DNA of 64,000 bases from Saccharopolyspora gloriosae. GTDB lineage: Bacteria; Actinomycetota; Actinomycetes; Mycobacteriales; Pseudonocardiaceae. The first letter of the stretch is position 1. Each line of letters starts with the position of its first letter. The stretch covers positions 3,411,501 to 3,475,500 of the forward strand of contig NZ_JACHIV010000001.1 in NCBI RefSeq assembly GCF_014203325.1. Reading direction: 5' to 3'. Position numbers and translations under genes: made by a program. Shown piece by piece: positions 1-64,000 of this stretch. The notes below the pieces were generated by a model, which made no database searches, had not been told where the DNA came from, and worked only from the letters and a program-made list of their open reading frames with translations.

Positions 1-1
1 C

Positions 2-637
2 TTCGCCCCGGACAACGAGGGCCTGGAGGTGTTCAAGGTCGACGAGAACTCCGACCAGCCCGGTTCGTGGCTGGCCGACGCCGCCACCGGTGAGATCCTC
101 TGGGAGACCGAGCCTTCGGGCGACAACGGCCGCGGCGTCGCCGGGGACATCTGGGCGGACAACCCCGGTGCCGAGTACTGGTCGGCCGCCGACGACCGGC
201 TGCGCGACTCCGCGGGCGCGGAGATCGGTCCCGCTCCCGGTTCGATGAACTTCCTCGTCTGGTGGGATGGCGACGCGACCCGCGAACTGCTCGACGACAC
301 CCGCATCGACAAGTACACCGGCGACGGCGAGCGGCGCCTGGAGGACTTCGAGGGAGTCGCCTCGAACAACGGCACCAAGGCCACCCCCGCGTTGTCCGCT
401 GATCTGATGGGCGACTGGCGCGAGGAGGTCGTCTACCGCACCGAGGACAGCAGCGCGCTGCGGATCTTCAGCACCGCGGAACCGACCGAGCTGAGCCTGC
501 CCGGCCTGATGGAGGACCGGCAGTACCGGCTGGCCGTCGCCTGGCAGAACACCGCCTACAACCAGCCCCCGCACCCGAGCTACGACCTCGGCGATCAGGA
601 CGCCGCCACCCGCAGGGAGTCCGGCCCGCTGCCCTGA
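2..637 (+). CDS. Rhamnogalacturonan lyase, family PL11, C-terminal part
   Basis: The reading frame is open from the window edge, so the 5' end is missing and about 211 residues are visible. The segment has the C-terminal blades of PL11 lyases (YesW/YesX type): DIWADNPGAEYW, a SMNFLVWWDGD stretch and the conserved ending GDWREEVVYRT...YRLAVAWQNTAYNQPPHPSY. Enzymes of this family cut the rhamnose-galacturonate backbone of pectin by beta-elimination and are normally secreted; the signal peptide would lie outside the window. A terminator-like hairpin follows directly, so it is the last gene of its transcript. Family assignment is firm; exo- or endo-action cannot be told from this end. Confidence 0.9.
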   Translation, partial: FAPDNEGLEVFKVDENSDQPGSWLADAATGEILWETEPSGDNGRGVAGDIWADNPGAEYWSAADDRLRDSAGAEIGPAPGSMNFLVWWDGDATRELLDDTRIDKYTGDGERRLEDFEGVASNNGTKATPALSADLMGDWREEVVYRTEDSSALRIFSTAEPTELSLPGLMEDRQYRLAVAWQNTAYNQPPHPSYDLGDQDAATRRESGPLP

Positions 638-643
638 TCCGGA

Positions 644-673
644 GGACACCTCTCGCGGACCGCACAGGTGTCC
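644..673 (+). terminator. Hairpin after the PL11 lyase gene
   Basis: GGACACCT and AGGTGTCC form a perfect 8-bp stem around a 14-base GC-rich loop, starting 7 bases after the lyase stop. There is no T tract, which is common for actinobacterial terminators. It lies between two convergent genes. Confidence 0.5.
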
Positions 674-755
674 CGCGGGCGGGCCGTTCGCCTGCGAGCC
701 GGGGCGAACAGCCCGCTCACCCCGAACACCGCTGCCGCGCAACGGGAATCCCGGT

Positions 756-1358
756 TCAGCTCCGGCGCGGCAGGGTTTCGGCGAAGGCCGCGAGGACATC
801 GGCGAGCACCTGGCCGAACGAGGTCTCTCCCCCGCGCTGGGCGAGTTCGGCGAACGCGAGCTGGGTCAGCGCGAGCAACGACGTCGCCAGCGCCCGCGCC
901 CGCAGATCCCCGGGGGCCCAGCCCTCGCGGCGGCAGATCATGTCGGTCACGAACTCGACGATCCGCTCGACCCGGCCGAGCACCAGGGCGAACACCTTGG
1001 AGTCGGCGGCGATCGCCTTCTCGAACAACCGCCGCTCGTCGCTGACGCCCGGCCGCTCGGAGAGCTCGGCCATGGCGGCGCGGACCGTGATCGTCAGGTC
1101 CTCGTACAGCTCCCCGGTGGGGCCGCCGCCGACGAAGACCTCGATCTCCGGTCCGGAGGGGAGCTCGTCGGGCCCGAGCACGGCGGAGGTCTTGTCCGCC
1201 AGCAGGTTGAACACCGTGCGGCGGCTCAGCTCGGCGGCCTCGGCGAGGTCGTCCATCGTGAAGCCGTCGAACCCGCGCGCGATGACGAGCTCGCACGCCT
1301 TCCGCTGGATGAGCGCGCGACGCTCCAGCAACTTGCACTCCCTGGACATGGAGTGCAT
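756..1358 (-). CDS. TetR-family transcriptional repressor
   Basis: This is a protein of about 200 residues with an N-terminal TetR helix-turn-helix (IARGFDGFTMDDLAEAAELSRRTVFNLLADK). The C-terminal ligand domain has no recognisable specificity. The frame stays open upstream to 1475, but that extension has no family similarity and would run through the operator-like repeats at 1334-1386. The ATG at 1358, or the one at 1349, is therefore the likely start. No ribosome binding site precedes either ATG, so the message may be leaderless. It is divergent from the esterase gene starting at 1445, which is its probable target together with itself. Confidence 0.85.
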   Translation of the reverse strand: MHSMSRECKLLERRALIQRKACELVIARGFDGFTMDDLAEAAELSRRTVFNLLADKTSAVLGPDELPSGPEIEVFVGGGPTGELYEDLTITVRAAMAELSERPGVSDERRLFEKAIAADSKVFALVLGRVERIVEFVTDMICRREGWAPGDLRARALATSLLALTQLAFAELAQRGGETSFGQVLADVLAAFAETLPRRS

Positions 1359-1386
1359 TGTTGCACTGAGGGCTAGCCCAGTGCAA
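1334..1386. promoter_or_regulatory. Array of TGCAC inverted repeats, candidate TetR operator
   Basis: Four TGCAC/GTGCA half-sites occur in 53 bp between the divergent TetR and esterase genes. They form three overlapping inverted repeats: TGCACTC/GAGTGCA (1334-1357), GTGCA-4-TGCAC (1353-1366) and TTGCACTG-10-CAGTGCAA (1361-1386). The array covers the start of the regulator, as expected for autoregulation. Binding by this TetR protein is inferred from position only. Confidence 0.6.
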
Positions 1387-1444
1387 AGGCGCCACGCCGC
1401 GCACGGGCCGCCGCACCGACATCGAGCACGAGAGGCGACGCACG

Positions 1445-2398
1445 TTGAACGCAGCAACACCGGCCCGGATCGCACCGCTGACCTGGCTCACGGCCGCCAC
1501 GGCCAAGTTCGCGCTCCCCGCCCTGATCCGGCCGTTCCGGATCGCCCCCCTCAGCGAGCGCACGATCGACGAACCCGAAGTCGTCCACGTCCCGACCCGG
1601 CACGGACGAGTCCGCTGCTTCGTGCACCGCCCGCACCCGGACGCCCCGCTGGCGCAGGGCCGTCCTCCCGTGCACCTCAACATTCACGGCGGCGGCTTCA
1701 TCATCACCGATCCGCGCCAGGACGATCACCTCGCCACCTACCTCGCGGCCGAGGCCGGCGCGGTCGTGGTGAACATCGACTACAGCACCGCCCCGCAAGT
1801 CCGGTTCCCCGTCGCCGAGGAGCAGTGCTTCGACGTGCTGCGCTGGGTCGCGGACTCCGGCGACGCCCTGGGCTGGGACGGCGAGCGGATCAGCCTCGGC
1901 GGCGGGAGCGCGGGCGGGAAGCTCACCCTCTCGACGCTCCAGCTGGCGCACCGAGCGGGCGCGCCCCCGGTCCGCGCCGCCGCCGTCGTCGTCCCGCTGG
2001 TCGACGCCACGATCCCACCGCAGGACTACACCTCGGCGCTGCCCCGCCCGCAGGTCGGCCCGTGCATCGCCCGCCTGGTCCGGGACACCTACTTCGTCGA
2101 CGCCGAACGCCGCGCGGACCCGCTGGCCTCGCCGCTGCTCGACCCGGACCTCGCGGCGGCGCTGCCCCCGCTGCTGGTGATCAGCGCGGAGCACGACACG
2201 CTCACCCCGCAGATCGAGCGCTTCGTCGACCGCGTCACGGCGGAAGGCGCACCGGTCACGCACCGCGGCTTCGAGGGACGCGACCACGGCTTCGCCGCCC
2301 AGCGCTCCACCGGCGCCGCGGTCCTGCGCGAGTGCGCCGACCTGATCGCCGACCACCTCCGCACCCACCTCGCCCGCACCACCCCGAACCCGACCTGA
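1445..2398 (+). CDS. Alpha/beta hydrolase, HSL/acetyl-esterase family
   Basis: A 317-residue serine esterase of the hormone-sensitive-lipase type. It has the oxyanion-hole motif HGGGF near residue 80, the nucleophile motif GGSAGG near residue 155 (Ser in GxSxG), an acid residue in EHDTLTPQ and the catalytic His in RDHGF. The start is a TTG at 1445 with AGAGG nine bases upstream. Proteins of this family hydrolyse short-chain carboxyl esters in the cytoplasm. It is divergent from the TetR gene at 756-1358 and probably repressed by it; the substrate is unknown. Confidence 0.88.
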   Translation: MNAATPARIAPLTWLTAATAKFALPALIRPFRIAPLSERTIDEPEVVHVPTRHGRVRCFVHRPHPDAPLAQGRPPVHLNIHGGGFIITDPRQDDHLATYLAAEAGAVVVNIDYSTAPQVRFPVAEEQCFDVLRWVADSGDALGWDGERISLGGGSAGGKLTLSTLQLAHRAGAPPVRAAAVVVPLVDATIPPQDYTSALPRPQVGPCIARLVRDTYFVDAERRADPLASPLLDPDLAAALPPLLVISAEHDTLTPQIERFVDRVTAEGAPVTHRGFEGRDHGFAAQRSTGAAVLRECADLIADHLRTHLARTTPNPT

Positions 2399-2592
2399 TC
2401 GACGCGGCGGGTGCACACACCGACATCCGGCGCGGATTTCCGGACCGCAACGGCGAATTCGGCGAATCGAGGACGGTCGCACGACCCGATCGGCCGAGAT
2501 GGCCCGCGTTCGCGCAGGAATGATTACCGAATCCCCCTCCAGCAGGACGCCCGGAACCTTTCCGGATCACTCTGATCGCTCATTGACCAGCG

Positions 2593-2615
2593 TGAACGGC
2601 GAATGGTTCCGTTCA
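2593..2615. promoter_or_regulatory. Inverted repeat upstream of the fulvocin-like gene
   Basis: TGAACGG and CCGTTCA form a perfect 7-bp inverted repeat with a 9-base spacer, ending 45 bases before the ATG at 2661. A TTGACC hexamer, possibly a -35 box, lies just upstream at 2583-2588. The repeat could be an operator for the bacteriocin-like gene; no cognate regulator is evident. The rest of 2399-2660 shows nothing recognisable. Confidence 0.35.
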
Positions 2616-2660
2616 AACAGGTAATCGCCGCAATCGACGCGCGCGACATGGGGGGATTCG

Positions 2661-3572
2661 ATGCAGAACTCCGACGACCGCTGGGTGCTGGCCTTCGACG
2701 GCTCGTGCCGACTCTGCCGGACCACTTCCCGAGCCGTGGCCGATGTCTGCGGTGACGCGCTGGAAGTCATCCCGCTGGCGCGCGCGGACGTGCGGGAGTG
2801 GCGCGAGCGGGCGCTCGGGGCGAATCCGCCGTGGGCACCCACGCTGATCCGCGTGCGCTCCGACGGGGTGGACGCCTGGACCGGGATGTCGCTGGGGCTC
2901 AACCTGGTCCGGCACCTGGGAGCGCGCGCCACGCTGGCCGTGCTCGGTGCGCTGGGCCGGACGCGCCGCGGCACGCGCCGCGTCCGGCTCGGCGGCCTGC
3001 CGCTGATCGCCGGTCTCGCGGTCGCGGCCGGTCTGCTGAGGTTCCGGCCGCGCGGCGGTGACGGCGACGATCCGGACGCCTGGGTGGCGGCCAACCGGGA
3101 CCGGCTCCCGCAGTCCTACGCGGCGGTCGTCGAGCATCCGATGGCCTACCGGAAGGCGATCTTCAACGCCTCGTCGGCGGCGGTCAAGGGCCGCCTGTGG
3201 GTGGAGCACCTCGAGCAGTACGGCGCGCAGCACCCCGAGCTCTCGGAGCACCAGCAGCGGACGCTGCGGCGTGCCGCGGACGTGCTCGGGGACGAGTCGC
3301 TGCACGCGCAGCCGTCGCCGCCCGAGCTGGACCGCGTGCTGGAGGACCTGCGGATCGACGTGACCGCCGCCTTCGGCGGGGAAACCCAGGCGCTCATCGC
3401 GACCCTCGGTCCGCCGGATCACGGCACCGCCAGGAAGACGGATTGCCAGTGCAGCACCAAGAGCGACTACTGCTGGATGGGGTGCGTCGACAGCGACGGC
3501 GGCTGCCGCGAGGTCTCCGGATGCGGGTCCGGCTGGGCCTACACCTGCAACGGGTGGTGCGAAGGCCCCTGA
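2661..3572 (+). CDS. DCC-type thiol oxidoreductase fused to a fulvocin-C-like bacteriocin core
   Basis: A 303-residue protein with three parts. Residues 1-95 resemble the DCC (DUF393) thiol-disulfide oxidoreductase family, with the redox motif DGSCRLC at 13-19. Residues 115-260 contain one hydrophobic stretch and a helical region with PMAYRKAIF and LWVEHLEQY, as in the leader part of fulvocin-C-related proteins. The last 43 residues hold 8 cysteines in the order CxC, SDYC, GC, GC, GCG-GW, C, C. This closely parallels the 45-residue, four-disulfide fulvocin C of Myxococcus fulvus as I recall it. The likely reading is a precursor carrying its own oxidase domain. The ATG has a GGGGG ribosome site. 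No protease, exporter or immunity gene is adjacent. Confidence 0.75.
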   Translation: MQNSDDRWVLAFDGSCRLCRTTSRAVADVCGDALEVIPLARADVREWRERALGANPPWAPTLIRVRSDGVDAWTGMSLGLNLVRHLGARATLAVLGALGRTRRGTRRVRLGGLPLIAGLAVAAGLLRFRPRGGDGDDPDAWVAANRDRLPQSYAAVVEHPMAYRKAIFNASSAAVKGRLWVEHLEQYGAQHPELSEHQQRTLRRAADVLGDESLHAQPSPPELDRVLEDLRIDVTAAFGGETQALIATLGPPDHGTARKTDCQCSTKSDYCWMGCVDSDGGCREVSGCGSGWAYTCNGWCEGP

Positions 3573-3589
3573 TCCGAGCGAACCCGCGG

Positions 3590-4024
3590 TCAAGTGTCGG
3601 GAAAAGCGATGCCGCGCAGGGTTTCGCGGAGTTCGTGCAGGAGTTCCGGTGGCAGGTGGGCGAAGTGGGCGGCTTGCGCTTCGTCGATTCGCCGGCGGGC
3701 CTCGTCGCGGAGGCGGTGGCCGTCGTCGGTCGCGGTGATCCGCTTGTTCCGGCGGTCGGCGGGGTCGGGGCGGCGGGTCACGAGGTCGCGGTCCTCCAGC
3801 TCGTCGACGAGCGCCACGATCTGGCTCGGGTCCAGGCCGACGAGGTCCGCCAGCCGCCGCTGGGTCACTCCTCCCGAGCCCTCCGCGACGAAGGACAGCA
3901 CGGAGTAGGAGCGCACTCGCAGGCCCAGCGGGGACAGCGCTGCGCTCGCGAGCTTCGCGACCACTCCGCTGGCGCGGGACAGCAGGAAACCCAGGTCTTC
4001 GGCGAACGGCTCGGGCCTCTCCAC
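3590..4024 (-). CDS. MarR-family transcriptional regulator
   Basis: A winged-helix MarR protein of about 144 residues, with LADLVGLDPSQIVALVDELEDRDLVTRRPDPADRR covering the recognition helix and wing. The frame could be opened at a TTG at 4063, but that start lies inside the perfect inverted repeat at 4047-4067. The GTG at 4024 (MERPEPFAEDLGF) fits the family better. No ribosome site is visible, so the start may be leaderless. It is divergent from the amidohydrolase gene at 4120, which is its likely target; the effector is unknown. Confidence 0.83.
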   Translation of the reverse strand: MERPEPFAEDLGFLLSRASGVVAKLASAALSPLGLRVRSYSVLSFVAEGSGGVTQRRLADLVGLDPSQIVALVDELEDRDLVTRRPDPADRRNKRITATDDGHRLRDEARRRIDEAQAAHFAHLPPELLHELRETLRGIAFPDT

Positions 4025-4046
4025 ATCCGGACAGTAGCAGTCTTCA

Positions 4047-4067
4047 ACCGTTGAACTCCTCAACGGT
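4047..4067. promoter_or_regulatory. Perfect inverted repeat, candidate MarR operator
   Basis: ACCGTTGA-ACTCC-TCAACGGT is a perfect 8-bp inverted repeat with a 5-base spacer between the divergent MarR and amidohydrolase genes. Size and position are typical for a MarR dimer site controlling both genes. Confidence 0.65.
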
Positions 4068-4119
4068 ATGTGGTTGCCTACGGTCCGGACGCGGTGAGTT
4101 CCCGAGGGGCGGCGACACG

Positions 4120-5007
4120 ATGAGCAGGTACGAGTACGGCATCGACTTCGACGGGATCACCGCGCTCGACTTCCACGCGCACATCGAGATCGACTCCCAC
4201 GGGAACCGGTCGCTCGACGACGACCTGATGGCGGCCTCGGAGCGGTACTTCAAATCCGGCGCGGAACGCACGCCGTCGCTGGACGCCGTGGCCGAGCACT
4301 ACCGCGAGCGGGGCATGGCCGCGGTCGTGTTCACCGTCGACTGCGCCGCCGCGACCGGGCACCCCGCCAATTCGATCGAGGAGATCGCCGACGGCGCCGC
4401 GCGGCACAACGACGTGCTCATCCCGTTCGGCTCCGTCGACCCCTGGCAGGGCAAGGCCGCCGTCGACCGCGCCCGCAGGCTCGTCGGCGAGCACGGGGTG
4501 AAGGGCTTCAAGTTCCACCCCAGCCTGCAGGCGTTCGAGCCGAACGATCCGCGGTTCCACCCGCTGTACGCGGCGATCGCCGAACTCGGGGTGCCCGCGC
4601 TGTTCCACACCGGGCAGACCGGGATCGGCGCCGGGATGCCCGGCGGGCACGGCATCAAGCTGCGCTACTCCGACCCGATGCTGCTCGACGACGTTGCGGC
4701 CGACTTCCCCGAGCTCACCATCGTGCTGGCGCACCCGTCGGTGCCGTGGCAGGACGAGGCGATCTCCATCGCCTCGCACAAGTCCAACGTCCACATCGAC
4801 CTGTCGGGGTGGTCGCCGAAGTACTTCCCGCCGCAGCTGGTGCGCGCGGCGAATTCGGTGCTGCGGCACAAGGTGCTGTTCGGATCGGACTTCCCCGTGA
4901 TCCAGCCCGATCGGTGGCTGCGCGACTTCGACCGGCTGGAGATCAAGGACGAGGTCCGGCCGTTGATCTTCAAGGAAAACGCACTCAAGGTCCTCGGCAT
5001 CCGATGA
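4120..5007 (+). CDS. Amidohydrolase-2 family metal-dependent hydrolase or decarboxylase
   Basis: A protein of about 295 residues with the TIM-barrel amidohydrolase-2 fold (gamma-resorcylate/ACMSD-like). Visible features are the metal motif in DFHAHIEID, FKFHPSLQAF, a LFHTGQTG strand, LAHPSVPW and the terminal FGSDFPVIQP with the conserved Asp. Members act on aromatic or hydroxylated acids; the substrate here is not evident. The ATG at 4120 has AGGGGCGG upstream. The frame is open to 4051, but that extension crosses the MarR operator. Probably controlled by the divergent MarR protein. Confidence 0.85.
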   Translation: MSRYEYGIDFDGITALDFHAHIEIDSHGNRSLDDDLMAASERYFKSGAERTPSLDAVAEHYRERGMAAVVFTVDCAAATGHPANSIEEIADGAARHNDVLIPFGSVDPWQGKAAVDRARRLVGEHGVKGFKFHPSLQAFEPNDPRFHPLYAAIAELGVPALFHTGQTGIGAGMPGGHGIKLRYSDPMLLDDVAADFPELTIVLAHPSVPWQDEAISIASHKSNVHIDLSGWSPKYFPPQLVRAANSVLRHKVLFGSDFPVIQPDRWLRDFDRLEIKDEVRPLIFKENALKVLGIR

Positions 5008-5034
5008 CCCCTCAACGGGTCCTCGCAGAATGGC

Positions 5035-5195
5035 GATCGTTGTCCTGTCAGTGGCGGAGCCGCTGAGCAGTGACCACCAACGCAGATCGACCACCCGCGG
5101 GTTCTCAGCGGTTTCCTCGCGAGGACGGCTTTTTCCCTCGTGGCGGAGCCACTCGGGAAAAAGATCCCGCAGCGAGGAAGCCGCTGAGGTTCCGC
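5035..5195. repeat. Bipartite intergenic repeat, copy 1
   Basis: Two segments here recur in the spacer at 18193-18307. Segment A (32 bases, 5035-5066, ending GTGGCGGAGCCGCTGA) and segment B (26 bases, 5170-5195, starting CAGCGAGGAAGCCGCTGA) are identical in both copies. They lie 103 bases apart here and 57 in the other copy. Inside this copy an inverted version of the B motif (CAGCGGTTTCCTCG) occurs at 5106-5119. The element fills the spacer between two convergent genes. Confidence 0.75.
5130..5162. terminator. Bidirectional terminator-like hairpin
   Basis: TTTTTCCC and GGGAAAAA flank a GTGGC-GGA-GCCAC core, giving a long near-perfect stem with A and T runs on its two sides. It could stop transcription from both the amidohydrolase gene and the opposite btuF-like gene. 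It is embedded in the bipartite repeat. Confidence 0.7.
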
Positions 5196-5232
5196 CGCCC
5201 GCCCCCTACGCAGGTCGCTCGGAGAGGCCCCC

Positions 5233-6273
5233 TCAGGACCCGACGCGATCGTCGAACCGGGGCGTGATCGACGACGGCGGTACGAGGCTCCACCGCTCCA
5301 ATTCCTTGCGAACCTGCTCGGCGGCGTCGATGTTGAGCGGCCCGGAGGTCCACAGCGCGTAGGGCAGGTTGACGAACCGCTGCTCGGTGATCGCGCGCAG
5401 GCGGTTGATGCCCGGACGCGCCTGCAGCATCGCCACCTTCTCCTGGAAGCTCTGCGGCGGGTAGTCCACGAACACGAACGCGTCGGGATCCGCCGCCGCG
5501 ACGCGTTCCCAGGAGACCTTCGTCCAGGTGTCCCGGACGTCGTCCAGCGCGTTGCGCCCGCCCGCGGCGTCGACGATCGCCTGCGGCCCGCCGAGGTTGC
5601 CGCTGGAGAACACGGTGTCGCTGGCGCTGTCGAAGACGAAGATCGTCGGCGGTTCCGGCGCCTGCGGGGCGGCCCGCAGCGCGTCGAGCCGGCTCCGCAG
5701 GTCGGCGGTGACCTGCTCGGCCTGGGCCGTGTGCCCGGTGATGGTGCCGAGGTTGGTCAGGTCCTCGTGCAGCGCCCGCCACGGCTCGACGATGCCGCGC
5801 GCGGAGCCGCCGCCCGGTTGCCGGCAGCTCTCGGTGAGCACGTACGGCGCGATGCCCAGCTTGCGCAGGCCGTCGGGGGTGAGCTGGTTCGCTTCGCTGT
5901 AGCCGTAGTTCCAGCCCGCCACCACGACGTCGGGGCGGTGGGCGAGGACCGTCTCGCGCGTGGGCTTCTCGGGTGCGCCGATCCGCAACGAGTCCACCAC
6001 GGGGCCGTAGTGGCGGCGCAGCACGTCGACGTCCTGCTGCATGCTCGACACGGCCGCGATCCGCTGCTCGGCGCCCAGCGCGAGCGCCATCGAGATCATG
6101 TTGCCGTCGTTGATGAACAGGCGTTGCGCCGGGGCGGGGAACTCCGCGGGCGAGCCGCAGTTGGTGACGGTGACCGAAGCCGTGCCCTGCGGCGTTCCCG
6201 GCGCGTGCGCGCCGCAGGAAGCCAGCAGGGTGACCGCGGTGACCGAGATCAGCGCCTGGATGCGTCGTCGCAT
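5233..6273 (-). CDS. btuF: Cobalamin-type ABC transporter substrate-binding lipoprotein
   Basis: A 346-residue class III binding protein. It has an N-terminal signal with a lipobox (LLASC, acceptor Cys20), then the two lobes of a BtuF/FepB-like fold: FINDGNMISMALALGAEQRI, RPDVVVAGW, FVFDSASDTVFSSG and DPDAFVFVDYP. The ATG at 6273 lies inside the end of the ATPase gene (25-base overlap), so translation is coupled. Without context it would be called a siderophore/cobalamin binding protein. The riboswitch upstream of the operon makes cobalamin the favoured ligand. Confidence 0.82.
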   Translation of the reverse strand: MRRRIQALISVTAVTLLASCGAHAPGTPQGTASVTVTNCGSPAEFPAPAQRLFINDGNMISMALALGAEQRIAAVSSMQQDVDVLRRHYGPVVDSLRIGAPEKPTRETVLAHRPDVVVAGWNYGYSEANQLTPDGLRKLGIAPYVLTESCRQPGGGSARGIVEPWRALHEDLTNLGTITGHTAQAEQVTADLRSRLDALRAAPQAPEPPTIFVFDSASDTVFSSGNLGGPQAIVDAAGGRNALDDVRDTWTKVSWERVAAADPDAFVFVDYPPQSFQEKVAMLQARPGINRLRAITEQRFVNLPYALWTSGPLNIDAAEQVRKELERWSLVPPSSITPRFDDRVGS

Positions 6274-7052
6274 GAATCGTCCTCGATATCGCCGATGAGC
6301 AGGTGGGGCTTGCCGGTGCGCGGGTGCGTCACGGGGGTCGCCTCGACGCCGAACACGGCGCGCACGACCTCGGGGGTCAACGCCTCGTCCGGCGCGGTGG
6401 CGGGCCCGGCGGTTCCCCCGTGCAGCACCAGGATCCGGTCGCAGGTGGCCGCGGCGAGGCTCAGGTCGTGCAGGCTCAACACGCAGGTCCGGCCCGAGCC
6501 GCGGACCAAGCGCAGCAGCTGCAGGCGGTGGTGCACGTCGAGGTGGTTGGTCGGTTCGTCGAGCAGCAGCAGCGGGGTGCGCTGGGCGAACCCGCGGGCC
6601 AGCAGCACCCGGCGGCGTTCCCCGCCGGAGAGCCGATCCACCGGCCGGTCCTCGAAGCCGGCCAGGTCCACCGAGCGCAGCGCGGCGGCCACGGCCGCGC
6701 GTTCCGCGTCGCCGCCACCGGACCAGGGCGCGCGGTAGGGCGTGGTGCCGAGCGCGACGAACTCGCCGACCAGGAAATCGGCGGGCAGGTCCTCCTCCTG
6801 CGGAACGAGGGCCACCCGCTGAGCGCGCTGCCGCGCCGTGAGCCGGTCCAGCCGCACGCCGTCCACCAGCACTTCTCCCCCGGCTGGCCGCAGGATTCCG
6901 GCGAGCGCTCGCAGCAGGGTCGATTTGCCCGAGCCGTTCGGGCCGACGACGCCGATGGTCTCTCCGGGCTCCGCGGTCAGGGACACGTCGGTGAGCACGG
7001 TGCGGCGGCCCAGCGAGCACCGCAGCCCGTCCGCCCGCAGCGGCGCGCTCAC
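6249..7052 (-). CDS. btuD: ABC transporter ATPase of the BtuD/FecE type
   Basis: A 267-residue ATPase with Walker A GPNGSGKST, signature LSGGERRRV, Walker B LLLLDEPTNHLD and the switch His in SLHDLSLA. The GTG start at 7052 overlaps the permease stop codon (GTGA), so the two are coupled. A long upstream extension of the frame is only a shadow of the permease gene. It energises import of the ligand delivered by the lipoprotein encoded downstream. Confidence 0.9.
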   Translation of the reverse strand: MSAPLRADGLRCSLGRRTVLTDVSLTAEPGETIGVVGPNGSGKSTLLRALAGILRPAGGEVLVDGVRLDRLTARQRAQRVALVPQEEDLPADFLVGEFVALGTTPYRAPWSGGGDAERAAVAAALRSVDLAGFEDRPVDRLSGGERRRVLLARGFAQRTPLLLLDEPTNHLDVHHRLQLLRLVRGSGRTCVLSLHDLSLAAATCDRILVLHGGTAGPATAPDEALTPEVVRAVFGVEATPVTHPRTGKPHLLIGDIEDDSCDDASRR

Positions 7053-8146
7053 GACGCTCCGCCGTAGGAGTAGCGGCGCCGCCCCAGCAGGATCAGGAAC
7101 ACCGGGGCGCCGATCAGGCCGGAGACCACGCTGAGCGGAATCTCGGTGGGGCGCACCAGAACCCGGGTCGCGACGTCCACCCACAGCAGGAACACGGCCC
7201 CGGCCAACGCCGCCACCGGCAGCAGCGCGCGGTGGCGCGCGCCGACGATCAGCCGCGCCACGTGCGGCACCACGAGGCCGACGAATCCGATGCCGCCGGA
7301 GACCGCGACCAGCACGCCGACCAGGACGGTGAGCGTGGCGAACAGGGCGATCCGCAGGCCCCGGACCGGAACTCCCAACGCCGCCGCGGTGTCCGGCCCG
7401 GTGGCGAGGGCGTCGAGCCAGCCGCTCCCGGCCAGCAGCGCGATCCCGGCCGCCAGCACCACGCCCGCCGGGAGGGCCAGCTGCGCCCACTCCGCCCCGG
7501 CGAGGCTTCCCAGCAGCCAGAACAGCACGGACTGCGCCGCCGCCGGGTCGGCGCTGCGGAACACCAGGAAGCTCGCGATGGACGAGAACGCCGACCCGAG
7601 CACCGTGCCGATCAGCACCAGCCGCAGCGGGGTCAGCCCGCCTTGCGCGAGTGCGATGGCGAACACCAGCAGCGACGAGCACAACGCACCGGTCAGCGCG
7701 CCCGCCGACAACGCCCACGTCCCTGCCCCGGCGAACAGCCCGGTCGTGATCACGGCGGTGGCCCCCACGCCCGCGCCGGACGACACGCCCAGCAGGTAGG
7801 GGTCGGCCAGCGGGTTGCGCACCAGCGTCTGCATCGCCGCACCGGCCAGCGCCAGTCCCGCGCCGACGACGACGGCGAGCAGCGCGCGCGGCAGCCGCAG
7901 GTTCCAGACGATGGTGTCGTAGACCAGATCGGGCGGCGCGGTGCCGGTGAGCCTGCTGAGCAGCACTTCGGCCACCTGCACCGGCGGGAGCGATTCGGCG
8001 CCGAACGCCGCCGAAAGCCCGATGCTCACCGGCAGCAGCGCCACCAGCAGCAACGTGATCAGGGGTGTGCGCAGGCGGCGAGGCGCGGGCGCCGCGGCCT
8101 TCCCCTGCGCGCTCTCCCGCCGGACGGGAACGAGACGTGGCGGCAC
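7049..8146 (-). CDS. btuC: ABC transporter permease of the FecCD/BtuC family
   Basis: A 365-residue permease with about ten membrane segments and the family motifs RLPRALLAVVVGAGLALAG, NPLADPYLLGVSSGAG and GGIGFVGLVVPHVARL. The GTG at 8146 has an excellent ribosome site, GGAGGG eight bases upstream. It is the first gene of a three-gene operon (permease, ATPase, binding protein) transcribed behind a cobalamin-riboswitch-like leader. Probable function is vitamin B12 import; corrinoid precursors or siderophores remain possible. Confidence 0.87.
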   Translation of the reverse strand: MPPRLVPVRRESAQGKAAAPAPRRLRTPLITLLLVALLPVSIGLSAAFGAESLPPVQVAEVLLSRLTGTAPPDLVYDTIVWNLRLPRALLAVVVGAGLALAGAAMQTLVRNPLADPYLLGVSSGAGVGATAVITTGLFAGAGTWALSAGALTGALCSSLLVFAIALAQGGLTPLRLVLIGTVLGSAFSSIASFLVFRSADPAAAQSVLFWLLGSLAGAEWAQLALPAGVVLAAGIALLAGSGWLDALATGPDTAAALGVPVRGLRIALFATLTVLVGVLVAVSGGIGFVGLVVPHVARLIVGARHRALLPVAALAGAVFLLWVDVATRVLVRPTEIPLSVVSGLIGAPVFLILLGRRRYSYGGAS

Positions 8147-8162
8147 TGCGACGACCCTCCTC

Positions 8163-8290
8163 GGACTGGCGCGGTCCGGGTAGCGGCTGGTGCGACGGGG
8201 AGGGGGCTGGCTGCCGGAGATCCGTTCAGGTCTCCGGTCACAGTGGCGCGACCGCTCCGAATTCTCATCGGATTCCCTCGTCCGTCACGT
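8163..8290 (-). promoter_or_regulatory. Predicted cobalamin riboswitch in the btuCDF leader
   Basis: Read on the minus strand, the leader contains GGGAATCCGATGAGAATTCGG, then GCGGTCGCGCCACTGTGACC, then a GGAGA...TCTCC hairpin and GGCAGCCAG. This order matches the B12 riboswitch core: the GGGAA-CCG-TGAGAAT-CGG arm, the GCGCCACTGT segment and a CAGCCAG element. The 3' B12 box is weaker than consensus. It lies between a -10-like TAGGAT at 8301-8306 and the ribosome site of the permease gene. Confidence 0.75.
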
Positions 8291-8300
8291 GTTCCGGATG

Positions 8301-8306
8301 ATCCTA
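8301..8306 (-). promoter_or_regulatory. -10 box of the btuCDF operon
   Basis: TAGGAT on the minus strand, with TTCCCG about 18 bases upstream. Transcription from here would begin near 8294 and include the riboswitch-like leader. Confidence 0.45.
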
Positions 8307-8309
8307 GAC

Positions 8310-8720
8310 GGGGATTTCGCCGCTCGGGAAAGAGATCGCTGTCGATCGGGTCACAAGGCCTTCGCCTTCTCCTGGGAGTGCTCGTGCGAGCGCGCGGAGT
8401 CACCGCGCGCCCTTTTCACGCAGCCCCGCGAGAAGTCGCCGAGGCCGATCCCGAACGCGATCAGTCCATTCGGAACAGTCGTTTCACCGACAGCGCGAAG
8501 GACGGAGACGAGCGAGGGCGCTCGATTCGCACGCGAAGTTCGGCGGCGATCCCGATTCCGCTTCACAGAAGGAATGCGCCGCCGTCAAGGAGGTCTCGCC
8601 GCTCGTACTGATCTTTCACCTACCCGGTGGGTCGTGCGGGTGAATCGATCACCGCTCTCGACAGCCGGGGCCGCTCGCGGTCGAGGTAGTGGGGAGACGT
8701 CCCCGACCTAGGAGAACCAC
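8310..8720. other. Spacer between btuC promoter and monooxygenase gene
   Basis: About 400 bases with no convincing gene. Short open frames here lack codon bias and ribosome sites. The only structure seen is GGGGA-GACG-TCCCC at about 8691-8704, just before the ribosome site of the next gene. Confidence 0.5.
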
Positions 8721-9974
8721 GTGCGAAGTGCCGCCGCCCCGGCCTGCGCCGACCGCGCCGACCGCCGGGACATCCCCGTCGCGATCATCGGGGCCGGCCC
8801 CAGCGGGCTGGCCGTCGCCGCCGAACTCGGCCGCCGCGGCGTGGCCGCGACCGTCTTCGAGAGCTCCGGGCACGTAGCGGCGAGCTGGCGCGGGCACTAC
8901 GACCACCTGCGGCTGCACACCGTGCGAGGTCTCTCTGCGCTGCCCGGCATGCGGATCCCGCGCGGCTTCGGCCGGTGGGTCGCCCGCGATGACATGGTGC
9001 GCTACCTGGAGGACTACGCGCGCCACCACGACCTCGACGTCCGCCTGAGCACTCCGGTCGACCGGATCCGCCCCGTCGAGCGGGACGGGGTCGTGGACGC
9101 GTGGCGGCTGTGCACCGGCAGCACCACCGCGACGGCGGGCACCGTGGTGGTGGCGACCGGGCTCAACCGCACCCCGCACCTGCCGACGTGGCCGGGCCAG
9201 GACACGTTCGCCGGGTCGGTGATCCACTCGGCCGACTACCGCGCTCCCGAACCCTACGAAGGCCGGTCGGTGCTCGTCGTCGGAGCAGGCAACAGCGGAG
9301 CGGAGATCGCGGTCGCGTTGACCCGCCGCGGAGCCGCCCGCGTCTGGTGGGCGGTGCGCACGCCGCCGAACATCGTGCCCGCCTCCTCGGATCGCCTGCA
9401 GCGGCTGGGGATCGCGGTCGGCGCACTGCCCACTTCGGTCGCCGACCTGCTGACGACGGCGTTCGAGCGGAGCTTCCTGCCGAACCTGACCGCGCACGGG
9501 CTGCCGCGCGCCCGCGAGGGCCTCTACACCCGCGCCCGGCGCGACGAGGTCAGCCCGGTGCACGATCGCGGTGTCGTCGCCGCGGTCCGGCGGGAGCGGG
9601 TGCGACCGGTCGCGGCCGTGGCCGAGTTCGATCAGGGCCAGGTAGTGCTGGCCGACGGGACCCGAATCCGTCCCGACGACGTCGTGGCCGCCACCGGGTA
9701 CCGCTGCGGCCTGGAACGGCTGGTGGGGCCCGACGTGCTGACCTCGCGCGGAGCGCCCCTCGCGCGCGGGGCGCGCACCGCGCCGGGGACGCCGAACCTG
9801 CACTTCGTCGGGTTCACCAACCATCCGAGCGGACACCTGCGCTTCGCCGGGCTGGAGGCGCGGGCCACGGCGAAGGCCATCAGCCGACGGCTCCGCCGCT
9901 GCGGCGACCGCCCGGTGGAGCACGCACCGGACTGCGCGTGCGCTCCCGAAAGGGTCTCCGAGGAGGTCGCGTGA
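8721..9974 (+). CDS. Flavin-containing monooxygenase
   Basis: A 417-residue flavoprotein with an N-terminal FAD site GAGPSGLA (residues 24-31) and a second nucleotide site GAGNSGAE near residue 190 for NADPH. It also has the ATGYR strand near residue 325 and the C-terminal FAD contact NLHFVGFTN. This layout is that of bacterial FMO/YUCCA-like monooxygenases, which oxygenate nucleophilic N, S or carbonyl groups. The GTG start has AGGAG six bases upstream. It appears to be a single-gene unit, with an opposing gene downstream. Substrate unknown. Confidence 0.85.
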   Translation: MRSAAAPACADRADRRDIPVAIIGAGPSGLAVAAELGRRGVAATVFESSGHVAASWRGHYDHLRLHTVRGLSALPGMRIPRGFGRWVARDDMVRYLEDYARHHDLDVRLSTPVDRIRPVERDGVVDAWRLCTGSTTATAGTVVVATGLNRTPHLPTWPGQDTFAGSVIHSADYRAPEPYEGRSVLVVGAGNSGAEIAVALTRRGAARVWWAVRTPPNIVPASSDRLQRLGIAVGALPTSVADLLTTAFERSFLPNLTAHGLPRAREGLYTRARRDEVSPVHDRGVVAAVRRERVRPVAAVAEFDQGQVVLADGTRIRPDDVVAATGYRCGLERLVGPDVLTSRGAPLARGARTAPGTPNLHFVGFTNHPSGHLRFAGLEARATAKAISRRLRRCGDRPVEHAPDCACAPERVSEEVA

Positions 9975-9999
9975 CCGGGTTCCGCGCAGCAGCGGCACG

Positions 10000-10812
10000 T
10001 CACCTGCGCTCCCCGGCGGCGAACCGGAACCGCGCCAGCGTCCCCGGCCCCCACAACACCACGACGAGCACCGCGAACAGCACCACCACCGGCGCGTTCG
10101 CGGAGGTCGGGATGCTCGGCACGTAGGAGCTGCACATGTTCGTCACGGCGTGCACGACGATGATCGCGCACACGCTGCCGCCGTTGTTGGCGAACAGCCA
10201 CGTCCACAGCACCCGCATCCCGACGGTGCCGAAGAACCCGAGCACGAACAGCACCGGCCCCTGCCCGCTCTGCAGGATCGACGGGATGTGGAAGGCCCAC
10301 CAGACGACGCCGAGCACGAGGCCGCCGCCCAGCGCGCCCCACCGCCGCCGCAGGGGTTCGAGCGCGTACCCCGACCACCCGAGCTCCTCACCGGCAGCGG
10401 CGGCGAGGAACACCGCCGCGAACAGGAGCGCCGTGCTGAGCGCCAGTTCCGGCTGCGGCTGGAAATCCAGTCCTATTAGGACGGTCGGGGCCCAGGTCAG
10501 TATCAGGCACACCACCGGCAGCAGCAGCACCGGCAGGTACCAGGCCTTGCCGGTGATCCGGCGGTGGTCGACGACGCGCCGCAGCAGGGCCCGCGCCCCG
10601 GCCGCGCCCTCGGCCCGGTAGGTGAGGATCAGCGCCGCCACCGCCGGGACGAACGCCGCGACGAAGTCCGTCACCGGGGCGTTCTTCGGCAGTCCGGGCA
10701 CGTGCACGAAGTGCGCCAGCACCGGGAAGGGCAGGAACAGCGCGGCGGCCAGCGCGAAGAACACCACCGGCGATCGTGTCTCCTGCGGGGTGCGGGTCCG
10801 CTCCGTGGTCAT
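10000..10812 (-). CDS. CPBP/CAAX-type intramembrane metalloprotease
   Basis: A membrane protein of about 270 residues with 7-8 hydrophobic segments and the three CPBP motifs: EELGWSGYALEPLRRR, a WWAFHIPSIL helix with His, and HAVTN with the last metal-ligand His. The ATG at 10812 is preceded by TAGGTT and a 7-base gap, a leaderless start. The 17 residues further upstream lie in the AraC gene and are not part of it. Actinobacterial homologues process membrane proteins or bacteriocin-related peptides; the target is unknown. The AraC-type gene lies 10 bases upstream on the same strand. Confidence 0.85.
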   Translation of the reverse strand: MTTERTRTPQETRSPVVFFALAAALFLPFPVLAHFVHVPGLPKNAPVTDFVAAFVPAVAALILTYRAEGAAGARALLRRVVDHRRITGKAWYLPVLLLPVVCLILTWAPTVLIGLDFQPQPELALSTALLFAAVFLAAAAGEELGWSGYALEPLRRRWGALGGGLVLGVVWWAFHIPSILQSGQGPVLFVLGFFGTVGMRVLWTWLFANNGGSVCAIIVVHAVTNMCSSYVPSIPTSANAPVVVLFAVLVVVLWGPGTLARFRFAAGERR

Positions 10813-10822
10813 GCGCGGGAAC

Positions 10823-11689
10823 CTACTGAGCCGGGCCCGCCCCGGCTTGAACGAACGGGACACCGGCGGCCGCGGACGTGAAGCCGCGCAGTTGGGAGGG
10901 AGTCCACCGGGTCAGCGCGCGGACCTCGCGGCTGAGGTGGGCCTGGTCGGCGTACCCGGCGTCGGCCGCCACCTGGGCCAAGCCGCGGGAATCCTGCGCG
11001 AGCAGTCGCGCGGCGCGCTCGAAGCGCAGGACTCGGGCGGCGGCCTTGGGCGTGATGCCGAGCTGGTGGTGGAACCGCCGGACCAGGTGCCGCCTGCTCC
11101 AGCCGAGCCGCGCGGCCAGCGCCGCGACGCGCACGTCGCCCGCTCCCGCGCGCAACCGCCGCCACGCCCACACCACCTGGGGGTCCGCGCGCGGTCCCCT
11201 GGCCAGCAGAGCGGCGACGGTGTCGTCGAGGACGGCGAACCGCGCGTTCCAGTCCGGCGCGTCGGCGAGCCGGTCACCGAGCCGGGCCGCCTCCGCGCCG
11301 AGGACCGCCTCCAAGCAGGGCGCGGCACCGTCGAGCAGGCGCAGCGGCACGCCGAGCACCGCGTGGCCCAGCACGGGATCGCAGCGCAGCACCAGCCCGC
11401 GCTGCCTGCCGCCGAGGGTGAGCTCGTCGGCTCCGTCCCGGAGCCCCAGCACCATCGAGCGGTATCCGGCCACCGCCCCACCGCTGGTCAGCGTGATCGG
11501 GTCGCCGAAGCCGAGCGCGAGCGTGACGCGGCTGGACGGGAGGACGCGCAGCGGCACCGGCGCGGGCAGCCGCTCCTCGTAGCCCGCGCAGTCCCAGCCC
11601 CGCCTCGCCGCCCGGCCAGGCCGGTGGCAGGCGGACTCCCCGCCACCCGGAACGCGCCCGGCGACGGGCAGGGCGTTGACGAAGTTCAC
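10823..11689 (-). CDS. AraC-family transcriptional regulator
   Basis: A 288-residue regulator. The C-terminal 100 residues form two helix-turn-helix units, VAALAARLGWSRRHLVRRFHHQLG and LAQVAADAGYADQAHLSREVRALT, ending in RWTPSQLRG. The N-terminal part is a cupin-like effector domain of the type found in many actinobacterial AraC proteins. The GTG start lacks a clear ribosome site. It directly precedes the CPBP protease gene on the same strand, so regulation of that gene is plausible. Confidence 0.85.
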   Translation of the reverse strand: MNFVNALPVAGRVPGGGESACHRPGRAARRGWDCAGYEERLPAPVPLRVLPSSRVTLALGFGDPITLTSGGAVAGYRSMVLGLRDGADELTLGGRQRGLVLRCDPVLGHAVLGVPLRLLDGAAPCLEAVLGAEAARLGDRLADAPDWNARFAVLDDTVAALLARGPRADPQVVWAWRRLRAGAGDVRVAALAARLGWSRRHLVRRFHHQLGITPKAAARVLRFERAARLLAQDSRGLAQVAADAGYADQAHLSREVRALTRWTPSQLRGFTSAAAGVPFVQAGAGPAQ

Positions 11690-11717
11690 CCCGGCAGTGT
11701 GCGCCCGGCGGCGCTGC

Positions 11718-12143
11718 TCAGGCGTCGGCGGGAACGAGGCCTTCGGCGACGAGACCCGCGTGCACGGCTTCGCCGAGCGTCGTGACGGCGCTCAACGGAC
11801 GGACCATGACGGTGAACTCCGAGATGAGGCCGTCCTCGTCGAGCTGGATCAGGTCGATGCCGTGGATCTGCCTGCCGCCGACGGTGGCCCGGAAGATCAG
11901 CACGTGCGAGTCGGCGTGCTCGTCGGCGTCGGTCTCCGCTTCGCCGCTGAGGGTGCCGACGTACCGGAAGTCCTCGAACACGCGGCGCAGCAGGACGCCG
12001 AACACGCCGAGCACCAGCTCGCGGCCTTCGAAGGGCCGGAACTTGACGGGGCTGAAGAACCGCGGTGCGACGGCGAACAGCGGCTCCAGTGCGTCGGCGT
12101 CGCGGTGCTCCACTGCGGCGCGGAAGCGCTCGATGGTGTCCAC
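11718..12143 (-). CDS. SnoaL-like/NTF2-fold protein
   Basis: A 141-residue protein with the compact alpha+beta cone of the SnoaL-like family (IERFRAAVEHRDADALEPLFAVAPRFFSPV...GRQIHGIDLIQLDEDGLISEFTVMVRPL). Members are isomerases, hydrolases or ligand-binding proteins; no catalytic role can be assigned. The GTG at 12143 is fixed by AGGAG five bases upstream. It is divergent from the PadR gene and separated from it by an inverted repeat overlapping a -10 box, which suggests PadR control. Confidence 0.75.
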   Translation of the reverse strand: MDTIERFRAAVEHRDADALEPLFAVAPRFFSPVKFRPFEGRELVLGVFGVLLRRVFEDFRYVGTLSGEAETDADEHADSHVLIFRATVGGRQIHGIDLIQLDEDGLISEFTVMVRPLSAVTTLGEAVHAGLVAEGLVPADA

Positions 12144-12169
12144 TCGAACTCCTTGGTCAACGATGTGAT

Positions 12170-12191
12170 TAGTCAGAAAGTTGACTATAGT
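12170..12191. promoter_or_regulatory. Inverted repeat and -10 box, candidate PadR operator
   Basis: TAGTCA-6-TGACTA (12170-12187) is a perfect inverted repeat. Its right arm overlaps TATAGT (12186-12191), a likely -10 box for the PadR gene. The site is AT-rich against the local background and sits midway between the divergent SnoaL-like and PadR genes. Confidence 0.55.
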
Positions 12192-12226
12192 GTCGAGCGG
12201 GCGCGTTCGACCAGGGAGGAGTGCGG

Positions 12227-12793
12227 ATGGCTCTGCGACATGCGGTGCTCGCGGCGTTGCTGGACGGCGAGCGCAGCGGCTACCAGCTGGCCAAGGCGTT
12301 CGACGTCGGCATGGCCAACTTCTGGCACGCACTGCCCCAGCAGCTCTACGCCGAGCTCGCGAAGCTGGAGCGGGAAGGGCTGGTCGCGGGCCGCGAGGTC
12401 GTCCAGGAGGCCCGGCCGAACAAGCGGCTGTTCACCGTCACCGAGGCGGGTTCGGCGGAGCTGGAGCGGTTCGCCGCCACCCCGTCGAAGCCCTCGTTCA
12501 TCCGCGACGACCTCCTGGTCAAGGTCGCCGCCGCCGACTCGGTCGACCCGGCCGAGCTGATCAGCAGGCTCGACGAACGCGCGGAGGCCTCGCGCGCCAA
12601 ACTCGACCTGTTCGACGGACTCCTGGCCACGATGCGCGGCGACCTCGACGAGGACGAATTCCTCGCTCGCGGCACCGGAATCGGCCCGTACCTGACGTGC
12701 CTGCGGGGCCGGGTGTTCGAGTCCGAGAACCGCGACTGGTGCGCGCGCACCGCCGACGTCCTGCGCAACAGGGCACGGCTGCGATCGGAATGA
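12227..12793 (+). CDS. PadR-family transcriptional regulator
   Basis: A 188-residue PadR protein. The N-terminal winged helix reads MALRHAVLAALLDGERSGYQL...LYAELAKLEREGLVAG, and the C-terminal part is a helical dimerisation region of the PadR C type. The ATG at 12227 has GGAGG seven bases upstream. PadR proteins repress detoxification or efflux genes; here the divergent SnoaL-like gene is the only candidate target. Confidence 0.88.
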   Translation: MALRHAVLAALLDGERSGYQLAKAFDVGMANFWHALPQQLYAELAKLEREGLVAGREVVQEARPNKRLFTVTEAGSAELERFAATPSKPSFIRDDLLVKVAAADSVDPAELISRLDERAEASRAKLDLFDGLLATMRGDLDEDEFLARGTGIGPYLTCLRGRVFESENRDWCARTADVLRNRARLRSE

Positions 12794-12808
12794 TCCGCTC
12801 GCGCGCGG

Positions 12809-13615
12809 CTAGGACGTCGTGGTCGCGTAGAAGCGGATCGGCGAGTTCGCCGCGAAGCCGATGCGCGGGTACACGGGCGCGCCCGCGGCGGTGGCGTGCA
12901 GCGTCGCGCGGGTGAGCCCGGTGGCGAGCGCCCCCTCGTGGAGCGCCTTGCGCGTCACGGCCTCGCCGAAGCCCTGCCGCTCCCATTCGGGTGCGGTCGC
13001 CACGAGCACGACGAACAACCGCCCGTCGCATTCCAGCGCGGCCGCCGCGGTCACCGGGACCCCGTGCCGGAGACCGAGGTAGGCGTGGATCCCGGTGCGC
13101 CAGAGCTCCGACCCCACCAGCCCGTCGCGCCCGTCCTCGATCGCGAAGCCGTAGGCGCGCGAGTTCAGGTCGGCGTAGGCCGCCACGTGCTCCTCGGTGC
13201 GGACCCGCACGAAGGTCAACTCCGGGTGCCGCGGTTCGGGCAGGGGCAGGATGTCGCCCGCCATGCCCGTACCGGAGAACGCGAGTTCCAGGCCAGCGCG
13301 TGCGGCCGCGCCGGGCAGGGCCTCGCGCGCGGGCGGAGCCAGCAGGTCTTCGAACACCCACAGGAATCCGGGCCGCGACTTCTCCCGCATGATCGCGGCG
13401 GCCGAGTCGAGGCGATCGGCGAGCAGGTCCGGCTCGATGCCGATCTCGGTCAGCGTCAGGCAGTTCCAGAACACGAACCGGGATTCCGCCCAGCGCACCG
13501 ACACGCCCGGCAGGTCGCGCACGTCGGCCCGCGGATCCGCGTCGAGGACCAGAGTTCGCCAGCCGGTGCGGAGCTGGTGCATCGATTCCACCGCGTCCGC
13601 ATCGATCGTCGTCAC
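12809..13615 (-). CDS. GNAT-family acetyltransferase
   Basis: A 268-residue protein. The C-terminal half carries the GNAT fold with the acetyl-CoA loop ERQGFGEAVTRKAL, and AGAPVYPRIGFAANS as the last strand. The N-terminal half (RADVRDLPGVSVRWAESRFVFWNCLTLTE) is of the kind found in uncharacterised actinobacterial GNAT proteins and may be a degenerate second GNAT unit. The GTG at 13615 has GGAGG about eight bases upstream. Substrate unknown. Confidence 0.78.
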   Translation of the reverse strand: MTTIDADAVESMHQLRTGWRTLVLDADPRADVRDLPGVSVRWAESRFVFWNCLTLTEIGIEPDLLADRLDSAAAIMREKSRPGFLWVFEDLLAPPAREALPGAAARAGLELAFSGTGMAGDILPLPEPRHPELTFVRVRTEEHVAAYADLNSRAYGFAIEDGRDGLVGSELWRTGIHAYLGLRHGVPVTAAAALECDGRLFVVLVATAPEWERQGFGEAVTRKALHEGALATGLTRATLHATAAGAPVYPRIGFAANSPIRFYATTTS

Positions 13616-13931
13616 TGCTGTCGACCTCCTGGATGAGCGGCACGTGGTGGGTTCGGCGATCGGCGGCCCGGTTCCTGCGGTGGTTCGCCGCGGCCGGGCC
13701 GACTTCCCGCACCGGCGACGAGAGTATCGGGCGCGGTTCCCGCTCCGGTGCGGCTCACGACGTCTGTTCCGGTGAAACCGATCAGGAAGGGGGCCGGACG
13801 AACGGACCGTTTCAGGGAGTGGCGGAACGGGAAAGCCGAGCCCAGCAGGACGGTCCGGTCCGGCGCGGGCGTCGTGCGCGACTCGCCGGACGCGGGGCGA
13901 ACAGCGACGCGGGAACGCCGACGGGAGCGCC
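13616..13931. other. Spacer between GNAT and reductase genes
   Basis: About 315 GC-rich bases between divergent genes. No gene, repeat or clear promoter was recognised. GGGAG at its end is the ribosome site of the reductase gene. Confidence 0.5.
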
Positions 13932-15170
13932 ATGGCACATCCGGGTTTCGTGATCATCGGTGCCGGGCTCGCCGGCGCCAAGGCCGCCGAAGCACTCCGC
14001 CACGAGGGCTTCGACCGCGGGATCACGCTCATCGGCGACGAACCCGACCGCCCTTACGAACGCCCGCCGCTGTCCAAGGAATACCTGCAGGGCAAGGCGG
14101 ATCGAGAAACGATCTTCGTGCACCGCCCGGAGTGGTACGCCGAGCACGGCGTGGACCTGCGTTCGAACCTCGCTGCCACGGGCATCGACCGGGAACGCCG
14201 CGAAGTCGTGCTCGGCAGCGGTGAGCGCGTCGGCTACGAGAAGCTGCTGCTGGCCACCGGCTCCGCGCCGCGCCGGCTGCCGGTGCCCGGCGCGGACGCC
14301 GCCAACGTGCTGCGCCTGCGAAGCGTGCACGACAGCGACCGCATCCGGGACGCCCTCCGATCCGGCGCGCGGGTGGTCGTCATCGGCGCGGGCTGGATCG
14401 GCCTGGAAGTGGCCGCCGCGGCCCGCGCCGCCGACACGGCCGTGACCGTGGTGGAGACCGCCGAGCTGCCGCTGCTGCGTGTGCTCGGCACCCGGATCGC
14501 GCCGGTGTTCGCCGAGCTGCACCGCGAGCACGAGGTCGACCTGCGCCTGGGCACCGGCGTCGAACGGATCGTCCAGCAGGACGGGCGGGCCACCGAGGTG
14601 CACCTGACCGACGGTGCGCGCATCGGGTGCGACGCGGTGATCGTGGGCATCGGCGCGGCGCCGCGCACCGAACTCGCCACCGCCGCGGGATTGGAGGTGT
14701 CCGACGGCGTCGTCGTCGACTCCGCGCTGCGCACCTCCGACCCCGACGTGCACGCCGCCGGAGACGTGGCCCGCGCCTTCCACCCGCTGCTGGGCGCCCA
14801 CATCCGGGTCGAGCACTGGGCCAACGCGCTCGACCAGCCCGCCACCGCAGCCCGCGGCATGCTCGGTGATCCGCTCGCCTCCTACGACCGGGTGCCCTAC
14901 TTCTTCACCGACCAGTACGACCTGGGCATGGAGTACGCGGGCCACATCGAGCCCGACGGCTACGACGAGGTCGTCGTCCGCGGCGATCTCGGCACCCGCG
15001 AGTTCATCGCGTTCTGGCTGTCGCAGGGCCGCGTCCTGGCCGGGATGAACGTCAACGTCTGGGACGTCAACGAGGCCGTCCAGCAGCTGGTCCGGTCCGG
15101 CGACCAGGTCGATCCGGCGGCGCTGGCCGACCCTGCGGTGCCGCTCACCGGCCTCGTCGGCACGCCGTGA
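13932..15170 (+). CDS. NAD(P)H:ferredoxin reductase, FAD-dependent
   Basis: A 412-residue flavoprotein of the BphA4/ThcD class. It has FAD site GAGLAGAKAAEALR, DRPYERPPLSKEYL, a second dinucleotide site GAGWIGLEVA near residue 155, VHAAGDVARAF and the C-terminal reductase domain (VPYFFTDQYDLGMEYAG). Such reductases pass electrons from NAD(P)H to a ferredoxin serving a P450 or dioxygenase. A P450 gene lies 1.7 kb downstream on the same strand, but no ferredoxin gene is nearby. The ATG has GGGAG upstream. Confidence 0.88.
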   Translation: MAHPGFVIIGAGLAGAKAAEALRHEGFDRGITLIGDEPDRPYERPPLSKEYLQGKADRETIFVHRPEWYAEHGVDLRSNLAATGIDRERREVVLGSGERVGYEKLLLATGSAPRRLPVPGADAANVLRLRSVHDSDRIRDALRSGARVVVIGAGWIGLEVAAAARAADTAVTVVETAELPLLRVLGTRIAPVFAELHREHEVDLRLGTGVERIVQQDGRATEVHLTDGARIGCDAVIVGIGAAPRTELATAAGLEVSDGVVVDSALRTSDPDVHAAGDVARAFHPLLGAHIRVEHWANALDQPATAARGMLGDPLASYDRVPYFFTDQYDLGMEYAGHIEPDGYDEVVVRGDLGTREFIAFWLSQGRVLAGMNVNVWDVNEAVQQLVRSGDQVDPAALADPAVPLTGLVGTP

Positions 15171-15195
15171 CCGACCCACCCTGAGAGGAGCCACC

Positions 15196-15555
15196 ATGGC
15201 GAACAAGGACGTCAGAGTGCGCCGCGTCTACGACGAACCGGGCGAGCAGGACGGCGAGCGGGTGCTCGTCGACCGCGTGTGGCCGCGCGGGGTGAGCAAG
15301 GACGAGGCCCGGCTCAGCGAGTGGTGCAAGGACGTCTCGCCCTCGTCGGAGCTGCGCAAGTGGTTCGGCCACGACCCGGACAAGTTCGACGAGTTCAGCC
15401 GCCGCTACCGCGCGGAACTCGACGAACCGGAACGGGCCGAAGCGCTCGAGCACCTGCGCGCGCTCGCCGCGAAACGGCGCGTCACCCTGCTGACCGGGAC
15501 CAAGCACCCGGACATCAGCCAGGCCGCCGTGCTCGTCGACGTGCTCGGCGGCTGA
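15196..15555 (+). CDS. DUF488 family protein
   Basis: A 119-residue protein matching DUF488: RVYDEPGEQDGERVLVDRVWPRGVSK, WCKDVSPSSELRKWFGHD, and VTLLTGTKHPDISQAAVLVDVL at the end. The function of the family is not settled. The ATG has GAGGAG seven bases upstream. It follows the reductase gene by 25 bases, probably in one transcript. Confidence 0.88.
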   Translation: MANKDVRVRRVYDEPGEQDGERVLVDRVWPRGVSKDEARLSEWCKDVSPSSELRKWFGHDPDKFDEFSRRYRAELDEPERAEALEHLRALAAKRRVTLLTGTKHPDISQAAVLVDVLGG

Positions 15556-15721
15556 CCGCGCGAATCCGCCCGATCGCCGACGGGAAACGCCTCCGACGAG
15601 CCCCGCCGCACGGCCTCGACGACGTACCATCACGCCCGGTAGCGGCGGCGTTCCCGGTGCGGGCCGACGCCGCCGAGCGGAACCTCCGGATCACCGACGC
15701 CGCAAGGGAGCCCTGATCACC

Positions 15722-16738
15722 ATGGGAGCCGCGCAGTCCTCGACCGACGAGTTCGTCCGCGAACCGCTCGGCGTGCAGGAACGGATCACCGCCGACGGGT
15801 CCTCGCCGTGGCCCGTCGAACCGCACCGGTACCGCCTCATCGCCGCGCGGGCGTGCCCGTGGGCGAACCGGGTCGTCATCGTCCGCCGCCTGCTCGGCCT
15901 GGAACCGGTGCTGTCGCTGGGGATCGCGGGGCCGCTGCACGACGAGCGCAGCTGGCGCTTCCACAACGACCCCGGCGGCGTCGACCCGGTGCTGGGCATC
16001 GAATGGCTGCGCGAGGCCTACGAGAACGCGATCCCCGGCTACGACAAGGGCGTGACGGTGCCCGCGGTCGTCGAGATCTCCAGCGGCAAGGTCGTCACCA
16101 ACTCCTACCAGGACCTCGAATTCGACTTCGCCACGCAGTGGACGGCCCACCACCGCCCCGGCGCCCCGGACCTGTTCCCCGCCGGCCGCCGCGACGAGAT
16201 CGCCGCGATCTCCGACCAGGTGTTCCACGACGTCAACAACGGCGTCTACAAGTGCGGGTTCGCGAAGGCGCAGTACGCCTACGACAAGGCCTACGACGCC
16301 CTGTTCGCGCGCCTCGACGCGCTGTCCGAGCGGCTCTCCGGGCAGCGGTACCTGGTCGGCGACACGATCACCGAGGCCGACGTCCGGCTGTGGGTCACCC
16401 TCGCCCGCTTCGACGCGGCCTACCACGGGCACTTCAAGTGCAACCGGTCCACGCTCGCCGCGATGCCCGTGCTCTGGGCCTACGCCCGGGATCTGTTCCA
16501 GACGCCCGGTTTCGGCGACACCATCGACTTCGAGCAGATCAAGCAGCACTACTACGGCGTGCACGCGGAGGTGAACCCGACAGGGATCGTCCCGAAGGGC
16601 CCGGACCCCTCCGGCTGGCTCACCCCGCACGGCCGCGAACAGCTCGGCGGACGTCCCTTCGGCGACGGCACCCCGCCGGGACCGCCGCCGGAGCCCGAAC
16701 GGGTGCCATCGCTGCCGGAACCCGCGCATTCGGGCTGA
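15722..16738 (+). CDS. Xi-class glutathione transferase / glutathionyl-hydroquinone reductase family
   Basis: A 338-residue protein of the YqjG/Ecm4 type. The thioredoxin-like N-terminus carries the catalytic motif CPWANR near residue 46. The C-terminal helical GST domain contains NNGVYKCGFAKAQ and RLSGQRYLVGDTITEADVRLWVTLARFDAAYHGHFKCN. The usual reaction is reductive removal of glutathione from hydroquinone conjugates. Actinobacteria mostly use mycothiol, so the natural thiol partner may differ. A GGGAG lies about 11 bases before the ATG, slightly far. Confidence 0.85.
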   Translation: MGAAQSSTDEFVREPLGVQERITADGSSPWPVEPHRYRLIAARACPWANRVVIVRRLLGLEPVLSLGIAGPLHDERSWRFHNDPGGVDPVLGIEWLREAYENAIPGYDKGVTVPAVVEISSGKVVTNSYQDLEFDFATQWTAHHRPGAPDLFPAGRRDEIAAISDQVFHDVNNGVYKCGFAKAQYAYDKAYDALFARLDALSERLSGQRYLVGDTITEADVRLWVTLARFDAAYHGHFKCNRSTLAAMPVLWAYARDLFQTPGFGDTIDFEQIKQHYYGVHAEVNPTGIVPKGPDPSGWLTPHGREQLGGRPFGDGTPPGPPPEPERVPSLPEPAHSG

Positions 16739-16868
16739 ATTCGCCCGCGATGTCGGTGGTGCGTGCTTCGATCGTGCTCGCCCGACGGACAGAGGACGAT
16801 CTAGCGACGGGCACCTGAGCGCGCGCGGACGGCGCGCGGACCCGCCGCCGCACGACGAAGGGATCTCG

Positions 16869-18170
16869 ATGAGCACGACCAGCGACCGGTCCCCCGCCAC
16901 CGACTCCGACCGGTTGATCCAGCGGCCGCTACCACCGGAACTGCTGATGCGCGGCGACGACCCCTTCTCCCCGCCACCAGGACTGGACCGCCTGCACGAG
17001 CGGGCGGCGGTCTCCCCGGTGGAACTGCTCAACGGGGCGCGCATCTGGATGGTCACCGGCTTCGCCGAATCCCGCGCCGTGCTCACCGACGAGCGCTTCA
17101 GCGCGGACACCCACCGGCACCCCAACGCGATGCAGCTGACGCCGAACCAGGTGGTCGAGCAGCGGGCCGCCGCGGCGGCGGGCCGCGGCGGGTGCCCCGC
17201 GACCGAGCAGCAGCGCACCGACGGCCTGTTCATCTTCATGGACCCGCCCGAGCAGACGCGGTTGCGCCGCTTGCTGGTCGGGCAGTTCACGGTGCGGCGG
17301 ATGCGCGCCCTGGAGGCCAGGGTCCGGGAGATCACCGTCGAGCACATCGAGGCGATGCGGGCCGCCGGGCCGAGGGCCGACCTGGTGTCCGCGTTCGCGT
17401 TGCCGTTGCCGTCGCTGGTGATCTGCGAACTGCTCGGCGTCGCCTACGAGGACCGGGCCGAGTTCCAGGAACGCTCCGCGGTCGCGGTGAACCTCGACGC
17501 GAGCGACGAGGAACGGCTGCACGCGCAGGCCGGGCTCTACGAGTTCATGCGCGGGCTGGTCGCCGACAAGCGCACCCACCCCGCCGACGACCTGATCTCC
17601 GGGCTGGTGCACGGCGACGCCGACCCGGCGCTGACCGACGAGGAGCTCGTAGACCTCTCCACGATGCTGCTCGGCGCCGGGCACGAGACCACCGCGAACA
17701 TGCTCGCCCTCGGCACCTACGCGCTGCTCGAACACCCGGAGCAGCTCGCCGCGCTGCGCGCGGATCCCGGCCTGATCGACACCGCGGTGGAGGAGCTGCT
17801 TCGCTACCTGTCGGTCATCCACACCGGCCCGGTGCGGGTCGCCGTCGAGGACCTCGTGCTCGGCGACGTCACCATCCCGGCCGGGGACACCGTCATGATC
17901 TCGCTGCCCGAAGCCAACCGGGACACCGGCCAGTGGCCCGACCCGGCCGAGCTCGACCTGACCCGGGTGCGCAACCACCACCTGGCCTTCGGCCACGGCG
18001 TCCACCAGTGCCTCGGACAGCAGCTCGCCCGCGTCGAACTGCGCATCGGCCTGGCCGAACTGCTCGCACGCCTGCCCGGCCTAAGACTGGACGCGTCCCC
18101 GGCCGACATCGGCCTGCGCACCGGAATGATCATCTACGGCGTGCACTCACTCCCGGTGACCTGGGACTGA
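16869..18170 (+). CDS. Cytochrome P450
   Basis: A 433-residue bacterial class I P450. The I-helix oxygen-binding motif is AGHETT (about residues 270-275), ExxR is in EELLR, and the heme loop is FGHGVHQCLGQQLA with the Cys ligand near residue 380. An insert rich in Ala, Gly and Cys (RAAAAAGRGGCPATEQQ) lies in the B-C region. It would need a ferredoxin and a reductase; the reductase at 13932 is a candidate partner. The ATG has AAGGGA upstream. The substrate cannot be predicted. Confidence 0.92.
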   Translation: MSTTSDRSPATDSDRLIQRPLPPELLMRGDDPFSPPPGLDRLHERAAVSPVELLNGARIWMVTGFAESRAVLTDERFSADTHRHPNAMQLTPNQVVEQRAAAAAGRGGCPATEQQRTDGLFIFMDPPEQTRLRRLLVGQFTVRRMRALEARVREITVEHIEAMRAAGPRADLVSAFALPLPSLVICELLGVAYEDRAEFQERSAVAVNLDASDEERLHAQAGLYEFMRGLVADKRTHPADDLISGLVHGDADPALTDEELVDLSTMLLGAGHETTANMLALGTYALLEHPEQLAALRADPGLIDTAVEELLRYLSVIHTGPVRVAVEDLVLGDVTIPAGDTVMISLPEANRDTGQWPDPAELDLTRVRNHHLAFGHGVHQCLGQQLARVELRIGLAELLARLPGLRLDASPADIGLRTGMIIYGVHSLPVTWD

Positions 18171-18192
18171 GGGATCTTCAGAATGCTGTTCT

Positions 18193-18341
18193 GATCGTTG
18201 TCCTGTCAGTGGCGGAGCCGCTGACCGCCTGTCTTTGATCTTGTCTGCCCAGGTGAGCGACGTCGTTGGTCGTTGTCTTGTCAGCGAGGAAGCCGCTGAG
18301 GTTCCGCTACCCGGACACCTACGCAGATCAAGATCAAAGAC
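18193..18341. repeat. Bipartite intergenic repeat, copy 2, with terminal inverted repeats
   Basis: Segments A (18193-18224) and B (18282-18307) are identical to those in the spacer at 5035-5195. This copy also has near-perfect terminal inverted repeats of 18-19 bases, starting GTCTTTGATCTTG at 18231 and ending in CAAGATCAAAGAC at 18341. They could fold into a long stem enclosing segment B. The element lies between the P450 gene and the next gene on the same strand and may act as a terminator or be a small non-autonomous mobile repeat. Confidence 0.7.
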
Positions 18342-18510
18342 GGGCGGCGAGCACTCCACCTGTTGCGCCGCGAGGCTGCGGCGGTTGCGCCGGTCTCCCC
18401 GAGCGGACCGGCGAGTTCTCGCCAACCGCGCACCTCCGGGTCCGCGCGCCGACACGATGTCGATCTTGCCGTGCGCACCGGGCGCACCGGCCCGACACCG
18501 AGGTGCCACC

Positions 18511-19425
18511 GTGCGGAGAAGAACCTTCCTGGCCACGACGCTCACGTCCGCGATCGTCGTTCCGGCCTGGGCCGGAGCCGCGACGAGTTCCGCCGCCCCC
18601 GCGCCGAGGCTCGACGCGCCACCGGAGACCTGGAAGGAGCACTGGTTCGAGCACGCCGAGGACCTGCGGCTGGCCGGGCACAACGACACCGTCGCGCTCT
18701 ACTTCGACCAGGACGTCGACCCGGCCGCGAGCGAATGGCTGCTGCCGTTCATGACCTCGATGTGGCAGTACGCGCAGCGGACCTACGGCAACGACGGCAA
18801 CAAGATGACCGCCGACCGCCTCTACTCGATCCACCACGAGGGCAAGCACAGCGGCGGTCACCCCTCCACCGTCTACGACGAGTCGCACGACTTCCGCAAC
18901 GTCAGCGACGTCGGCGGCAGCGACTGGACCACTCCGCAGTACGAGATCGTCACGCACGAGACCGGCCACGTCGTCGAGCTCATCGCGTCCGGCAAGCACG
19001 GCTCCCCCGCGTTCTCCCTCTGGGGCGACAGCAAGTGGATGGAGTTCTACATCTACGACGTCTACAAAGGACTCGGGATGGAGGCCGAGGCCGCGGACTT
19101 CCACGACCGGATGATGGCCGACGACCACACCGACGATTTCCCCCGCGAGCAGACCCACTGGTACCGCGACTGGTTCCACCCGCTGTGGCGCGACCACGGC
19201 GGCGCGCAGGTCATGGTGCGCTACTTCGACCTGCTCGGCCGGCACTTCCCCGCCTCCGGCGACGACTTCGAGCGCGACCTGAACTGGGGCGAGTTCGTGC
19301 ACTTCATGAGCGGCGCCGCCGGCAAGGACCTCAAGGAGCTCGCCGCCGGCGCGTTCGGCTGGCCCACCGAGTGGGACGAGCAGTTCGCCACCGCCCGGAG
19401 CGACTTCCCCGACATCACCTACTGA
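18511..19425 (+). CDS. Tat-exported HExxH metallopeptidase-like protein
   Basis: A 304-residue secreted protein. The N-terminus RRRTFLATTLTSAIVVPAWAGA is a twin-arginine signal with an Ala-rich cleavage region around residues 24-30. The mature part contains the zinc motif HETGH in YEIVTHETGHVVELIASG and many aromatic residues and acidic pairs. It may be a gluzincin-like peptidase; the third zinc ligand is not assigned. The GTG at 18511 is favoured by GAGGTG upstream and by the signal peptide; the longer open frame runs into the repeat element. Confidence 0.72.
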   Translation: MRRRTFLATTLTSAIVVPAWAGAATSSAAPAPRLDAPPETWKEHWFEHAEDLRLAGHNDTVALYFDQDVDPAASEWLLPFMTSMWQYAQRTYGNDGNKMTADRLYSIHHEGKHSGGHPSTVYDESHDFRNVSDVGGSDWTTPQYEIVTHETGHVVELIASGKHGSPAFSLWGDSKWMEFYIYDVYKGLGMEAEAADFHDRMMADDHTDDFPREQTHWYRDWFHPLWRDHGGAQVMVRYFDLLGRHFPASGDDFERDLNWGEFVHFMSGAAGKDLKELAAGAFGWPTEWDEQFATARSDFPDITY

Positions 19426-19655
19426 GCACGGCGCCCCGGCGGTCACCCGCGTCCCGTCCCTGATGCGGGTGACCGCCGATCGGCCGGGCCGGTTCCGCCG
19501 AACGACCACGCGCCCGCCCGCGATTCCGCTACCGCACCGCCCGAAAGGGCAGAGTGCAGTGCAGTCCTGCGGGATTGATCACTGTCCGTGTCGTGCTCCA
19601 CCTACCATCGATCGCACACGGTGGTTGTCCTCACTGACGTCAAGGGGCACGCATA

Positions 19656-21476
<1,821 letters not shown>

Positions 21477-21481
21477 CCTCG

Positions 21482-23383
21482 TCAGGCAGGCCCGAAGTTC
21501 CAGATGGCGCTGTTGCCCCGCGAGGTGCTGAGCCGACCGTCCGCGTTGAGGTCGACTTCCGCCATGTCCGGCAGAGCCGGGTCGGTGAGGACCTCCACGA
21601 CGTAGGGCTCGCCCCCGTCGACCACCCGAACCGCCTCGGCCAGCGCCCGCTCCAGGTCGTCCGCGGAGTCGACCAAGCACCCGCCGACGCCGAATCCCGC
21701 CGCCAGGTCAACGAACGACAGCTGCGGATTCCCGTCGAGCTCCAGGTACTCGGCCGCACCGCTGGGATCCCAGTCGTAGGACTTCCGCATCACGTCCAGG
21801 CCGACCCGCAGCGTCTTGTACTGCTTGTTGTTCGTGATCAGGTACAGCACCGGGAGCCGGCGCTTGACCGCGGTCCACCACGTGTTCAGGTAGAACAGGG
21901 CCGACCCGTCCCCCACCGCATTGACCACGAGGGGCCGCTTGCCCTCCGCCGCCGCACCGGGCCGCAGCACCGCGTCAGCGACACCGAGGCTGGCGGGCAT
22001 CGAGTACCCCAGCGAGCCGCCTTCCGAGGACATGTAGCTGCTCGGGGTGTCGAAGGCCAGTCCCTGCTGGAAATCAGCGGTGTCCGAGCAGGCTTCGTTG
22101 ATCAGCCGGACCGAGTGCTCGCGCAGCGCCGCGTTCAGCACGTCCACCAGCATCGCGGGAGCGATCCCCTGGCCCGGGACCTCCTGCGCGCGCTCCCGGA
22201 ACTCTTCCGCGAGCGCACGATCCTCCTGCGCCAGCTCCGCGTTCAGGCCGTCCACGTGCGCCTCGTCGTAGGCGGGATGGGTCTTGACGGCAGCGGTGAT
22301 CTTCGGCAAGGCGTCCTTGATGTCGCCCAAGGCCGCCGCCGCGCCGTAGTGGTTCTTGCCGATCTGCCACGGATCGTTGTGCAGGTAGACCTGGGTCAGG
22401 TGCGCCGGGATCAACGGGCCGTCGTCCCAGTTGTAGATCACCAGCTGCGCCTGCGCGTTGAACCCGCACAGGAACGCGGTGTCCCGCACCGTGTCCGAGT
22501 CCTTGCTCCCCAGCACCTGCCTGACCTGCTGCTGCGCGCTCGGCAGCTCGCCACGGGCATGAGCGAGGTGGTGGGGGTAGTTGAGGTAGCTGCTGAGCTG
22601 CTCGTTGTACACCGGCGCCCCGATGGCCGTCGCCAGGTCCTGCAGCTCGCGCCACGCCCCCGCTTCGCCCACGCCGTCCCCGGCGACGATGACCGGGTGC
22701 CGAGACCGGGCCAGCAGATCGGCGGCCTTGTCCAGCTCGGAGGGCTGCGCGTGGAACTCCCCCGCGATCCGGGTGAACCGGCCCCGCTGCGGATCGGCGC
22801 CCTGCTCCAGCAGGAACTGCCACGGAATGGACAGGAAGACCGGCCCCATCGGCGGTGCCAGCGCCGTCTTCAGCGCGCGCTGCACGGCCATCCCGATCTC
22901 GTGGGGCCCGCGGATCTCGTAAGCCCACTTGGTGTACTGCCGGGCCACCTGGACCAGGTCCGAGCCCAACAGCGGCTCCTGGATGAGCAGGTTGCTGTGC
23001 TGCTGCCCGCACAGCACCAGCAGCGGCACGTTCGACCGGAACGCGTTGAACAGGTTCCCGAGCGCGTGCCCGACCCCCGGCGTGACGTGCAACCCGACCA
23101 CACCGGGCACCACCTCACCTGCCTCGGTCCGCCGGTGCCGCGCGTACCCCATCGCCGCGCCGAGCGCGATGTTCTCGTGCAGGCAGGGCACGTACTCGAC
23201 GCGGTTCTCCGGAACGTCGGTCCCGTCGATGAGCGGAATCTCGTTGGTCCCCGGCACCCCGTAGAGCCGGTCGACACCCGCGGTCTTGAGATAGTCGAAG
23301 ATGATGTCCCGGCCCAGCCGGGTGTTGTTCTCTTGGTCGATCGGGAGCCACTGAGCGGACTGGCCGTGATCGATTTCGGTCAC
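21482..23383 (-). CDS. Thiamine-diphosphate-dependent decarboxylase/synthase
   Basis: A 633-residue enzyme of the acetolactate synthase/benzoylformate decarboxylase superfamily. It has the catalytic Glu70 in PCLHENIALG and the ThDP motif GDG near residue 490 followed about 28 residues later by NN in LYLITNNKQYK. All three domains (PYR, central, PP) are present. The GTG at 23383 is preferred over the ATG 21 bases upstream because GGAGG lies eight bases before it and none lies before the ATG. It most resembles benzoylformate or oxo-acid decarboxylases; the substrate is uncertain. It converges with the Hsp70-like gene, 5 bases away. Confidence 0.82.
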   Translation of the reverse strand: MTEIDHGQSAQWLPIDQENNTRLGRDIIFDYLKTAGVDRLYGVPGTNEIPLIDGTDVPENRVEYVPCLHENIALGAAMGYARHRRTEAGEVVPGVVGLHVTPGVGHALGNLFNAFRSNVPLLVLCGQQHSNLLIQEPLLGSDLVQVARQYTKWAYEIRGPHEIGMAVQRALKTALAPPMGPVFLSIPWQFLLEQGADPQRGRFTRIAGEFHAQPSELDKAADLLARSRHPVIVAGDGVGEAGAWRELQDLATAIGAPVYNEQLSSYLNYPHHLAHARGELPSAQQQVRQVLGSKDSDTVRDTAFLCGFNAQAQLVIYNWDDGPLIPAHLTQVYLHNDPWQIGKNHYGAAAALGDIKDALPKITAAVKTHPAYDEAHVDGLNAELAQEDRALAEEFRERAQEVPGQGIAPAMLVDVLNAALREHSVRLINEACSDTADFQQGLAFDTPSSYMSSEGGSLGYSMPASLGVADAVLRPGAAAEGKRPLVVNAVGDGSALFYLNTWWTAVKRRLPVLYLITNNKQYKTLRVGLDVMRKSYDWDPSGAAEYLELDGNPQLSFVDLAAGFGVGGCLVDSADDLERALAEAVRVVDGGEPYVVEVLTDPALPDMAEVDLNADGRLSTSRGNSAIWNFGPA

Positions 23384-24185
23384 CTTGTTCTCCTCCTCGG
23401 TCATCGAGTCGTGAGCCCCGGTGGTGCAGCGAGGCGCAGGGCGACAGGTGCGATTTCCGTTGCGGCACCGAAGCAATCCGGTGCTGCCTGGCGCTCCCGT
23501 CCGGCGAATGGGCTCAAATGCGGCCGAAAGTCGGAACCTGGTCGAGCCGAGCGCTCATCGGCGCACTTCGTTCCCCGTCGATGAGCGCCCGTCGCATCGG
23601 CCTCGACCCGCGCCGATGATCCACCTGCCAGCGAGATCCGAAGGTAACAGGACGTCCCGAACGCGTTGGCCGAATCGCGAGAACGAGCGCCGGAATGCCC
23701 GATCGGGCATTCCGGGTTTCCGCTGAGGACCACCCGATCGTCCGATCCACGGCGATCAGTTGCACCCGACCGAGTGACCTGCCACGAATCGAACCTTGAG
23801 CCGATCTCCGGTGACTACCTTGACCGAGTGCGATTCGGAATCAGCATGGGTCCGCGCGTCTTCCGCATCCGGGCGAGCACCCGAGGGGCGGGAATCGGCA
23901 GCGGCATCGGACCGTTCCCGATCCACGCGAATTCCGGCTACGGGCGGCACACGGAGATCGGCGGCGCCGCGAAACACCCGCAGACGCGCCGGTCAGCCCT
24001 CCCTGCCCGGTGACAGCACGACCACCGACCTGATCGGTGCCAGCGCCTGGCAACTCACCCCGACCGGATCGGACGAGCTAGCGGCCCAGCTCAACCGCGC
24101 TCAACACCGGATCACCGGGTGGGGCGGGGCTGCCGCCACCGGGGACGAGGCGGCCTGCGCCGGCCTTCCGACGCAGGCCGACCGC
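23384..24185. other. 800-base spacer without a supported gene
   Basis: Both strands have open frames, but none shows a ribosome site together with typical codon bias, and frames on opposite strands overlap. The clearest structure is the 26-bp palindrome at 23690-23715. The spacer separates the ThDP enzyme from the M20 peptidase, both on the minus strand. Confidence 0.5.
23690..23715. promoter_or_regulatory. Perfect 26-bp palindrome
   Basis: The half-site CCGGAATGCCCGA is followed directly by its reverse complement. It has no spacer, so it looks more like a dimeric regulator site than a terminator. It lies about 305 bases upstream of the ThDP enzyme gene. Confidence 0.5.
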
Positions 24186-25538
24186 TCACGCCTCCCGCAA
24201 GAACCGGTCCAGGACGCGCGTGCCGAACCGCAGCGCATCCACGGGGACGCGCTCATCCACCCCGTGGAACAGCGCGCTGAAGTCGAGCTCCGCGGGCAAC
24301 CGCAGCGGCGCGAACCCGTAGCAGTTCATCCCGAGCCTGCTGAACGACTTCGCATCGGTGCCGCCGGACATCATGTACGGCAAGGTCTTCGCCGCAGGGT
24401 CCTCCGCGATCAGCGAAGTGCTCATCATGTCCACCAGGCGGCCCTCGAACTTCGTCTCCACCGGCGGCAAACCGACCCATTCCCGCTCGACGTCCGGCCC
24501 CAGCAGCTCCGCGAGTTCCCGGTCGAACGCCTCCTCGCGCCCCGGCAGAATCCGGCAGTCCACCGCGGCCTCCGCCACCGAGGGGATCACGTTGTGCTTG
24601 TAGCCGGCGGTGAGCATCGTCGGATTCGCCGTGTCCCGCAGCGTCGCCCCCACGATCCGCGACAGGTTCCCCAACTTCGCCACGGACCCGTCGAGGTCGT
24701 CCGCCGGGAAGTCCCACCCGGTCAGCTCCGTGACCCCGTCGAGGAACTCCCGCACCGACTCGTTGAGCACCAGCGGGAACCGGTGCCGCCCCAGCTTCGC
24801 GACCGCCTCCGCGAGCTGCGTCACCGCGTTGTCGTCGTGCACCATCGACCCGTGCCCCGCCCGCGCCCGCGTGCGCAGCTTCAACCAGCGAATGCCCTTC
24901 TCCGCCGTCTGCACCAGGTAGGCCCGCACCCCGTCCTGGAACGTCACCGAATAGCCGCCGACCTCGCTGATCGCCTCGGTGCAGCCCTCGAACAGCTCCG
25001 GCCGGTGATCCGCCAGCCACTGAGCGCCCTGCAGCCCCCCGGCCTCCTCGTCGGCGAGGAACGCGAACACGATGTCCCGCTTCGGCGTGATCCCGTCCCG
25101 CTTGAACCGCCGCGCCACCGCCAGGCTCATCGCCAACATGTCCTTCATGTCGACCGCGCCACGCCCCCACACGTAGCCGTCCTGCACCGCACCGGAGAAC
25201 GGGTGAACCGACCACTCCGAGGCGTCCGCCGGCACCACGTCCAGATGCCCGTGCACCAGCAGCCCACCCCGATCCGACCCCGACCCGGGCAACCGCGCGA
25301 TCACGTTCCCGCGCCCCGGGTGGTCACCGGACTCGACGTAGGTCGTCTCGTACCCGACCTCCGCCAACTTGTCCGCCACGTACTCGGCGGCCACCCGCTC
25401 ACCCGCGAGCGTCGCCGGATCACCCGTGTTCGTCGTATCGATCCGAATCAGGTCACTGGCCAGCCCGACGACCTCGTCCTCGGCCACCCGCAGCCCAGCC
25501 CCAAGATCACCCGCAGCGCTCTCCTTGTGCTCACTCAC
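24186..25538 (-). CDS. M20/M25/M40 family metallohydrolase
   Basis: A 450-residue di-zinc hydrolase with LVHGHLDVVP (metal His and catalytic Asp), WGRGAVDMKD (bridging Asp), FLADEEAGG (catalytic Glu and metal Glu) and the C-terminal ALFHGVDERVPVD with the last metal His. The lid domain follows a RARAGHGSM motif. Members are aminoacylases, dipeptidases or desuccinylases. The GTG at 25538 overlaps a GTGAGTGAG string. It is the last chromosomal gene before the tRNA and the integrated element. Confidence 0.87.
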   Translation of the reverse strand: MSEHKESAAGDLGAGLRVAEDEVVGLASDLIRIDTTNTGDPATLAGERVAAEYVADKLAEVGYETTYVESGDHPGRGNVIARLPGSGSDRGGLLVHGHLDVVPADASEWSVHPFSGAVQDGYVWGRGAVDMKDMLAMSLAVARRFKRDGITPKRDIVFAFLADEEAGGLQGAQWLADHRPELFEGCTEAISEVGGYSVTFQDGVRAYLVQTAEKGIRWLKLRTRARAGHGSMVHDDNAVTQLAEAVAKLGRHRFPLVLNESVREFLDGVTELTGWDFPADDLDGSVAKLGNLSRIVGATLRDTANPTMLTAGYKHNVIPSVAEAAVDCRILPGREEAFDRELAELLGPDVEREWVGLPPVETKFEGRLVDMMSTSLIAEDPAAKTLPYMMSGGTDAKSFSRLGMNCYGFAPLRLPAELDFSALFHGVDERVPVDALRFGTRVLDRFLREA

Positions 25539-25658
25539 CAGGCCTTTCTATCACTCCAGCCCCATAGTGGGGGGTGGGTCTCAGGCCTCGAAATGGATCA
25601 GCTAATCTATGAACACAACACAGCAGGGGCCGCCAGGCAAGACAGGCGGCGCTGAGGC

Positions 25659-25744
25659 GTCCGAGTGGCGGAATGGCAGACGCGCTAGCTTGAGGTGCTA
25701 GTGCCCTACTAATGGGCGTGGGGGTTCAAGTCCCCCCTCGGACA
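25659..25744 (+). tRNA. tRNA-Leu (anticodon GAG)
   Basis: The acceptor stem GTCCGAG/CTCGGAC with discriminator A, a D-arm GCG...CGC, and anticodon stem CTAGC/GCTAG around loop TTGAGGT give anticodon GAG at 25692-25694. A long class II variable arm (TGCCC...GGGCG) and a T-arm GGGGG-TTCAAGT-CCCCC complete it. CCA is not encoded. Its 3' end is the integration core of the adjacent element; the gene is left intact. Confidence 0.95.
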
Positions 25745-27486
25745 CGCACGCTAACCACACGCGGTGAGATCGTAGCTTCTACGACTCGCGCGTGTGGTTC
25801 GTATTTGAGGCGGAGTTGCAGGCTGTCGTAGAGCTGGTTCAGGCTCTCCGGCTTGCCATCCGCGAGGGCAGCCCTCACGTCACCGAGCGAATCGATCATG
25901 GCGTAGACCTCCCCGTCTTTCAGCGTCCGCGCCTCGGGTGTGCCGTCCAACTCTGCTTGCGCGGCGGACCGCTCGGCTTGTGCCGTGTTGATCGCGTCGA
26001 CGAGCGCCGCCGGATCGGCTCCCGCTTCGACAGCGGATTGCAGGCGGTGCAGCCGCGTAGTGGAGTCGGTCAGCTTCTTCTTCAGCGCGTCCTTCGGGCC
26101 GGTCCGGTTGCTGGACTCGGCCTGAGAGCCGAGCAGTGCCGCGACGGTGCGATCGACGTTCGCCGGGGCGAACAGGTGTCCGATCCAGGTGTTGAGCGGT
26201 TCCAGCACGTCGGCTTCTCGCAGGTTCACCGTTCTCGGGTGATCGGCCAGTGCTTCAGAGCCGGGTGCGAGTGAGCGCGCCAGGCATCGGTAGTAGGTCT
26301 CGTGTTTGCGGATCATCGCGCCGTGCATCTTGCGGCCGCAGAACCCGCAGCGCGCCATTCCCCGCAGCAAGTACCGCCGGGTGCCCTTGTCGCGGGTCCG
26401 TTCCAGCTTCGCGATTCCTCGGTTGCCTCCCGCGGATCGCGATCGGCGGAGAAGCTGGGCTTGCGTGAACTCGTCCACGGACACGATCTCCGGGTGCGCC
26501 GGTGTGCGTGAGCGGACGATCCGGTCCGGGCTAGAACGGCGGAACCGCGTCACGTGTCCTGCGGCGACGTCATCGGGGTTGAGAAGGGTTTCGTGCTTCG
26601 TCCAGCGGCCGAAGATGGCGTAACCGGTGTACCGGGGATTTTCGAGGACGGCCCGCACGGTGCCAGCCTGCCAGCCGTCGGCGAGCCGGTGCCGGTTCTG
26701 GTCCGGCCGCTTCGCCGAGGGGCAAGGAATGCCGTCCCGGTTGAGTCCGTTGGCGATCGCCCGATCGCCCATGTCGTTGAGGTAGTCGCGGAAGATACGG
26801 CGTACGGCTTCGGCTGCTTCCTCATCGATCGCGAGCACCTTCAGACGGTAGCCCTCGGCCGCCTTACGCGGATTCGGGTGCGGTCCCCCATCGACAACCA
26901 TGTAGCCGTAAGGCGCTCGGCCGCCCTGATGGCGCCCCTCGTTGAGGACCTGAGCATCCATCGCAGCCCGAACCCGTGCTTGCACGTGCTGGCGCTCGGA
27001 CTCGCTCATGCCTCCGAGCACGCTCATGAGCATCTTGTGCGACGGGTTGCGGGTGTCGAACCTGCCGCCCAACTCCGGCACCCACAGATCCACCCCGTAG
27101 GCACCGAACTTCGGCGCGATCAACGAGAACTGGTTGCCGAACCAGCACCGGGTCCCTTCCCCGACCACTACGGCGTTCCAAGTCCGATTCGGGTCCTTCA
27201 GCGCGGCAAGGAGCTGGGAAGCGGCTTCACGGCGCTCCCACGGCACGGATCGGGACTGGCCCACGTCGAAGTACTCGGCGGCGACGACTCCGCCGAAGGG
27301 TTCGACGAACTTCTGAGCGTTGCCGAGCTGCCAGCCGTGCGAGGTCTCCGGGTCCTGGTTGTCCTCGGTAGAGCACCGCCCGTAGAACGCCACCGGGCCG
27401 ATCCCGTCATCAACGGCTTCGGTGACCTCGACGCCAAGTAGTTCGTCCAGCACCGCCAACGGATGCGAGCCGATTTCATCAGTCAA
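25726..27486 (-). CDS. int: Large serine integrase
   Basis: A 586-residue serine recombinase. The resolvase domain has YGRCSTEDNQ with nucleophile Ser39. A recombinase domain follows (GGRAPYGYMV...NPRYTGYAIFGRW), then a zinc ribbon CGFCGRKM...YYRC and a C-terminal coiled coil. The start is taken as TTG at 27486 because GGAGG lies eight bases upstream. The gene ends inside the tRNA: the stop TGA at 25726-25728 and the Thr codon before it come from host DNA. It would catalyse integration at tRNA-Leu and, with a directionality factor, excision. Confidence 0.92.
   Translation of the reverse strand: MTDEIGSHPLAVLDELLGVEVTEAVDDGIGPVAFYGRCSTEDNQDPETSHGWQLGNAQKFVEPFGGVVAAEYFDVGQSRSVPWERREAASQLLAALKDPNRTWNAVVVGEGTRCWFGNQFSLIAPKFGAYGVDLWVPELGGRFDTRNPSHKMLMSVLGGMSESERQHVQARVRAAMDAQVLNEGRHQGGRAPYGYMVVDGGPHPNPRKAAEGYRLKVLAIDEEAAEAVRRIFRDYLNDMGDRAIANGLNRDGIPCPSAKRPDQNRHRLADGWQAGTVRAVLENPRYTGYAIFGRWTKHETLLNPDDVAAGHVTRFRRSSPDRIVRSRTPAHPEIVSVDEFTQAQLLRRSRSAGGNRGIAKLERTRDKGTRRYLLRGMARCGFCGRKMHGAMIRKHETYYRCLARSLAPGSEALADHPRTVNLREADVLEPLNTWIGHLFAPANVDRTVAALLGSQAESSNRTGPKDALKKKLTDSTTRLHRLQSAVEAGADPAALVDAINTAQAERSAAQAELDGTPEARTLKDGEVYAMIDSLGDVRAALADGKPESLNQLYDSLQLRLKYEPHARVVEATISPRVVSVRVRGGT
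25731..25762. other. attL: core plus P' arm
   Basis: The core 25731-25745 is the T-stem end and acceptor 3' strand of tRNA-Leu. It is followed directly by the arm GCACGCTAACCACACGC (25746-25762). The last codons of the integrase gene run through this site on the minus strand. Confidence 0.85.
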
Positions 27487-27640
27487 GCTGTTCACCTCCC
27501 TCGGCCCCGTTCGGGGCCTTTGCGTCGGCCAGTTCAACCAGTATGACAAGTAGAGCGCGGCAGGTCTGCGGGGTTAGCTCCGGAAGTTCTGACGGGAAGT
27601 GGACGGTGATCCCGTCGCTCCTGTCGTCTGCGCTGCTCAC
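27479..27640 (-). CDS. Small 53-residue protein coupled to TraB-like and integrase genes
   Basis: The frame runs MSSADDRSDGITVHFPSE...LTPQTCRALLVILVELADAKAP and ends ...GGEQLD. The GTG at 27640 overlaps the stop of the translocase gene (GTGA), and its own end overlaps the integrase start by 8 bases, so it sits tightly inside the operon. GGAGG lies about 10 bases upstream. Small ORFs at this place are common in actinobacterial integrative elements. The function is unknown; a recombination directionality factor is one possibility. Confidence 0.65.
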   Translation of the reverse strand: MSSADDRSDGITVHFPSELPELTPQTCRALLVILVELADAKAPNGAEGGEQLD

Positions 27641-29778
27641 GCCCCGTCGTCCTCCGTCTCCTCATCGGAGCCGATTTCATCAGCCGCAAAGCGCTGGATG
27701 GCCGCGCGTATCTCGGCGGTGAAGTAGCCGCGAACCCGCTTGGTCTCGCCGTCGTCGGCGGGAACCCGGTTGCGGGTCGGGCGGCATCCGAGGTCGCCCA
27801 TCTGCTGAGCGAAGATGCCGGGAACCACGTCGAGCGCAGCGGTCAGTTCGCCGGACGGCACGAAGTCCCTTTCGTCGAGTTCCGAGCCGAGGTAGTGGCA
27901 CACGGACGCCAGGGGTTCGGGCAGGTTCTCCGGGATCGGCGCGCGGGCGGTCCCCGCACCGAGTGCCTTCACCACTGCGGTTTCGTCGATCGCCCGGTGA
28001 GCGTCGTCGCCGTTGGCATGTCCTGTGAGCGTCCCCGTGGCTTCCCGCAATGCTCGGCCGCGCTGGCAGATGTTCCGCCACTCGGCGTTGAGCATGTAGT
28101 AGGTCCGCACGATCAGCGCCAACGTCTCCTCGCCCGCATCGGTGTCGCCGTCCGGGCGGAGGATGCCAACTCCCTTGTGATTGGTGAGCAGCGTCGAGGC
28201 GTCGAAACCTCGGGTGTTCATCTGCTCGCCGAGCACGATGTTGGAGTCCCGCCAATCCATCACCCGCAACGCGAACCGCGATCCGAGCACGGCCCGCAGA
28301 CGGGACGGGATCGTGTTCGAGTCCGGCCGTTGCGTGGCGAGCACGACCACCACGCCGACCGCCGGCCCCTTTCGTGCGAGGTAGGTCAGCAGGTCCGCGA
28401 TGTACCCGCCGAGCGTCGTCTTCCGCCCGCCTACGTCCTCGCGTTCCGGGTTCTCCAAGAACACCTGAACCTCATCGATGATCACAGCGGTGATCGGCAT
28501 CGCAAGCGCTGAATCTCTAGATATGGCAGGGGTAATCTTCGACTCGGGGCAAACGTCATCGTCCAACTTGGACATACGGGAGTAGCGGCTCTGCACCTCG
28601 GCGACCAACTCGGCGAGGTGATCCCGAACAGCCGTCGCGTGCTCGATCTCGTCTCCGCAGACGAACCGGTGCGCCACAGCCTCGGCAGCCTCCCAGTCCT
28701 TCCCGCCCTTCCCATCGAAGACGTAGAGCCGGGTGTGCGGATCGAGGACCAGTCCGGCCGCCGGAACTCGAACCGCCGAAGTCTTGCCCTGCCGAGGGAT
28801 AGCGCCGACGAGTAGCGAGGTCCACACCAACGGCAGGTCGACCTTCCGATTGCGCGCGTCCACTCCGAACGGGATCGGTCGCCATGCGTCCCACCACTCC
28901 GCTTCGAGCAGCGGGAACCGAACCGGCGGACCGGCGTACGGGTCCTCGTCAGCCACCCACAGGAAGACCCGACCGGCGTGCCCACCGCGACCGCGCACCC
29001 GCTCGACGACAAGCTGAACCTCGTCGACCGCCAACGCGGAGGCGAGCGCTTCCCGGTTCTTCACGACGTCGGCCGCCTTGCGAGTGGCCGGAAGGTCCAC
29101 TGTGATCGCCCAGCCGTCGCCCGCACGCGACGCGCGCTCGACCAGACGCAGTGACTCGTCCTTGCCGACCAGCTTCGCGTCCCGGAAAGCGTCCACGAGA
29201 ACTTGAGGTTCCATCGCCCACGCGAACGAACGCGGACCGGACAGCACCGCTTTGCGGCCCGGAGCGCCTTCCTTCCGGCGACCGGTGACGGCGAGAGCGA
29301 CCGCCACAACGCCACCCGATCCCCACAGCGCCACCGTCCCGAAGCACAGGTCTGCGACGAGGAGCACCGAAGCCGTGAACAGCGCGACGGCACCCGTGAG
29401 CTTCCACCGGAACAAGGTGAGTTCACGGATCTCAATGAACTTGTCCGCCAACTTCTCGGACTGCTCGGCCGCTTCCCGGTAGTCCACGACGCGCACCCAC
29501 CGGCGCCACGTCCGCACGGCCAGCACCAGGCCGCGCCACACCGCACCGACGAACGACTTCGGCGAGCCGAGCAGGAACAGCGCGACATCCACCGCGGCGT
29601 TCTTGGCGGCTTCCCGTGAACGCAGCCCCGCCGGAATGTGCGTGGAGCTTCGCCACCACCTCGCGAAGCGTCGCCAACGGCTCGGCTTCGGCACCGGCGA
29701 GACGTCATCGACGAGATCCGCCTCGAACACGTGCCGTTCGACGTGCCCGAAAGAGCCCGAACCTTCCTCCGTACTCAT
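27637..29778 (-). CDS. FtsK/SpoIIIE-family DNA translocase (TraB-like)
   Basis: A 713-residue protein with two or three membrane segments in residues 60-180 and a C-terminal motor domain: Walker A GAIPRQGKTS, VFDGKGGKDW, Walker B AVIIDEVQVF and the LATQRPDSNTIPSRLR sensor region. A C-terminal winged-helix part follows (YFTAEIRAAIQRF). In actinobacterial conjugative elements a single FtsK-like protein moves double-stranded DNA between mycelia. The ATG at 29778 has GGAGG seven bases upstream and overlaps the preceding stop (ATGA). Confidence 0.87.
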   Translation of the reverse strand: MSTEEGSGSFGHVERHVFEADLVDDVSPVPKPSRWRRFARWWRSSTHIPAGLRSREAAKNAAVDVALFLLGSPKSFVGAVWRGLVLAVRTWRRWVRVVDYREAAEQSEKLADKFIEIRELTLFRWKLTGAVALFTASVLLVADLCFGTVALWGSGGVVAVALAVTGRRKEGAPGRKAVLSGPRSFAWAMEPQVLVDAFRDAKLVGKDESLRLVERASRAGDGWAITVDLPATRKAADVVKNREALASALAVDEVQLVVERVRGRGGHAGRVFLWVADEDPYAGPPVRFPLLEAEWWDAWRPIPFGVDARNRKVDLPLVWTSLLVGAIPRQGKTSAVRVPAAGLVLDPHTRLYVFDGKGGKDWEAAEAVAHRFVCGDEIEHATAVRDHLAELVAEVQSRYSRMSKLDDDVCPESKITPAISRDSALAMPITAVIIDEVQVFLENPEREDVGGRKTTLGGYIADLLTYLARKGPAVGVVVVLATQRPDSNTIPSRLRAVLGSRFALRVMDWRDSNIVLGEQMNTRGFDASTLLTNHKGVGILRPDGDTDAGEETLALIVRTYYMLNAEWRNICQRGRALREATGTLTGHANGDDAHRAIDETAVVKALGAGTARAPIPENLPEPLASVCHYLGSELDERDFVPSGELTAALDVVPGIFAQQMGDLGCRPTRNRVPADDGETKRVRGYFTAEIRAAIQRFAADEIGSDEETEDDGA

Positions 29779-30458
29779 CCGCGCACCTCCTCGGCGAGCG
29801 TCGCGGCGAGCCGGGACGACAGCCCACGCGAGCAACCGGCGACCTCCCGAACCCAGGCAGGCGTGACGACCGTTCCAGGAGTCCACGCCGACCGGGCGCG
29901 GTCCAAGTACTCGTCGAAGCTCACCCGCCGCTTCGGACCGGCCTCCTCGTCCACGGCCGGAGCTGGGTGTTCATCGACGTTCACAGCCATCCCGCGTGCG
30001 GCTTCGCCGAGCTTGTCCCGGAGGTCGGTCACGGCCTCGGCGGCGACGAATACCACCAGCGGCGGGACCGAGTGCAGCACCGCCAGGGCCGCAGAAGCGT
30101 CCGCGAACGCCTGCCAGGTGTTCATGACATAGGTGGCCGCGAGCGTGAACCACTTCGCGCCGCGAACCCACCCACCGGTGCGGATGCCGTACCGGGCGGT
30201 GACCTGCTCGGCCCGGAGTACCGCGAGCAGCACTAGCGACACCATCGGATCGAGCAGCCACGCGGCCCACCAAGGCAGCGACCACACCGCGGCACCGGCA
30301 GCGGCGAAGCTCTGAACGTTGGTCATGGTGAACGCGAGCCCGAGCAGGATTCCCGTCCAGCACAACCGGTCCACTTGCGACCGGGTCCGCTCGATTGTCT
30401 CGACTTCGGGTGAGGCGGGCGGCTCGTGCCGCCCGCTCTCGGCATCCCGCCGGTTCAT
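29775..30458 (-). CDS. Spd-like membrane protein (DUF2637-like)
   Basis: A 227-residue protein with four hydrophobic segments between residues 30 and 150 (LCWTGILLGLAFTMTNVQSF, WWAAWLLDPMVSLVLLAVL, FTLAATYVMNTWQAF, ALAVLHSVPPLVVFVAA) and a basic cytosolic C-terminus. This architecture matches the spread (Spd/DUF2637) proteins next to tra genes, which help the element move through the recipient mycelium. It overlaps the genes on both sides by four bases (ATGA). Confidence 0.7.
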   Translation of the reverse strand: MNRRDAESGRHEPPASPEVETIERTRSQVDRLCWTGILLGLAFTMTNVQSFAAAGAAVWSLPWWAAWLLDPMVSLVLLAVLRAEQVTARYGIRTGGWVRGAKWFTLAATYVMNTWQAFADASAALAVLHSVPPLVVFVAAEAVTDLRDKLGEAARGMAVNVDEHPAPAVDEEAGPKRRVSFDEYLDRARSAWTPGTVVTPAWVREVAGCSRGLSSRLAATLAEEVRG

Positions 30459-30781
30459 CGTCGGCCGCCCTTCCGGCGCGGTGTCTCGACGGTGACGGTC
30501 AACGCCTTGGTCACGGTGTAGGCGGCGAACAGCGCGGGGACCGCGAGCACCGTCCAGAGGAGCGCCCGGTTCTCGGCGTGGCTGATCACGATCCACTGCA
30601 CGCCGACGATCACAGCCGCGCCGAGCAGCACGCGGCTCGCGAGCGACATCAGCCGTGTGCCGACCTGCGCAGCGTCGTGCGCTTTCCGTGCGGCCCGCGC
30701 GCTGGCCCGGCGTAGCGCGACCAGGGCGACGAGCACGGCGACGCCGATCAGGATCTCTACCGGGGTGAGTTGGGGCATCAT
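30455..30781 (-). CDS. Small membrane protein of the transfer operon
   Basis: A 108-residue protein with an N-terminal membrane helix (VEILIGVAVLVALVAL), a basic region, two further hydrophobic stretches and a basic tail ending RRKGGRR. The first of two tandem ATGs has GGAGG nine bases upstream. It lies two bases after the WhiB-like gene and overlaps the next. SpdB-like by position and topology only. Confidence 0.65.
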   Translation of the reverse strand: MMPQLTPVEILIGVAVLVALVALRRASARAARKAHDAAQVGTRLMSLASRVLLGAAVIVGVQWIVISHAENRALLWTVLAVPALFAAYTVTKALTVTVETPRRKGGRR

Positions 30782-30783
30782 GG

Positions 30784-31125
30784 TCAGTCACCTCCCTCGG
30801 CGCGTTCACCGCGCTGGAGCCAGTGCATGAGCAGGTCGCGCCGGTCGTCCTCGGGCAGTGCGCCGAAGACCCCAACGGTGTTCTCGCCAGCGGTGCGGAG
30901 TTCCAGTTCCAGGCACTCGTCCTGAACCGGGCAGCCCTCGCAGAGCCGGGCGGCAAGCTCCCGATCCGAGAACGGTTCCTCGGGCGGCTCGTCGTGCGGG
31001 TCGCTGGTCATGCAGCTGCCGTTGCGGCCGACGATCTCGGTGAGCGAGGCGGTCGGCACCCAGCGCAGCCGATCCAGCCGCCACGCGATCCCGATCAGCC
31101 GGAGGTCGTTGAACGGCGTGCTCAT
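30784..31125 (-). CDS. WhiB-family iron-sulfur regulator
   Basis: A 113-residue WhiB-like protein. The four cluster ligands are Cys38, Cys62, Cys65 and Cys71 (CEGCPVQDEC), followed by the turn GVFGALPEDDR, which corresponds to GVWGG in the family, and a short basic end. The loop between the first and second Cys is rich in Asp, Glu and Pro. The ATG overlaps the upstream stop (ATGA). It could regulate the element or sense redox state. Confidence 0.85.
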   Translation of the reverse strand: MSTPFNDLRLIGIAWRLDRLRWVPTASLTEIVGRNGSCMTSDPHDEPPEEPFSDRELAARLCEGCPVQDECLELELRTAGENTVGVFGALPEDDRRDLLMHWLQRGERAEGGD

Positions 31126-31337
31126 CGGCCACCCCCGGAACGGATCTCGGTGGGCTCGCCGAGCAGCCGCGTGAGGGCGCTGGCCGGAACGACGAGCCGA
31201 CCGCGCCGCAGGACGGCGCGAAGGTGCCCGACGCGAACGGCGCGGGAGGCGGTCGCCGTCTCGACGCCGAGGATCGAAGCGGCTTGCCGAACCGTGTAGA
31301 AGGTCGAACGGTCGGCGGGACGAATAGCAGATCGCAT
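31122..31337 (-). CDS. Excisionase-like helix-turn-helix protein
   Basis: A 71-residue protein with a winged helix of the MerR/Xis type: FYTVRQAASILGVETATASRAVRVGHLRAVLRRGRLVVPASALTRLL. The ATG at 31337 has AAGGGG seven bases upstream and is preferred to a TTG one codon earlier. It is the first gene of the leftward operon, facing the XRE gene across a 30-bp palindrome. A role as excisionase or directionality factor is inferred from size and position. Confidence 0.75.
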   Translation of the reverse strand: MRSAIRPADRSTFYTVRQAASILGVETATASRAVRVGHLRAVLRRGRLVVPASALTRLLGEPTEIRSGGGR

Positions 31338-31356
31338 CAAAAATCCCCTTGGATTA

Positions 31357-31386
31357 CTGATTTCATCATTATGTTGATGAAATCAG
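31357..31386. promoter_or_regulatory. 30-bp operator-like palindrome
   Basis: The arms CTGATTTCATCA (31357-31368) and TGATGAAATCAG (31375-31386) are perfect reverse complements around a 6-base spacer. They lie between the divergent excisionase-like and XRE genes and are AT-rich against the background. This is the probable switch controlling the transfer/integration operon. A related GATTTCATC string recurs at 31915-31923, upstream of the next regulator gene. Confidence 0.75.
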
Positions 31387-31496
31387 CGCATGAATGGACG
31401 TGTTCGTTCGCCGTGCCGCGAAAAGCGCGGTGTCACGGGTGGAAGGAAGAGCGAGAACGGTTAACCTCGGCGCCGAGGCGGAGCGCGGAGGAATAG

Positions 31497-31877
31497 GTGT
31501 CGGAAGATTGGGCGTCAGTCGCCAAGGCCATAAACGAGCGCGTCAACGCGCTCGGATGGCGCCAACGGGAACTCGCGGACCGATCGCGCGTCTCGCAAGC
31601 GATCGTCAGGGAGATCCAGCACCACACGGTGGAGCGCCGGCGGAGCGCGCGAACGCTGGAGTCCCTGTCCACCACCCTCGGGTGGCACCCGCAGCACCTC
31701 GACGCCGTGCTGAACGGGCGCACACCACCTGAGCAGTCCGAAGACACCGGCCGCGGCGACTCGCTGGCGTCCAGGTTGGACGCCGTCGAGGACCGCCTGG
31801 CCGAGATCACCGAGCGCTTGGACGACTTGAAGACCGACCTGAGAACGGTGGCCGAGAATGTCCGCCCGAACCGGTAG
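31497..31877 (+). CDS. XRE-family regulator with C-terminal coiled coil
   Basis: A 126-residue protein. Residues 5-70 form a Cro/CI-type helix-turn-helix (INERVNALGWRQRELADRSRVSQAIVREIQ...LESLSTTLGWHPQHLDAVL). Residues 90-120 are a predicted coiled coil (RLDAVEDRLAEITERLDDLKTDL). The GTG has GGAGG five bases upstream. By position it is the likely repressor acting at the palindrome 31357-31386. Confidence 0.82.
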   Translation: MSEDWASVAKAINERVNALGWRQRELADRSRVSQAIVREIQHHTVERRRSARTLESLSTTLGWHPQHLDAVLNGRTPPEQSEDTGRGDSLASRLDAVEDRLAEITERLDDLKTDLRTVAENVRPNR

Positions 31878-32016
31878 CGGGAAATTCGCCGCCGTGGTGT
31901 TTTCCATGCCATTGATTTCATCTGGAATCGCCGCCGATCCCCATGCGGATTCGACGCACTTCCAGTGCATGAGCAGTGCGGAACCAGTGCACAACGGCTT
32001 TGCGAGGCGCTGAACG

Positions 32017-33693
32017 ATGGACCTGACCAGCGGCTGGACGGGCGAGACCGCGTGCGCATTACAAGCGGCGTTAAGGCTCAGCAATGAGGGATTCGCCGAG
32101 CACCTCGGAATCGGTGTGCGCACCGTGGCCGGGTGGCATCAGAAACCGGACCTACGTCCGAAATCCGAGATGCAACAGCTCCTCGACACCGCGTTGGAGC
32201 AGGCTTCGGCTCAGGCGAAGGACCGCTTCGCCGCGCTCACCGCAAACTCGACGGAACAGGATGTCCGCAACGAACTGTCAGGCAGCGTCTCTGGCTTGGT
32301 CTTTCAGGTAGGGCAGCACGTCGGCGACACCCATGTGCACCAGCACTTCTCCTCGGATACGGGCTCGGCGGAGCGGGTCTCTGCGGTCACCGAAGCTGAG
32401 CGCCGGTTAAGCGCAGACCCGAACATCGGTGCGGCGCTGGACTGGGTCGACAACAGGGCTGGATGGGAACCTGGCACCGCGCGCAGGAAGACTGCGGCAC
32501 GGTTAGCGGAGCTCGACGCGAGCTCTTTACAGGACCGAGGAAAACGCCGCGGGCGAGTGAATCAGCGCGACATCGCGCACGCACTTGCCGAGTACTACCG
32601 GGACCGTCCGGACACTCACGGGCTCTACAGCGCGCGGTACGGCGACCACGAGTCGGCGACGAGCATCCTCACCAGCTCGGATTGGCTCGATCTGAACGCG
32701 CCTCTCATCGCATCGCATGACCGGCTTCGAGCTTCGACTGCGGCTGACGCCGAACTGTCGTTGGACGAGGAAGCCGCCTCGCGTGCCATCGATCGGCTGG
32801 CGGAGACGCTGACGCTCGGAATCCGCATGGTCGACATGCCGCTATACCGGCTGCTTGGCGTCGACTTCGAAGGTGGGCGGGTCGGCGGGTCACTCGGGAT
32901 GACGCGGTTCGTCGAGTACGCGCTGACGATGGATCTACTCGAAGCCGAGCTGGTCGACGCGCTCACCTCGGGCCAAGTGCCGGAACCGGGGGCGCTCTCG
33001 CTACGGGACCGCCACCTGCCCGACGTGGCATCGGTGTTGGACATGTCCGGGCGGCTCTGTTCCGGCGGCACGCTGGCCTTGTGCGCCTTCGCGCGCCCGG
33101 CGAGCCCACTCCGCGGTGAAGCCGACTACCTGTTGCTCGTTCAGGAGCGTTCGGGCCACGTCGTGAACGCCTCCCGACGCCTGGCCGTCACGCCGAAGGG
33201 CTTCCACCAACCGTTGACCGACGTGCGCGCCGATGCGCAGGTCGGCGCGACGCTGCGGCGCGAGATGGAAGAGGAGCTGTTCGGCCGCGACGAGATCGAC
33301 AACACCGTGGGCGACCAACGCAAGGCCGACCCGATGCACCCGAGTCGTCTCTCCGAGCCGATGCGCTGGCTGCTCGATGAGCCCGGCCGACTGCGGACGG
33401 AGTGCACCGGTTTCGGCCTGAACCTGGTCAGCGGGAACTTCGAGTTCGCCGGGCTGATCGTCGTCGAAGACGAGGAGTTCTGGAACCGCTTCGGCGGGCA
33501 GATCGAAGCCAACTGGGAGACGGCGAACCTACGGCAGTACTCCAGCCTCGACGGCGAAGCGCTGGCCGACCTGGTGCGCGATGTAGCGTGGAGCAACGAA
33601 GGATTGTTCGCGCTGCTGCAAGGACTTCGGCGGCTCGCGAACCTTGGCGGCGAGCGGGTGGACCTGCCGGAAATCGGATGGGAGCTTCGGTAG
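32017..33693 (+). CDS. HTH regulator with large C-terminal Nudix-like domain, paralogue 1
   Basis: A 558-residue protein. The N-terminus (ALRLSNEGFAEHLGIGVRTVAGWHQKP) is a helix-turn-helix. The long remainder includes ALDWVDNRAGWEPGTARRK, MPLYRLLGVDFEGGRVGGS and a helix TLRREMEEELFGRDE, which resembles the Nudix REUxEExGU signature with an extra residue before the Gly. Residues from about 130 onward are clearly homologous to the protein encoded at 34012-35691. It may be a ligand- or nucleotide-sensing regulator. It overlaps the cupin gene start (TAGTG). Confidence 0.65.
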   Translation: MDLTSGWTGETACALQAALRLSNEGFAEHLGIGVRTVAGWHQKPDLRPKSEMQQLLDTALEQASAQAKDRFAALTANSTEQDVRNELSGSVSGLVFQVGQHVGDTHVHQHFSSDTGSAERVSAVTEAERRLSADPNIGAALDWVDNRAGWEPGTARRKTAARLAELDASSLQDRGKRRGRVNQRDIAHALAEYYRDRPDTHGLYSARYGDHESATSILTSSDWLDLNAPLIASHDRLRASTAADAELSLDEEAASRAIDRLAETLTLGIRMVDMPLYRLLGVDFEGGRVGGSLGMTRFVEYALTMDLLEAELVDALTSGQVPEPGALSLRDRHLPDVASVLDMSGRLCSGGTLALCAFARPASPLRGEADYLLLVQERSGHVVNASRRLAVTPKGFHQPLTDVRADAQVGATLRREMEEELFGRDEIDNTVGDQRKADPMHPSRLSEPMRWLLDEPGRLRTECTGFGLNLVSGNFEFAGLIVVEDEEFWNRFGGQIEANWETANLRQYSSLDGEALADLVRDVAWSNEGLFALLQGLRRLANLGGERVDLPEIGWELR

Positions 33694-34037
33694 TGGGCGA
33701 CAACTGGTACAGCGGGAACGCCGCCGAAGACGGCAAGGAAACCCGCGGCTGGCTGCTCGGCCACTTCAGGCCCGAAGAGGACGTGCGTCACTCGACTGAC
33801 GCCGAAGTGAAGTGGGGCATCCACGAGCCCGGCGAGGCGCGTACGGAGTGGGCATCTGACGCCGACCGCACGACGATGCTGCTTCTCGTCCAGGGGCGGT
33901 TCCGACTCGATCTCGCCGAAACCAGCATCACGCTGGAGAACCAGGGCGACTACGCGGTTTGGGGACCGGGCCACGAACACAAGTGGGAAGCGCTGACTGA
34001 CGCGGTCGTGATCACCTTCCGCTGGCCGACGTCGTGA
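33693..34037 (+). CDS. Small cupin-like protein
   Basis: A 114-residue protein with a single-domain cupin pattern: VKWGIHEPGEARTEWASDADRTTMLLLVQGRFRLDLAETSITLENQGDYAVWGPGHEHKWEALTDAVVITFRWP. One His and several Glu/His residues could bind metal. The GTG at 33693 overlaps the stop of the preceding regulator, with GGAG eight bases upstream, so the two are co-translated. Its end overlaps the opposing paralogue by 26 bases. Role unknown, perhaps ligand sensing for the regulator pair. Confidence 0.65.
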   Translation: MGDNWYSGNAAEDGKETRGWLLGHFRPEEDVRHSTDAEVKWGIHEPGEARTEWASDADRTTMLLLVQGRFRLDLAETSITLENQGDYAVWGPGHEHKWEALTDAVVITFRWPTS

Positions 34038-35691
34038 ACTCGGCGTCCACTGTGGGCAGATCCAGGCGCGGATCATTGCTCTCGCCGAGCCTGCGAATTC
34101 CCTGAAGCAGCGCGAAAAGACCTTCGTTGCTCCACGCTTCGTCAGCGATCAGTTGGTTCCACAGCTCGCGGTCCAGTGTGGAGTAGAGCCGCAGCCCGGA
34201 CGCCTCCCAGTTCGCCTCGATGTCGCCGCCGTACCGCCTCCAGAACTCCTCATCGTCGATGACGACGAGACTCGCGAACTCGTAGTTCCCGCTCACCAAG
34301 TTGAACCCGAACCCGGTGCACTCCCGACGCAGTCGGCCGGGCTCGTCGAGCAGCCAGCGCATCGGGTCCGAGAGCCGACTCCGGTGCATCGGAGCGGCCA
34401 CGCGCGGCTCTCCAGCAGTGCCATCGACCTCGGCCCGGCCGAACAGCTCCTCTTCGAGCTCTCGAAGTAGCGTCGAACCGATCCGCGCTTCCGCGCGAGC
34501 TTCCTTCAACGGCTGGTGGAACCCCTTCGGGATCACGGCTAGCTGTCCGGTCGCGTTCAGCACGTTCCCCGAGCGCTCCTGAACGAGAAGCGCGAAGTCC
34601 GCTGGACCTCGGTACGGGTCGGCTGGTCGCGCGACCGCACAGAGCGCCAGAACTCCGCCAACGCACTTCCTCGCGCGAAGATCGAGCACTTCGGACAGGC
34701 CCGGCAGGTATTCGCCCCGGATCGGTAACTCACCGCGCCGAATCGGCTGCCCGTCGCTGATCGCGTCGAGCAGTTCGCCTTCGAGGAGATCCGAGGTAAG
34801 CGCGTACTCAGCGAAGGGCGCGAGGCCGAACGAGCCGTTCACCGCGTCGCCGGTGAGGTCGACACCGTGGAGTCTGTAGAGCGGTGCGTTGGTCATTCGC
34901 ACGCCGAGCGCCGTGGCTTCGGCAAGGCGGTGAATCGCCCTCCGGCTGTCGATGGGACTCGTCGATGATCCGGGCGCCTGATCAGCTAGCGCCAACATGT
35001 CGTGTTTCGGTGTGAGCGGGATTCCGAGGCTGGTCCAGTCTGGTCGTGCGAGAAGGCTGGTGCCGATCTCTCGGTCGTCGACGCGCACGCGGTGGATCGA
35101 GTATCCGTTGGTGACGGTCTGCCCGTAGTACTCGGCGAGCGCTTCGGCGACTGCCGTCCGTCCAACCCGACAGCGACGAGCGTTCCGGTCGAGCAGGTCG
35201 CCCGCGCTCAGTCGGGACAGGCGGGACCGAACCTTTCGCTTGGCGGTCCCGGCAGTCCACCCGGCGTGCTGATCGAGCCAGGCGAAGGCAGAAGGCAAGT
35301 CGCCGGTTACCTCTGTCCCGATCGTGGACGCCTCACTGACCGCCGCCGTGCTCGGCTCCACTTGCGTTCGAGAAGCGCTCGATCGGTCGTCGCTACGGGG
35401 TCCCGCTGAAGGAACGCCCGAAGGAACCGACTGTGGATCGGGCTCGCTGAGCAGCGTCTCAACGCTGTCGCCGAAGATCCGTTCCAACAGGCGTGCCGTC
35501 GCTGGCCGCACCCGGCCCAGCGGCTTCCCACGAGCCCCACGCCCGGCGACAAGTCGCTGCAAGTGCCGGACCCCGAGCGTGCCCACCTCGCCGTGCTCGC
35601 GCGCGTACGCCTCGGCGTACTCGGCGAACTCATCCAACGTCAGCCGCCGCTCACGTATCCGCTGTTCGAGCACCGTCCGGTAGCTCCACAC
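34012..35691 (-). CDS. HTH regulator with large C-terminal Nudix-like domain, paralogue 2
   Basis: A 559-residue protein homologous to the one at 32017-33693 over its last 430 residues: WLDQHAGWTAGTAKRK, NAPLYRLHGVDLTGDAVNGS, VIPKGFHQPL, STLLRELEEELFGRAE, DPMRWLLDEPGRLRRECTGFGFNLVSGNYEFA. The N-terminal 100 residues differ between the two, so the input or DNA-binding part has been exchanged. The GTG at 35691 has AGGGG upstream; the long extension to 36237 has no support. The two paralogues face each other around the cupin gene. Confidence 0.65.
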   Translation of the reverse strand: MWSYRTVLEQRIRERRLTLDEFAEYAEAYAREHGEVGTLGVRHLQRLVAGRGARGKPLGRVRPATARLLERIFGDSVETLLSEPDPQSVPSGVPSAGPRSDDRSSASRTQVEPSTAAVSEASTIGTEVTGDLPSAFAWLDQHAGWTAGTAKRKVRSRLSRLSAGDLLDRNARRCRVGRTAVAEALAEYYGQTVTNGYSIHRVRVDDREIGTSLLARPDWTSLGIPLTPKHDMLALADQAPGSSTSPIDSRRAIHRLAEATALGVRMTNAPLYRLHGVDLTGDAVNGSFGLAPFAEYALTSDLLEGELLDAISDGQPIRRGELPIRGEYLPGLSEVLDLRARKCVGGVLALCAVARPADPYRGPADFALLVQERSGNVLNATGQLAVIPKGFHQPLKEARAEARIGSTLLRELEEELFGRAEVDGTAGEPRVAAPMHRSRLSDPMRWLLDEPGRLRRECTGFGFNLVSGNYEFASLVVIDDEEFWRRYGGDIEANWEASGLRLYSTLDRELWNQLIADEAWSNEGLFALLQGIRRLGESNDPRLDLPTVDAEFTTSASGR

Positions 35692-35938
35692 CGCCGATCC
35701 CCTCCCCGAAGAGGCCGCCCCGTGTCGTCCGCAAGCCGTCCCGAAGTCGTTCCGTCTCGATTTCGGCGACAACAAGCTGATTTCAGTCTGACACGGACCG
35801 AACACACACGGTCCATTGAGTCGTCCGGCGTCGAGCGCTCCGCCTCTATTGCGCCGCCGCCGGACCACCGCGGGCGGAGCCGGCAAACCCCCGATCCCCG
35901 GTTCCGCCCGCGGCCCAACTTCACCAAGGAGCAGCCGC

Positions 35939-36229
35939 GTGTCCGACACGATCCAGTGGTTCCAGTACAAGCCCGGCCTCGTCGGCGAAACCCAACGCGT
36001 CACCCACTGCACCCGCATCACCGTCGGAGACCGGATCCGCTCTTGGTGCCGCCGCGAATTCGACGTCTCCGCCGTCGAAGAGGCGGCAGAGCCCGGCGCA
36101 GAGCCAGGTCCCGGCCAAGTCGCGCCCTGCGGACCGTGCGTCCCGTGTCTACTGCTCGCCACTGCTGCAACCGAGCAATCCCCGGCCCAGCCACCCGCCC
36201 GCGCCGCGCTCGCAGTCGGGCATCCATAA
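35939..36229 (+). CDS. Small element protein with CxxCxxC
   Basis: A 96-residue protein starting MSDTIQWFQYKPGLVGETQRVTHCTRITVGDRIRSWC, with a CGPCVPC cluster near residue 70. The GTG has AGGAG eight bases upstream. It is divergent from paralogue 2. No family was recognised. The cysteines could bind zinc. Confidence 0.5.
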   Translation: MSDTIQWFQYKPGLVGETQRVTHCTRITVGDRIRSWCRREFDVSAVEEAAEPGAEPGPGQVAPCGPCVPCLLLATAATEQSPAQPPARAALAVGHP

Positions 36230-36256
36230 CTAGTCATGTGCTGCCGATACGCCTGG

Positions 36257-36961
36257 ATGACCAGCGTCCGCGAATCCCGCTGGCACCTAGTCCCGATGTC
36301 ACGCAGCGGGCCGACCCCCGCCGCCGTATGCGGGCACCGCCTGCGCTCTCCCGTTCACCGGCGGCTGGCCGAGACACCACCTCTCGGAACTGGACGGCTG
36401 AAGCGCACGCTCTGCGACGCCTGTCAGCACTCGGCTTGTTCGGAGGCGAGCGGGATCACGCCCGCGTGGCACCCGCGAAATGGCCGGGACGCCGTCCCTG
36501 TCCCGGCAACGGTGTCTCGCCACAAGCCGCTGACGGCATCCACGGGACAGCAAGGACGGACGGCCCGTGCTGTCCCAAACCTCAAAACAGCAGTTCAGCG
36601 GCATGAGGACGCTGTCCCAGGCGTTGAAGCCCGAGCTGTTCGCGGGACACCAATGGGACGGACGAAGGACACCCCAAAGAGCGCAGAAGTCGGGACCGTC
36701 GGCTCTCTCGGCAACACGCACCGGAGTCGACGCCTCACACAGCCGACGGAAAGGAAGCAGAGCCGTGGACGAGATCGGCGAAGAGCAGCCAGCGATCGTT
36801 GGCCCCCCAATCCTGATCCGGGTTCAGACGGACTTCGTTGCGGCCGGTGTCGGCAACGAAACGACCGAGACACCCGAAGGCTCAGCGGAGGAGTGACTCG
36901 GCTCAGACGGATCCGAGTACCCGCCATCGCAGCGGTGTTCCGCAGCGCCAAACCAGAGTGA
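36257..36961 (+). CDS. Hypothetical element protein with possible zinc-binding N-terminus
   Basis: The first 60 residues (ESRWHLVPMSRSGPTPAAVCGHRLRSP...LKRTLCDACQHSA) resemble small CGH/CxxC proteins of actinobacterial integrative elements. The remainder is Arg-rich and overlaps other open frames, so only the N-terminal part is convincing. The gene may really end earlier if the region holds a frameshift. A GTG at 36236 preceded by TAACTA is an alternative leaderless start. The GGGAC repeat cluster lies inside its 3' half. Confidence 0.35.
   Translation: MTSVRESRWHLVPMSRSGPTPAAVCGHRLRSPVHRRLAETPPLGTGRLKRTLCDACQHSACSEASGITPAWHPRNGRDAVPVPATVSRHKPLTASTGQQGRTARAVPNLKTAVQRHEDAVPGVEARAVRGTPMGRTKDTPKSAEVGTVGSLGNTHRSRRLTQPTERKQSRGRDRRRAASDRWPPNPDPGSDGLRCGRCRQRNDRDTRRLSGGVTRLRRIRVPAIAAVFRSAKPE
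36486..36696. repeat. Cluster of GGGAC/GTCCC repeats
   Basis: Nine copies of GGGAC or its complement occur in 211 bases: 36486, 36494, 36500, 36544, 36572, 36614, 36644, 36655 and 36692. Several are extended to CTGTCCC. Two of them form a perfect 9-bp inverted repeat GGGACAGCA/TGCTGTCCC at 36544-36576. Less than one copy would be expected by chance. Clustered short repeats near a TraB-type translocase recall the clt loci of Streptomyces plasmids; an origin with iterons is an alternative. Confidence 0.5.
36765..36896 (+). CDS. Possible 43-residue acidic peptide
   Basis: The frame reads MDEIGEEQPAIVGPPILIRV then ends TTETPEGSAEE. AAGGA lies about nine bases before the GTG. It overlaps the 36257-36961 frame, and at most one of the two is likely real here. 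It precedes the WXG100 toxin module by about 120 bases. Confidence 0.35.
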   Translation: MDEIGEEQPAIVGPPILIRVQTDFVAAGVGNETTETPEGSAEE

Positions 36962-37017
36962 TTGATCCAATCGGGTTACCTCGCAAGTCCGCCACCCACG
37001 TTAATGATCTCGTGGGT

Positions 37018-37434
37018 ATGGTCCCGACCTGGATCGACATCTGGAGGGATGCCCGCTTGGTTTATGGAGACCGAGACTTCATGCGAGTGCATGAGGACGC
37101 TGCGCCATCGGTGATCGGAGCCGAGCACATGGCGACGCTCGATGGTGACGACGATGTACCGGAGACTGCCTATGTCCCGGCCGCGCGAGTGACCAAGCGG
37201 GACGCTGAAGTGACCTTGGAACTACGGCAGACCGCTTCGGGAGACCGCGCGCTGCTGGCGTTCACGTCACTCAAAGAGTTGGTCGAAGGATGCGGTGACG
37301 GACAGGCGTGGGTCGCGGTCCGCGGCTGGCAGGTAGAGGGCTTGCGGGAGAAGTCCGGGGCCGATGTGATCCTGTGGGATGCGGCGCTACCGATCGAGGA
37401 GCGCCAGGCGAGGTTCCAGGAGGGCAACCGGTGA
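37018..37434 (+). CDS. SseB/SAV_915-like protein of the toxin module
   Basis: About 138 residues with a C-terminal SseB-like fold (RALLAFTSLKELVEGCGDGQAWVAVRGWQVEGLREKSGADVILWDAA). Such proteins often sit beside WXG100 genes in actinobacteria. The start is uncertain: the ATG at 37018 follows a TAATGA -10-like box, while a GTG at 36958 would add 20 residues. Its stop overlaps the start of the next gene (GTGA). A chaperone or secretion-accessory role is inferred from context. Confidence 0.55.
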   Translation: MVPTWIDIWRDARLVYGDRDFMRVHEDAAPSVIGAEHMATLDGDDDVPETAYVPAARVTKRDAEVTLELRQTASGDRALLAFTSLKELVEGCGDGQAWVAVRGWQVEGLREKSGADVILWDAALPIEERQARFQEGNR

Positions 37435-37727
37435 GCGGCAGCGAAGTCGATCCCGCAATCCTGGACGGGCTGGCCAGCAAGCTGCGCAACGCCAGCGCAG
37501 ATATGGAAGGCGCGGCGACGGCTCCGCCGGAACCTCAGGCTGGTGTGGTCACCGGCGCCATCATGGGCGCGCTGGCCCAATTGACCGAGGCACTGGGCAA
37601 TGTCGTGACCGGCGCAGGTGCAGCAGGAGACTCCGTCGCAGAGAGCCGCGTCGTGTACGTGGACACCGACTACGACCAGGCGGCTGCCTTCCACGCGCAG
37701 GAGCTCCAGGCCGAGCAGCCGCGCTAA
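37431..37727 (+). CDS. WXG100-like ESX-type small helical protein
   Basis: A 98-residue, mostly helical protein (EVDPAILDGLASKLRNASADMEGAAT...IMGALAQLTEALGNVVTGAGAAGDSVAESRVVYVDTDYDQAAAF). Size and helical-hairpin pattern fit type VII secretion partners. The WxG turn itself is absent. The GTG has AGGAGGG six bases upstream and overlaps the preceding stop. It lies 24 bases before the large toxin-like gene and may be its secretion partner. Confidence 0.65.
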   Translation: MSGSEVDPAILDGLASKLRNASADMEGAATAPPEPQAGVVTGAIMGALAQLTEALGNVVTGAGAAGDSVAESRVVYVDTDYDQAAAFHAQELQAEQPR

Positions 37728-37751
37728 GAATCTTCGAGGGGGAACACCGCA

Positions 37752-38891
37752 GTGGGGCTGGATACCAAGGTCGAGGGCGATCCGGAAAGCCTGACGGCCA
37801 CGTGCGATTGGCTGCGTGAGCAAGCCGAAGGAAGTTCCTCGACCGCAGACCAGGTGCACTCGGTTCGCGGTGAGTCCGAAGCCGGGTGGGGCGAGTCCGC
37901 CGGTGAAGCGTTCCGCAACCTCATGACCCAGTTCGGGCGCATGACCGACGACGTCACCGGTGCTCTGAACGACACGTGTGGAGCGCTGGAGACGCACAGC
38001 GACGACTTACGGACCGTCCGAACCAAGATGCAGCAGGCTCGCGACGTAGCCGCAGCAGGCGGTCTGGAGATCAAGGGCTACGAGATCCAGGAACCGGGGC
38101 CTGCTCCTGCGAATCCGACTCCGCTGCCCACGGACAAGCCAGCAACCCCGCAGCAGAAGCAAGACCACAGCGCAGCGGTCCAAGCTCAGGGAGCTTTTGA
38201 GAAGAAGGCGCAGGCTTACGCTCAGGCTTCGCAGATCGTGAAGGATGCCCGCAAAACGGAATCCGACTCCCAGCACGTCCTGATCCGCTTCCTGTCCGGA
38301 ACCCTGGACCCTGCGAAGCTCTCGCTGACCTTGGCCGACATGTCAACGGGTATGGCTGGCGCGATCGCGGTCCGCACCACCAAGTTCCGCGAGTTCGCCG
38401 AATCTGCCATCAGCAAAGCCGAACGAGCCGCCCACCTCACCTCCAGCCAGAACCTCAGCCTGGCCAACCGGACCCAAGCCGCGCGCATCCAGATCACGAA
38501 CGACCTCGCAGCCAAGGACGCGATGGATAACGCGACGGCATCACGTGCAGCCCGTGTCATCGACCGGTTCCCGCCGAAGATCCAAGCGGGCATCCGCGTT
38601 CTGGACAGAAAACTGGTACCGAATCCGCCCAAGTCAGGAAGTCCCGTACTCAAGGGCGCAGGTAAGATCGCATCCAAGCTGCCGTGGATCGGACTCGGGA
38701 TCACAGCAGGCGGCGTCGGCTATGATATCGGTCAAGGTAAGGACCCGACACAAGCCGTTGTCAGCGGGGGCTCCTCGTTCGTATCCGGAGCTGTCGTCGG
38801 AGCTGCAATCGGTGGACCGGTCGGCGTCGTCGTCGGCGGCGTAGTGGGAATCGGCGTCGGCTTCGTGGTCGACGAGATCTGGCCAGACTGA
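37752..38891 (+). CDS. WXG100-domain polymorphic toxin candidate with glycine-zipper C-terminus
   Basis: A 379-residue protein. Residues 1-100 form a WXG100-type helical hairpin (GESEAGWGESAGEAFRNLMTQFG carries the WG turn). A Pro-rich hinge follows (about 115-135), then a helical middle. The last 75 residues form a hydrophobic glycine zipper (GSSFVSGAVVGAAIGGPVGVVVGGVVGIGVGFVVDEIW). Type VII effectors with glycine-zipper ends are proposed membrane-active toxins. The GTG has GAGGGGG upstream. The membrane protein encoded 35 bases downstream is the likely immunity factor. Confidence 0.7.
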   Translation: MGLDTKVEGDPESLTATCDWLREQAEGSSSTADQVHSVRGESEAGWGESAGEAFRNLMTQFGRMTDDVTGALNDTCGALETHSDDLRTVRTKMQQARDVAAAGGLEIKGYEIQEPGPAPANPTPLPTDKPATPQQKQDHSAAVQAQGAFEKKAQAYAQASQIVKDARKTESDSQHVLIRFLSGTLDPAKLSLTLADMSTGMAGAIAVRTTKFREFAESAISKAERAAHLTSSQNLSLANRTQAARIQITNDLAAKDAMDNATASRAARVIDRFPPKIQAGIRVLDRKLVPNPPKSGSPVLKGAGKIASKLPWIGLGITAGGVGYDIGQGKDPTQAVVSGGSSFVSGAVVGAAIGGPVGVVVGGVVGIGVGFVVDEIWPD

Positions 38892-38926
38892 GAAACGCCG
38901 ATGATTTCCTTGTTGAGAGGCTGAAG

Positions 38927-39523
38927 TTGCCCGAAATCGCGCCCAAACCAAACTCCCTCACCGGGAATCCTCGTCCGCCGCGCGCTCCGGTCTCCGCCGA
39001 TTACAGCGGTGACGTGAAGAATGACCCGGATCGGGCTGACTATCCGGCAGCCCCAGAAGGGCACGGGCCAGTGCTCGAATGGCACCAAGGCCGTGCCTCG
39101 ACATCGATACTAGGTGGATTCTTTCTCCTGCTGATTCTTTTTTTGTTCATGTGCCTTCGGGATTGGGGAATCAGCTGGATGAGCACCTGGTGGCTGTGGC
39201 TCTTCATCGCCTGGCCTCCATTCGTTTTTTACTTCATCGGCAAAAGCGTTGGCATTTCCGCAGGCGCCGACTGGTTCGCAGTCAAAACCGGCTACGTCGA
39301 AACCTACGAACTAGCCCAGGTAAAAGTGGTCGGAACTAGTGGAGGACTCGCATGGGATCTCGAGCTCAAGGACAAACAAGGAAACGAGTTATCGATCAAC
39401 CTGCGGGAGATCCAGACTAATCGCGACCTCTGGGATCTTGTCTACAACGGAATTGTCCACTCAGTACAGCGGGGCAGCGCAAAAACCAACACCCGCGCCT
39501 TGGATAAACTGAAGTTGCGGTAG
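38927..39523 (+). CDS. Two-helix membrane protein, candidate immunity protein
   Basis: A 198-residue protein. A Pro-rich N-terminus is followed by two membrane helices at about residues 60-105 (ILGGFFLLLILFLFMCL and WWLWLFIAWPPFVFYFIG) and a soluble domain of about 90 residues. The TTG at 38927 is set by GAGAGG six bases upstream. Local GC content is clearly below the chromosomal genes. Its place after a membrane-active toxin candidate suggests immunity. Confidence 0.6.
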   Translation: MPEIAPKPNSLTGNPRPPRAPVSADYSGDVKNDPDRADYPAAPEGHGPVLEWHQGRASTSILGGFFLLLILFLFMCLRDWGISWMSTWWLWLFIAWPPFVFYFIGKSVGISAGADWFAVKTGYVETYELAQVKVVGTSGGLAWDLELKDKQGNELSINLREIQTNRDLWDLVYNGIVHSVQRGSAKTNTRALDKLKLR

Positions 39524-40464
39524 GCTTGTTTCCCACTCTGCCTCTATGCTCGGGAATCGACATACTACACCCCAATTCAAACGTGCCTGTTTTTTTAGCT
39601 AGCGCATGGTCCGTCGGTCCAGCAGCTAGCGCGCCTGCGCGTTATCAACTCCCTATCTGGAAAGGTCGTTTTTGGCTCTATGCAGGGCGACCCGAAACTG
39701 TACTTAAGTTGTGATCAGTACCCCACCAGACATAGCACGTTTCGCGGCCCTCAGGACGGTCGAGACACCTTTGGCTGAATTTCACATTACTCGGACACCG
39801 ACAGCTGTACCCGGGTGACTATCGTTGGCGGATGACGGACCAGTACCGTTTCTCGCAATCTTGGCGAATTCAGTTCATTGACTTCCTCGTTCGGCCTCGC
39901 GCTGTCCCCGCCAAGGCGCACCGAACTGCATCAGGACACCGGTCGACCTCTACGGAAGCGCACCTGGTGGCGTCACAGCCAAGCCTGAAACGCACCAACC
40001 GAAACGTTCAAGTCAGCTTCGGAAGGAGCCCGGACCACACCTGCCGCCCGTCCACCGGCACGTCGGCGAGCCAAACGATTCAGATAGCCATGCGCCTACC
40101 CGGTGTCCACGGCGCATCCCGATCAGCTCAGCCACATCCTCCACTCCCTCGATGACCAAGAAAAATAGCCCAGAGAACACCAATTTACGAGCTGGCAACA
40201 GCGTACCGGTCTCACTCTGTCGCCATACGGAGTAGCCATACGGAGCGACCGACCGAAACGGGCCGCCGCCACCAAAACAGGCCAGAGCCGTTAAGCCGAC
40301 AGCCCTCTCCCGCCGATGCGGCACTAACCTCGTCGTCAAGCGGTACCCCGATCGTCAACACCACCACAGACTCACCCGACGCTTAATCATGCTGAAAGTG
40401 TCCCCCGAGATCTGGGCGTACGGTACAGTATCCCTGAGTGATTGACTGAATACCCGGAGGCGCT
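39524..40464. other. 940-base AT-richer spacer
   Basis: No gene is convincing. Short frames at 39832-40155 (plus) and 40013-40339 (minus) overlap each other and lack ribosome sites. A direct repeat CCATACGGAG occurs at 40223-40232 and 40236-40245. TACAGT near 40430 may be the -10 box of the next gene. The composition suggests imported or decayed DNA. Confidence 0.45.
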
Positions 40465-41148
40465 GTGAAGACGGTTCCCTCAAGCTTATTGCAAGTGGCG
40501 TTCATCGTCCTGATCGTACTACCCGGGGTGACTTACCAGTTCCTCCGGGAACGCTGGCGAGGACCAGTTCCAGCCGAGCAAAATTTCGGGCAGCGTGTAC
40601 TGCGAGCAATTACTGCATCACTGGTGCTGGATGCCTTTTACGTCATTATCGCTGGGCCGCAGCTGTTATTCCTGGTACGCGGCAACCTACCTACCGGGTT
40701 CGATGGATTGACGCAGAATATTCGGACAGTGGGCGTGACCGCTATGTTATTATTCACCGTCATTCCTGCCATTGCCGCCGGTGCCGTGTCGTGGTGGGAA
40801 CGACGACGACTGGGCGCCACCTTCCGGGGGGTTCCAACCGCCTGGGACCATACTTTTCGAGACCGAGGGCCGTGCTTCGTTCGTGCCCGACTAGCGAATG
40901 GATCATGGATTGGCGGCTGGTACGGAACGCGTTCGTACGCTACATCGTACCCACACGCGGGTGAAATTTTCCTCCAATCAGCTTGGCAAATGGATCAAAA
41001 TGGTAGGTTTATGCGCAAAACTAACGACAGCGCTGGGGTGTTCTTTCGGATAGACGACATCGAAATTCTCGAACTACTCGATCCCCCCTCGCATCCCGAT
41101 ATGCACAAGGAGACGGATTGTGAACAAGAAGCGGCAGCTAACGCCTGA
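40465..41148 (+). CDS. DUF6338 family membrane protein
   Basis: A 227-residue protein with an N-terminal membrane helix, two further helices (about 50-75 and 88-110) and a cytosolic SH3-like domain (PCFVRARLANGSWIGGWYG...GVFFRIDDIEILELL). This matches DUF6338, a family scattered in actinobacterial accessory islands and of unknown function. The GTG has GGAGG four bases upstream. The next small gene starts inside its end. Confidence 0.75.
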   Translation: MKTVPSSLLQVAFIVLIVLPGVTYQFLRERWRGPVPAEQNFGQRVLRAITASLVLDAFYVIIAGPQLLFLVRGNLPTGFDGLTQNIRTVGVTAMLLFTVIPAIAAGAVSWWERRRLGATFRGVPTAWDHTFRDRGPCFVRARLANGSWIGGWYGTRSYATSYPHAGEIFLQSAWQMDQNGRFMRKTNDSAGVFFRIDDIEILELLDPPSHPDMHKETDCEQEAAANA

Positions 41149-41281
41149 CGAAAAGGCACTCCTCGTCAACGGAGGGCCAGGTCGCGGCTACGTTCCGAAG
41201 GGCGATGATGATGAACCCGATGAAGCTCCCTCAAGTCCGGGCTCACCCTCACCCTCACCCTCCAGCGACGCAGACCAGTAA
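41120..41281 (+). CDS. Small 53-residue partner of DUF6338
   Basis: The product begins MNKKRQLTPDEKALLVNGGP and ends in an acidic, Pro/Ser-rich tail (GSPSPSPSSDADQ). The GTG has AAGGAG about eight bases upstream and overlaps the DUF6338 gene by 29 bases, indicating coupled translation. Function unknown. Confidence 0.65.
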   Translation: MNKKRQLTPDEKALLVNGGPGRGYVPKGDDDEPDEAPSSPGSPSPSPSSDADQ

Positions 41282-41493
41282 CCCTGCGACCAGCCGAAGC
41301 CAATTCACCTCAAACGCTATTGCCAGAAAGTGACTCAGGGAATTAAGTCCAAGATAGATACAAACCCTGTGGTTGCCCTTCTGGTGTACCCCTACCTGCA
41401 CTGTTGGGCGCGTGACCAATCGTAGCTCTTAATTGGCCGTCATCATTGAGTTCGATTGGAAGCAGCCTCTCTCTACCTGGAAGGGCACAAGGA

Positions 41494-44400
41494 TTGCCAG
41501 ACGAATCAGTGAGAAATCCAGGACAGGATCGGGTACGAGCTGAGCTGCTCTCCGCCGTGGTCGATCGGCTGCGGCGGGTCGAAGATACGTTCGCTCTGTC
41601 ACCGGTCTTGGAGCCCGCAGCGCTCGACCAAGCGCGACAATTAGCCGATTTGCCGTGCTTCGCCGAAGGGGATGTCGACGTGCGGTATGCACTGGGCTGG
41701 TTTTACTGGTTACGACACCTAGCATTGTCCGGGACGAAGAGGCAGACAGCACGGGACACTGCCATGCGTGTGTTTCGCCCCTGCTTCATCGTCGGAGCCC
41801 GCCGCCTTCCGGAGCCGCTGCGACCTGACCTCGCGAAGGCCACCGCACCAGTAGCCGACGCCTTACTTGAACGGGCACGTACTACGAAGGATCTCGACGA
41901 GGCCACCTGGGCCGTGACCGTGTGGAAACGCCTGGTGCGTGCCACGCCCATCGATCACCCGTCCCATGCGGTCTTCCAGACCAGCCTTGGAATCGCTTTG
42001 GAGGTTCACTTCAAGAATGGCGGTCAGCTGCGTGACCTTGACGAGGCGGTCAGGGCCCACCGGATCGCCGCGCACCTGATCCCTGCCAATCAACCCAACC
42101 GGTGGAAGGTAATAACTAACCTGGCCAACCAGCTGCATTCCCGCTCCGTACACACTGGCTCACCGGAGGATTTGAACGAGGCGATCCGGCGCGGTTGGGA
42201 AAGTATCGCCACCATATCCGACGAGTCAAAGCACCTGGCTGGGCCACTAATCAACGTTAGTAACGCACTACAGACGAGGTTTGAGCGCACTGGCTCCGCC
42301 GACGACCTTGACACGGCTATCGAAGCGGCACGGCGCGCGGTGGAGGTTACTCCCGCCGCCTGCCCTGAGGAGGCACTTGCGCACGCCTGTCTCGGGGGTG
42401 CGCTTATAACGCGGTTTGGACGTACCAATACAAGGAAAGATCTTGACGAGAGCGTCAACGCGTTCGAAGTGACGCTCAAAGCCACACCAGCCGATCATCC
42501 GAGTCTGGCTGGGCGCTTGTCTAATCATGGATCCGCACTGCTCACCCGGTTTAGCCGTGTCAACGATGACGCTGATCTACGTAGAGCGATCGATGACCTA
42601 CGTAGTGCAGTGGCAGTCACCCTCGCAGGCCATCCTAGTCGTGGGGGGTACCTGATAAAATTGGCAGCAGCATTGGATGAATACGGCAAGCTGACGGGCC
42701 AACCGCCTGCGCTGGATGAGGCTGTCCGGATCGCCCGCGAAGCTATCGATACCACCCCCGAAAATCATCCGAGTCGGGGTGGACACTTGATTGGCCTCGG
42801 AAACGCATTGCATGTCCGATACGACTTCCTGGGGGATCCAGCGGACTTGGATGCCGCCATACGGATATATGAGGACGCGGCTAACGATACTGGCTTGTCG
42901 CCTTCGGTACGCATCGAAGCAGCACATGAGGCCGCCAGGCATCTGGTGGAGTCTGAACCTCATGAGGCAGCGGTGCTGATGGAGAACGCTGTCCATCAGC
43001 TGCCGGAGTTAGCTTCGCGCCATATGAGGCGTGTCGACCAACAACGTGCACTTGACCGGCTTCCCGTTCTCACTAGCGATGCTGCCGCCCTTGTTCTCGC
43101 CCATGCATCCGGAACCTCACACAACCGCGCTGTTCGAGCTCTACAAGTGCTTGAGTCCGGGCGCGGCGTACTTCTTAGCCAGGCGATGGAGGTTCGGGAT
43201 GACCTCACCGAGTTGCGTCATCGGCACCCAGAGCTGGCAGCAAGGTTCGTCGATCTGCGCAACCGACTCGATCAAGGCGTTGACGATATATCCTCTTTCG
43301 TCCATTTGATTGCGCAGCGCAAGTCGGGAATCGACCCGCAGAGCCGGTATCAACTTGTCACCGAATTCAATAAGGTTCTCGCGCAGATTAGAGCAAAGAA
43401 CGGATTCACATCATTTGGCCTTCCACCAAGCTTGGACGAAATCCTCTCTGCAGCGACGGAGGGCCCGGTCGTGATGTTCAATGTCAGCCGACACCGCAGC
43501 GACGCTATACTGATCACAGCAGCTGGAGTTACCTCAACGCCCCTTCCTGGACTGGAAATCCGCGCTCTAATCCGCGCATTCGAATCCTTTCACCAAGCCG
43601 TGCATACCTCCATGCACGACAGCATAGACGCCGTGTACGACGCCCAGACGACTCTGACACAGACCCTGGAATGGCTTTGGGATGTGGCTGCCGAACCGGT
43701 CTTGGAAGCACTCGGGTTCCACGATCAACCCTTACCCGGAGAGCCATGGCCGCGGGTGTGGTGGGCGCCGGGCGGCGTCCTCGGACTGCTACCCATCCAT
43801 GCCGCCGGCTACCACGACGATCCCGCCGGAAAATCAGACCGGCGCACCGTCTTGGATCGTGTCGTTTCCTCCTACACGCCAACCATTCGCACCCTGCATC
43901 ACGCCCGCGGGCGGGCGTTGGCAACAACTACTTCACACCATGCATTGATCGTCGCGATGCCCACCACGCCTGGACAGATGCCGCTAGCCCATGTACGAGC
44001 AGAAGCCACACGGCTGGCGAATCGCCTACCCAACTCGGTCACACTTATCGAGCCCGAAACCGAGATATGCAAGGAAGGCGATCAGGGGTCGCGCCCGACT
44101 CGGGAGCGTGTTCTTAGCCATCTCCCCGCGTCTCCCATCGCACATTTTGCTTGCCACGCCATCACTGATCCTCGTGACCCGTCCGAGAGCCGACTGCTGC
44201 TTCACGACCACAACACCGCGCCACTAACTGTGGCCAGTCTCGGCCCCCTCAATCTCGACCAAGCCCACCTTGCCTATCTGTCAGCATGCAGTACATCAGT
44301 CGTGCACACGCCCGGGTTGGTCGACGAAGCCATCCACCTCACCTCCGCGTTTCAGGTGGCCGGATATTCACACGTGGTTGGCACGCTCTGGGAAATCCAC

Positions 44401-44574
44401 GATCAAGTCGCTGAAGAAGTGGCTGACACCTTCTACAGTAAGCTAATTAATGATCACTACGGCCTTGACGCGAAACGCGCCGCGTATGCCCTCCACCACA
44501 CAGTCCGCGCGGTACGAGACCGACTGCCCAATACCCCGTTTCTGTGGGCTGCCTACCTCCATGCGGGGGCCTAG
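41494..44574 (+). CDS. TPR-CHAT caspase-like protease
   Basis: A protein of about 1026 residues. Residues 120-500 are repeated helical units with a conserved ADHPS/NHPSRGG...LGNALHVRY pattern (TPR-like). The C-terminal 350 residues form a CHAT domain with the catalytic dyad His888 in IAHFACHA and Cys932 in LAYLSACSTS, then VAGYSHVVGTLWEI and PFLWAAYLHAGA. The TTG at 41494 has AAGGG eight bases upstream; a TTG at 41446 is an alternative. CHAT proteases can act in self-killing or defence pathways. No sensor or substrate gene is obvious beside it. Confidence 0.85.
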   Translation: MPDESVRNPGQDRVRAELLSAVVDRLRRVEDTFALSPVLEPAALDQARQLADLPCFAEGDVDVRYALGWFYWLRHLALSGTKRQTARDTAMRVFRPCFIVGARRLPEPLRPDLAKATAPVADALLERARTTKDLDEATWAVTVWKRLVRATPIDHPSHAVFQTSLGIALEVHFKNGGQLRDLDEAVRAHRIAAHLIPANQPNRWKVITNLANQLHSRSVHTGSPEDLNEAIRRGWESIATISDESKHLAGPLINVSNALQTRFERTGSADDLDTAIEAARRAVEVTPAACPEEALAHACLGGALITRFGRTNTRKDLDESVNAFEVTLKATPADHPSLAGRLSNHGSALLTRFSRVNDDADLRRAIDDLRSAVAVTLAGHPSRGGYLIKLAAALDEYGKLTGQPPALDEAVRIAREAIDTTPENHPSRGGHLIGLGNALHVRYDFLGDPADLDAAIRIYEDAANDTGLSPSVRIEAAHEAARHLVESEPHEAAVLMENAVHQLPELASRHMRRVDQQRALDRLPVLTSDAAALVLAHASGTSHNRAVRALQVLESGRGVLLSQAMEVRDDLTELRHRHPELAARFVDLRNRLDQGVDDISSFVHLIAQRKSGIDPQSRYQLVTEFNKVLAQIRAKNGFTSFGLPPSLDEILSAATEGPVVMFNVSRHRSDAILITAAGVTSTPLPGLEIRALIRAFESFHQAVHTSMHDSIDAVYDAQTTLTQTLEWLWDVAAEPVLEALGFHDQPLPGEPWPRVWWAPGGVLGLLPIHAAGYHDDPAGKSDRRTVLDRVVSSYTPTIRTLHHARGRALATTTSHHALIVAMPTTPGQMPLAHVRAEATRLANRLPNSVTLIEPETEICKEGDQGSRPTRERVLSHLPASPIAHFACHAITDPRDPSESRLLLHDHNTAPLTVASLGPLNLDQAHLAYLSACSTSVVHTPGLVDEAIHLTSAFQVAGYSHVVGTLWEIHDQVAEEVADTFYSKLINDHYGLDAKRAAYALHHTVRAVRDRLPNTPFLWAAYLHAGA

Positions 44575-44652
44575 CACTGAAGCGACACGTCATACGATTC
44601 ATGCCTGCTAGGCGCATTGCTGCGGCCCTCAATCCTTTTCGGGAAGGATAAG

Positions 44653-44687
44653 GCGTGTGGTTAGCGCGCAACTCCCCCCTCGGACAC
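44653..44687. other. attR: P arm plus core
   Basis: The arm GCGTGTGGTTAGCGCGC (44653-44669), three bases, then the core TCCCCCCTCGGACAC (44673-44687). The arm is the reverse complement of the attL arm with one mismatch. Host DNA resumes at 44688. Confidence 0.85.
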
Positions 44688-44690
44688 CAG

Positions 44691-44708
44691 TGGGTGGGAT
44701 CCCTCCCA
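44691..44708 (+). terminator. Hairpin, probably the displaced tRNA-Leu terminator
   Basis: TGGGTGGGATCCCTCCCA is an 18-base palindrome with one mismatched pair, starting three bases after the attR core. In the unoccupied chromosome it would directly follow tRNA-Leu, so it is probably its terminator, now about 19 kb away. Confidence 0.55.
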
Positions 44709-44805
44709 CACATTGCGAAGCAGTACAGCAATCGACATGGCGGTGTGGCGCAGTGCGCCCGCCGCCATGTCGCATTGAGTCGTCGGTCCCGTGGCTGCGG
44801 GGGTG

Positions 44806-45276
44806 ATGACCGTGGCTGAAGCGAACGTGCCCGCAGTCGTGCCGCGGCAGTGGACTGGTAGCGATCATGCCGGGCCGGTGTCAGCCCAGCTTCTGCCCGT
44901 GCCTGATCTGGCTGCGGTGCACAGCGGTCCGAGCACTGTGTACCGGATCGCCGCGGTCGACGAGCGAGGGCGCATCGCCGAGCGTGCAGTGGTCCAGGCA
45001 TTGGAGTGGGGCCCTGGCCAACGAGTGCGGTTCGATCTGCTCTCGGCCACGGCGCTGGTGCTCCGGCCGGAACCGACCGGGTTGTTCGGCCTCACCCGAC
45101 GAGGCCACATTCCACTGCCTGTCCCAGTGCGGCGGTGGTGCCGCGTGCAGGCAGGCGATCGGGTGCTGCTGGCCGCCAGCGCGCAACGCGGCCTGCTGGC
45201 CATCTACACCATGGCCGCCCTGGAATCCATGATCAACGAGTTCCCCCTCCCGAATGACGGGGGTGAGCGGTCGTGA
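44806..45276 (+). CDS. AbrB/MazE-like DNA-binding protein
   Basis: A protein of about 156 residues. The central part (TVYRIAAVDERGRIAERAVVQALEWGPGQRVRFDLL) has the swapped-hairpin AbrB pattern. A second part reads RRWCRVQAGDRVLLAASAQRGLLAIYTMAALESMI. Its stop overlaps the integrase start (GTGA), so the two are coupled. This pairing suggests it controls or assists the recombinase. The ATG at 44806 or the GTG at 44791 could start it. Confidence 0.6.
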   Translation: MTVAEANVPAVVPRQWTGSDHAGPVSAQLLPVPDLAAVHSGPSTVYRIAAVDERGRIAERAVVQALEWGPGQRVRFDLLSATALVLRPEPTGLFGLTRRGHIPLPVPVRRWCRVQAGDRVLLAASAQRGLLAIYTMAALESMINEFPLPNDGGERS

Positions 45277-46337
45277 GTACCGGTTCGGACAAGCCTGCGG
45301 GCGCCGCGGAGTTGCAAGCGGCACGGGTCGTGCTGGAACGGATGGGAGTCTCGCCGCAAGACCTGCTCGGTCCGTCCGCACAGCGCGCTCCGCTGCCGAC
45401 GTTCGCCGACTACATCCCGAAAGTGTCGGCCGCGGTCTCCCAGGGCACGCGACGGGTGTACGACTCCTACTGGAAGCGAATCGAGCAGCAGTGGGGTGAT
45501 CGACGCCTGGACGAGCCCACACCGCTGGAAATCAAACAGCTGGCCGAGCACGTCCGGGAGCATGTGGTATCGCGGCGCAACGCGCGCGGCGGGCGCAGCG
45601 CCGCTGAGCACCTCATCGCAGCGCTGCGGTGCCTGTACCGGCACGCGGTCGCTGACGAGCTGATCAGCGAGGCCGAGAACCCGGCGAAGCGGGTGCCGAA
45701 GCCACGCCGGCTCCCCAGCACCCGGCGCGGACTACCGGCGACCGGCCTCGAAGAGGTCCAGCGGATCGCAGCCACCACAGGCAACGACCCCGCGTTGGAC
45801 ACACTCCTGCTGCGACTGCACACCGAGACGGCATGCCGACGGGGAGGCGCACTCACCCTGCGCCCGCACGACCTCGACGCTGACCAATGTCTGGTCCTGT
45901 TGCACGAGAAGGGCGATACGGTCCGCTGGCAGCCGGTGTCGCCAACGTTGATGTGGCATTTGCTCGCCCACGCCGAGGAACGCGGCGCGTCCGTCGACGG
46001 TGGACAATTGCTGCGATACCGCTCCCGTGCGCCGATCACCTCTCGCCGCTACGACCACTTGTGGAAACGAATCGGCTCTCACCTGCCGTGGGTGGCCACC
46101 CAGCAGATCAGCACGCACTGGCTTCGCCACACCACCCTGACCTGGGTCGAACGCCACTTCGGCTACGCAGTAGCCAGAGCCTTCGCCGGGCACACCAGCA
46201 CCAGCGGAGACACCGGCACCACCACAACCTACGTCCGCGCCAACCTCGACGAAATCGCCACCGCCCTCGCAGCACTCACCAACGAACCCCACCCACTCGC
46301 CCCCAGCACACCACGACGGGAACAACAGCACGGCTGA
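45273..46337 (+). CDS. Tyrosine recombinase
   Basis: A 354-residue phage-integrase-family protein. The N-terminal SAM-like core-binding domain is TFADYIPKVSAAVSQGTRRVYDSYWKRIEQQW. The catalytic domain has the first Arg in TACRRGGALTL, HWLRH (HxxR), GHTSTSG and the nucleophile Tyr in TTTYVRANL. It is translated with the AbrB-like gene. It lies just outside attR, so it is not part of the serine-integrase element. It may belong to an older insertion or serve a chromosomal role. Confidence 0.87.
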   Translation: MSTGSDKPAGAAELQAARVVLERMGVSPQDLLGPSAQRAPLPTFADYIPKVSAAVSQGTRRVYDSYWKRIEQQWGDRRLDEPTPLEIKQLAEHVREHVVSRRNARGGRSAAEHLIAALRCLYRHAVADELISEAENPAKRVPKPRRLPSTRRGLPATGLEEVQRIAATTGNDPALDTLLLRLHTETACRRGGALTLRPHDLDADQCLVLLHEKGDTVRWQPVSPTLMWHLLAHAEERGASVDGGQLLRYRSRAPITSRRYDHLWKRIGSHLPWVATQQISTHWLRHTTLTWVERHFGYAVARAFAGHTSTSGDTGTTTTYVRANLDEIATALAALTNEPHPLAPSTPRREQQHG

Positions 46338-46955
46338 ACTTCATCCACACATCCACACATCCGCCTACGCCTTGGCCCAGACCTAGGCGTAGGCGGTTCG
46401 AGTTAGTTGGTCGCCCCCAGCCGTCGATCACGACGTCGACTCGTCCGGAACGAGCGAGGCGTTATCAAGCACGGGCACGCGGTTACAGCTGGCCGAGACG
46501 ATCACTGTTCGCTGGTGCGCTCGCCGCAGGGGAGATGAGCAACGCGGCTGCCCTCGAACTACTCGCACGCGATTTGCGGATAAGTCATCCTGGAAGTAGA
46601 CGCCCTTCAGCTTTTCCAGTCCTACCGGCGTTGCATCGCCGGGAAGTGCGAACGGTGGCCACGGGGGTCGGTTCCCATGCGAAAGCGGGAGATCGAGCAG
46701 ACCATCCGTGCACGGCTTGCCATCGACATTGTCGAGGCAGTCAGCTGAGGCCGTGTCGGTCAGTACGCCGCCACCTCGAAGAGGACAGCATCCTGCCGTT
46801 GTTGGCTCCCGGCGACAACGGCCGTCGATCGGCTCGACGTGGGTCCATCGACTCTGGCATGGGGCGAAGTTTCACCTGAGCTTCGAATGACCTGCACTCG
46901 CATATCCGATCCGTTCCGACTTGCACATGCGGACGGCTGAACCACCGGAGGGCTC
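46338..46955. other. 620-base spacer with decayed coding traces
   Basis: No intact gene is supported. A frame near 46618-46747 (YRRCIAGKCERWPRGSVP and MRKREIEQTIRARLAIDIVEAVS) looks like the end of a lost gene. The last 75 bases precede the CBS gene and hold its ribosome site. Confidence 0.4.
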
Positions 46956-47372
46956 ATGACCACGGATCGTCGGAAAGCGTCGATGCTCGGCGCCCTGGAG
47001 CTCGCGACCAGTCCCGTCGTCTCGGTTCGAGGCGGAATCGGCGCCATGGATGCTCTTCGGGAGATGTACGGCCACGGGGTTCACCACCTGGCAGTGCTGC
47101 CGGAGACGACGCCCGGTCTCGTCACGACCACGGACCTGCTGTTCGGCATCGCCGCTCGGAGACCCGGCGAACAGGTGCCGGTCGAAACGCTGTGCCGGAG
47201 GCCGGCGCCCAGCGTGGCGGTCGGTGACAGTGGTGCCGTCGCCGCCGAGCGCATGATCGAGGCGGGCAGCGATGCGGTGCTGGTCCTCGAAGGTGCACGC
47301 GTTCGCGGCGTGCTCACCGCGGTGGACCTCGTCCGCGCGATAGCCGCCGGACAGCATACCGCATCGCCGTGA
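46956..47372 (+). CDS. CBS-domain protein
   Basis: A 138-residue protein made of two CBS motifs (PVVSVRGGIGAMDALREMYGHGVHHLAVL and PSVAVGDSGAVAAERMIEAGSDAVLVLEGARVRGVLTAVDLVRAI). Tandem CBS units bind adenine nucleotides and report energy state. The ATG has GGAGG upstream. It is the first gene of the stress/dormancy-like island. Confidence 0.85.
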   Translation: MTTDRRKASMLGALELATSPVVSVRGGIGAMDALREMYGHGVHHLAVLPETTPGLVTTTDLLFGIAARRPGEQVPVETLCRRPAPSVAVGDSGAVAAERMIEAGSDAVLVLEGARVRGVLTAVDLVRAIAAGQHTASP

Positions 47373-47464
47373 GCACCGCGGTCCTTCGGCAACGTGGAGA
47401 TCACCAGCGTGCCGGCACGTTGGAGGAGTTCGCGGCCTCGCCGCAGCGGAGCCGTCCGAACACC

Positions 47465-48217
47465 TCACCGGGTCGCCGGAGCGCCGGTGGTCCAGGAGAC
47501 GGCCTTGTCCAGGTCTTGGTAGTCGAACTTGGCCACCTCCGCATGAACGAAGTGCTTGGCGAGGTGTGGGACGATGTCGCCGAGCACGCTATCGGCCGCC
47601 AGCGCCACGCGTTCGATCTTGCGGTGGTGGTCGTGGACGAACCGGACGTGGCGAATCAGGCTCGGGAGGTTCTGCCAGCCGGGAAACGCTCGAGCGTGCA
47701 CCACGAGACCGCGCAAGTCGTTGTGCTGTTCGATCCAGGCATCCACGGTGACGGCCAGTGCGTCGAAATCCTGCACTCGCAACGGTTGCCGCACATCGAT
47801 GACGAGGACACCGGAGTCGGCGTCGAGTCGATGCGCGACACCAGGCCCTTCGGGTAGTCCGTTCAACCAGGCGACCGCCTTCTCCCACTCGTCGCCGTTG
47901 AAGACCCGTACCGGGCACGACACCAGGAATGCACCGAGCCTGCTCAGATCGCGGATCCAGCCGATGTCGGTGACGACGGCGCAGCCTTCGAACAACCGCA
48001 GCGACGCCAGGCCGACCTTGGTGTCCTCCCACATCGCGGCCGGCGAGAAACCGTGCAGCTCCGGGCCCGCCTGGTACAGCAAGCGAATGCGCCGGTTCTC
48101 CCGCCTCGCAGCGTCCAGCAGCGGTTCGACCACGCGCTGATAGTCCTCCTTCGTGACCGTTCCGCTGGCGCGGATCGCGTCGATCCCGTGGGGCACTTCT
48201 CGGACCGTTTCCAACAT
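47465..48217 (-). CDS. Tandem SpoIIAA-like (STAS-fold) protein
   Basis: A 250-residue protein with two SpoIIAA-like units: residues 1-120 (GIDAIRASGTVTKEDYQRVVEPLLDAARRENRRIRLLYQAGPEL...DIGWIRDLSRLGAFLVSCPVRVF) and about 128-250 (GVLVIDVRQPLRVQDFDALAVTVDAWIEQHNDLRGLVVHA). The family has a role in membrane or stress adaptation that is not settled. It is convergent with the CBS gene. Confidence 0.8.
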   Translation of the reverse strand: MLETVREVPHGIDAIRASGTVTKEDYQRVVEPLLDAARRENRRIRLLYQAGPELHGFSPAAMWEDTKVGLASLRLFEGCAVVTDIGWIRDLSRLGAFLVSCPVRVFNGDEWEKAVAWLNGLPEGPGVAHRLDADSGVLVIDVRQPLRVQDFDALAVTVDAWIEQHNDLRGLVVHARAFPGWQNLPSLIRHVRFVHDHHRKIERVALAADSVLGDIVPHLAKHFVHAEVAKFDYQDLDKAVSWTTGAPATR

Positions 48218-48560
48218 GACGTCCCCCGACCGCGTTGAGCTGATGACGCCCTCGGGACAGGAGGCGTATCAGTCGCGTCGTCGCTCGCACTTCTGCCGTG
48301 TCCCAAGGGAGTGAGGCGATGAGTATCGGCACTGGCACGCGGCGCGTTCCAGGGTTGAGAGTCCCGAATCGCCGATGGTGCCGACCGGTCTCGTCTCGGG
48401 TGTCCTCTGCACGTCGTCACTGGGCCGCTGCCGCTGACGGAACCAATTCGGCACTGGAGCGCGGTGGAGGCCGATGGGCCCTGGCATCACGGGCCGTTGC
48501 TCCGGATGGTGAGGCGGCAACGGTGCCGAGCAGCCGGTGCGGGACGCGCAGGAGATGGGG
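48218..48560. other. Spacer upstream of the alcohol dehydrogenase
   Basis: About 340 bases between divergent genes. A short open frame from 48319 has a GGGAG-like site but ends inside the dehydrogenase gene and lacks normal codon bias. No clear operator was seen. Confidence 0.4.
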
Positions 48561-49586
48561 ATGGCTTTCGTCGACGAGACCATGAACGCGTGGGTGGTGG
48601 ACGAGCCAGGTCCGCTGCCGAGCTCGCCGATTCGCTGGAACCTGCGGCCGGTGCCGAGGCAGAGCACCGGCGAACTGCTCGTGCGGGTGCTGGCGTGCGG
48701 GGTGTGCCGGACCGACCTGCACGTCGTCGAAGGAGATCTGCCGGTGCGCACCCGTGGAGTCGTGCCCGGTCACGAGGTGGTCGGCGAGATCGTGGCCTGC
48801 GATCCGGCGAACACCGGTTTCGACGTGGGCGAACGGGTCGGCGTGCCCTGGCTGCGCGAGACGTGCGGGCATTGCGAATTCTGCTTGCGCGGAAAGGAGA
48901 ACCTCTGCCCCCGGTCGCGGTACACGGGCTGGGACGCCGACGGCGGCTACGCGGAGTTCCTCACGGTCCCCGCCGGCTACGCCTACCGGTTGCCAGGTGG
49001 GTACTCGGACGCGGAGCTCGCTCCGCTGCTGTGCGCGGGCTTGATCGGCTACCGGGCGTGGCGGCGCGCCGAGGTCCCGGTCGGCGGGGTGCTCGGGTTG
49101 TACGGGTTCGGGGCGAGCGCGCACCTGACCGCGCAGGTCGCCATCGCGAGCGGTGCCCGCGTGCACGTGCTCACCAGGGCCGCGCGAGCACGCGAGCTCG
49201 CGCTGGACCTCGGCGCCGCCTCTGCTCGCGCAGCGGCCGACGAACCCCCTGAGCCGCTGGACTCGGCAGTGCTGTTCGCACCGGTCGGTGAACTCGTGCC
49301 GGTGGCGCTGGCGGCCCTCCGGCGCGGTGGCACGCTGGCCGTCGCCGGAATACACCTCTCCGACATCCCCGCACTGGACTACCACCGGCACCTGTTCTAC
49401 GAACGCGACCTGCGCAGCGTCACGGCGAACACCAGGGCCGACGGCCTGGACTTCCTGCGCTTCGCAGGCCAGCACCGCCTGCGGGTGACCACCACGCCGT
49501 ACCGGCTCGACCGGGCCGACGCGGCGTTGCGGGACTTGGCGGCGGACCGGGTGGACGGTGCCGCGGTTCTGCTGCCCGGTGGGTGA
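48561..49586 (+). CDS. Zinc-dependent alcohol dehydrogenase
   Basis: A 341-residue medium-chain dehydrogenase. The catalytic zinc ligands are in CGVCRTDLH and GHE ([12 protein letters not shown]). The structural zinc site is [15 protein letters not shown]. The cofactor fold has [11 protein letters not shown] in place of the usual GxGGxG. The ATG at 48561 has AGGAG six bases upstream. It belongs to the AdhP-like group common in hypoxia islands. Its stop overlaps the PPK2 start. Confidence 0.87.
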
Positions 49587-50388
49587 TCGACGTGGCGGGC
49601 GAGCCGCGCCTGGCCGCGCCGACCTATCGCGCGGAGCTGCGGCGGCTGCAAACGGAACTGGTCAAGCTCCAGGAGTGGGTGCGCCGCGAGCGGCAGCGGG
49701 TCGTCGTGGTGTTCGAGGGCAGGGACGCGGCGGGCAAGGGTGGTGCGATCAACGGGTGACCGAGCACCTCAACCCCCGCGGCGCGCGGATCGAAGCGCTG
49801 CCCGTCCCCGACGAGCGCGAACGCACCCAGTGGTACTTCCAGCGCTACGTCGAACGACTGCCCGCCGCCGGGGAGATCGTGCTGTTCGATCGGAGCTGGT
49901 ACAACCGTGCGGGCGTTGAACGCGTCCTCGGTTTCTGCACCGAACAGGAGTATCGGCGGTTCCTCCGGCAGTGCCCTGTGTTCGAGCGGTTGCTCGTCGA
50001 CGACGGCCTGCTGCTGCACAAGTACTGGTTCTCCGTGAGCCGCGCCGAACAGCTCCGACGCCTGCGTCACCGGGCGCACGACCCGCTGCGCAGGTGGAAG
50101 CTGTCCCAGGTCGACGTCGAATCGGCACTGCGCTGGGACGACTACTCGATCGCCCGCGACGAGATGCTCGTGGCCACCGATACCGACGAGGCGCCCTGGT
50201 TCCTGGTCGACAGCGAGGACAAGCGCAGCGCCAGGATCAACATGATCGCGCACCTGCTGTCCACAATCCCCTACACCGATCTCGACGTCCCCAGGATCGC
50301 GCTGCCGCAGCAAGTCGTCGCGAGCCGCCAGCACCGACCACCGCGGGAGCGGTTCCGGTACGTGCCGGACCACGCGTCCACCTTGTGA
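49583..50388 (+). pseudogene. ppk2: Polyphosphate kinase 2 with a one-base frameshift
   Basis: The frame from the GTG at 49583 reads [19 protein letters not shown] then the Walker [13 protein letters not shown] and stops at 49756-49758. The rest of PPK2 (TEHLNPRGARIEALPVPDERERTQWYFQRY, lid and FDRSWYNRAGVERVLGF, to the end) continues in the next frame. One C missing near 49754 (AACGGGTGACC instead of AACCGGGTGACC) explains it. Corrected, the protein is about 268 residues, normal for PPK2, which makes nucleotides from polyphosphate. It may be a real mutation or a sequencing error. It overlaps the dehydrogenase stop (GTGA). Confidence 0.85.
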
Positions 50389-50441
50389 TCGGAGATCGCC
50401 CCACACGCCGGGCGATCTCCGGCGACCACGACCGCTGCTGG

Positions 50442-51323
50442 TCAGTGCACGATCGCTACCGCGCACGGCGCGTAGTGCACGATCGCGTGGCTGGTGGACC
50501 CCAGGACCGTGGCGCGCACCAAGGAACGACCGTGCCGACCGACCACGACCAGGTCGGCGTCGTCCGCGTGCCGCAGCAGGATCTCCGTCGGCAACTCCGT
50601 TGTGGTGACCTCCGGGTGCACGTCGACGTCCGGGTACCGCTCGCGCCACCCCGCGAGCGATTCGGCCAAATCGCGCTCGCACGAGCGCGTGATGTCCGTC
50701 CAGTCCAGCTTCCAGTCCCCCGCAGGCGGAATCGCGTCACGAGGGAACTCGTCCCACGCGAGCACGGCGACGAGAGCGGAGCCGTGCCGCGCGGCGTGGT
50801 CGAAGGCGAATCCCACCGCACCGGTGCTCGCCCGCGAACCGTCGACCCCGACCACGACCTTCCCGCTCGGTTCGTCGCCCTCCCCTCGGACGACGACCAC
50901 CGGCACGGATGATTTCCGCGTCAGCTCATTCGCGGTAGAACCCAGCAGGACTTGATGCAACCGGCCGTGCTCTGAGGAACCGAGCACCAGCATCTCGCCG
51001 CGCTCGGAGGCATCGTGCAGCACGGTCGCCGGGTGCCCGAGCCGGACATCGCTCGTGATGTCCAGCTTCGGCCGGTGGCGGGCGCACTCCTGGACGAGGT
51101 CGTCCGATTCTCGTTCCGCGCTGGCGCGCAGCGGCCCGAGGTCGACGGATTCGGTCGGCAGGTGAATCCGTGTGAGCTCTTCCAACGGCGCGGAGAAGGC
51201 GCGCACGAGTTGCACCCGCCGACCACGAAGCTCCGCTTCACGGCACGCCCACATCACCGCCCGCCGTGCTCCCGGTGTCCCGTCGAAACCCACGACGACC
51301 GGTCCGGACTGCCCGCTGATCAT
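50442..51323 (-). CDS. Tandem universal stress protein
   Basis: A 293-residue protein with two USP domains. Each has the Asp-containing first strand (VVVGFDGTPGARRAVMWA and VVVGVDGSRASTGAVGFAF) and the ATP loop G-2x-G-9x-GS (GSSEHGRLHQVLLGSTAN and GRHGRSLVRATVLGSTSH). The ATG at 51323 has GGGAGG upstream. A DosR-like box lies about 55 bases before it. Homologues are induced by hypoxia and starvation. Confidence 0.9.
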   Translation of the reverse strand: MISGQSGPVVVGFDGTPGARRAVMWACREAELRGRRVQLVRAFSAPLEELTRIHLPTESVDLGPLRASAERESDDLVQECARHRPKLDITSDVRLGHPATVLHDASERGEMLVLGSSEHGRLHQVLLGSTANELTRKSSVPVVVVRGEGDEPSGKVVVGVDGSRASTGAVGFAFDHAARHGSALVAVLAWDEFPRDAIPPAGDWKLDWTDITRSCERDLAESLAGWRERYPDVDVHPEVTTTELPTEILLRHADDADLVVVGRHGRSLVRATVLGSTSHAIVHYAPCAVAIVH

Positions 51324-51378
51324 GAAGCCTCCCGGAGAAGTACTCCGGCGAGCATCGCATCGGGGAACGCTGAGGCGG

Positions 51379-51398
51379 AACGGACTTTGGCCCGTAGG
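51379..51398. promoter_or_regulatory. DosR/DevR-like box
   Basis: CGGACTTTGGCCCG at 51381-51394 fits the GGGAC-TTT-GGTCCC type motif of DosR-regulated promoters with two differences. It sits 56-75 bases before the universal stress protein ATG on the minus strand. No DosR/DosS genes are in the window. Confidence 0.45.
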
Positions 51399-51475
51399 CA
51401 CCGGGCGTCGGTGACCGGAAAAGAACCCGGCCGGTCGGGTGCGCCCCGGTTCCACCTCTGCGCAAGGCGGTGAGA

Positions 51476-52093
51476 TCACTCGGTCTTGCTGACCCCGTAC
51501 CAAATGCGATGCAGGACCCGTGCCGTCGCAGTGGTGGCGTGCTCGGCCCGCCGATACAGCTCGCGACGCCGAATCTCCGTTCTCAGGTCGACTTCATCGT
51601 TCAGCTCGATGATCGCGGCGCGGTAGGCGTGCTCGGCCGGCTCCAGCAGCCGAGCGGCTTCATCGGCCACGTCCCCGGCATCGGCGTGCGGCAACCTGGC
51701 CACCGCACGACGGCACATCCGGTTCGCCCCGGCGATTCCCCCCACGATCTCGGTGATGTTCGGATCGGGTGCCACAAAGGTGAGCTCGGCCTCCTGCACC
51801 AAGCGGTGAACGTCCTCGACCAGTTCGGCGAGCCGCTGGGCCAACTCCAGGATGTCTTCGCCTTGGAGCGGGGTGCTGAACCGTTCTCGGACCGCGATGT
51901 GCAGCTCTCGGCGCTGGTGTTCGACCTCTCCGGCCAGCTCGCGGATTCGACCGGCGGCCTCCACGGCGGCGATGTGTTCGTGAGCCCACTGGACGAGCAG
52001 CTCCACCGCGGCGCACGACGTGTCGGCCTGGGCGCGCAACATCGCCAGCACATCGTGTTCGGGAGGCAGGAACCACGCTCGCGGCAGCTTCAT
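51476..52093 (-). CDS. DUF47/PhoU-like protein
   Basis: A 205-residue all-helical protein (FLPPEHDVLAMLRAQADTSCAAVELLVQW...RELAGEVEHQRRELHIAVRERFSTPLQGEDILELAQRLAELVEDVHRLVQ). This is the DUF47 pattern that accompanies PiT transporters and is related to PhoU. The ATG overlaps the transporter stop (ATGA). It probably regulates phosphate uptake by the co-encoded permease. Confidence 0.85.
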   Translation of the reverse strand: MKLPRAWFLPPEHDVLAMLRAQADTSCAAVELLVQWAHEHIAAVEAAGRIRELAGEVEHQRRELHIAVRERFSTPLQGEDILELAQRLAELVEDVHRLVQEAELTFVAPDPNITEIVGGIAGANRMCRRAVARLPHADAGDVADEAARLLEPAEHAYRAAIIELNDEVDLRTEIRRRELYRRAEHATTATARVLHRIWYGVSKTE

Positions 52094-53127
52094 GCGAACA
52101 ACCCCCACACCGGTGTCAGACCAGCGGCGAGCACGGCGGTCACCGGCATCGTCACCAGCCATGCCGACCCCATCTCCTGCACCACGGCCCACCGCACGCG
52201 ATGACGCCGATGTTCCGCCCCGACGCCGACCACGCTCGCCGCGACCACGTGCGTTGTGCTCACCGGCGCCCCCGCGGAGGCCGCCGCCAGGATCACCCCC
52301 GCGGAGCCGCCTTGGCTGACCAGGCCGTCCAACGGCCGCATCCGGTAGATCCCGCGGCCGAGAGTGCGCACGACTCGCCCGCCGCCGACAGCCGTTCCGA
52401 GGACCAACGACAGTGCGGCGGCGACCTTCACCCACACCGGCACCCGGAACTCCGCCAAGTGCCCTTCCGAGACGAGGAGCAAGGTCATCACTCCCATCGT
52501 CTTCTGCGCGTCGTTGGTGCCGTGCGCGAAACCCAAGGCCGCCGCGGTACCCCACTCGCCCACCCGGAACGCCCCTTCGACACGACGCCGTGCACTGCGC
52601 AGACCTGTGCGGGCCAGCCGACCGCACACGCCACCGACCACGGCGCCGACCACCGGGGACACAGCGAGTCCCAGGAGCACACCGAAGACGCCCGACGCGC
52701 GGCCGTCGTGCCAACCGCCCCAGTGCACGGCTGCCACTCCGGAGGTCATCGTGCAGGCCCCCACGAGCCCGCCCACCAGTGCGTGCGAGGAACTGGACGG
52801 CAACGCCCACCACCACGTCGCCAGGTTCCACAAGATCGCTGAGGTGAGCGCGGCCCCCACCGACGCCACCACCAAGTGGCGCGGCAGCGCGACAACGCCC
52901 CCGACCGTGTCCGCCACGGCGGTGCCCACCAGCAGCGCTCCGGCGATCTGAGCGGATCCGACCACGAGCACCGCGGGCCCGGGACGCATCGCCTCCGTCG
53001 CCACCGGCGCGGCGACCGCGTTGGCCGCGTCGTGGAAACCGTTGGTCAGGTCGAACACCAAAGCCAGCGCGATGACCACGACCAGGAACAACACCCGTTC
53101 AGTGTGGGCGACGGCGCCCCATCCCAC
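52090..53127 (-). CDS. PiT-family inorganic phosphate transporter
   Basis: A 345-residue permease with about ten membrane helices and both PiT signatures: FDLTNGFHDAANAVAAPVAT near the N-terminus and GFAHGTNDAQKTMGV in the middle, plus PVSTTHVVAASVVGVG. Moves phosphate, probably as a metal-phosphate complex, with a cation. The ATG at 53127 lacks a strong ribosome site; a GTG six codons later is possible. Co-translated with the DUF47 gene. Confidence 0.9.
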   Translation of the reverse strand: MGWGAVAHTERVLFLVVVIALALVFDLTNGFHDAANAVAAPVATEAMRPGPAVLVVGSAQIAGALLVGTAVADTVGGVVALPRHLVVASVGAALTSAILWNLATWWWALPSSSSHALVGGLVGACTMTSGVAAVHWGGWHDGRASGVFGVLLGLAVSPVVGAVVGGVCGRLARTGLRSARRRVEGAFRVGEWGTAAALGFAHGTNDAQKTMGVMTLLLVSEGHLAEFRVPVWVKVAAALSLVLGTAVGGGRVVRTLGRGIYRMRPLDGLVSQGGSAGVILAAASAGAPVSTTHVVAASVVGVGAEHRRHRVRWAVVQEMGSAWLVTMPVTAVLAAGLTPVWGLFA

Positions 53128-53317
53128 TCGACGGCGGAAGCCCCTCGTCAGGCTCTCCGCTCCAGGCCCGTTCGGACCGAGGCGGTGCGTCCGACGACCG
53201 GCGTTCGCATGATCGGGCGCAGCTCGTCACCCGCATCGTCTCCGCCGCCCCCGGGTACTCCGACATGCCGTGGCACGGCTGCTTTGCCAGCCTGGCAGGG
53301 ACGTACGGAGGTGGCTG

Positions 53318-54154
53318 ATGGCGGGCGGTGGGCGACAGTGTGCGGTGGGGGTGGACAACGCCGCCCCTTCGGAACGCGCCGTCGAGTGGGTGTGCGCGAA
53401 CGCCCTCCTCGATAGGGACGAGCTGCTCCTGGTCGCGGTGGAGGCCGAAGCGCACCCGGACGAGGCCGTCCCGGAATGGCTCGGGGACCTCGCCTCCCGG
53501 TTCAGGCGTCGTCATCCCGGCCTTCGCGTGACCGCGCGGACGGCGACCGGTCACCCGGTGCCGTGTCTCGTGGAGATCTCCCGGCGCTCAACGCTGCTCG
53601 CGGTCGGATCACGCGGTCACGGAGCTTTCCACGACGCGCTGCTCGGCTCGGTGGCGCTCGGAGTGGCGATGCGGTCGGCCTGCCCGGCTGTCGTCGTCCG
53701 CGGCGAGACCGAACGCGTGACGCACGAGACCGTCGTGGTCGGTATCGACGGGTCGGCTGCCGCCCGGCGGGCACTGGAGTTCGCCTGCCGCACCGCCGAG
53801 GCACTGCGCTGCGACCTCATGGCGGTGCAGGCATCTCCGGACGCGTACTTCATCCCCGGCCCTTACGAGCACCCGGACCGCGAGGAACTGCTCGGACGCG
53901 CGGAGCGGCTGCTCGCTGAGGAACTGGCGGGCACCGGACCGGAACACCCGGACCTCGTCCTGCGAGGAGTCACCAGTTCCATGAACCCGATCGACGCGCT
54001 CGCGGAGGCCGCCAGCGGCGCACGCCTGCTGGTGGTGGGTCACCGCGGTGCGGGCGGTTTCTCCGAGATGCTCTTGGGGTCGGTGTCCCGCGGAGTTCTG
54101 CACCGATCCCCCTGCCCGGTCGCCGTGGTGCCCGGCACTCGGGACTTCCGGTGA
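53318..54154 (+). CDS. Tandem universal stress protein
   Basis: A 278-residue protein with two USP domains. The second has the full ATP loop (GHRGAGGFSEMLLGSVSRGVLHRSPCPVAVVPG). The first has GSRGHGAFHDALLGSVALGVAMRSACPAVVV. The ATG at 53318 has GGAGG six bases upstream. Seven bases separate it from the GH65 gene, so they are one transcript. Confidence 0.9.
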   Translation: MAGGGRQCAVGVDNAAPSERAVEWVCANALLDRDELLLVAVEAEAHPDEAVPEWLGDLASRFRRRHPGLRVTARTATGHPVPCLVEISRRSTLLAVGSRGHGAFHDALLGSVALGVAMRSACPAVVVRGETERVTHETVVVGIDGSAAARRALEFACRTAEALRCDLMAVQASPDAYFIPGPYEHPDREELLGRAERLLAEELAGTGPEHPDLVLRGVTSSMNPIDALAEAASGARLLVVGHRGAGGFSEMLLGSVSRGVLHRSPCPVAVVPGTRDFR

Positions 54155-54160
54155 TGGCGG

Positions 54161-56596
54161 ATGACCGATGAGCACCTATGGCGGTTCAGCGGCCTGGACC
54201 TCGACGACGTGGGACGGCGGGAAGCGTTGTGCACGCTCGGGAACGGGTACTTCGCCACGCGCGGAGCCGCGCCGGAAGCGGTGCGCGACGACGTGCACTA
54301 CCCCGGTACGTACGTGGCGGGCTGCTACGACCGCCGAACAGCCGAGGTCGCCGGGCAGGAAGTCACGAACGAATCGATGGTGAACCTGCCGAACTGGTTG
54401 CCGCTGACGTTCCGCTTCGACGACGGCGCCTGGTTCGACCTTCGCCGATTCTCGCTCGTGGAGCACGAGGTCGAGCTGGACCTCGAACACGCGCTTCTCC
54501 GGCGGCGCTGCCGGTTCCGCGACGACGCAGGCAGGACCACCAGCCTGCTCCAGCGCCGCATCGTCCACATGGGACTGCCACATCTCGCCGCGCTGGAGAC
54601 GACGCTGATCCCCGAAGATCACGCCAGCACCATCACCTTCCGCAGCGGGCTGGACGGCCGCGTGCGCAACTCGGGTGTCGCGCGCTACGAAGAAGTGGAA
54701 CGTCCGCACCTGACCGGTTTCGACGCGCGCGAGCTCTCACCCGACACCGTGCTCTTGAGCGCCCGCAGCGCCCAGTCCCGCATCTCGGTCGCCGAAGCAG
54801 CGCGCACCCGGGTCCGGCTCGACGGCCGTGAACTGTCGCCGCTGCGCACTGTGATCGCCGAAGAGGACCTGATCGCCCACGAGTTCGCCGTGACCGCGGG
54901 GCCGGGACAACACGTCCAGGTGGAGAAAGTGGTCGCGCTGCACACCTCGCGCGACGCCGCGATCTCCGAACCGGCGGCCGAGTCCGCCGAGCTGTGCGCG
55001 GAGGCGGCCGACTTCGACGCGCTGCTGCGCTCGCACCGGGCGGCGTGGGCCCGCTCGTGGCGAACCTTCCACTTCGACGTTCGGGGCTCGGCAGAGATCC
55101 GGCGCAGCGTGCGCCTGCACGTGTTCCACCTGATCCAGACGATCTCGCCGAACACCGCGGACCTCGACGTCGGGGTTCCCGCACGAGGACTTCACGGAGA
55201 GGCCTACCGCGGGCACGTCTTCTGGGACGAGCTGTTCGTGCTGCCCGTGCTCACGTTGCGCGCCCCAGACGAATCCCGCGCGCTGCTGATGTACCGCTAC
55301 CGCCGACTCCACCAAGCCCGCCGCACCGCGCGCCTCGCGGGGAGCACCGGCGCGATGTTCCCCTGGCAGAGCGGCAGCAACGGCAGGGAGGAAAGCCAAG
55401 CGCTGCACCTCAACCCGCGCTCCCGGCACTGGTCGCCCGACCACACCAGCCTCCAACGGCACATCGGCATCGCGATCGCGCACAACACCTGGCGCTACTA
55501 CCAATCGACAGCGGATGAGGCGTTCCTCAACGACTTCGGCGCGGAACTGATCTTGGACACCACCCGGTTCCTCGCCGGGCTCGCCCGCTACGACCCGGCA
55601 CGGGACCGGTACGTCGTCGAAGGCGTCGTCGGCCCCGACGAGTACCACACCGCCTACCCCGGTGCCGCAACGCCGGGAATCAACAACAACGCCTACACCA
55701 ACGTCATGCTGGCCTGGCTGTGCCGGACGGCGTCGACCGTGCTCGACATGCTCTCGGCGCACCGCCGCCGCGAACTGACCACCGAACTCGGCTTGCACAG
55801 CACCGACATCGACCACTGGGACCGGCTGTCCCGCAAGCTGTTCGTGCCCTTCCGCAACGGCATCCCCGACCAGTTCGAGGGCTACTCCGAACTGGCCGAA
55901 CTCGACTGGCGCGGCTACCGCGACCACTACGGCGACATCCGGCGGCTGGACCGCATCCTGGAAGCCGAAGGCGACGACCCCAACCGGTACCAAGCCTCCA
56001 AGCAAGCCGACGTGCTCATGCTGTTCTACCTATTGTCGGCCGAAGAGCTGCGCGACGTGCTCGACCGCCTCGGCTACCCGTTCCCGCCGCACCGCATCCC
56101 CGAAACGATCGAGCACTACCTGCGACGCACCAGCCACGGATCCACCCTCAGCGCGGTGGTGCACGCGTGGGTTCTGGCCAGGGCGAACCGCCACCAGGCT
56201 TGGGAGCACTTCCACCGCGCACTGGACTCCGACGTCCACGACACCCAAGGCGGCAGCACCAGCGAAGGCATCCACCTCGCCGCCATGACCGGCACCATCG
56301 ACCTGCTCCAACGCTGCTTCGCCGGAATCGACGCCCGCGACGGCGCGCTGCACCTCAACCCGTGCTGGCCGCAGGAGCTCGGCGAGCTGAAGCTCGAACT
56401 CCTCTACCGGGGCCACCCCCTGTCCATCACGGTCACCGGCCGCACGGCCGTGGTGCGCGTCGGGCTCAGCTCGGTCCGCACCGAGTTCAGCTGCGCTTGT
56501 GGTGGACGGGAAGCGTTGCTGCGGGGCGGTTCGGCCGTGCGGTTCTCCTTGGAGCACGGCGTCCCCGCCCGCACCGACGTCAGCCACACGCCGTAG
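54161..56596 (+). CDS. GH65 glycoside phosphorylase/hydrolase
   Basis: An 811-residue GH65 enzyme. An N-terminal beta-sandwich (residues 1-270) is followed by the (alpha/alpha)6 barrel with GHVFWDELFVLPVLT, MFPWQSGSNGREESQ and the general-acid Glu494 in VVGPDEYHT. The motif SHGSTLS is the phosphate-binding loop of the phosphorylases. Likely substrates are alpha-linked disaccharides such as trehalose, maltose or kojibiose. In this island it may recycle storage sugar under energy stress. It is in one transcript with the upstream USP gene. Confidence 0.88.
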   Translation: MTDEHLWRFSGLDLDDVGRREALCTLGNGYFATRGAAPEAVRDDVHYPGTYVAGCYDRRTAEVAGQEVTNESMVNLPNWLPLTFRFDDGAWFDLRRFSLVEHEVELDLEHALLRRRCRFRDDAGRTTSLLQRRIVHMGLPHLAALETTLIPEDHASTITFRSGLDGRVRNSGVARYEEVERPHLTGFDARELSPDTVLLSARSAQSRISVAEAARTRVRLDGRELSPLRTVIAEEDLIAHEFAVTAGPGQHVQVEKVVALHTSRDAAISEPAAESAELCAEAADFDALLRSHRAAWARSWRTFHFDVRGSAEIRRSVRLHVFHLIQTISPNTADLDVGVPARGLHGEAYRGHVFWDELFVLPVLTLRAPDESRALLMYRYRRLHQARRTARLAGSTGAMFPWQSGSNGREESQALHLNPRSRHWSPDHTSLQRHIGIAIAHNTWRYYQSTADEAFLNDFGAELILDTTRFLAGLARYDPARDRYVVEGVVGPDEYHTAYPGAATPGINNNAYTNVMLAWLCRTASTVLDMLSAHRRRELTTELGLHSTDIDHWDRLSRKLFVPFRNGIPDQFEGYSELAELDWRGYRDHYGDIRRLDRILEAEGDDPNRYQASKQADVLMLFYLLSAEELRDVLDRLGYPFPPHRIPETIEHYLRRTSHGSTLSAVVHAWVLARANRHQAWEHFHRALDSDVHDTQGGSTSEGIHLAAMTGTIDLLQRCFAGIDARDGALHLNPCWPQELGELKLELLYRGHPLSITVTGRTAVVRVGLSSVRTEFSCACGGREALLRGGSAVRFSLEHGVPARTDVSHTP

Positions 56597-56644
56597 CCGT
56601 CTCCACGACCAGAGCCCGGCCAGGCCGCACCACGGCGACCTCCT

Positions 56645-57016
56645 TCAGATCCACGCCTCGACAGCGAGGAGATCGCGCATGGACACGACCCCTACGACGG
56701 TGCTTCCCTTGACCACCGGCATGTGCCGGACGCCGGTATCGAGCATCCGCCGGGCGACGTCGAGCGTGTCGTCGTCCAGCTTGGCGGAGGTGACGTGTTG
56801 CGATGCGAAGTCCGCGGCCGTCGCGTGGTGCGGAGATGCCTGCTGCGCGACGGCTCGTGTGATGTCGCGTTCTGAAATGATGCCGACGATGATGTTGCCA
56901 TCGACCACCGCGAGCGAACCCACGTGGTGTTCGGTCATCGTCGAGGCCGCATCGGGCAGCGAGTCCGTGCTTGCGCAGGTCAGTGCTCCGGGGTGGTACG
57001 CCTCCGAGACGAGCAT
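56645..57016 (-). CDS. CBS-domain protein
   Basis: A 123-residue tandem CBS protein (LTCASTDSLPDAASTMTEHHVGSLAVVDGNIIVGIISERDITRAV and KLDDDTLDVARRMLDTGVRHMPVVKGSTVVGVVSMRDLLAV). It resembles the hypoxic response protein 1 type. The ATG at 57016 has GGGAGG upstream. It lies 64 bases downstream of the Pup gene on the same strand. Confidence 0.87.
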   Translation of the reverse strand: MLVSEAYHPGALTCASTDSLPDAASTMTEHHVGSLAVVDGNIIVGIISERDITRAVAQQASPHHATAADFASQHVTSAKLDDDTLDVARRMLDTGVRHMPVVKGSTVVGVVSMRDLLAVEAWI

Positions 57017-57080
57017 GAATCCTCCCTGTCCTGTGCCGTGACGACCGCCCGAGCGGAGTGAGCGAACGGCGGCGACGCGG

Positions 57081-57278
57081 CTACTGGCCGCCCTTCTGGA
57101 CGTAGGAACGCACGAACTCTTCGGCCTCCTCGTCCAGGAGTGCATCGATGTCGTCGAGCACGGACTCGGTGTCATCGTCGAGCCCCTCCCGCCGCTCAGA
57201 CCCCGCTGCGTTCACCTCGGGAACTTCCGTCTCGACATCTCGATCGTCATGCCGGTGCTTGTGCTCGCCTCGACGCAT
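57081..57278 (-). CDS. pup: Prokaryotic ubiquitin-like protein Pup, orphan copy
   Basis: A 65-residue, acidic, disordered protein ending GLDDDTESVLDDIDALLDEE then AEEFVRSYVQKGGQ. The C-terminal helix and the GGQ end are diagnostic for Pup, which is deamidated by Dop and attached to lysines by PafA to mark proteins for the proteasome. The N-terminus (RRGEHKHRHDDRDVETEV) differs from the usual form. The ATG has GGAG six bases upstream; a GTG one codon earlier is possible. No dop, prcBA or pafA gene is nearby, so this is probably a second copy. Confidence 0.85.
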   Translation of the reverse strand: MRRGEHKHRHDDRDVETEVPEVNAAGSERREGLDDDTESVLDDIDALLDEEAEEFVRSYVQKGGQ

Positions 57279-57503
57279 CACGCACTCCGTCCGCCGCTTC
57301 GCGGTCCGATTCCGAAGTCGAGCGTGCCGCCGCCCGGCTACTGGTGTGCAGGGCCTATCGACCCGCGTGGGCGGACGGACGTGTCCAGCAGTTGCCGCAA
57401 CGTCGAGCAGCGGGAGATCGGGCTTCTCCTGTGCCTAGCACACGGCCTCGCACGGGAGAGTTCTGAGCAGCGTCATTGCGGCCAGCGCCCCTATGCTCCA
57501 GAC

Positions 57504-59519
57504 GTGCGGGGGGCTGCGACGTGGTTGAAGCGATTGGCCGTGGGACGGCCGGTCCGCAGCGACCAGGTCGCGGAGACGTTGTTGCCGAAGCGGCTGGCCC
57601 TCCCCATCTTCGCCAGCGATCCCTTCTCCTCCGTGGCTTACGCTAGCCAGGAGATACTGCTGGTCTTGGCTTTGGGCGGGGTCGCGGTGCTGCACTTGGC
57701 GTGGTGGGTGGGCGCGGCGGTGGTGCTCCTCCTGGCCGTCGTGACAATCTCCTATCGGCAAGTCGTGCGCGCTTACCCGTCCGGTGGCGGGTCCTACGCC
57801 GTGGCCTCGGAGAACCTCGGGCCCGCGGCCGGGCTGGTCGTGGCCGGGGCACTGATGGTCGACTACGTGCTCACCGTGTCGGTGTCGGTGTCGGCGGGCG
57901 TGGACAACATCATCTCCGCGTTCACCGAGCTGAACCCGTACCGGGTGGAACTCGGCGTCGGGTTCGTCGTCGTGCTCACGGCGTTGAACCTGCGCGGCAT
58001 GCGCGAGTCGGGTCGCGTCTTCGCGTGGCCGAGCTACCTGTTCATCGCCGGTGTGCTGGCCATGACCGCCACCGGATTGATCAGAACGCTGGCAGGGGCC
58101 GCCCCCGTAGCCCAGAGCGCCGCTTACGACGTGCGGGCGGAACACACCTCGTGGACCACCTTCGCGCTGCTGTTCCTGCTGTTGCGGGCGTTCGCCTCAG
58201 GATGCACGGCCCTGACCGGCATGGAAGCGATCTCCAACGGCGTTCCCGCCTTCCGCAAGCCCAAGGCCGGCAACGCCGCGGCCACGATGGCCGCGACCGG
58301 GCTGATCGCGATCACCATGTTCGCCGGGATCACCGCGCTGGCGCTGATCAGCGGAGTGCACTACGCGGAGAACCCCTGCGACTTGATCGGCCTGCCCGGC
58401 GACTGCGCGAACGAGCCACAGCGCACCGTCATCGCTCAGATCGCGGCGGCGGTCTTCGGCGGGACGACCAGCCCGGGCTTCTACTACGTGCAAGCCACCG
58501 CAACGCTGATCCTGATTCTGGCCGCGAACACCGCCTACAGCGGGTTTCCGTTGCTGACCTCGCTGCTGGCACGGCACCGCTACATGCCGCGCCAACTGCA
58601 CACGCGCGGGGACCGGCTGGCCTTCTCCAACGGAATCGTCCTGCTGGCATTCGCCGCAGCAGTCCTGATCTGGCTGTTCGAGGGATCGACCACCCACCTC
58701 ATCCAGCTCTACATCCTCGGCGTGTTCACGTCGTTCACCCTCGCCCAGGCGGGCATGGTGCGGCACTGGAACCGCGAACTGGCCTCGACCACCGACCGGG
58801 CAGGGCGGGGACACCGGCACCGCGCGAAGCTGATCAACGGAGCGGGCACGGTCATGACCGGTCTAGTGCTGGTAATCGTGCTGATCACAAAGTTCTCCCA
58901 CGGCGCCTACCTGGTCGTGATAGCCGTACCGACGCTGGTCGTGCTGATGCGCGGAATCCGCGGCCACTACGACCGGGTCCAACGCGAACTCGAACCGGAG
59001 GACGAGGACACCGTGTTCCCGGCCCGCGTCCACGCGGTGGTACTGGTCTCCAACGTCCGCAAGCCGACCCTGCGCGCACTGAGCTACGCACGTGCTACCC
59101 GCCCGGACGATCTCACCGCGATCACGGTGAACGTCGAGGACGCCGACACACGGCTCCTGGAGCAGGCGTGGCAGCGGCGCGAGATACCCGTCCCACTCAA
59201 GGTGCTCGAATCGCCTTATCGGGAGATCACCCGGCCCGTCGTGCAGTACGTCCGGAATCTGCGGCGGACCAGCCCGCGTGAGGTGGTCGTCGTCTACATC
59301 CCTGAATACGTCTTCGGCCGCTGGTGGGACAACGCGTTGCACAATCAGAGCGCGCTTCGGTTGAAGACCCGGCTGCGATTCGAACCCGGAGTCATGATCA
59401 CCAGCGTGCCTTGGCAGCTGCCGTCCTCCCACGACCGCTACCACGAACTCGAACGCCGCAGGCCCGGCGAACTGCGGCGCGGCATCACCGGCCCGAACTC
59501 AGGTTTTCCGCACCAATAG
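57504..59519 (+). CDS. APC-family amino acid/cation permease
   Basis: A 671-residue transporter. About 12 membrane helices span residues 35-480 (FASDPFSSVAYASQEILLVLALGG opens the first; YPSGGGSYAVASENLG follows). A cytosolic domain of about 170 residues then reads VHAVVLVSNVRKPTLRALSYARATRPDDLTAITVN, a USP-like fold. This is the APC permease type with a C-terminal regulatory domain. The GTG at 57504 is preceded by TATGCT and 6 bases, a likely leaderless start. Substrate unknown. Confidence 0.85.
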   Translation: MRGAATWLKRLAVGRPVRSDQVAETLLPKRLALPIFASDPFSSVAYASQEILLVLALGGVAVLHLAWWVGAAVVLLLAVVTISYRQVVRAYPSGGGSYAVASENLGPAAGLVVAGALMVDYVLTVSVSVSAGVDNIISAFTELNPYRVELGVGFVVVLTALNLRGMRESGRVFAWPSYLFIAGVLAMTATGLIRTLAGAAPVAQSAAYDVRAEHTSWTTFALLFLLLRAFASGCTALTGMEAISNGVPAFRKPKAGNAAATMAATGLIAITMFAGITALALISGVHYAENPCDLIGLPGDCANEPQRTVIAQIAAAVFGGTTSPGFYYVQATATLILILAANTAYSGFPLLTSLLARHRYMPRQLHTRGDRLAFSNGIVLLAFAAAVLIWLFEGSTTHLIQLYILGVFTSFTLAQAGMVRHWNRELASTTDRAGRGHRHRAKLINGAGTVMTGLVLVIVLITKFSHGAYLVVIAVPTLVVLMRGIRGHYDRVQRELEPEDEDTVFPARVHAVVLVSNVRKPTLRALSYARATRPDDLTAITVNVEDADTRLLEQAWQRREIPVPLKVLESPYREITRPVVQYVRNLRRTSPREVVVVYIPEYVFGRWWDNALHNQSALRLKTRLRFEPGVMITSVPWQLPSSHDRYHELERRRPGELRRGITGPNSGFPHQ

Positions 59520-59530
59520 CGACAACAACC

Positions 59531-59550
59531 ACAGGGCTTTGGCCCCTGTG
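59531..59550. promoter_or_regulatory. DosR/DevR-like box or terminator hairpin
   Basis: CAGGGCTTTGGCCCCTG fits the DosR motif GGGnC-TTT-GGnCCC and also forms a CACAGGG/CCCTGTG stem 11 bases after the permease stop. It lies 58 bases before the DUF1876 ATG. Either role, or both, is possible. Confidence 0.45.
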
Positions 59551-59607
59551 TACTCGCCCGAAGACCACCGCACCCTGATGACCCCGGTGACGAGAACAGG
59601 AGGGACC

Positions 59608-59868
59608 ATGCGCACGGAACGATGGACGGTGCTGGTGAACATTTCCGAGCACAGCGATCACACGTCAGCGGACGCCCGTCTGCACAGCCGCGACGACATC
59701 GCGGGCAGAGGACTGGCCAGACGCAATCCCAGCGATACGGACATTCCTGAGATCGGCGCGGAGTTGGCGACCTCCCGGGCACTGTCAGACCTCGCCCACC
59801 AACTGCTCGACGCGTCCATCGCGGACGTCGAACAGGCGACCAGTCACCCGGCGACGTTCCGGAGCTAG
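59608..59868 (+). CDS. DUF1876 (dsRBD-like) protein
   Basis: An 86-residue protein (WTVLVNISEHSDHTSADARLHSRDDIAGRGLARRNPSDTDIPEIGAELATSRALSDLAHQLLDASIADVE). DUF1876 has a double-stranded-RNA-binding-like fold and is frequent in actinobacterial hypoxia islands. The ATG at 59608 has GGAGGG upstream. Function unknown. Confidence 0.88.
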   Translation: MRTERWTVLVNISEHSDHTSADARLHSRDDIAGRGLARRNPSDTDIPEIGAELATSRALSDLAHQLLDASIADVEQATSHPATFRS

Positions 59869-60029
59869 GGCTCGACTCTGGCCTCGGCCGAGTCCGAATC
59901 CGCTCGCCGCGCTTCTTCGCCGCAGGTGACGGCGGCCGGGACTCTCGTCGCCGGCTTCCGTGCGACGTTGGGTCGGAAACAGAAGAATCGGCCGCGAGGG
60001 CCGGGTGGCGACGTGATGGCGCAGGTCGG

Positions 60030-60362
60030 TGACCGGTCGCCGAAGGTGTCCGCTCCGACGACCGCAAGGGCGGTTCGTCGAAGCGCACGCCACGCGGAGC
60101 ACCTCCTTGCGAGGTGCGGTGCCCGCGAGCGGTATCCGGACGCCGTCGTGGACCGCTTCGTCGAACGCGAACCGACCGCGACCGAATCGCTTGCGCACGC
60201 GGCGGGAGTCCACCTCCTCGGAGTGGGCACCGCGGACGCAGTGGGTTCAGCGAGCCGCTGCTCGGCTCACGAGCGATGATCCACCGCTTGCGACGTGGGG
60301 AGGCGAGGCCGCCGCTCACGTCACGCCGCCCCGTGCACGACCTCGCCGCCGAGCACGGCTGA
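60030..60362 (+). pseudogene. Decayed universal stress protein gene
   Basis: Two frames together resemble the end of a USP domain. ERYPDAVVDRFVEREPTATESLAHAAGVHLLGVG in one is followed, after a shift near 60227, by HRGRSGFSEPLLGSRAMIHR in another. The latter aligns with HRGAGGFSEMLLGSVSRGVLHR in the USP encoded at 53318-54154. The remaining bases between 59869 and 60411 show no intact gene. Confidence 0.5.
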
Positions 60363-60411
60363 CCCCGATCACGGGGCCTCCGTTCGCCGATCGAGCAACC
60401 GCGCCGAAGGA

Positions 60412-63084
60412 TCACACGGCGAGCCGCCGCAGCAGTGGATCCTCCGCGACAGCACCACCTATGTTCATCCGGGCCTCCGGGAGGAGCAGCCTTCCCCCGC
60501 TGAACAAAACCGGATCCAGCTCCAGCTCCACCAGCTCAGGCACCTCCTCGGCGAACCGGCCGATTCGCACCAGCAGGTCCACCAGCGCGCTCCGGCCCGA
60601 AGCGGCGTCGGGCCCGGCCCCGAGCACCGCGGTCGCCACGGGGTCGCTCGCCAGGTCTGCCGCGTCTTGGTCGTTGAGCGGCACCAAGCGGTGACTGCGC
60701 GTCGGTGCCAGCCGGCCCGCGGCGCCCCCGAACCCGACACCGAGAACGGGGCCGAACGATTCGTCGTGCTTGGCGGTGACGGAGAGGGAGCGCTCCGAAG
60801 GGACGTGATCGCGCACGGAGACCCCGCGAAAATCCGCACCCACGGTGTTGCGCAGATCCCGCCACGCTCCGCGCAACTGGTCTGCGCCCTCGACGCCCCC
60901 GCGGCTGACCACTTCCGGGTCCGGCGCATCGGTCAGAGCCGTCACGACCACCGGTCCCGCCGCGGCGTTCACCGCCGCGAGGGCTTCCTGCTCGGTGGCG
61001 CACGTCGTCCGGTGCAGCAGCGGCACGCCCACCGGAGCCAGGCAGTCACGGATCTGCTCGAACGACAGCCAGCCGCCGCCCCTCCGGTAGGCCGAGACGG
61101 CGATCACTCGACGACGTGCCGCATCCGCGTCCGCGTCCGCGGGCACCTCGGCGGGTACCGCCGACCGCTCCCGCCAGCGCTGATAGCCCGCGAGCCCGCC
61201 AATCGCCGTCGCGGCCGAGGTGGGGCTGGCCAGGCTTGGCAACGACTCGCCGGAGCAGCGCAGGAACTCCACCGGCAGCGACCGGCCCGGCCGGACCAGG
61301 ACAACCGGAGCCCGGTAGTCCGACGGGTAACTTGCGAGCGCGTCGGCCAGCGCCCCGGCCGGTTCCCCGAGAGCCGTCTCGATGACCGGTACCACCAGGG
61401 CGTCGACATCCGGATCGGCTCGGACCAGCGCGACGCACCGCGCGAACGCGGGAGCCTCGACGACGGCCGTGGTGTCGACGGGGTTGGCCACCGAACCGTA
61501 CGAGGGCAGCAGCCCCGCCAGTTCGTCGCGGGTGGACGAGTGCAGCTCGGCGAAGTCCAGACCGGCACGGGCGCAGGCATCGGCCGTCAGCACTCCCAGC
61601 CCCCCGGCGTTCGTGACGACCGCGACCCGCCTCCCCCGCGGAATCCCTTGCGCGGCGTGCACCGCCAGCACCGCCAGCACGTCGTCGACGTCGTCCGCTC
61701 CGATGATCCCGGCCTGCAGCAGCAGCGCTTCCCGGAAGGCCTCGGGGGCAGTGGTGGACGAGCTGTGCACGGCCGCCGCGCGCCGCGCGACCGGGCTCGC
61801 CCCGCCACGCAGCAGCACGAGCGGTTTCGCCCGTCCGAGGTGTCTCGCGGACCAGGAGAACTTGCGGGGATTGCCGAACGATTCCAGGTACACGACGCCG
61901 ATCCCGGTGCGCTCGTCCTGATCCCACCATTGGAGCAGGTCGTTGCCGCTCACGTCGTACTTGTCCCCTGCCGACACGAGCGTCGAGACGCCGAGGCCCA
62001 GCTGCCGCAGCCGGCTCAGCAGCACGATCCCGACACCACCGGACTGCGTGACGATCCCTACGTCACCCGGCGGAATTCCGTCCACTCCGAAGGTGGCGTC
62101 CAGGCGCACGTCCGGGTCCGAGTTGACCGCTCCGAAGCAGTTGGGGCCCAGCAGCCGCATCCCCCACCGGCGGACCGCGGAGACGAGTTCCCGCGCGTCC
62201 GCGCCGCCGAGCCCGGAGCTCACGACGAGCAGCGCGCGCACGCCACGCCGACCGCACTGCTCGGCGACCTCGGCGACCGAGCGGGCCGGTACGCACAGCA
62301 CTGCCAGCTCAGGTGCCTCCGGGAGCCGCGCGAGGTCCGGGAAGGCCGCCACCCCCTCGATCTCGGCGGTGCGCGGATTGATCGGGAAGACGGTCCCCCG
62401 GTACCCGCCTGCGAGGAGGTTCCGCAGCACCGCGTTTCCCACCTTGCCGCGGGACGCGCTGGCCCCGACCACCGCGACCGATCGCGGCGCCAGCAGGTGT
62501 CGCAGGCTTTCCGCCGTAGCGGCGCGATCTCGTGCAGCACGGCGTTCCGAGTAAGAATCGTCCTGCCCCAGCTCGACGACGACGTGCGTCACTGATCCTT
62601 CGACGGTGTGCAGGCAGTGCAGTCCGCTGTCCAGGAAAACACGCAACATCGCGGCGTTCGTGGTGAGCACCTCCGCGATGAAGGTGCGCACACCCCGCCG
62701 CGACGCCGCGAACGCGAGGTGTTCCAACAGCAACGTCGCCACGCCTTTGGCGTGCACATCGTGCTCGACGACGAACGCGACTTCGGCATGCGCCGGGTCG
62801 TCCACGACTTCGAAGTGGCCGATTCCGATCAGCCTCCGCTGGCGGAAGACCCCCATCGCGACGACCTCGGCGTCCTCGGCCACCAACAGGTGGCGCAGCA
62901 ACCGCTCGACGGTCTTCGGAGACGGGACGCCCAGGAACCGCGAGTGGAGGTCGCCTTGCGGCAACTCCGCGTGCAGCCGACGCACTTCCACGGCATCGCG
63001 TTCGGTCAGCGCCCTGAGTTCGACCACCTGGCCGTCCGCCAGGAGAGCGTGCAACCCGGCCTCCGCGGGCTCGAATCCGTTCAT
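60412..63084 (-). CDS. GNAT acetyltransferase fused to NDP-forming acyl-CoA synthetase
   Basis: An 890-residue protein. Residues 20-175 form a GNAT domain (EVAFVVEHDVHAKGVATLLLEHLAFAASRRGV). Then come the CoA-binding domain (SVAVVGASASRGKVGNAVLRNLLAGGYRGTVFPINP), succinyl-CoA-ligase-like domains (GLLGPNCFG type, VTQSGGVG, VTNAGGLGVL) and a C-terminal ATP-grasp part. This is a protein lysine acetyltransferase (Pat-like) with the GNAT domain first, whereas E. coli PatZ has it last. It may acetylate acyl-CoA synthetases under stress. The ATG at 63084 or the GTG at 63093 starts it. Confidence 0.87.
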   Translation of the reverse strand: MNGFEPAEAGLHALLADGQVVELRALTERDAVEVRRLHAELPQGDLHSRFLGVPSPKTVERLLRHLLVAEDAEVVAMGVFRQRRLIGIGHFEVVDDPAHAEVAFVVEHDVHAKGVATLLLEHLAFAASRRGVRTFIAEVLTTNAAMLRVFLDSGLHCLHTVEGSVTHVVVELGQDDSYSERRAARDRAATAESLRHLLAPRSVAVVGASASRGKVGNAVLRNLLAGGYRGTVFPINPRTAEIEGVAAFPDLARLPEAPELAVLCVPARSVAEVAEQCGRRGVRALLVVSSGLGGADARELVSAVRRWGMRLLGPNCFGAVNSDPDVRLDATFGVDGIPPGDVGIVTQSGGVGIVLLSRLRQLGLGVSTLVSAGDKYDVSGNDLLQWWDQDERTGIGVVYLESFGNPRKFSWSARHLGRAKPLVLLRGGASPVARRAAAVHSSSTTAPEAFREALLLQAGIIGADDVDDVLAVLAVHAAQGIPRGRRVAVVTNAGGLGVLTADACARAGLDFAELHSSTRDELAGLLPSYGSVANPVDTTAVVEAPAFARCVALVRADPDVDALVVPVIETALGEPAGALADALASYPSDYRAPVVLVRPGRSLPVEFLRCSGESLPSLASPTSAATAIGGLAGYQRWRERSAVPAEVPADADADAARRRVIAVSAYRRGGGWLSFEQIRDCLAPVGVPLLHRTTCATEQEALAAVNAAAGPVVVTALTDAPDPEVVSRGGVEGADQLRGAWRDLRNTVGADFRGVSVRDHVPSERSLSVTAKHDESFGPVLGVGFGGAAGRLAPTRSHRLVPLNDQDAADLASDPVATAVLGAGPDAASGRSALVDLLVRIGRFAEEVPELVELELDPVLFSGGRLLLPEARMNIGGAVAEDPLLRRLAV

Positions 63085-63190
63085 CGCCACCACTTCCAGC
63101 CGCCGTACCGCCGCGGCTGCTGCGCCTCCCCGCGATCATCCGTGCGGAGCGGAACGCGTCCGGCAGGTGGCGGAGCCACGCCCGTCCTGG

Positions 63191-64000
63191 TCATGGGGCG
63201 GGGGAGGACGTCCGCACGTCCACCACGTCCTCCGTCGAACGACGCGGACTCGGCGGGCCGGGCGTGCCGAACCCGATCCGCACCACCGCGTGCGGGTTCC
63301 ACCCACCGCCGAGCAGGCCCGCCAGCTCCTGCCTGGTCTCGGACACCTCGATCACTTGAGATAGCGGCGAAGCGACCAGGCCGCCCGCAGTCGCGGTCAG
63401 CAGCATCCGCTGCAACGCCTCACCGGCGCGCACCTCCGCGCCGGGGCCCGAATCCTGCGAGGACACCACCGCCAGCAGCGGCTGCGTCTCGAAGTCGTGG
63501 CCCGGATCCCGCCGACGGGCGCGGCCCGCGGAGAAGTCCCGCACCACCCACCGGTCCTGCGGCTCCGGCGCGGGTCCGGCTGCGGCAGCGGGAACGCCCT
63601 CGGGATCTTCGAGGCCCCTGCCCGTCCACCGCTCCAGCTCTTCCCGGAACCGGCGGTCGGCCATCTGGACGCGGTGCGCGCGGTGGACGAGTCCCTCCAG
63701 CTGCCCCAACTCGCCTCGCCCTACCACGTGCAACCAGCAGCCTTCCTGCTGCACGGCCTGAATCATCTCGTGCCGCAGCTCGGCGGGCACCGGCCGTTCG
63801 CGGAACGGAGCACGGGCCGTGTGCCGCCGATCGATCATCCGGTAGAGCTGCTCGGACGCGGTGGAAGGCGAGCCACGCTGCCCGGCGCGGACCTCTGCCA
63901 GCAACGTCGGCCGATCGTCCCCATCCGGCGGGATCGTGACCACCGGGTGCACCTGTTCATGATCGAGCGCCAGCCGCAGGTTCAACAACGCCGCACCGCA
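63191..64000 (-). CDS. Acg-like nitroreductase-fold protein, 5' end missing
   Basis: About 270 residues are visible and the frame is open past the window edge (CGAALLNLRLALDHEQ is the entering sequence). It matches the Acg family: IDRRHTARAPFRERPVPAEL as the flavin-contact region, LLTATAGGLVASPLSQVIEV, and NPHAVVRIGFGTPGPPSPRR at the end. Acg of Mycobacterium is a DosR-induced, FMN-binding protein without clear nitroreductase activity. It lies about 100 bases upstream of the GNAT/acyl-CoA synthetase gene on the same strand. Confidence 0.85.
   Translation of the reverse strand, partial: CGAALLNLRLALDHEQVHPVVTIPPDGDDRPTLLAEVRAGQRGSPSTASEQLYRMIDRRHTARAPFRERPVPAELRHEMIQAVQQEGCWLHVVGRGELGQLEGLVHRAHRVQMADRRFREELERWTGRGLEDPEGVPAAAAGPAPEPQDRWVVRDFSAGRARRRDPGHDFETQPLLAVVSSQDSGPGAEVRAGEALQRMLLTATAGGLVASPLSQVIEVSETRQELAGLLGGGWNPHAVVRIGFGTPGPPSPRRSTEDVVDVRTSSPAP

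Follow-up and report, generated by a model that had tools for sequence, protein, structure and literature searches.

A serine integrase gene ends across its own attachment site, and integration would exchange its C-terminal tail

The window analyzed here, a 64,000-nt stretch of Saccharopolyspora gloriosae DNA (contig NZ_JACHIV010000001.1), contains an element inserted at the end of a tRNA-Leu gene. Its relevant features are as follows.

25659..25745, plus strand: tRNA-Leu(GAG), the target gene (ARAGORN and sequence)
25726..27549, minus strand: serine integrase gene (int), integrated form, 607-aa ORF ending VRGGT (Pfam and relatives)
25731..25745, plus strand: attL core, exact 15-bp repeat at the end of tRNA-Leu-GAG
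25746..25764, plus strand: inner attP arm, paired with the distal arm in the dyad and also coding for the final residues ahead of the core
27637..29886, minus strand: FtsK/SpoIIIE-type DNA translocase (PF01580, E 1.1e-7; weak NCBIfam TraB match below cut-off)
31122..31340, minus strand: HTH_17/excisionase-like protein, 72 aa (PF12728 above cut-off; TIGR01764 below cut-off)
41446..44574, plus strand: CHAT-domain protein, 1042 aa, cargo adjoining attR (PF12770, E 1.8e-42)
44629..44672, minus strand: displaced 3' end of int, a 14-codon tail SCALTTRLILPEKD plus TGA (ORF list, script and coding-type conservation)
44652..44672, plus strand: distal attP arm, whose minus strand encodes the start of the tail (dyad and family genomes)
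44673..44687, plus strand: attR core, exact 15-bp repeat
45273–46337: tyrosine recombinase of another element, just right of 44687

The int product matches Resolvase (PF00239), Recombinase (PF07508) and Zn_ribbon_recom (PF13408) above cut-off, and residues R58–P67 (RCSTEDNQDP) are invariant across 42 sequences. We classify it as a predicted large serine recombinase, with catalytic, recombinase and zinc ribbon domains all present. Its N-terminus probably lies at about residue 19–22 (27495–27486), since a stop lines up with query residue 7 in 20 of 80 relatives; this later start leaves the question of the C-terminus unaffected. The FtsK/SpoIIIE-type translocase is likely a conjugal transfer protein, and the 72-aa HTH_17/excisionase-like protein is a candidate directionality factor. 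Two traits of AICEs, an integrase and an FtsK-type translocase, are present, and no Rep family was detected among 12 of the element's ORFs, scanned against Pfam, NCBIfam or both. The element is an integrative and probably conjugative island.

The 15-bp core TCCCCCCTCGGACAC has exactly two copies within the window, at 25731 and 44673. When the ends were rejoined by script, they formed a dyad with 20 of 30 positions matched, 14 of them consecutive, and with its centre inside the core. The run of 14 lies 13–26 bp from this centre; the next best centre gave 13 of 30. Among relatives, 50 unique inner arms give a consensus that matches the distal arms in reverse complement. The strong dyad supports the view that the two half-sites are true partners, and the layout, with dyad half-sites of ∼25 bp each about the predicted crossover, is that expected of a serine-integrase attP. 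The rejoined attP falls wholly within the 3' end of int. The initial annotation was correct in its attL and attR cores, but the mobile region does not stop at 44673; a second element begins at that core. The genome from which the window comes has four same-strand copies of the 14-bp core. These copies, together with the neighboring tyrosine recombinase, mark this tRNA-Leu as a hot spot.

In the integrated state, int crosses attL and stops at a TGA (25728–25726) inside the tRNA-Leu(GAG) gene, giving the end VSVRVRGGT. This antisense TGA is supplied by the T-loop of the tRNA. Followed through the second core, at 44673, the frame of int continues as RGG-SCALTTRLILPEKD to a stop at 44631–44629, the first base of the tail being the last base of the core. 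With the cores rejoined, the circle reading is 620 aa long and ends VRGG-SCALTTRLILPEKD, versus 607 aa in the integrated reading: 14 codons are gained and one Thr is lost. The two ends, the stop at 44629 and the change in codons had been proposed in the initial annotation, and the sequence bears them out, in coordinates, translation and codon count alike.

We surveyed related genomes for the same arrangement. Integrase matches were found in 89 of 150 genomes, and ARAGORN found tRNA-Leu(GAG) in 25 of the 30 loci fetched from that search. A wider set of 137 loci, from which 80 named loci were retained, covers genera that include Saccharopolyspora, Amycolatopsis, Lentzea, Saccharothrix, Nocardia, Rhodococcus and Antrihabitans. 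The integrase ended Thr-stop at 67 of the 80 loci, in 60 cases beside tRNA-Leu and in seven without an intact tRNA-Leu there. The other 13 had different ends, several reading into other sequence at the same junction, which likely reflects some tolerance or decay. Classified by the core alone, the 64 different junctions of the first set comprised 39 with intact tRNA-Leu, 9 with the tail and 16 with other sequence; the corresponding numbers for 25 junctions at Nocardia loci were 10, 8 and 7. The remaining junctions seem to come from other elements inserted at this tRNA end. Two loci with diverged arms, L138 and L167, have int genes that end shortly past the core in different tails. In a subfamily with 41–46% identity, one integrase (L029) ends VRGGT in the same frame as that of the window, and four (L030, L084, L086 and L089) cross the core in another frame (VSEGGLEPP..). 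A distal arm was not found for these relatives: 13 genomes gave none, and a search of 20 genomes gave one match with 3 mismatches, judged to be chance.

To follow the displaced tail, we searched 390 genomes of the family with a distal-arm pattern, allowing up to 3 mismatches. The arm was matched in 70 genomes, and a reversed control pattern was absent (0) among the matches listed for the 390. From the pattern matches and earlier loci, 103 different distal arms were extracted. Read in the int frame, 77 of them conform to [ST]C[ATS]L[TS]TR[LIVM]x[LIVM]. Residue 2 of the tail is Cys and residue 4 is Leu in 102/102 unique copies, both codons lying inside the searched pattern. That pattern was itself built from such arms, whose copies share descent, and it ends within codon 9, so that residues up to this codon were partly chosen by the search.

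Positions beyond the arm are free of this constraint. Among unique copies, L, I, V or M is specified at codon 10 in 100 of 102 and at codon 12 in 95 of 101, with codon 11 free. Among 93 non-redundant copies, entropies at the first, second and third codon positions were 1.41, 0.17 and 1.63 bits for codon 10 and 1.25, 0.43 and 1.60 bits for codon 12. Second positions are thus nearly fixed beyond the arm, and first and third positions vary. A stop follows the arm within nine codons in the int frame of 79 of the 93 copies, versus 20 and 23 in the other two frames; 2000 base shuffles gave a mean of 22.8 and a maximum of 36, although kinship of the copies means that this is not a strict probability. 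The stop comes later in 14 of the 93, and 2 of the 103 arms had no stop in the 130 bases read. The bases of codons 10 and 12 lie 27–35 bp from the dyad centre. For the LI integrase dimer, the expected contact spans 50 bp of attP, a 25-bp half-site on each side (PMC3783163, in part), so codons 10–13 would fall outside the site. Codon-type conservation and clustered in-frame stops past the arm lead us to reject chance read-through and show, at the level of sequence comparison, that the displaced tail is conserved in relatives as protein-coding sequence. Natural selection has preserved the swapped part in its residues as well as its frame. Such conservation indicates that the tail matters; it says nothing about which reaction is served.

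A second lineage, mostly from Nocardia, has the same arrangement. These integrases are 58–60% identical to that of the window and use a slightly different core. Distal arms were present in 7 of 8 genomes with Nocardia integrases (nine arms in total), and one further arm of this type came from 1 of 397 genomes of the order. All 10 arms, some of them near-copies of one another, encode a tail of 12–13 codons of the type THALTTEIDLRK (T-H-A-L-T-T-E-I-D-L-R-K, stop). At the position of Cys in the first set, eight have His, and the other two have Pro and Arg. That excision would give the integrase a longer tail is therefore well supported, by sequence, across a family of Pseudonocardiaceae and Nocardia elements.

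Some long forms appear to occur naturally in the chromosome. When 600 bases upstream of each arm were examined, 27 of the 103 arms had some int match, and 14 lie immediately after int-coding sequence whose frame stays open through the core. An int gene can, by this evidence, read into the distal arm of a neighboring element. The free circle was also sought: viral contigs gave 0 exact arm matches, and plasmids gave no match.

Structure prediction placed the swapped segment relative to the zinc domain. A short-form model from 42 sequences had a mean pLDDT of 64.9 and a pTM of 0.40, with the terminal hairpin of the zinc domain complete (strands 580–584 and 589–593). Its pLDDT falls below 50 from residue 598 and is ∼30 in the attP-encoded segment. 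The natural long form from L138 gave a model with a mean pLDDT of 70.2 and the same hairpin, the tail scoring ∼40. A PDB search with the single integrase sequence gave no match; a profile search gave weak matches to YokA, the SPbeta integrase (E 0.0012), and to two further proteins, with chains named sohair and a protein design. The canonical zinc domain, as depicted in part of PMC3783163, ends in the hairpin β13–β14, and a section of PMC5814800 reports that I582 of phiC31 integrase, in the strand matching β14, is required for binding the recombination directionality factor (RDF) gp3. By analogy, the tail would be fused directly behind the RDF-docking terminal hairpin of the zinc domain. The tail is a hydrophobic stretch with a Cys, replaced by His in 8 of the 10 Nocardia-type arms, and adjoins the presumed RDF-binding hairpin.

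The sequence shows how the two forms would arise. Recombination at the core, within the two Gly codons of VRGG, would sever the 3' end of int and place it at the opposite end of the element, which is where it lies. The integrated gene instead stops one codon further on, at the antisense TGA in the T-loop of tRNA-Leu; on excision the long end would return. Because the tail is conserved as coding sequence, we infer that the selected, native protein is the long form. As a product of the free circle only, it may suit attP × attB integration, and the short form, made only when integrated (outside arrays), may suit excision with a directionality factor. Loss or gain of the tail next to the terminal β-hairpin could change RDF response, synapsis or stability; of these, a state-dependent RDF response strikes us as the likeliest mechanism.

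The steps of this account differ in strength. The two readings, the dyad, the genomic ends and the coding-type conservation are shown here, and two integrase isoforms tied to integration state are well supported; excision, expression of both forms and a difference in their activity are what we infer. The initial annotation had proposed a built-in direction switch, and of that proposal the longer tail on excision stands, and holds across the family; the switch itself is plausible, because the tail follows a hairpin whose phiC31 counterpart holds I582, a residue required for RDF binding, and because, arrays aside, each form would by sequence have a single source, the circle for the long one and the integrated gene for the short one. 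That int ends across its own attP so that the state-swapped tail suits the long form to integration and the short form to excision has, in our judgment, about an even chance of being right. More tentatively, the attP-coded tail may be a cis-encoded directionality module throughout Pseudonocardiaceae and Nocardia, making the circle integration-proficient and the integrated element RDF-responsive.

Other explanations would keep the tail but give it no part in direction. It could simply be the native C-terminus, needed for folding or stability in the recipient, with the short form slightly worse but working and the RDF alone setting direction. Serine integrases are directed by RDFs in the systems covered in parts of PMC3783163 and PMC5814800, and the zinc-domain hairpin is predicted to be complete in the short form too. 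We consider this reading somewhat unlikely, and it leaves unexplained why the gene ends beyond attP in many genera, though the protein would stay the same if int stopped ahead of the core. The placement of attP inside int could, for its part, be historical. A neutral by-product, in which attP happens to overlap the end of the gene and a DNA-binding site is simply read through as tail, seems very improbable: an attP half-site alone would account for the conservation of most bases as far as the arm's ACACG end, but codon-type conservation and clustered in-frame stops extend past the half-site, and the same pattern recurs in Nocardia-type arms.

The swap of 3' ends might instead alter the level of the protein or its mRNA, through loss of a terminator or a degradation signal. 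The repressor of phage BPs is a direct precedent, with an attP-driven C-terminal change and altered degradation (described in part of PMC4557955). Transcription of integrated int would, moreover, run antisense into tRNA-Leu. Yet a run of five T within 55 nt past the tail stop occurs in only 9 of 101 arms, so a general terminator swap is rejected, and no terminator-like site was found near the tail in the window. The tails lack an ssrA-like ending (..LTTRLxLP.., with variable ends), and a degradation tag is not supported. State-dependent stability or expression is, on balance, improbable.

If the preferred reading of a tail-dependent direction switch is true, the enzyme is rewritten by each recombination event. 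What sets the direction of serine integrases has long been asked, with separate RDF proteins as the answer to date, and these elements offer natural enzyme pairs that differ by one short tail and are ready for assays. There is also a practical side: 67 of 80 loci show the trimmed Thr-stop form, so cloning integrases of this group from genomes for use as tools may yield proteins without their native C-terminus.

Our literature searches, which covered open-licence papers, returned no case in which integration trims the serine integrase that carries it out; related arrangements are known. The closest precedent is the Myxococcus phage Mx8, which uses a tyrosine recombinase. Its attP lies within the int coding sequence, and integration gives int a new 3' end that modifies its specificity without inactivating the enzyme, according to passages of PMC6070905 and of PMC4383910, the latter citing Tojo 1996. 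As in Mx8 (IntP), attP here lies inside int and the free and integrated C-termini differ, by sequence. Unlike the Mx8 enzyme, this is a serine integrase of a tRNA-Leu integrative element, and its short tail is conserved over many genera. SSV-type integrases are also of the tyrosine family, and integration splits their gene rather than trimming a short tail. These archaeal int genes extend across attP (in the relevant lines of PMC4383910), as int does here; the present case differs in that a short tail is trimmed and the enzyme is of the serine family.

In mycobacteriophage BPs, attP lies inside the repressor frame and the prophage form is shorter at its C-terminus (from a section of PMC4557955); in integration-dependent immunity of this kind, the short form terminates at a stop codon in attL (part of PMC8092301). 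Our element resembles these systems, as the cited sections present them, in having attP in a reading frame and a C-terminally shorter integrated form. It differs in that the integrase is switched rather than a repressor whose lost tail bears a degradation tag, of which nothing is visible here; in the Mycobacterium abscessus cases the integrase is of the tyrosine type. Similar in target and class are the AICE serine recombinases of Mycobacterium, of which Ghinet 2011 (PMC3218068, in part) reports 8 in a single tRNA-Leu gene; that text makes no mention of a C-terminus and seems to describe no C-terminal exchange. An attP inside int with a changed 3' end (Mx8) or inside a repressor gene (BPs-like) is known.

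The tRNA-Leu locus is an array, in which unlike elements, bearing serine or tyrosine recombinases, have the core in common. In G000, apparently the window's own genome, core positions in the array are 3456174, 3525736 and 3594684. One recombinase of the array is:

45273-46337, + strand: tyrosine recombinase, within the tRNA-Leu array

Further right lie a second serine integrase (45% identical) and an 86%-identical integrase fragment. Among related loci, L029, L030, L084, L086 and L089 form a more distant integrase group (41–46% identity). Four of these five cross the same core in another frame, reading on as ..SEGGLEPP...

At six loci (L058, L082, L255, L258, L264 and L267), a hairpin, recognized by eye, and a T-run directly follow the stop codon of the displaced tail. 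In such elements, integration would thus also separate the integrase gene from its terminator.

Three further genes and one tRNA call are considered here:

29707-29797, - strand: tRNA-Pro(CGG), called by ARAGORN
32017-33693, + strand: first of two evidently paralogous proteins
34012-36237, - strand: second of the evidently paralogous proteins, in opposite orientation
41446-44574, + strand: 1042-aa protein with C-terminal CHAT domain (PF12770)

The tRNA-Pro call overlaps the FtsK-like reading frame and is probably a false positive. The two proteins are evidently paralogues, judging from by-eye sequence comparison. Neither has a Pfam match, and both contain an R-E-x-E-E-E-L-F-G-R stretch, which is Nudix-box-like. 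The CHAT-protein gene is cargo directly adjoining attR, and we infer a possible role in defence. Its product matches the CRISPR-linked TPR-CHAT protein Csx29, under the cut-off, across the CHAT part.
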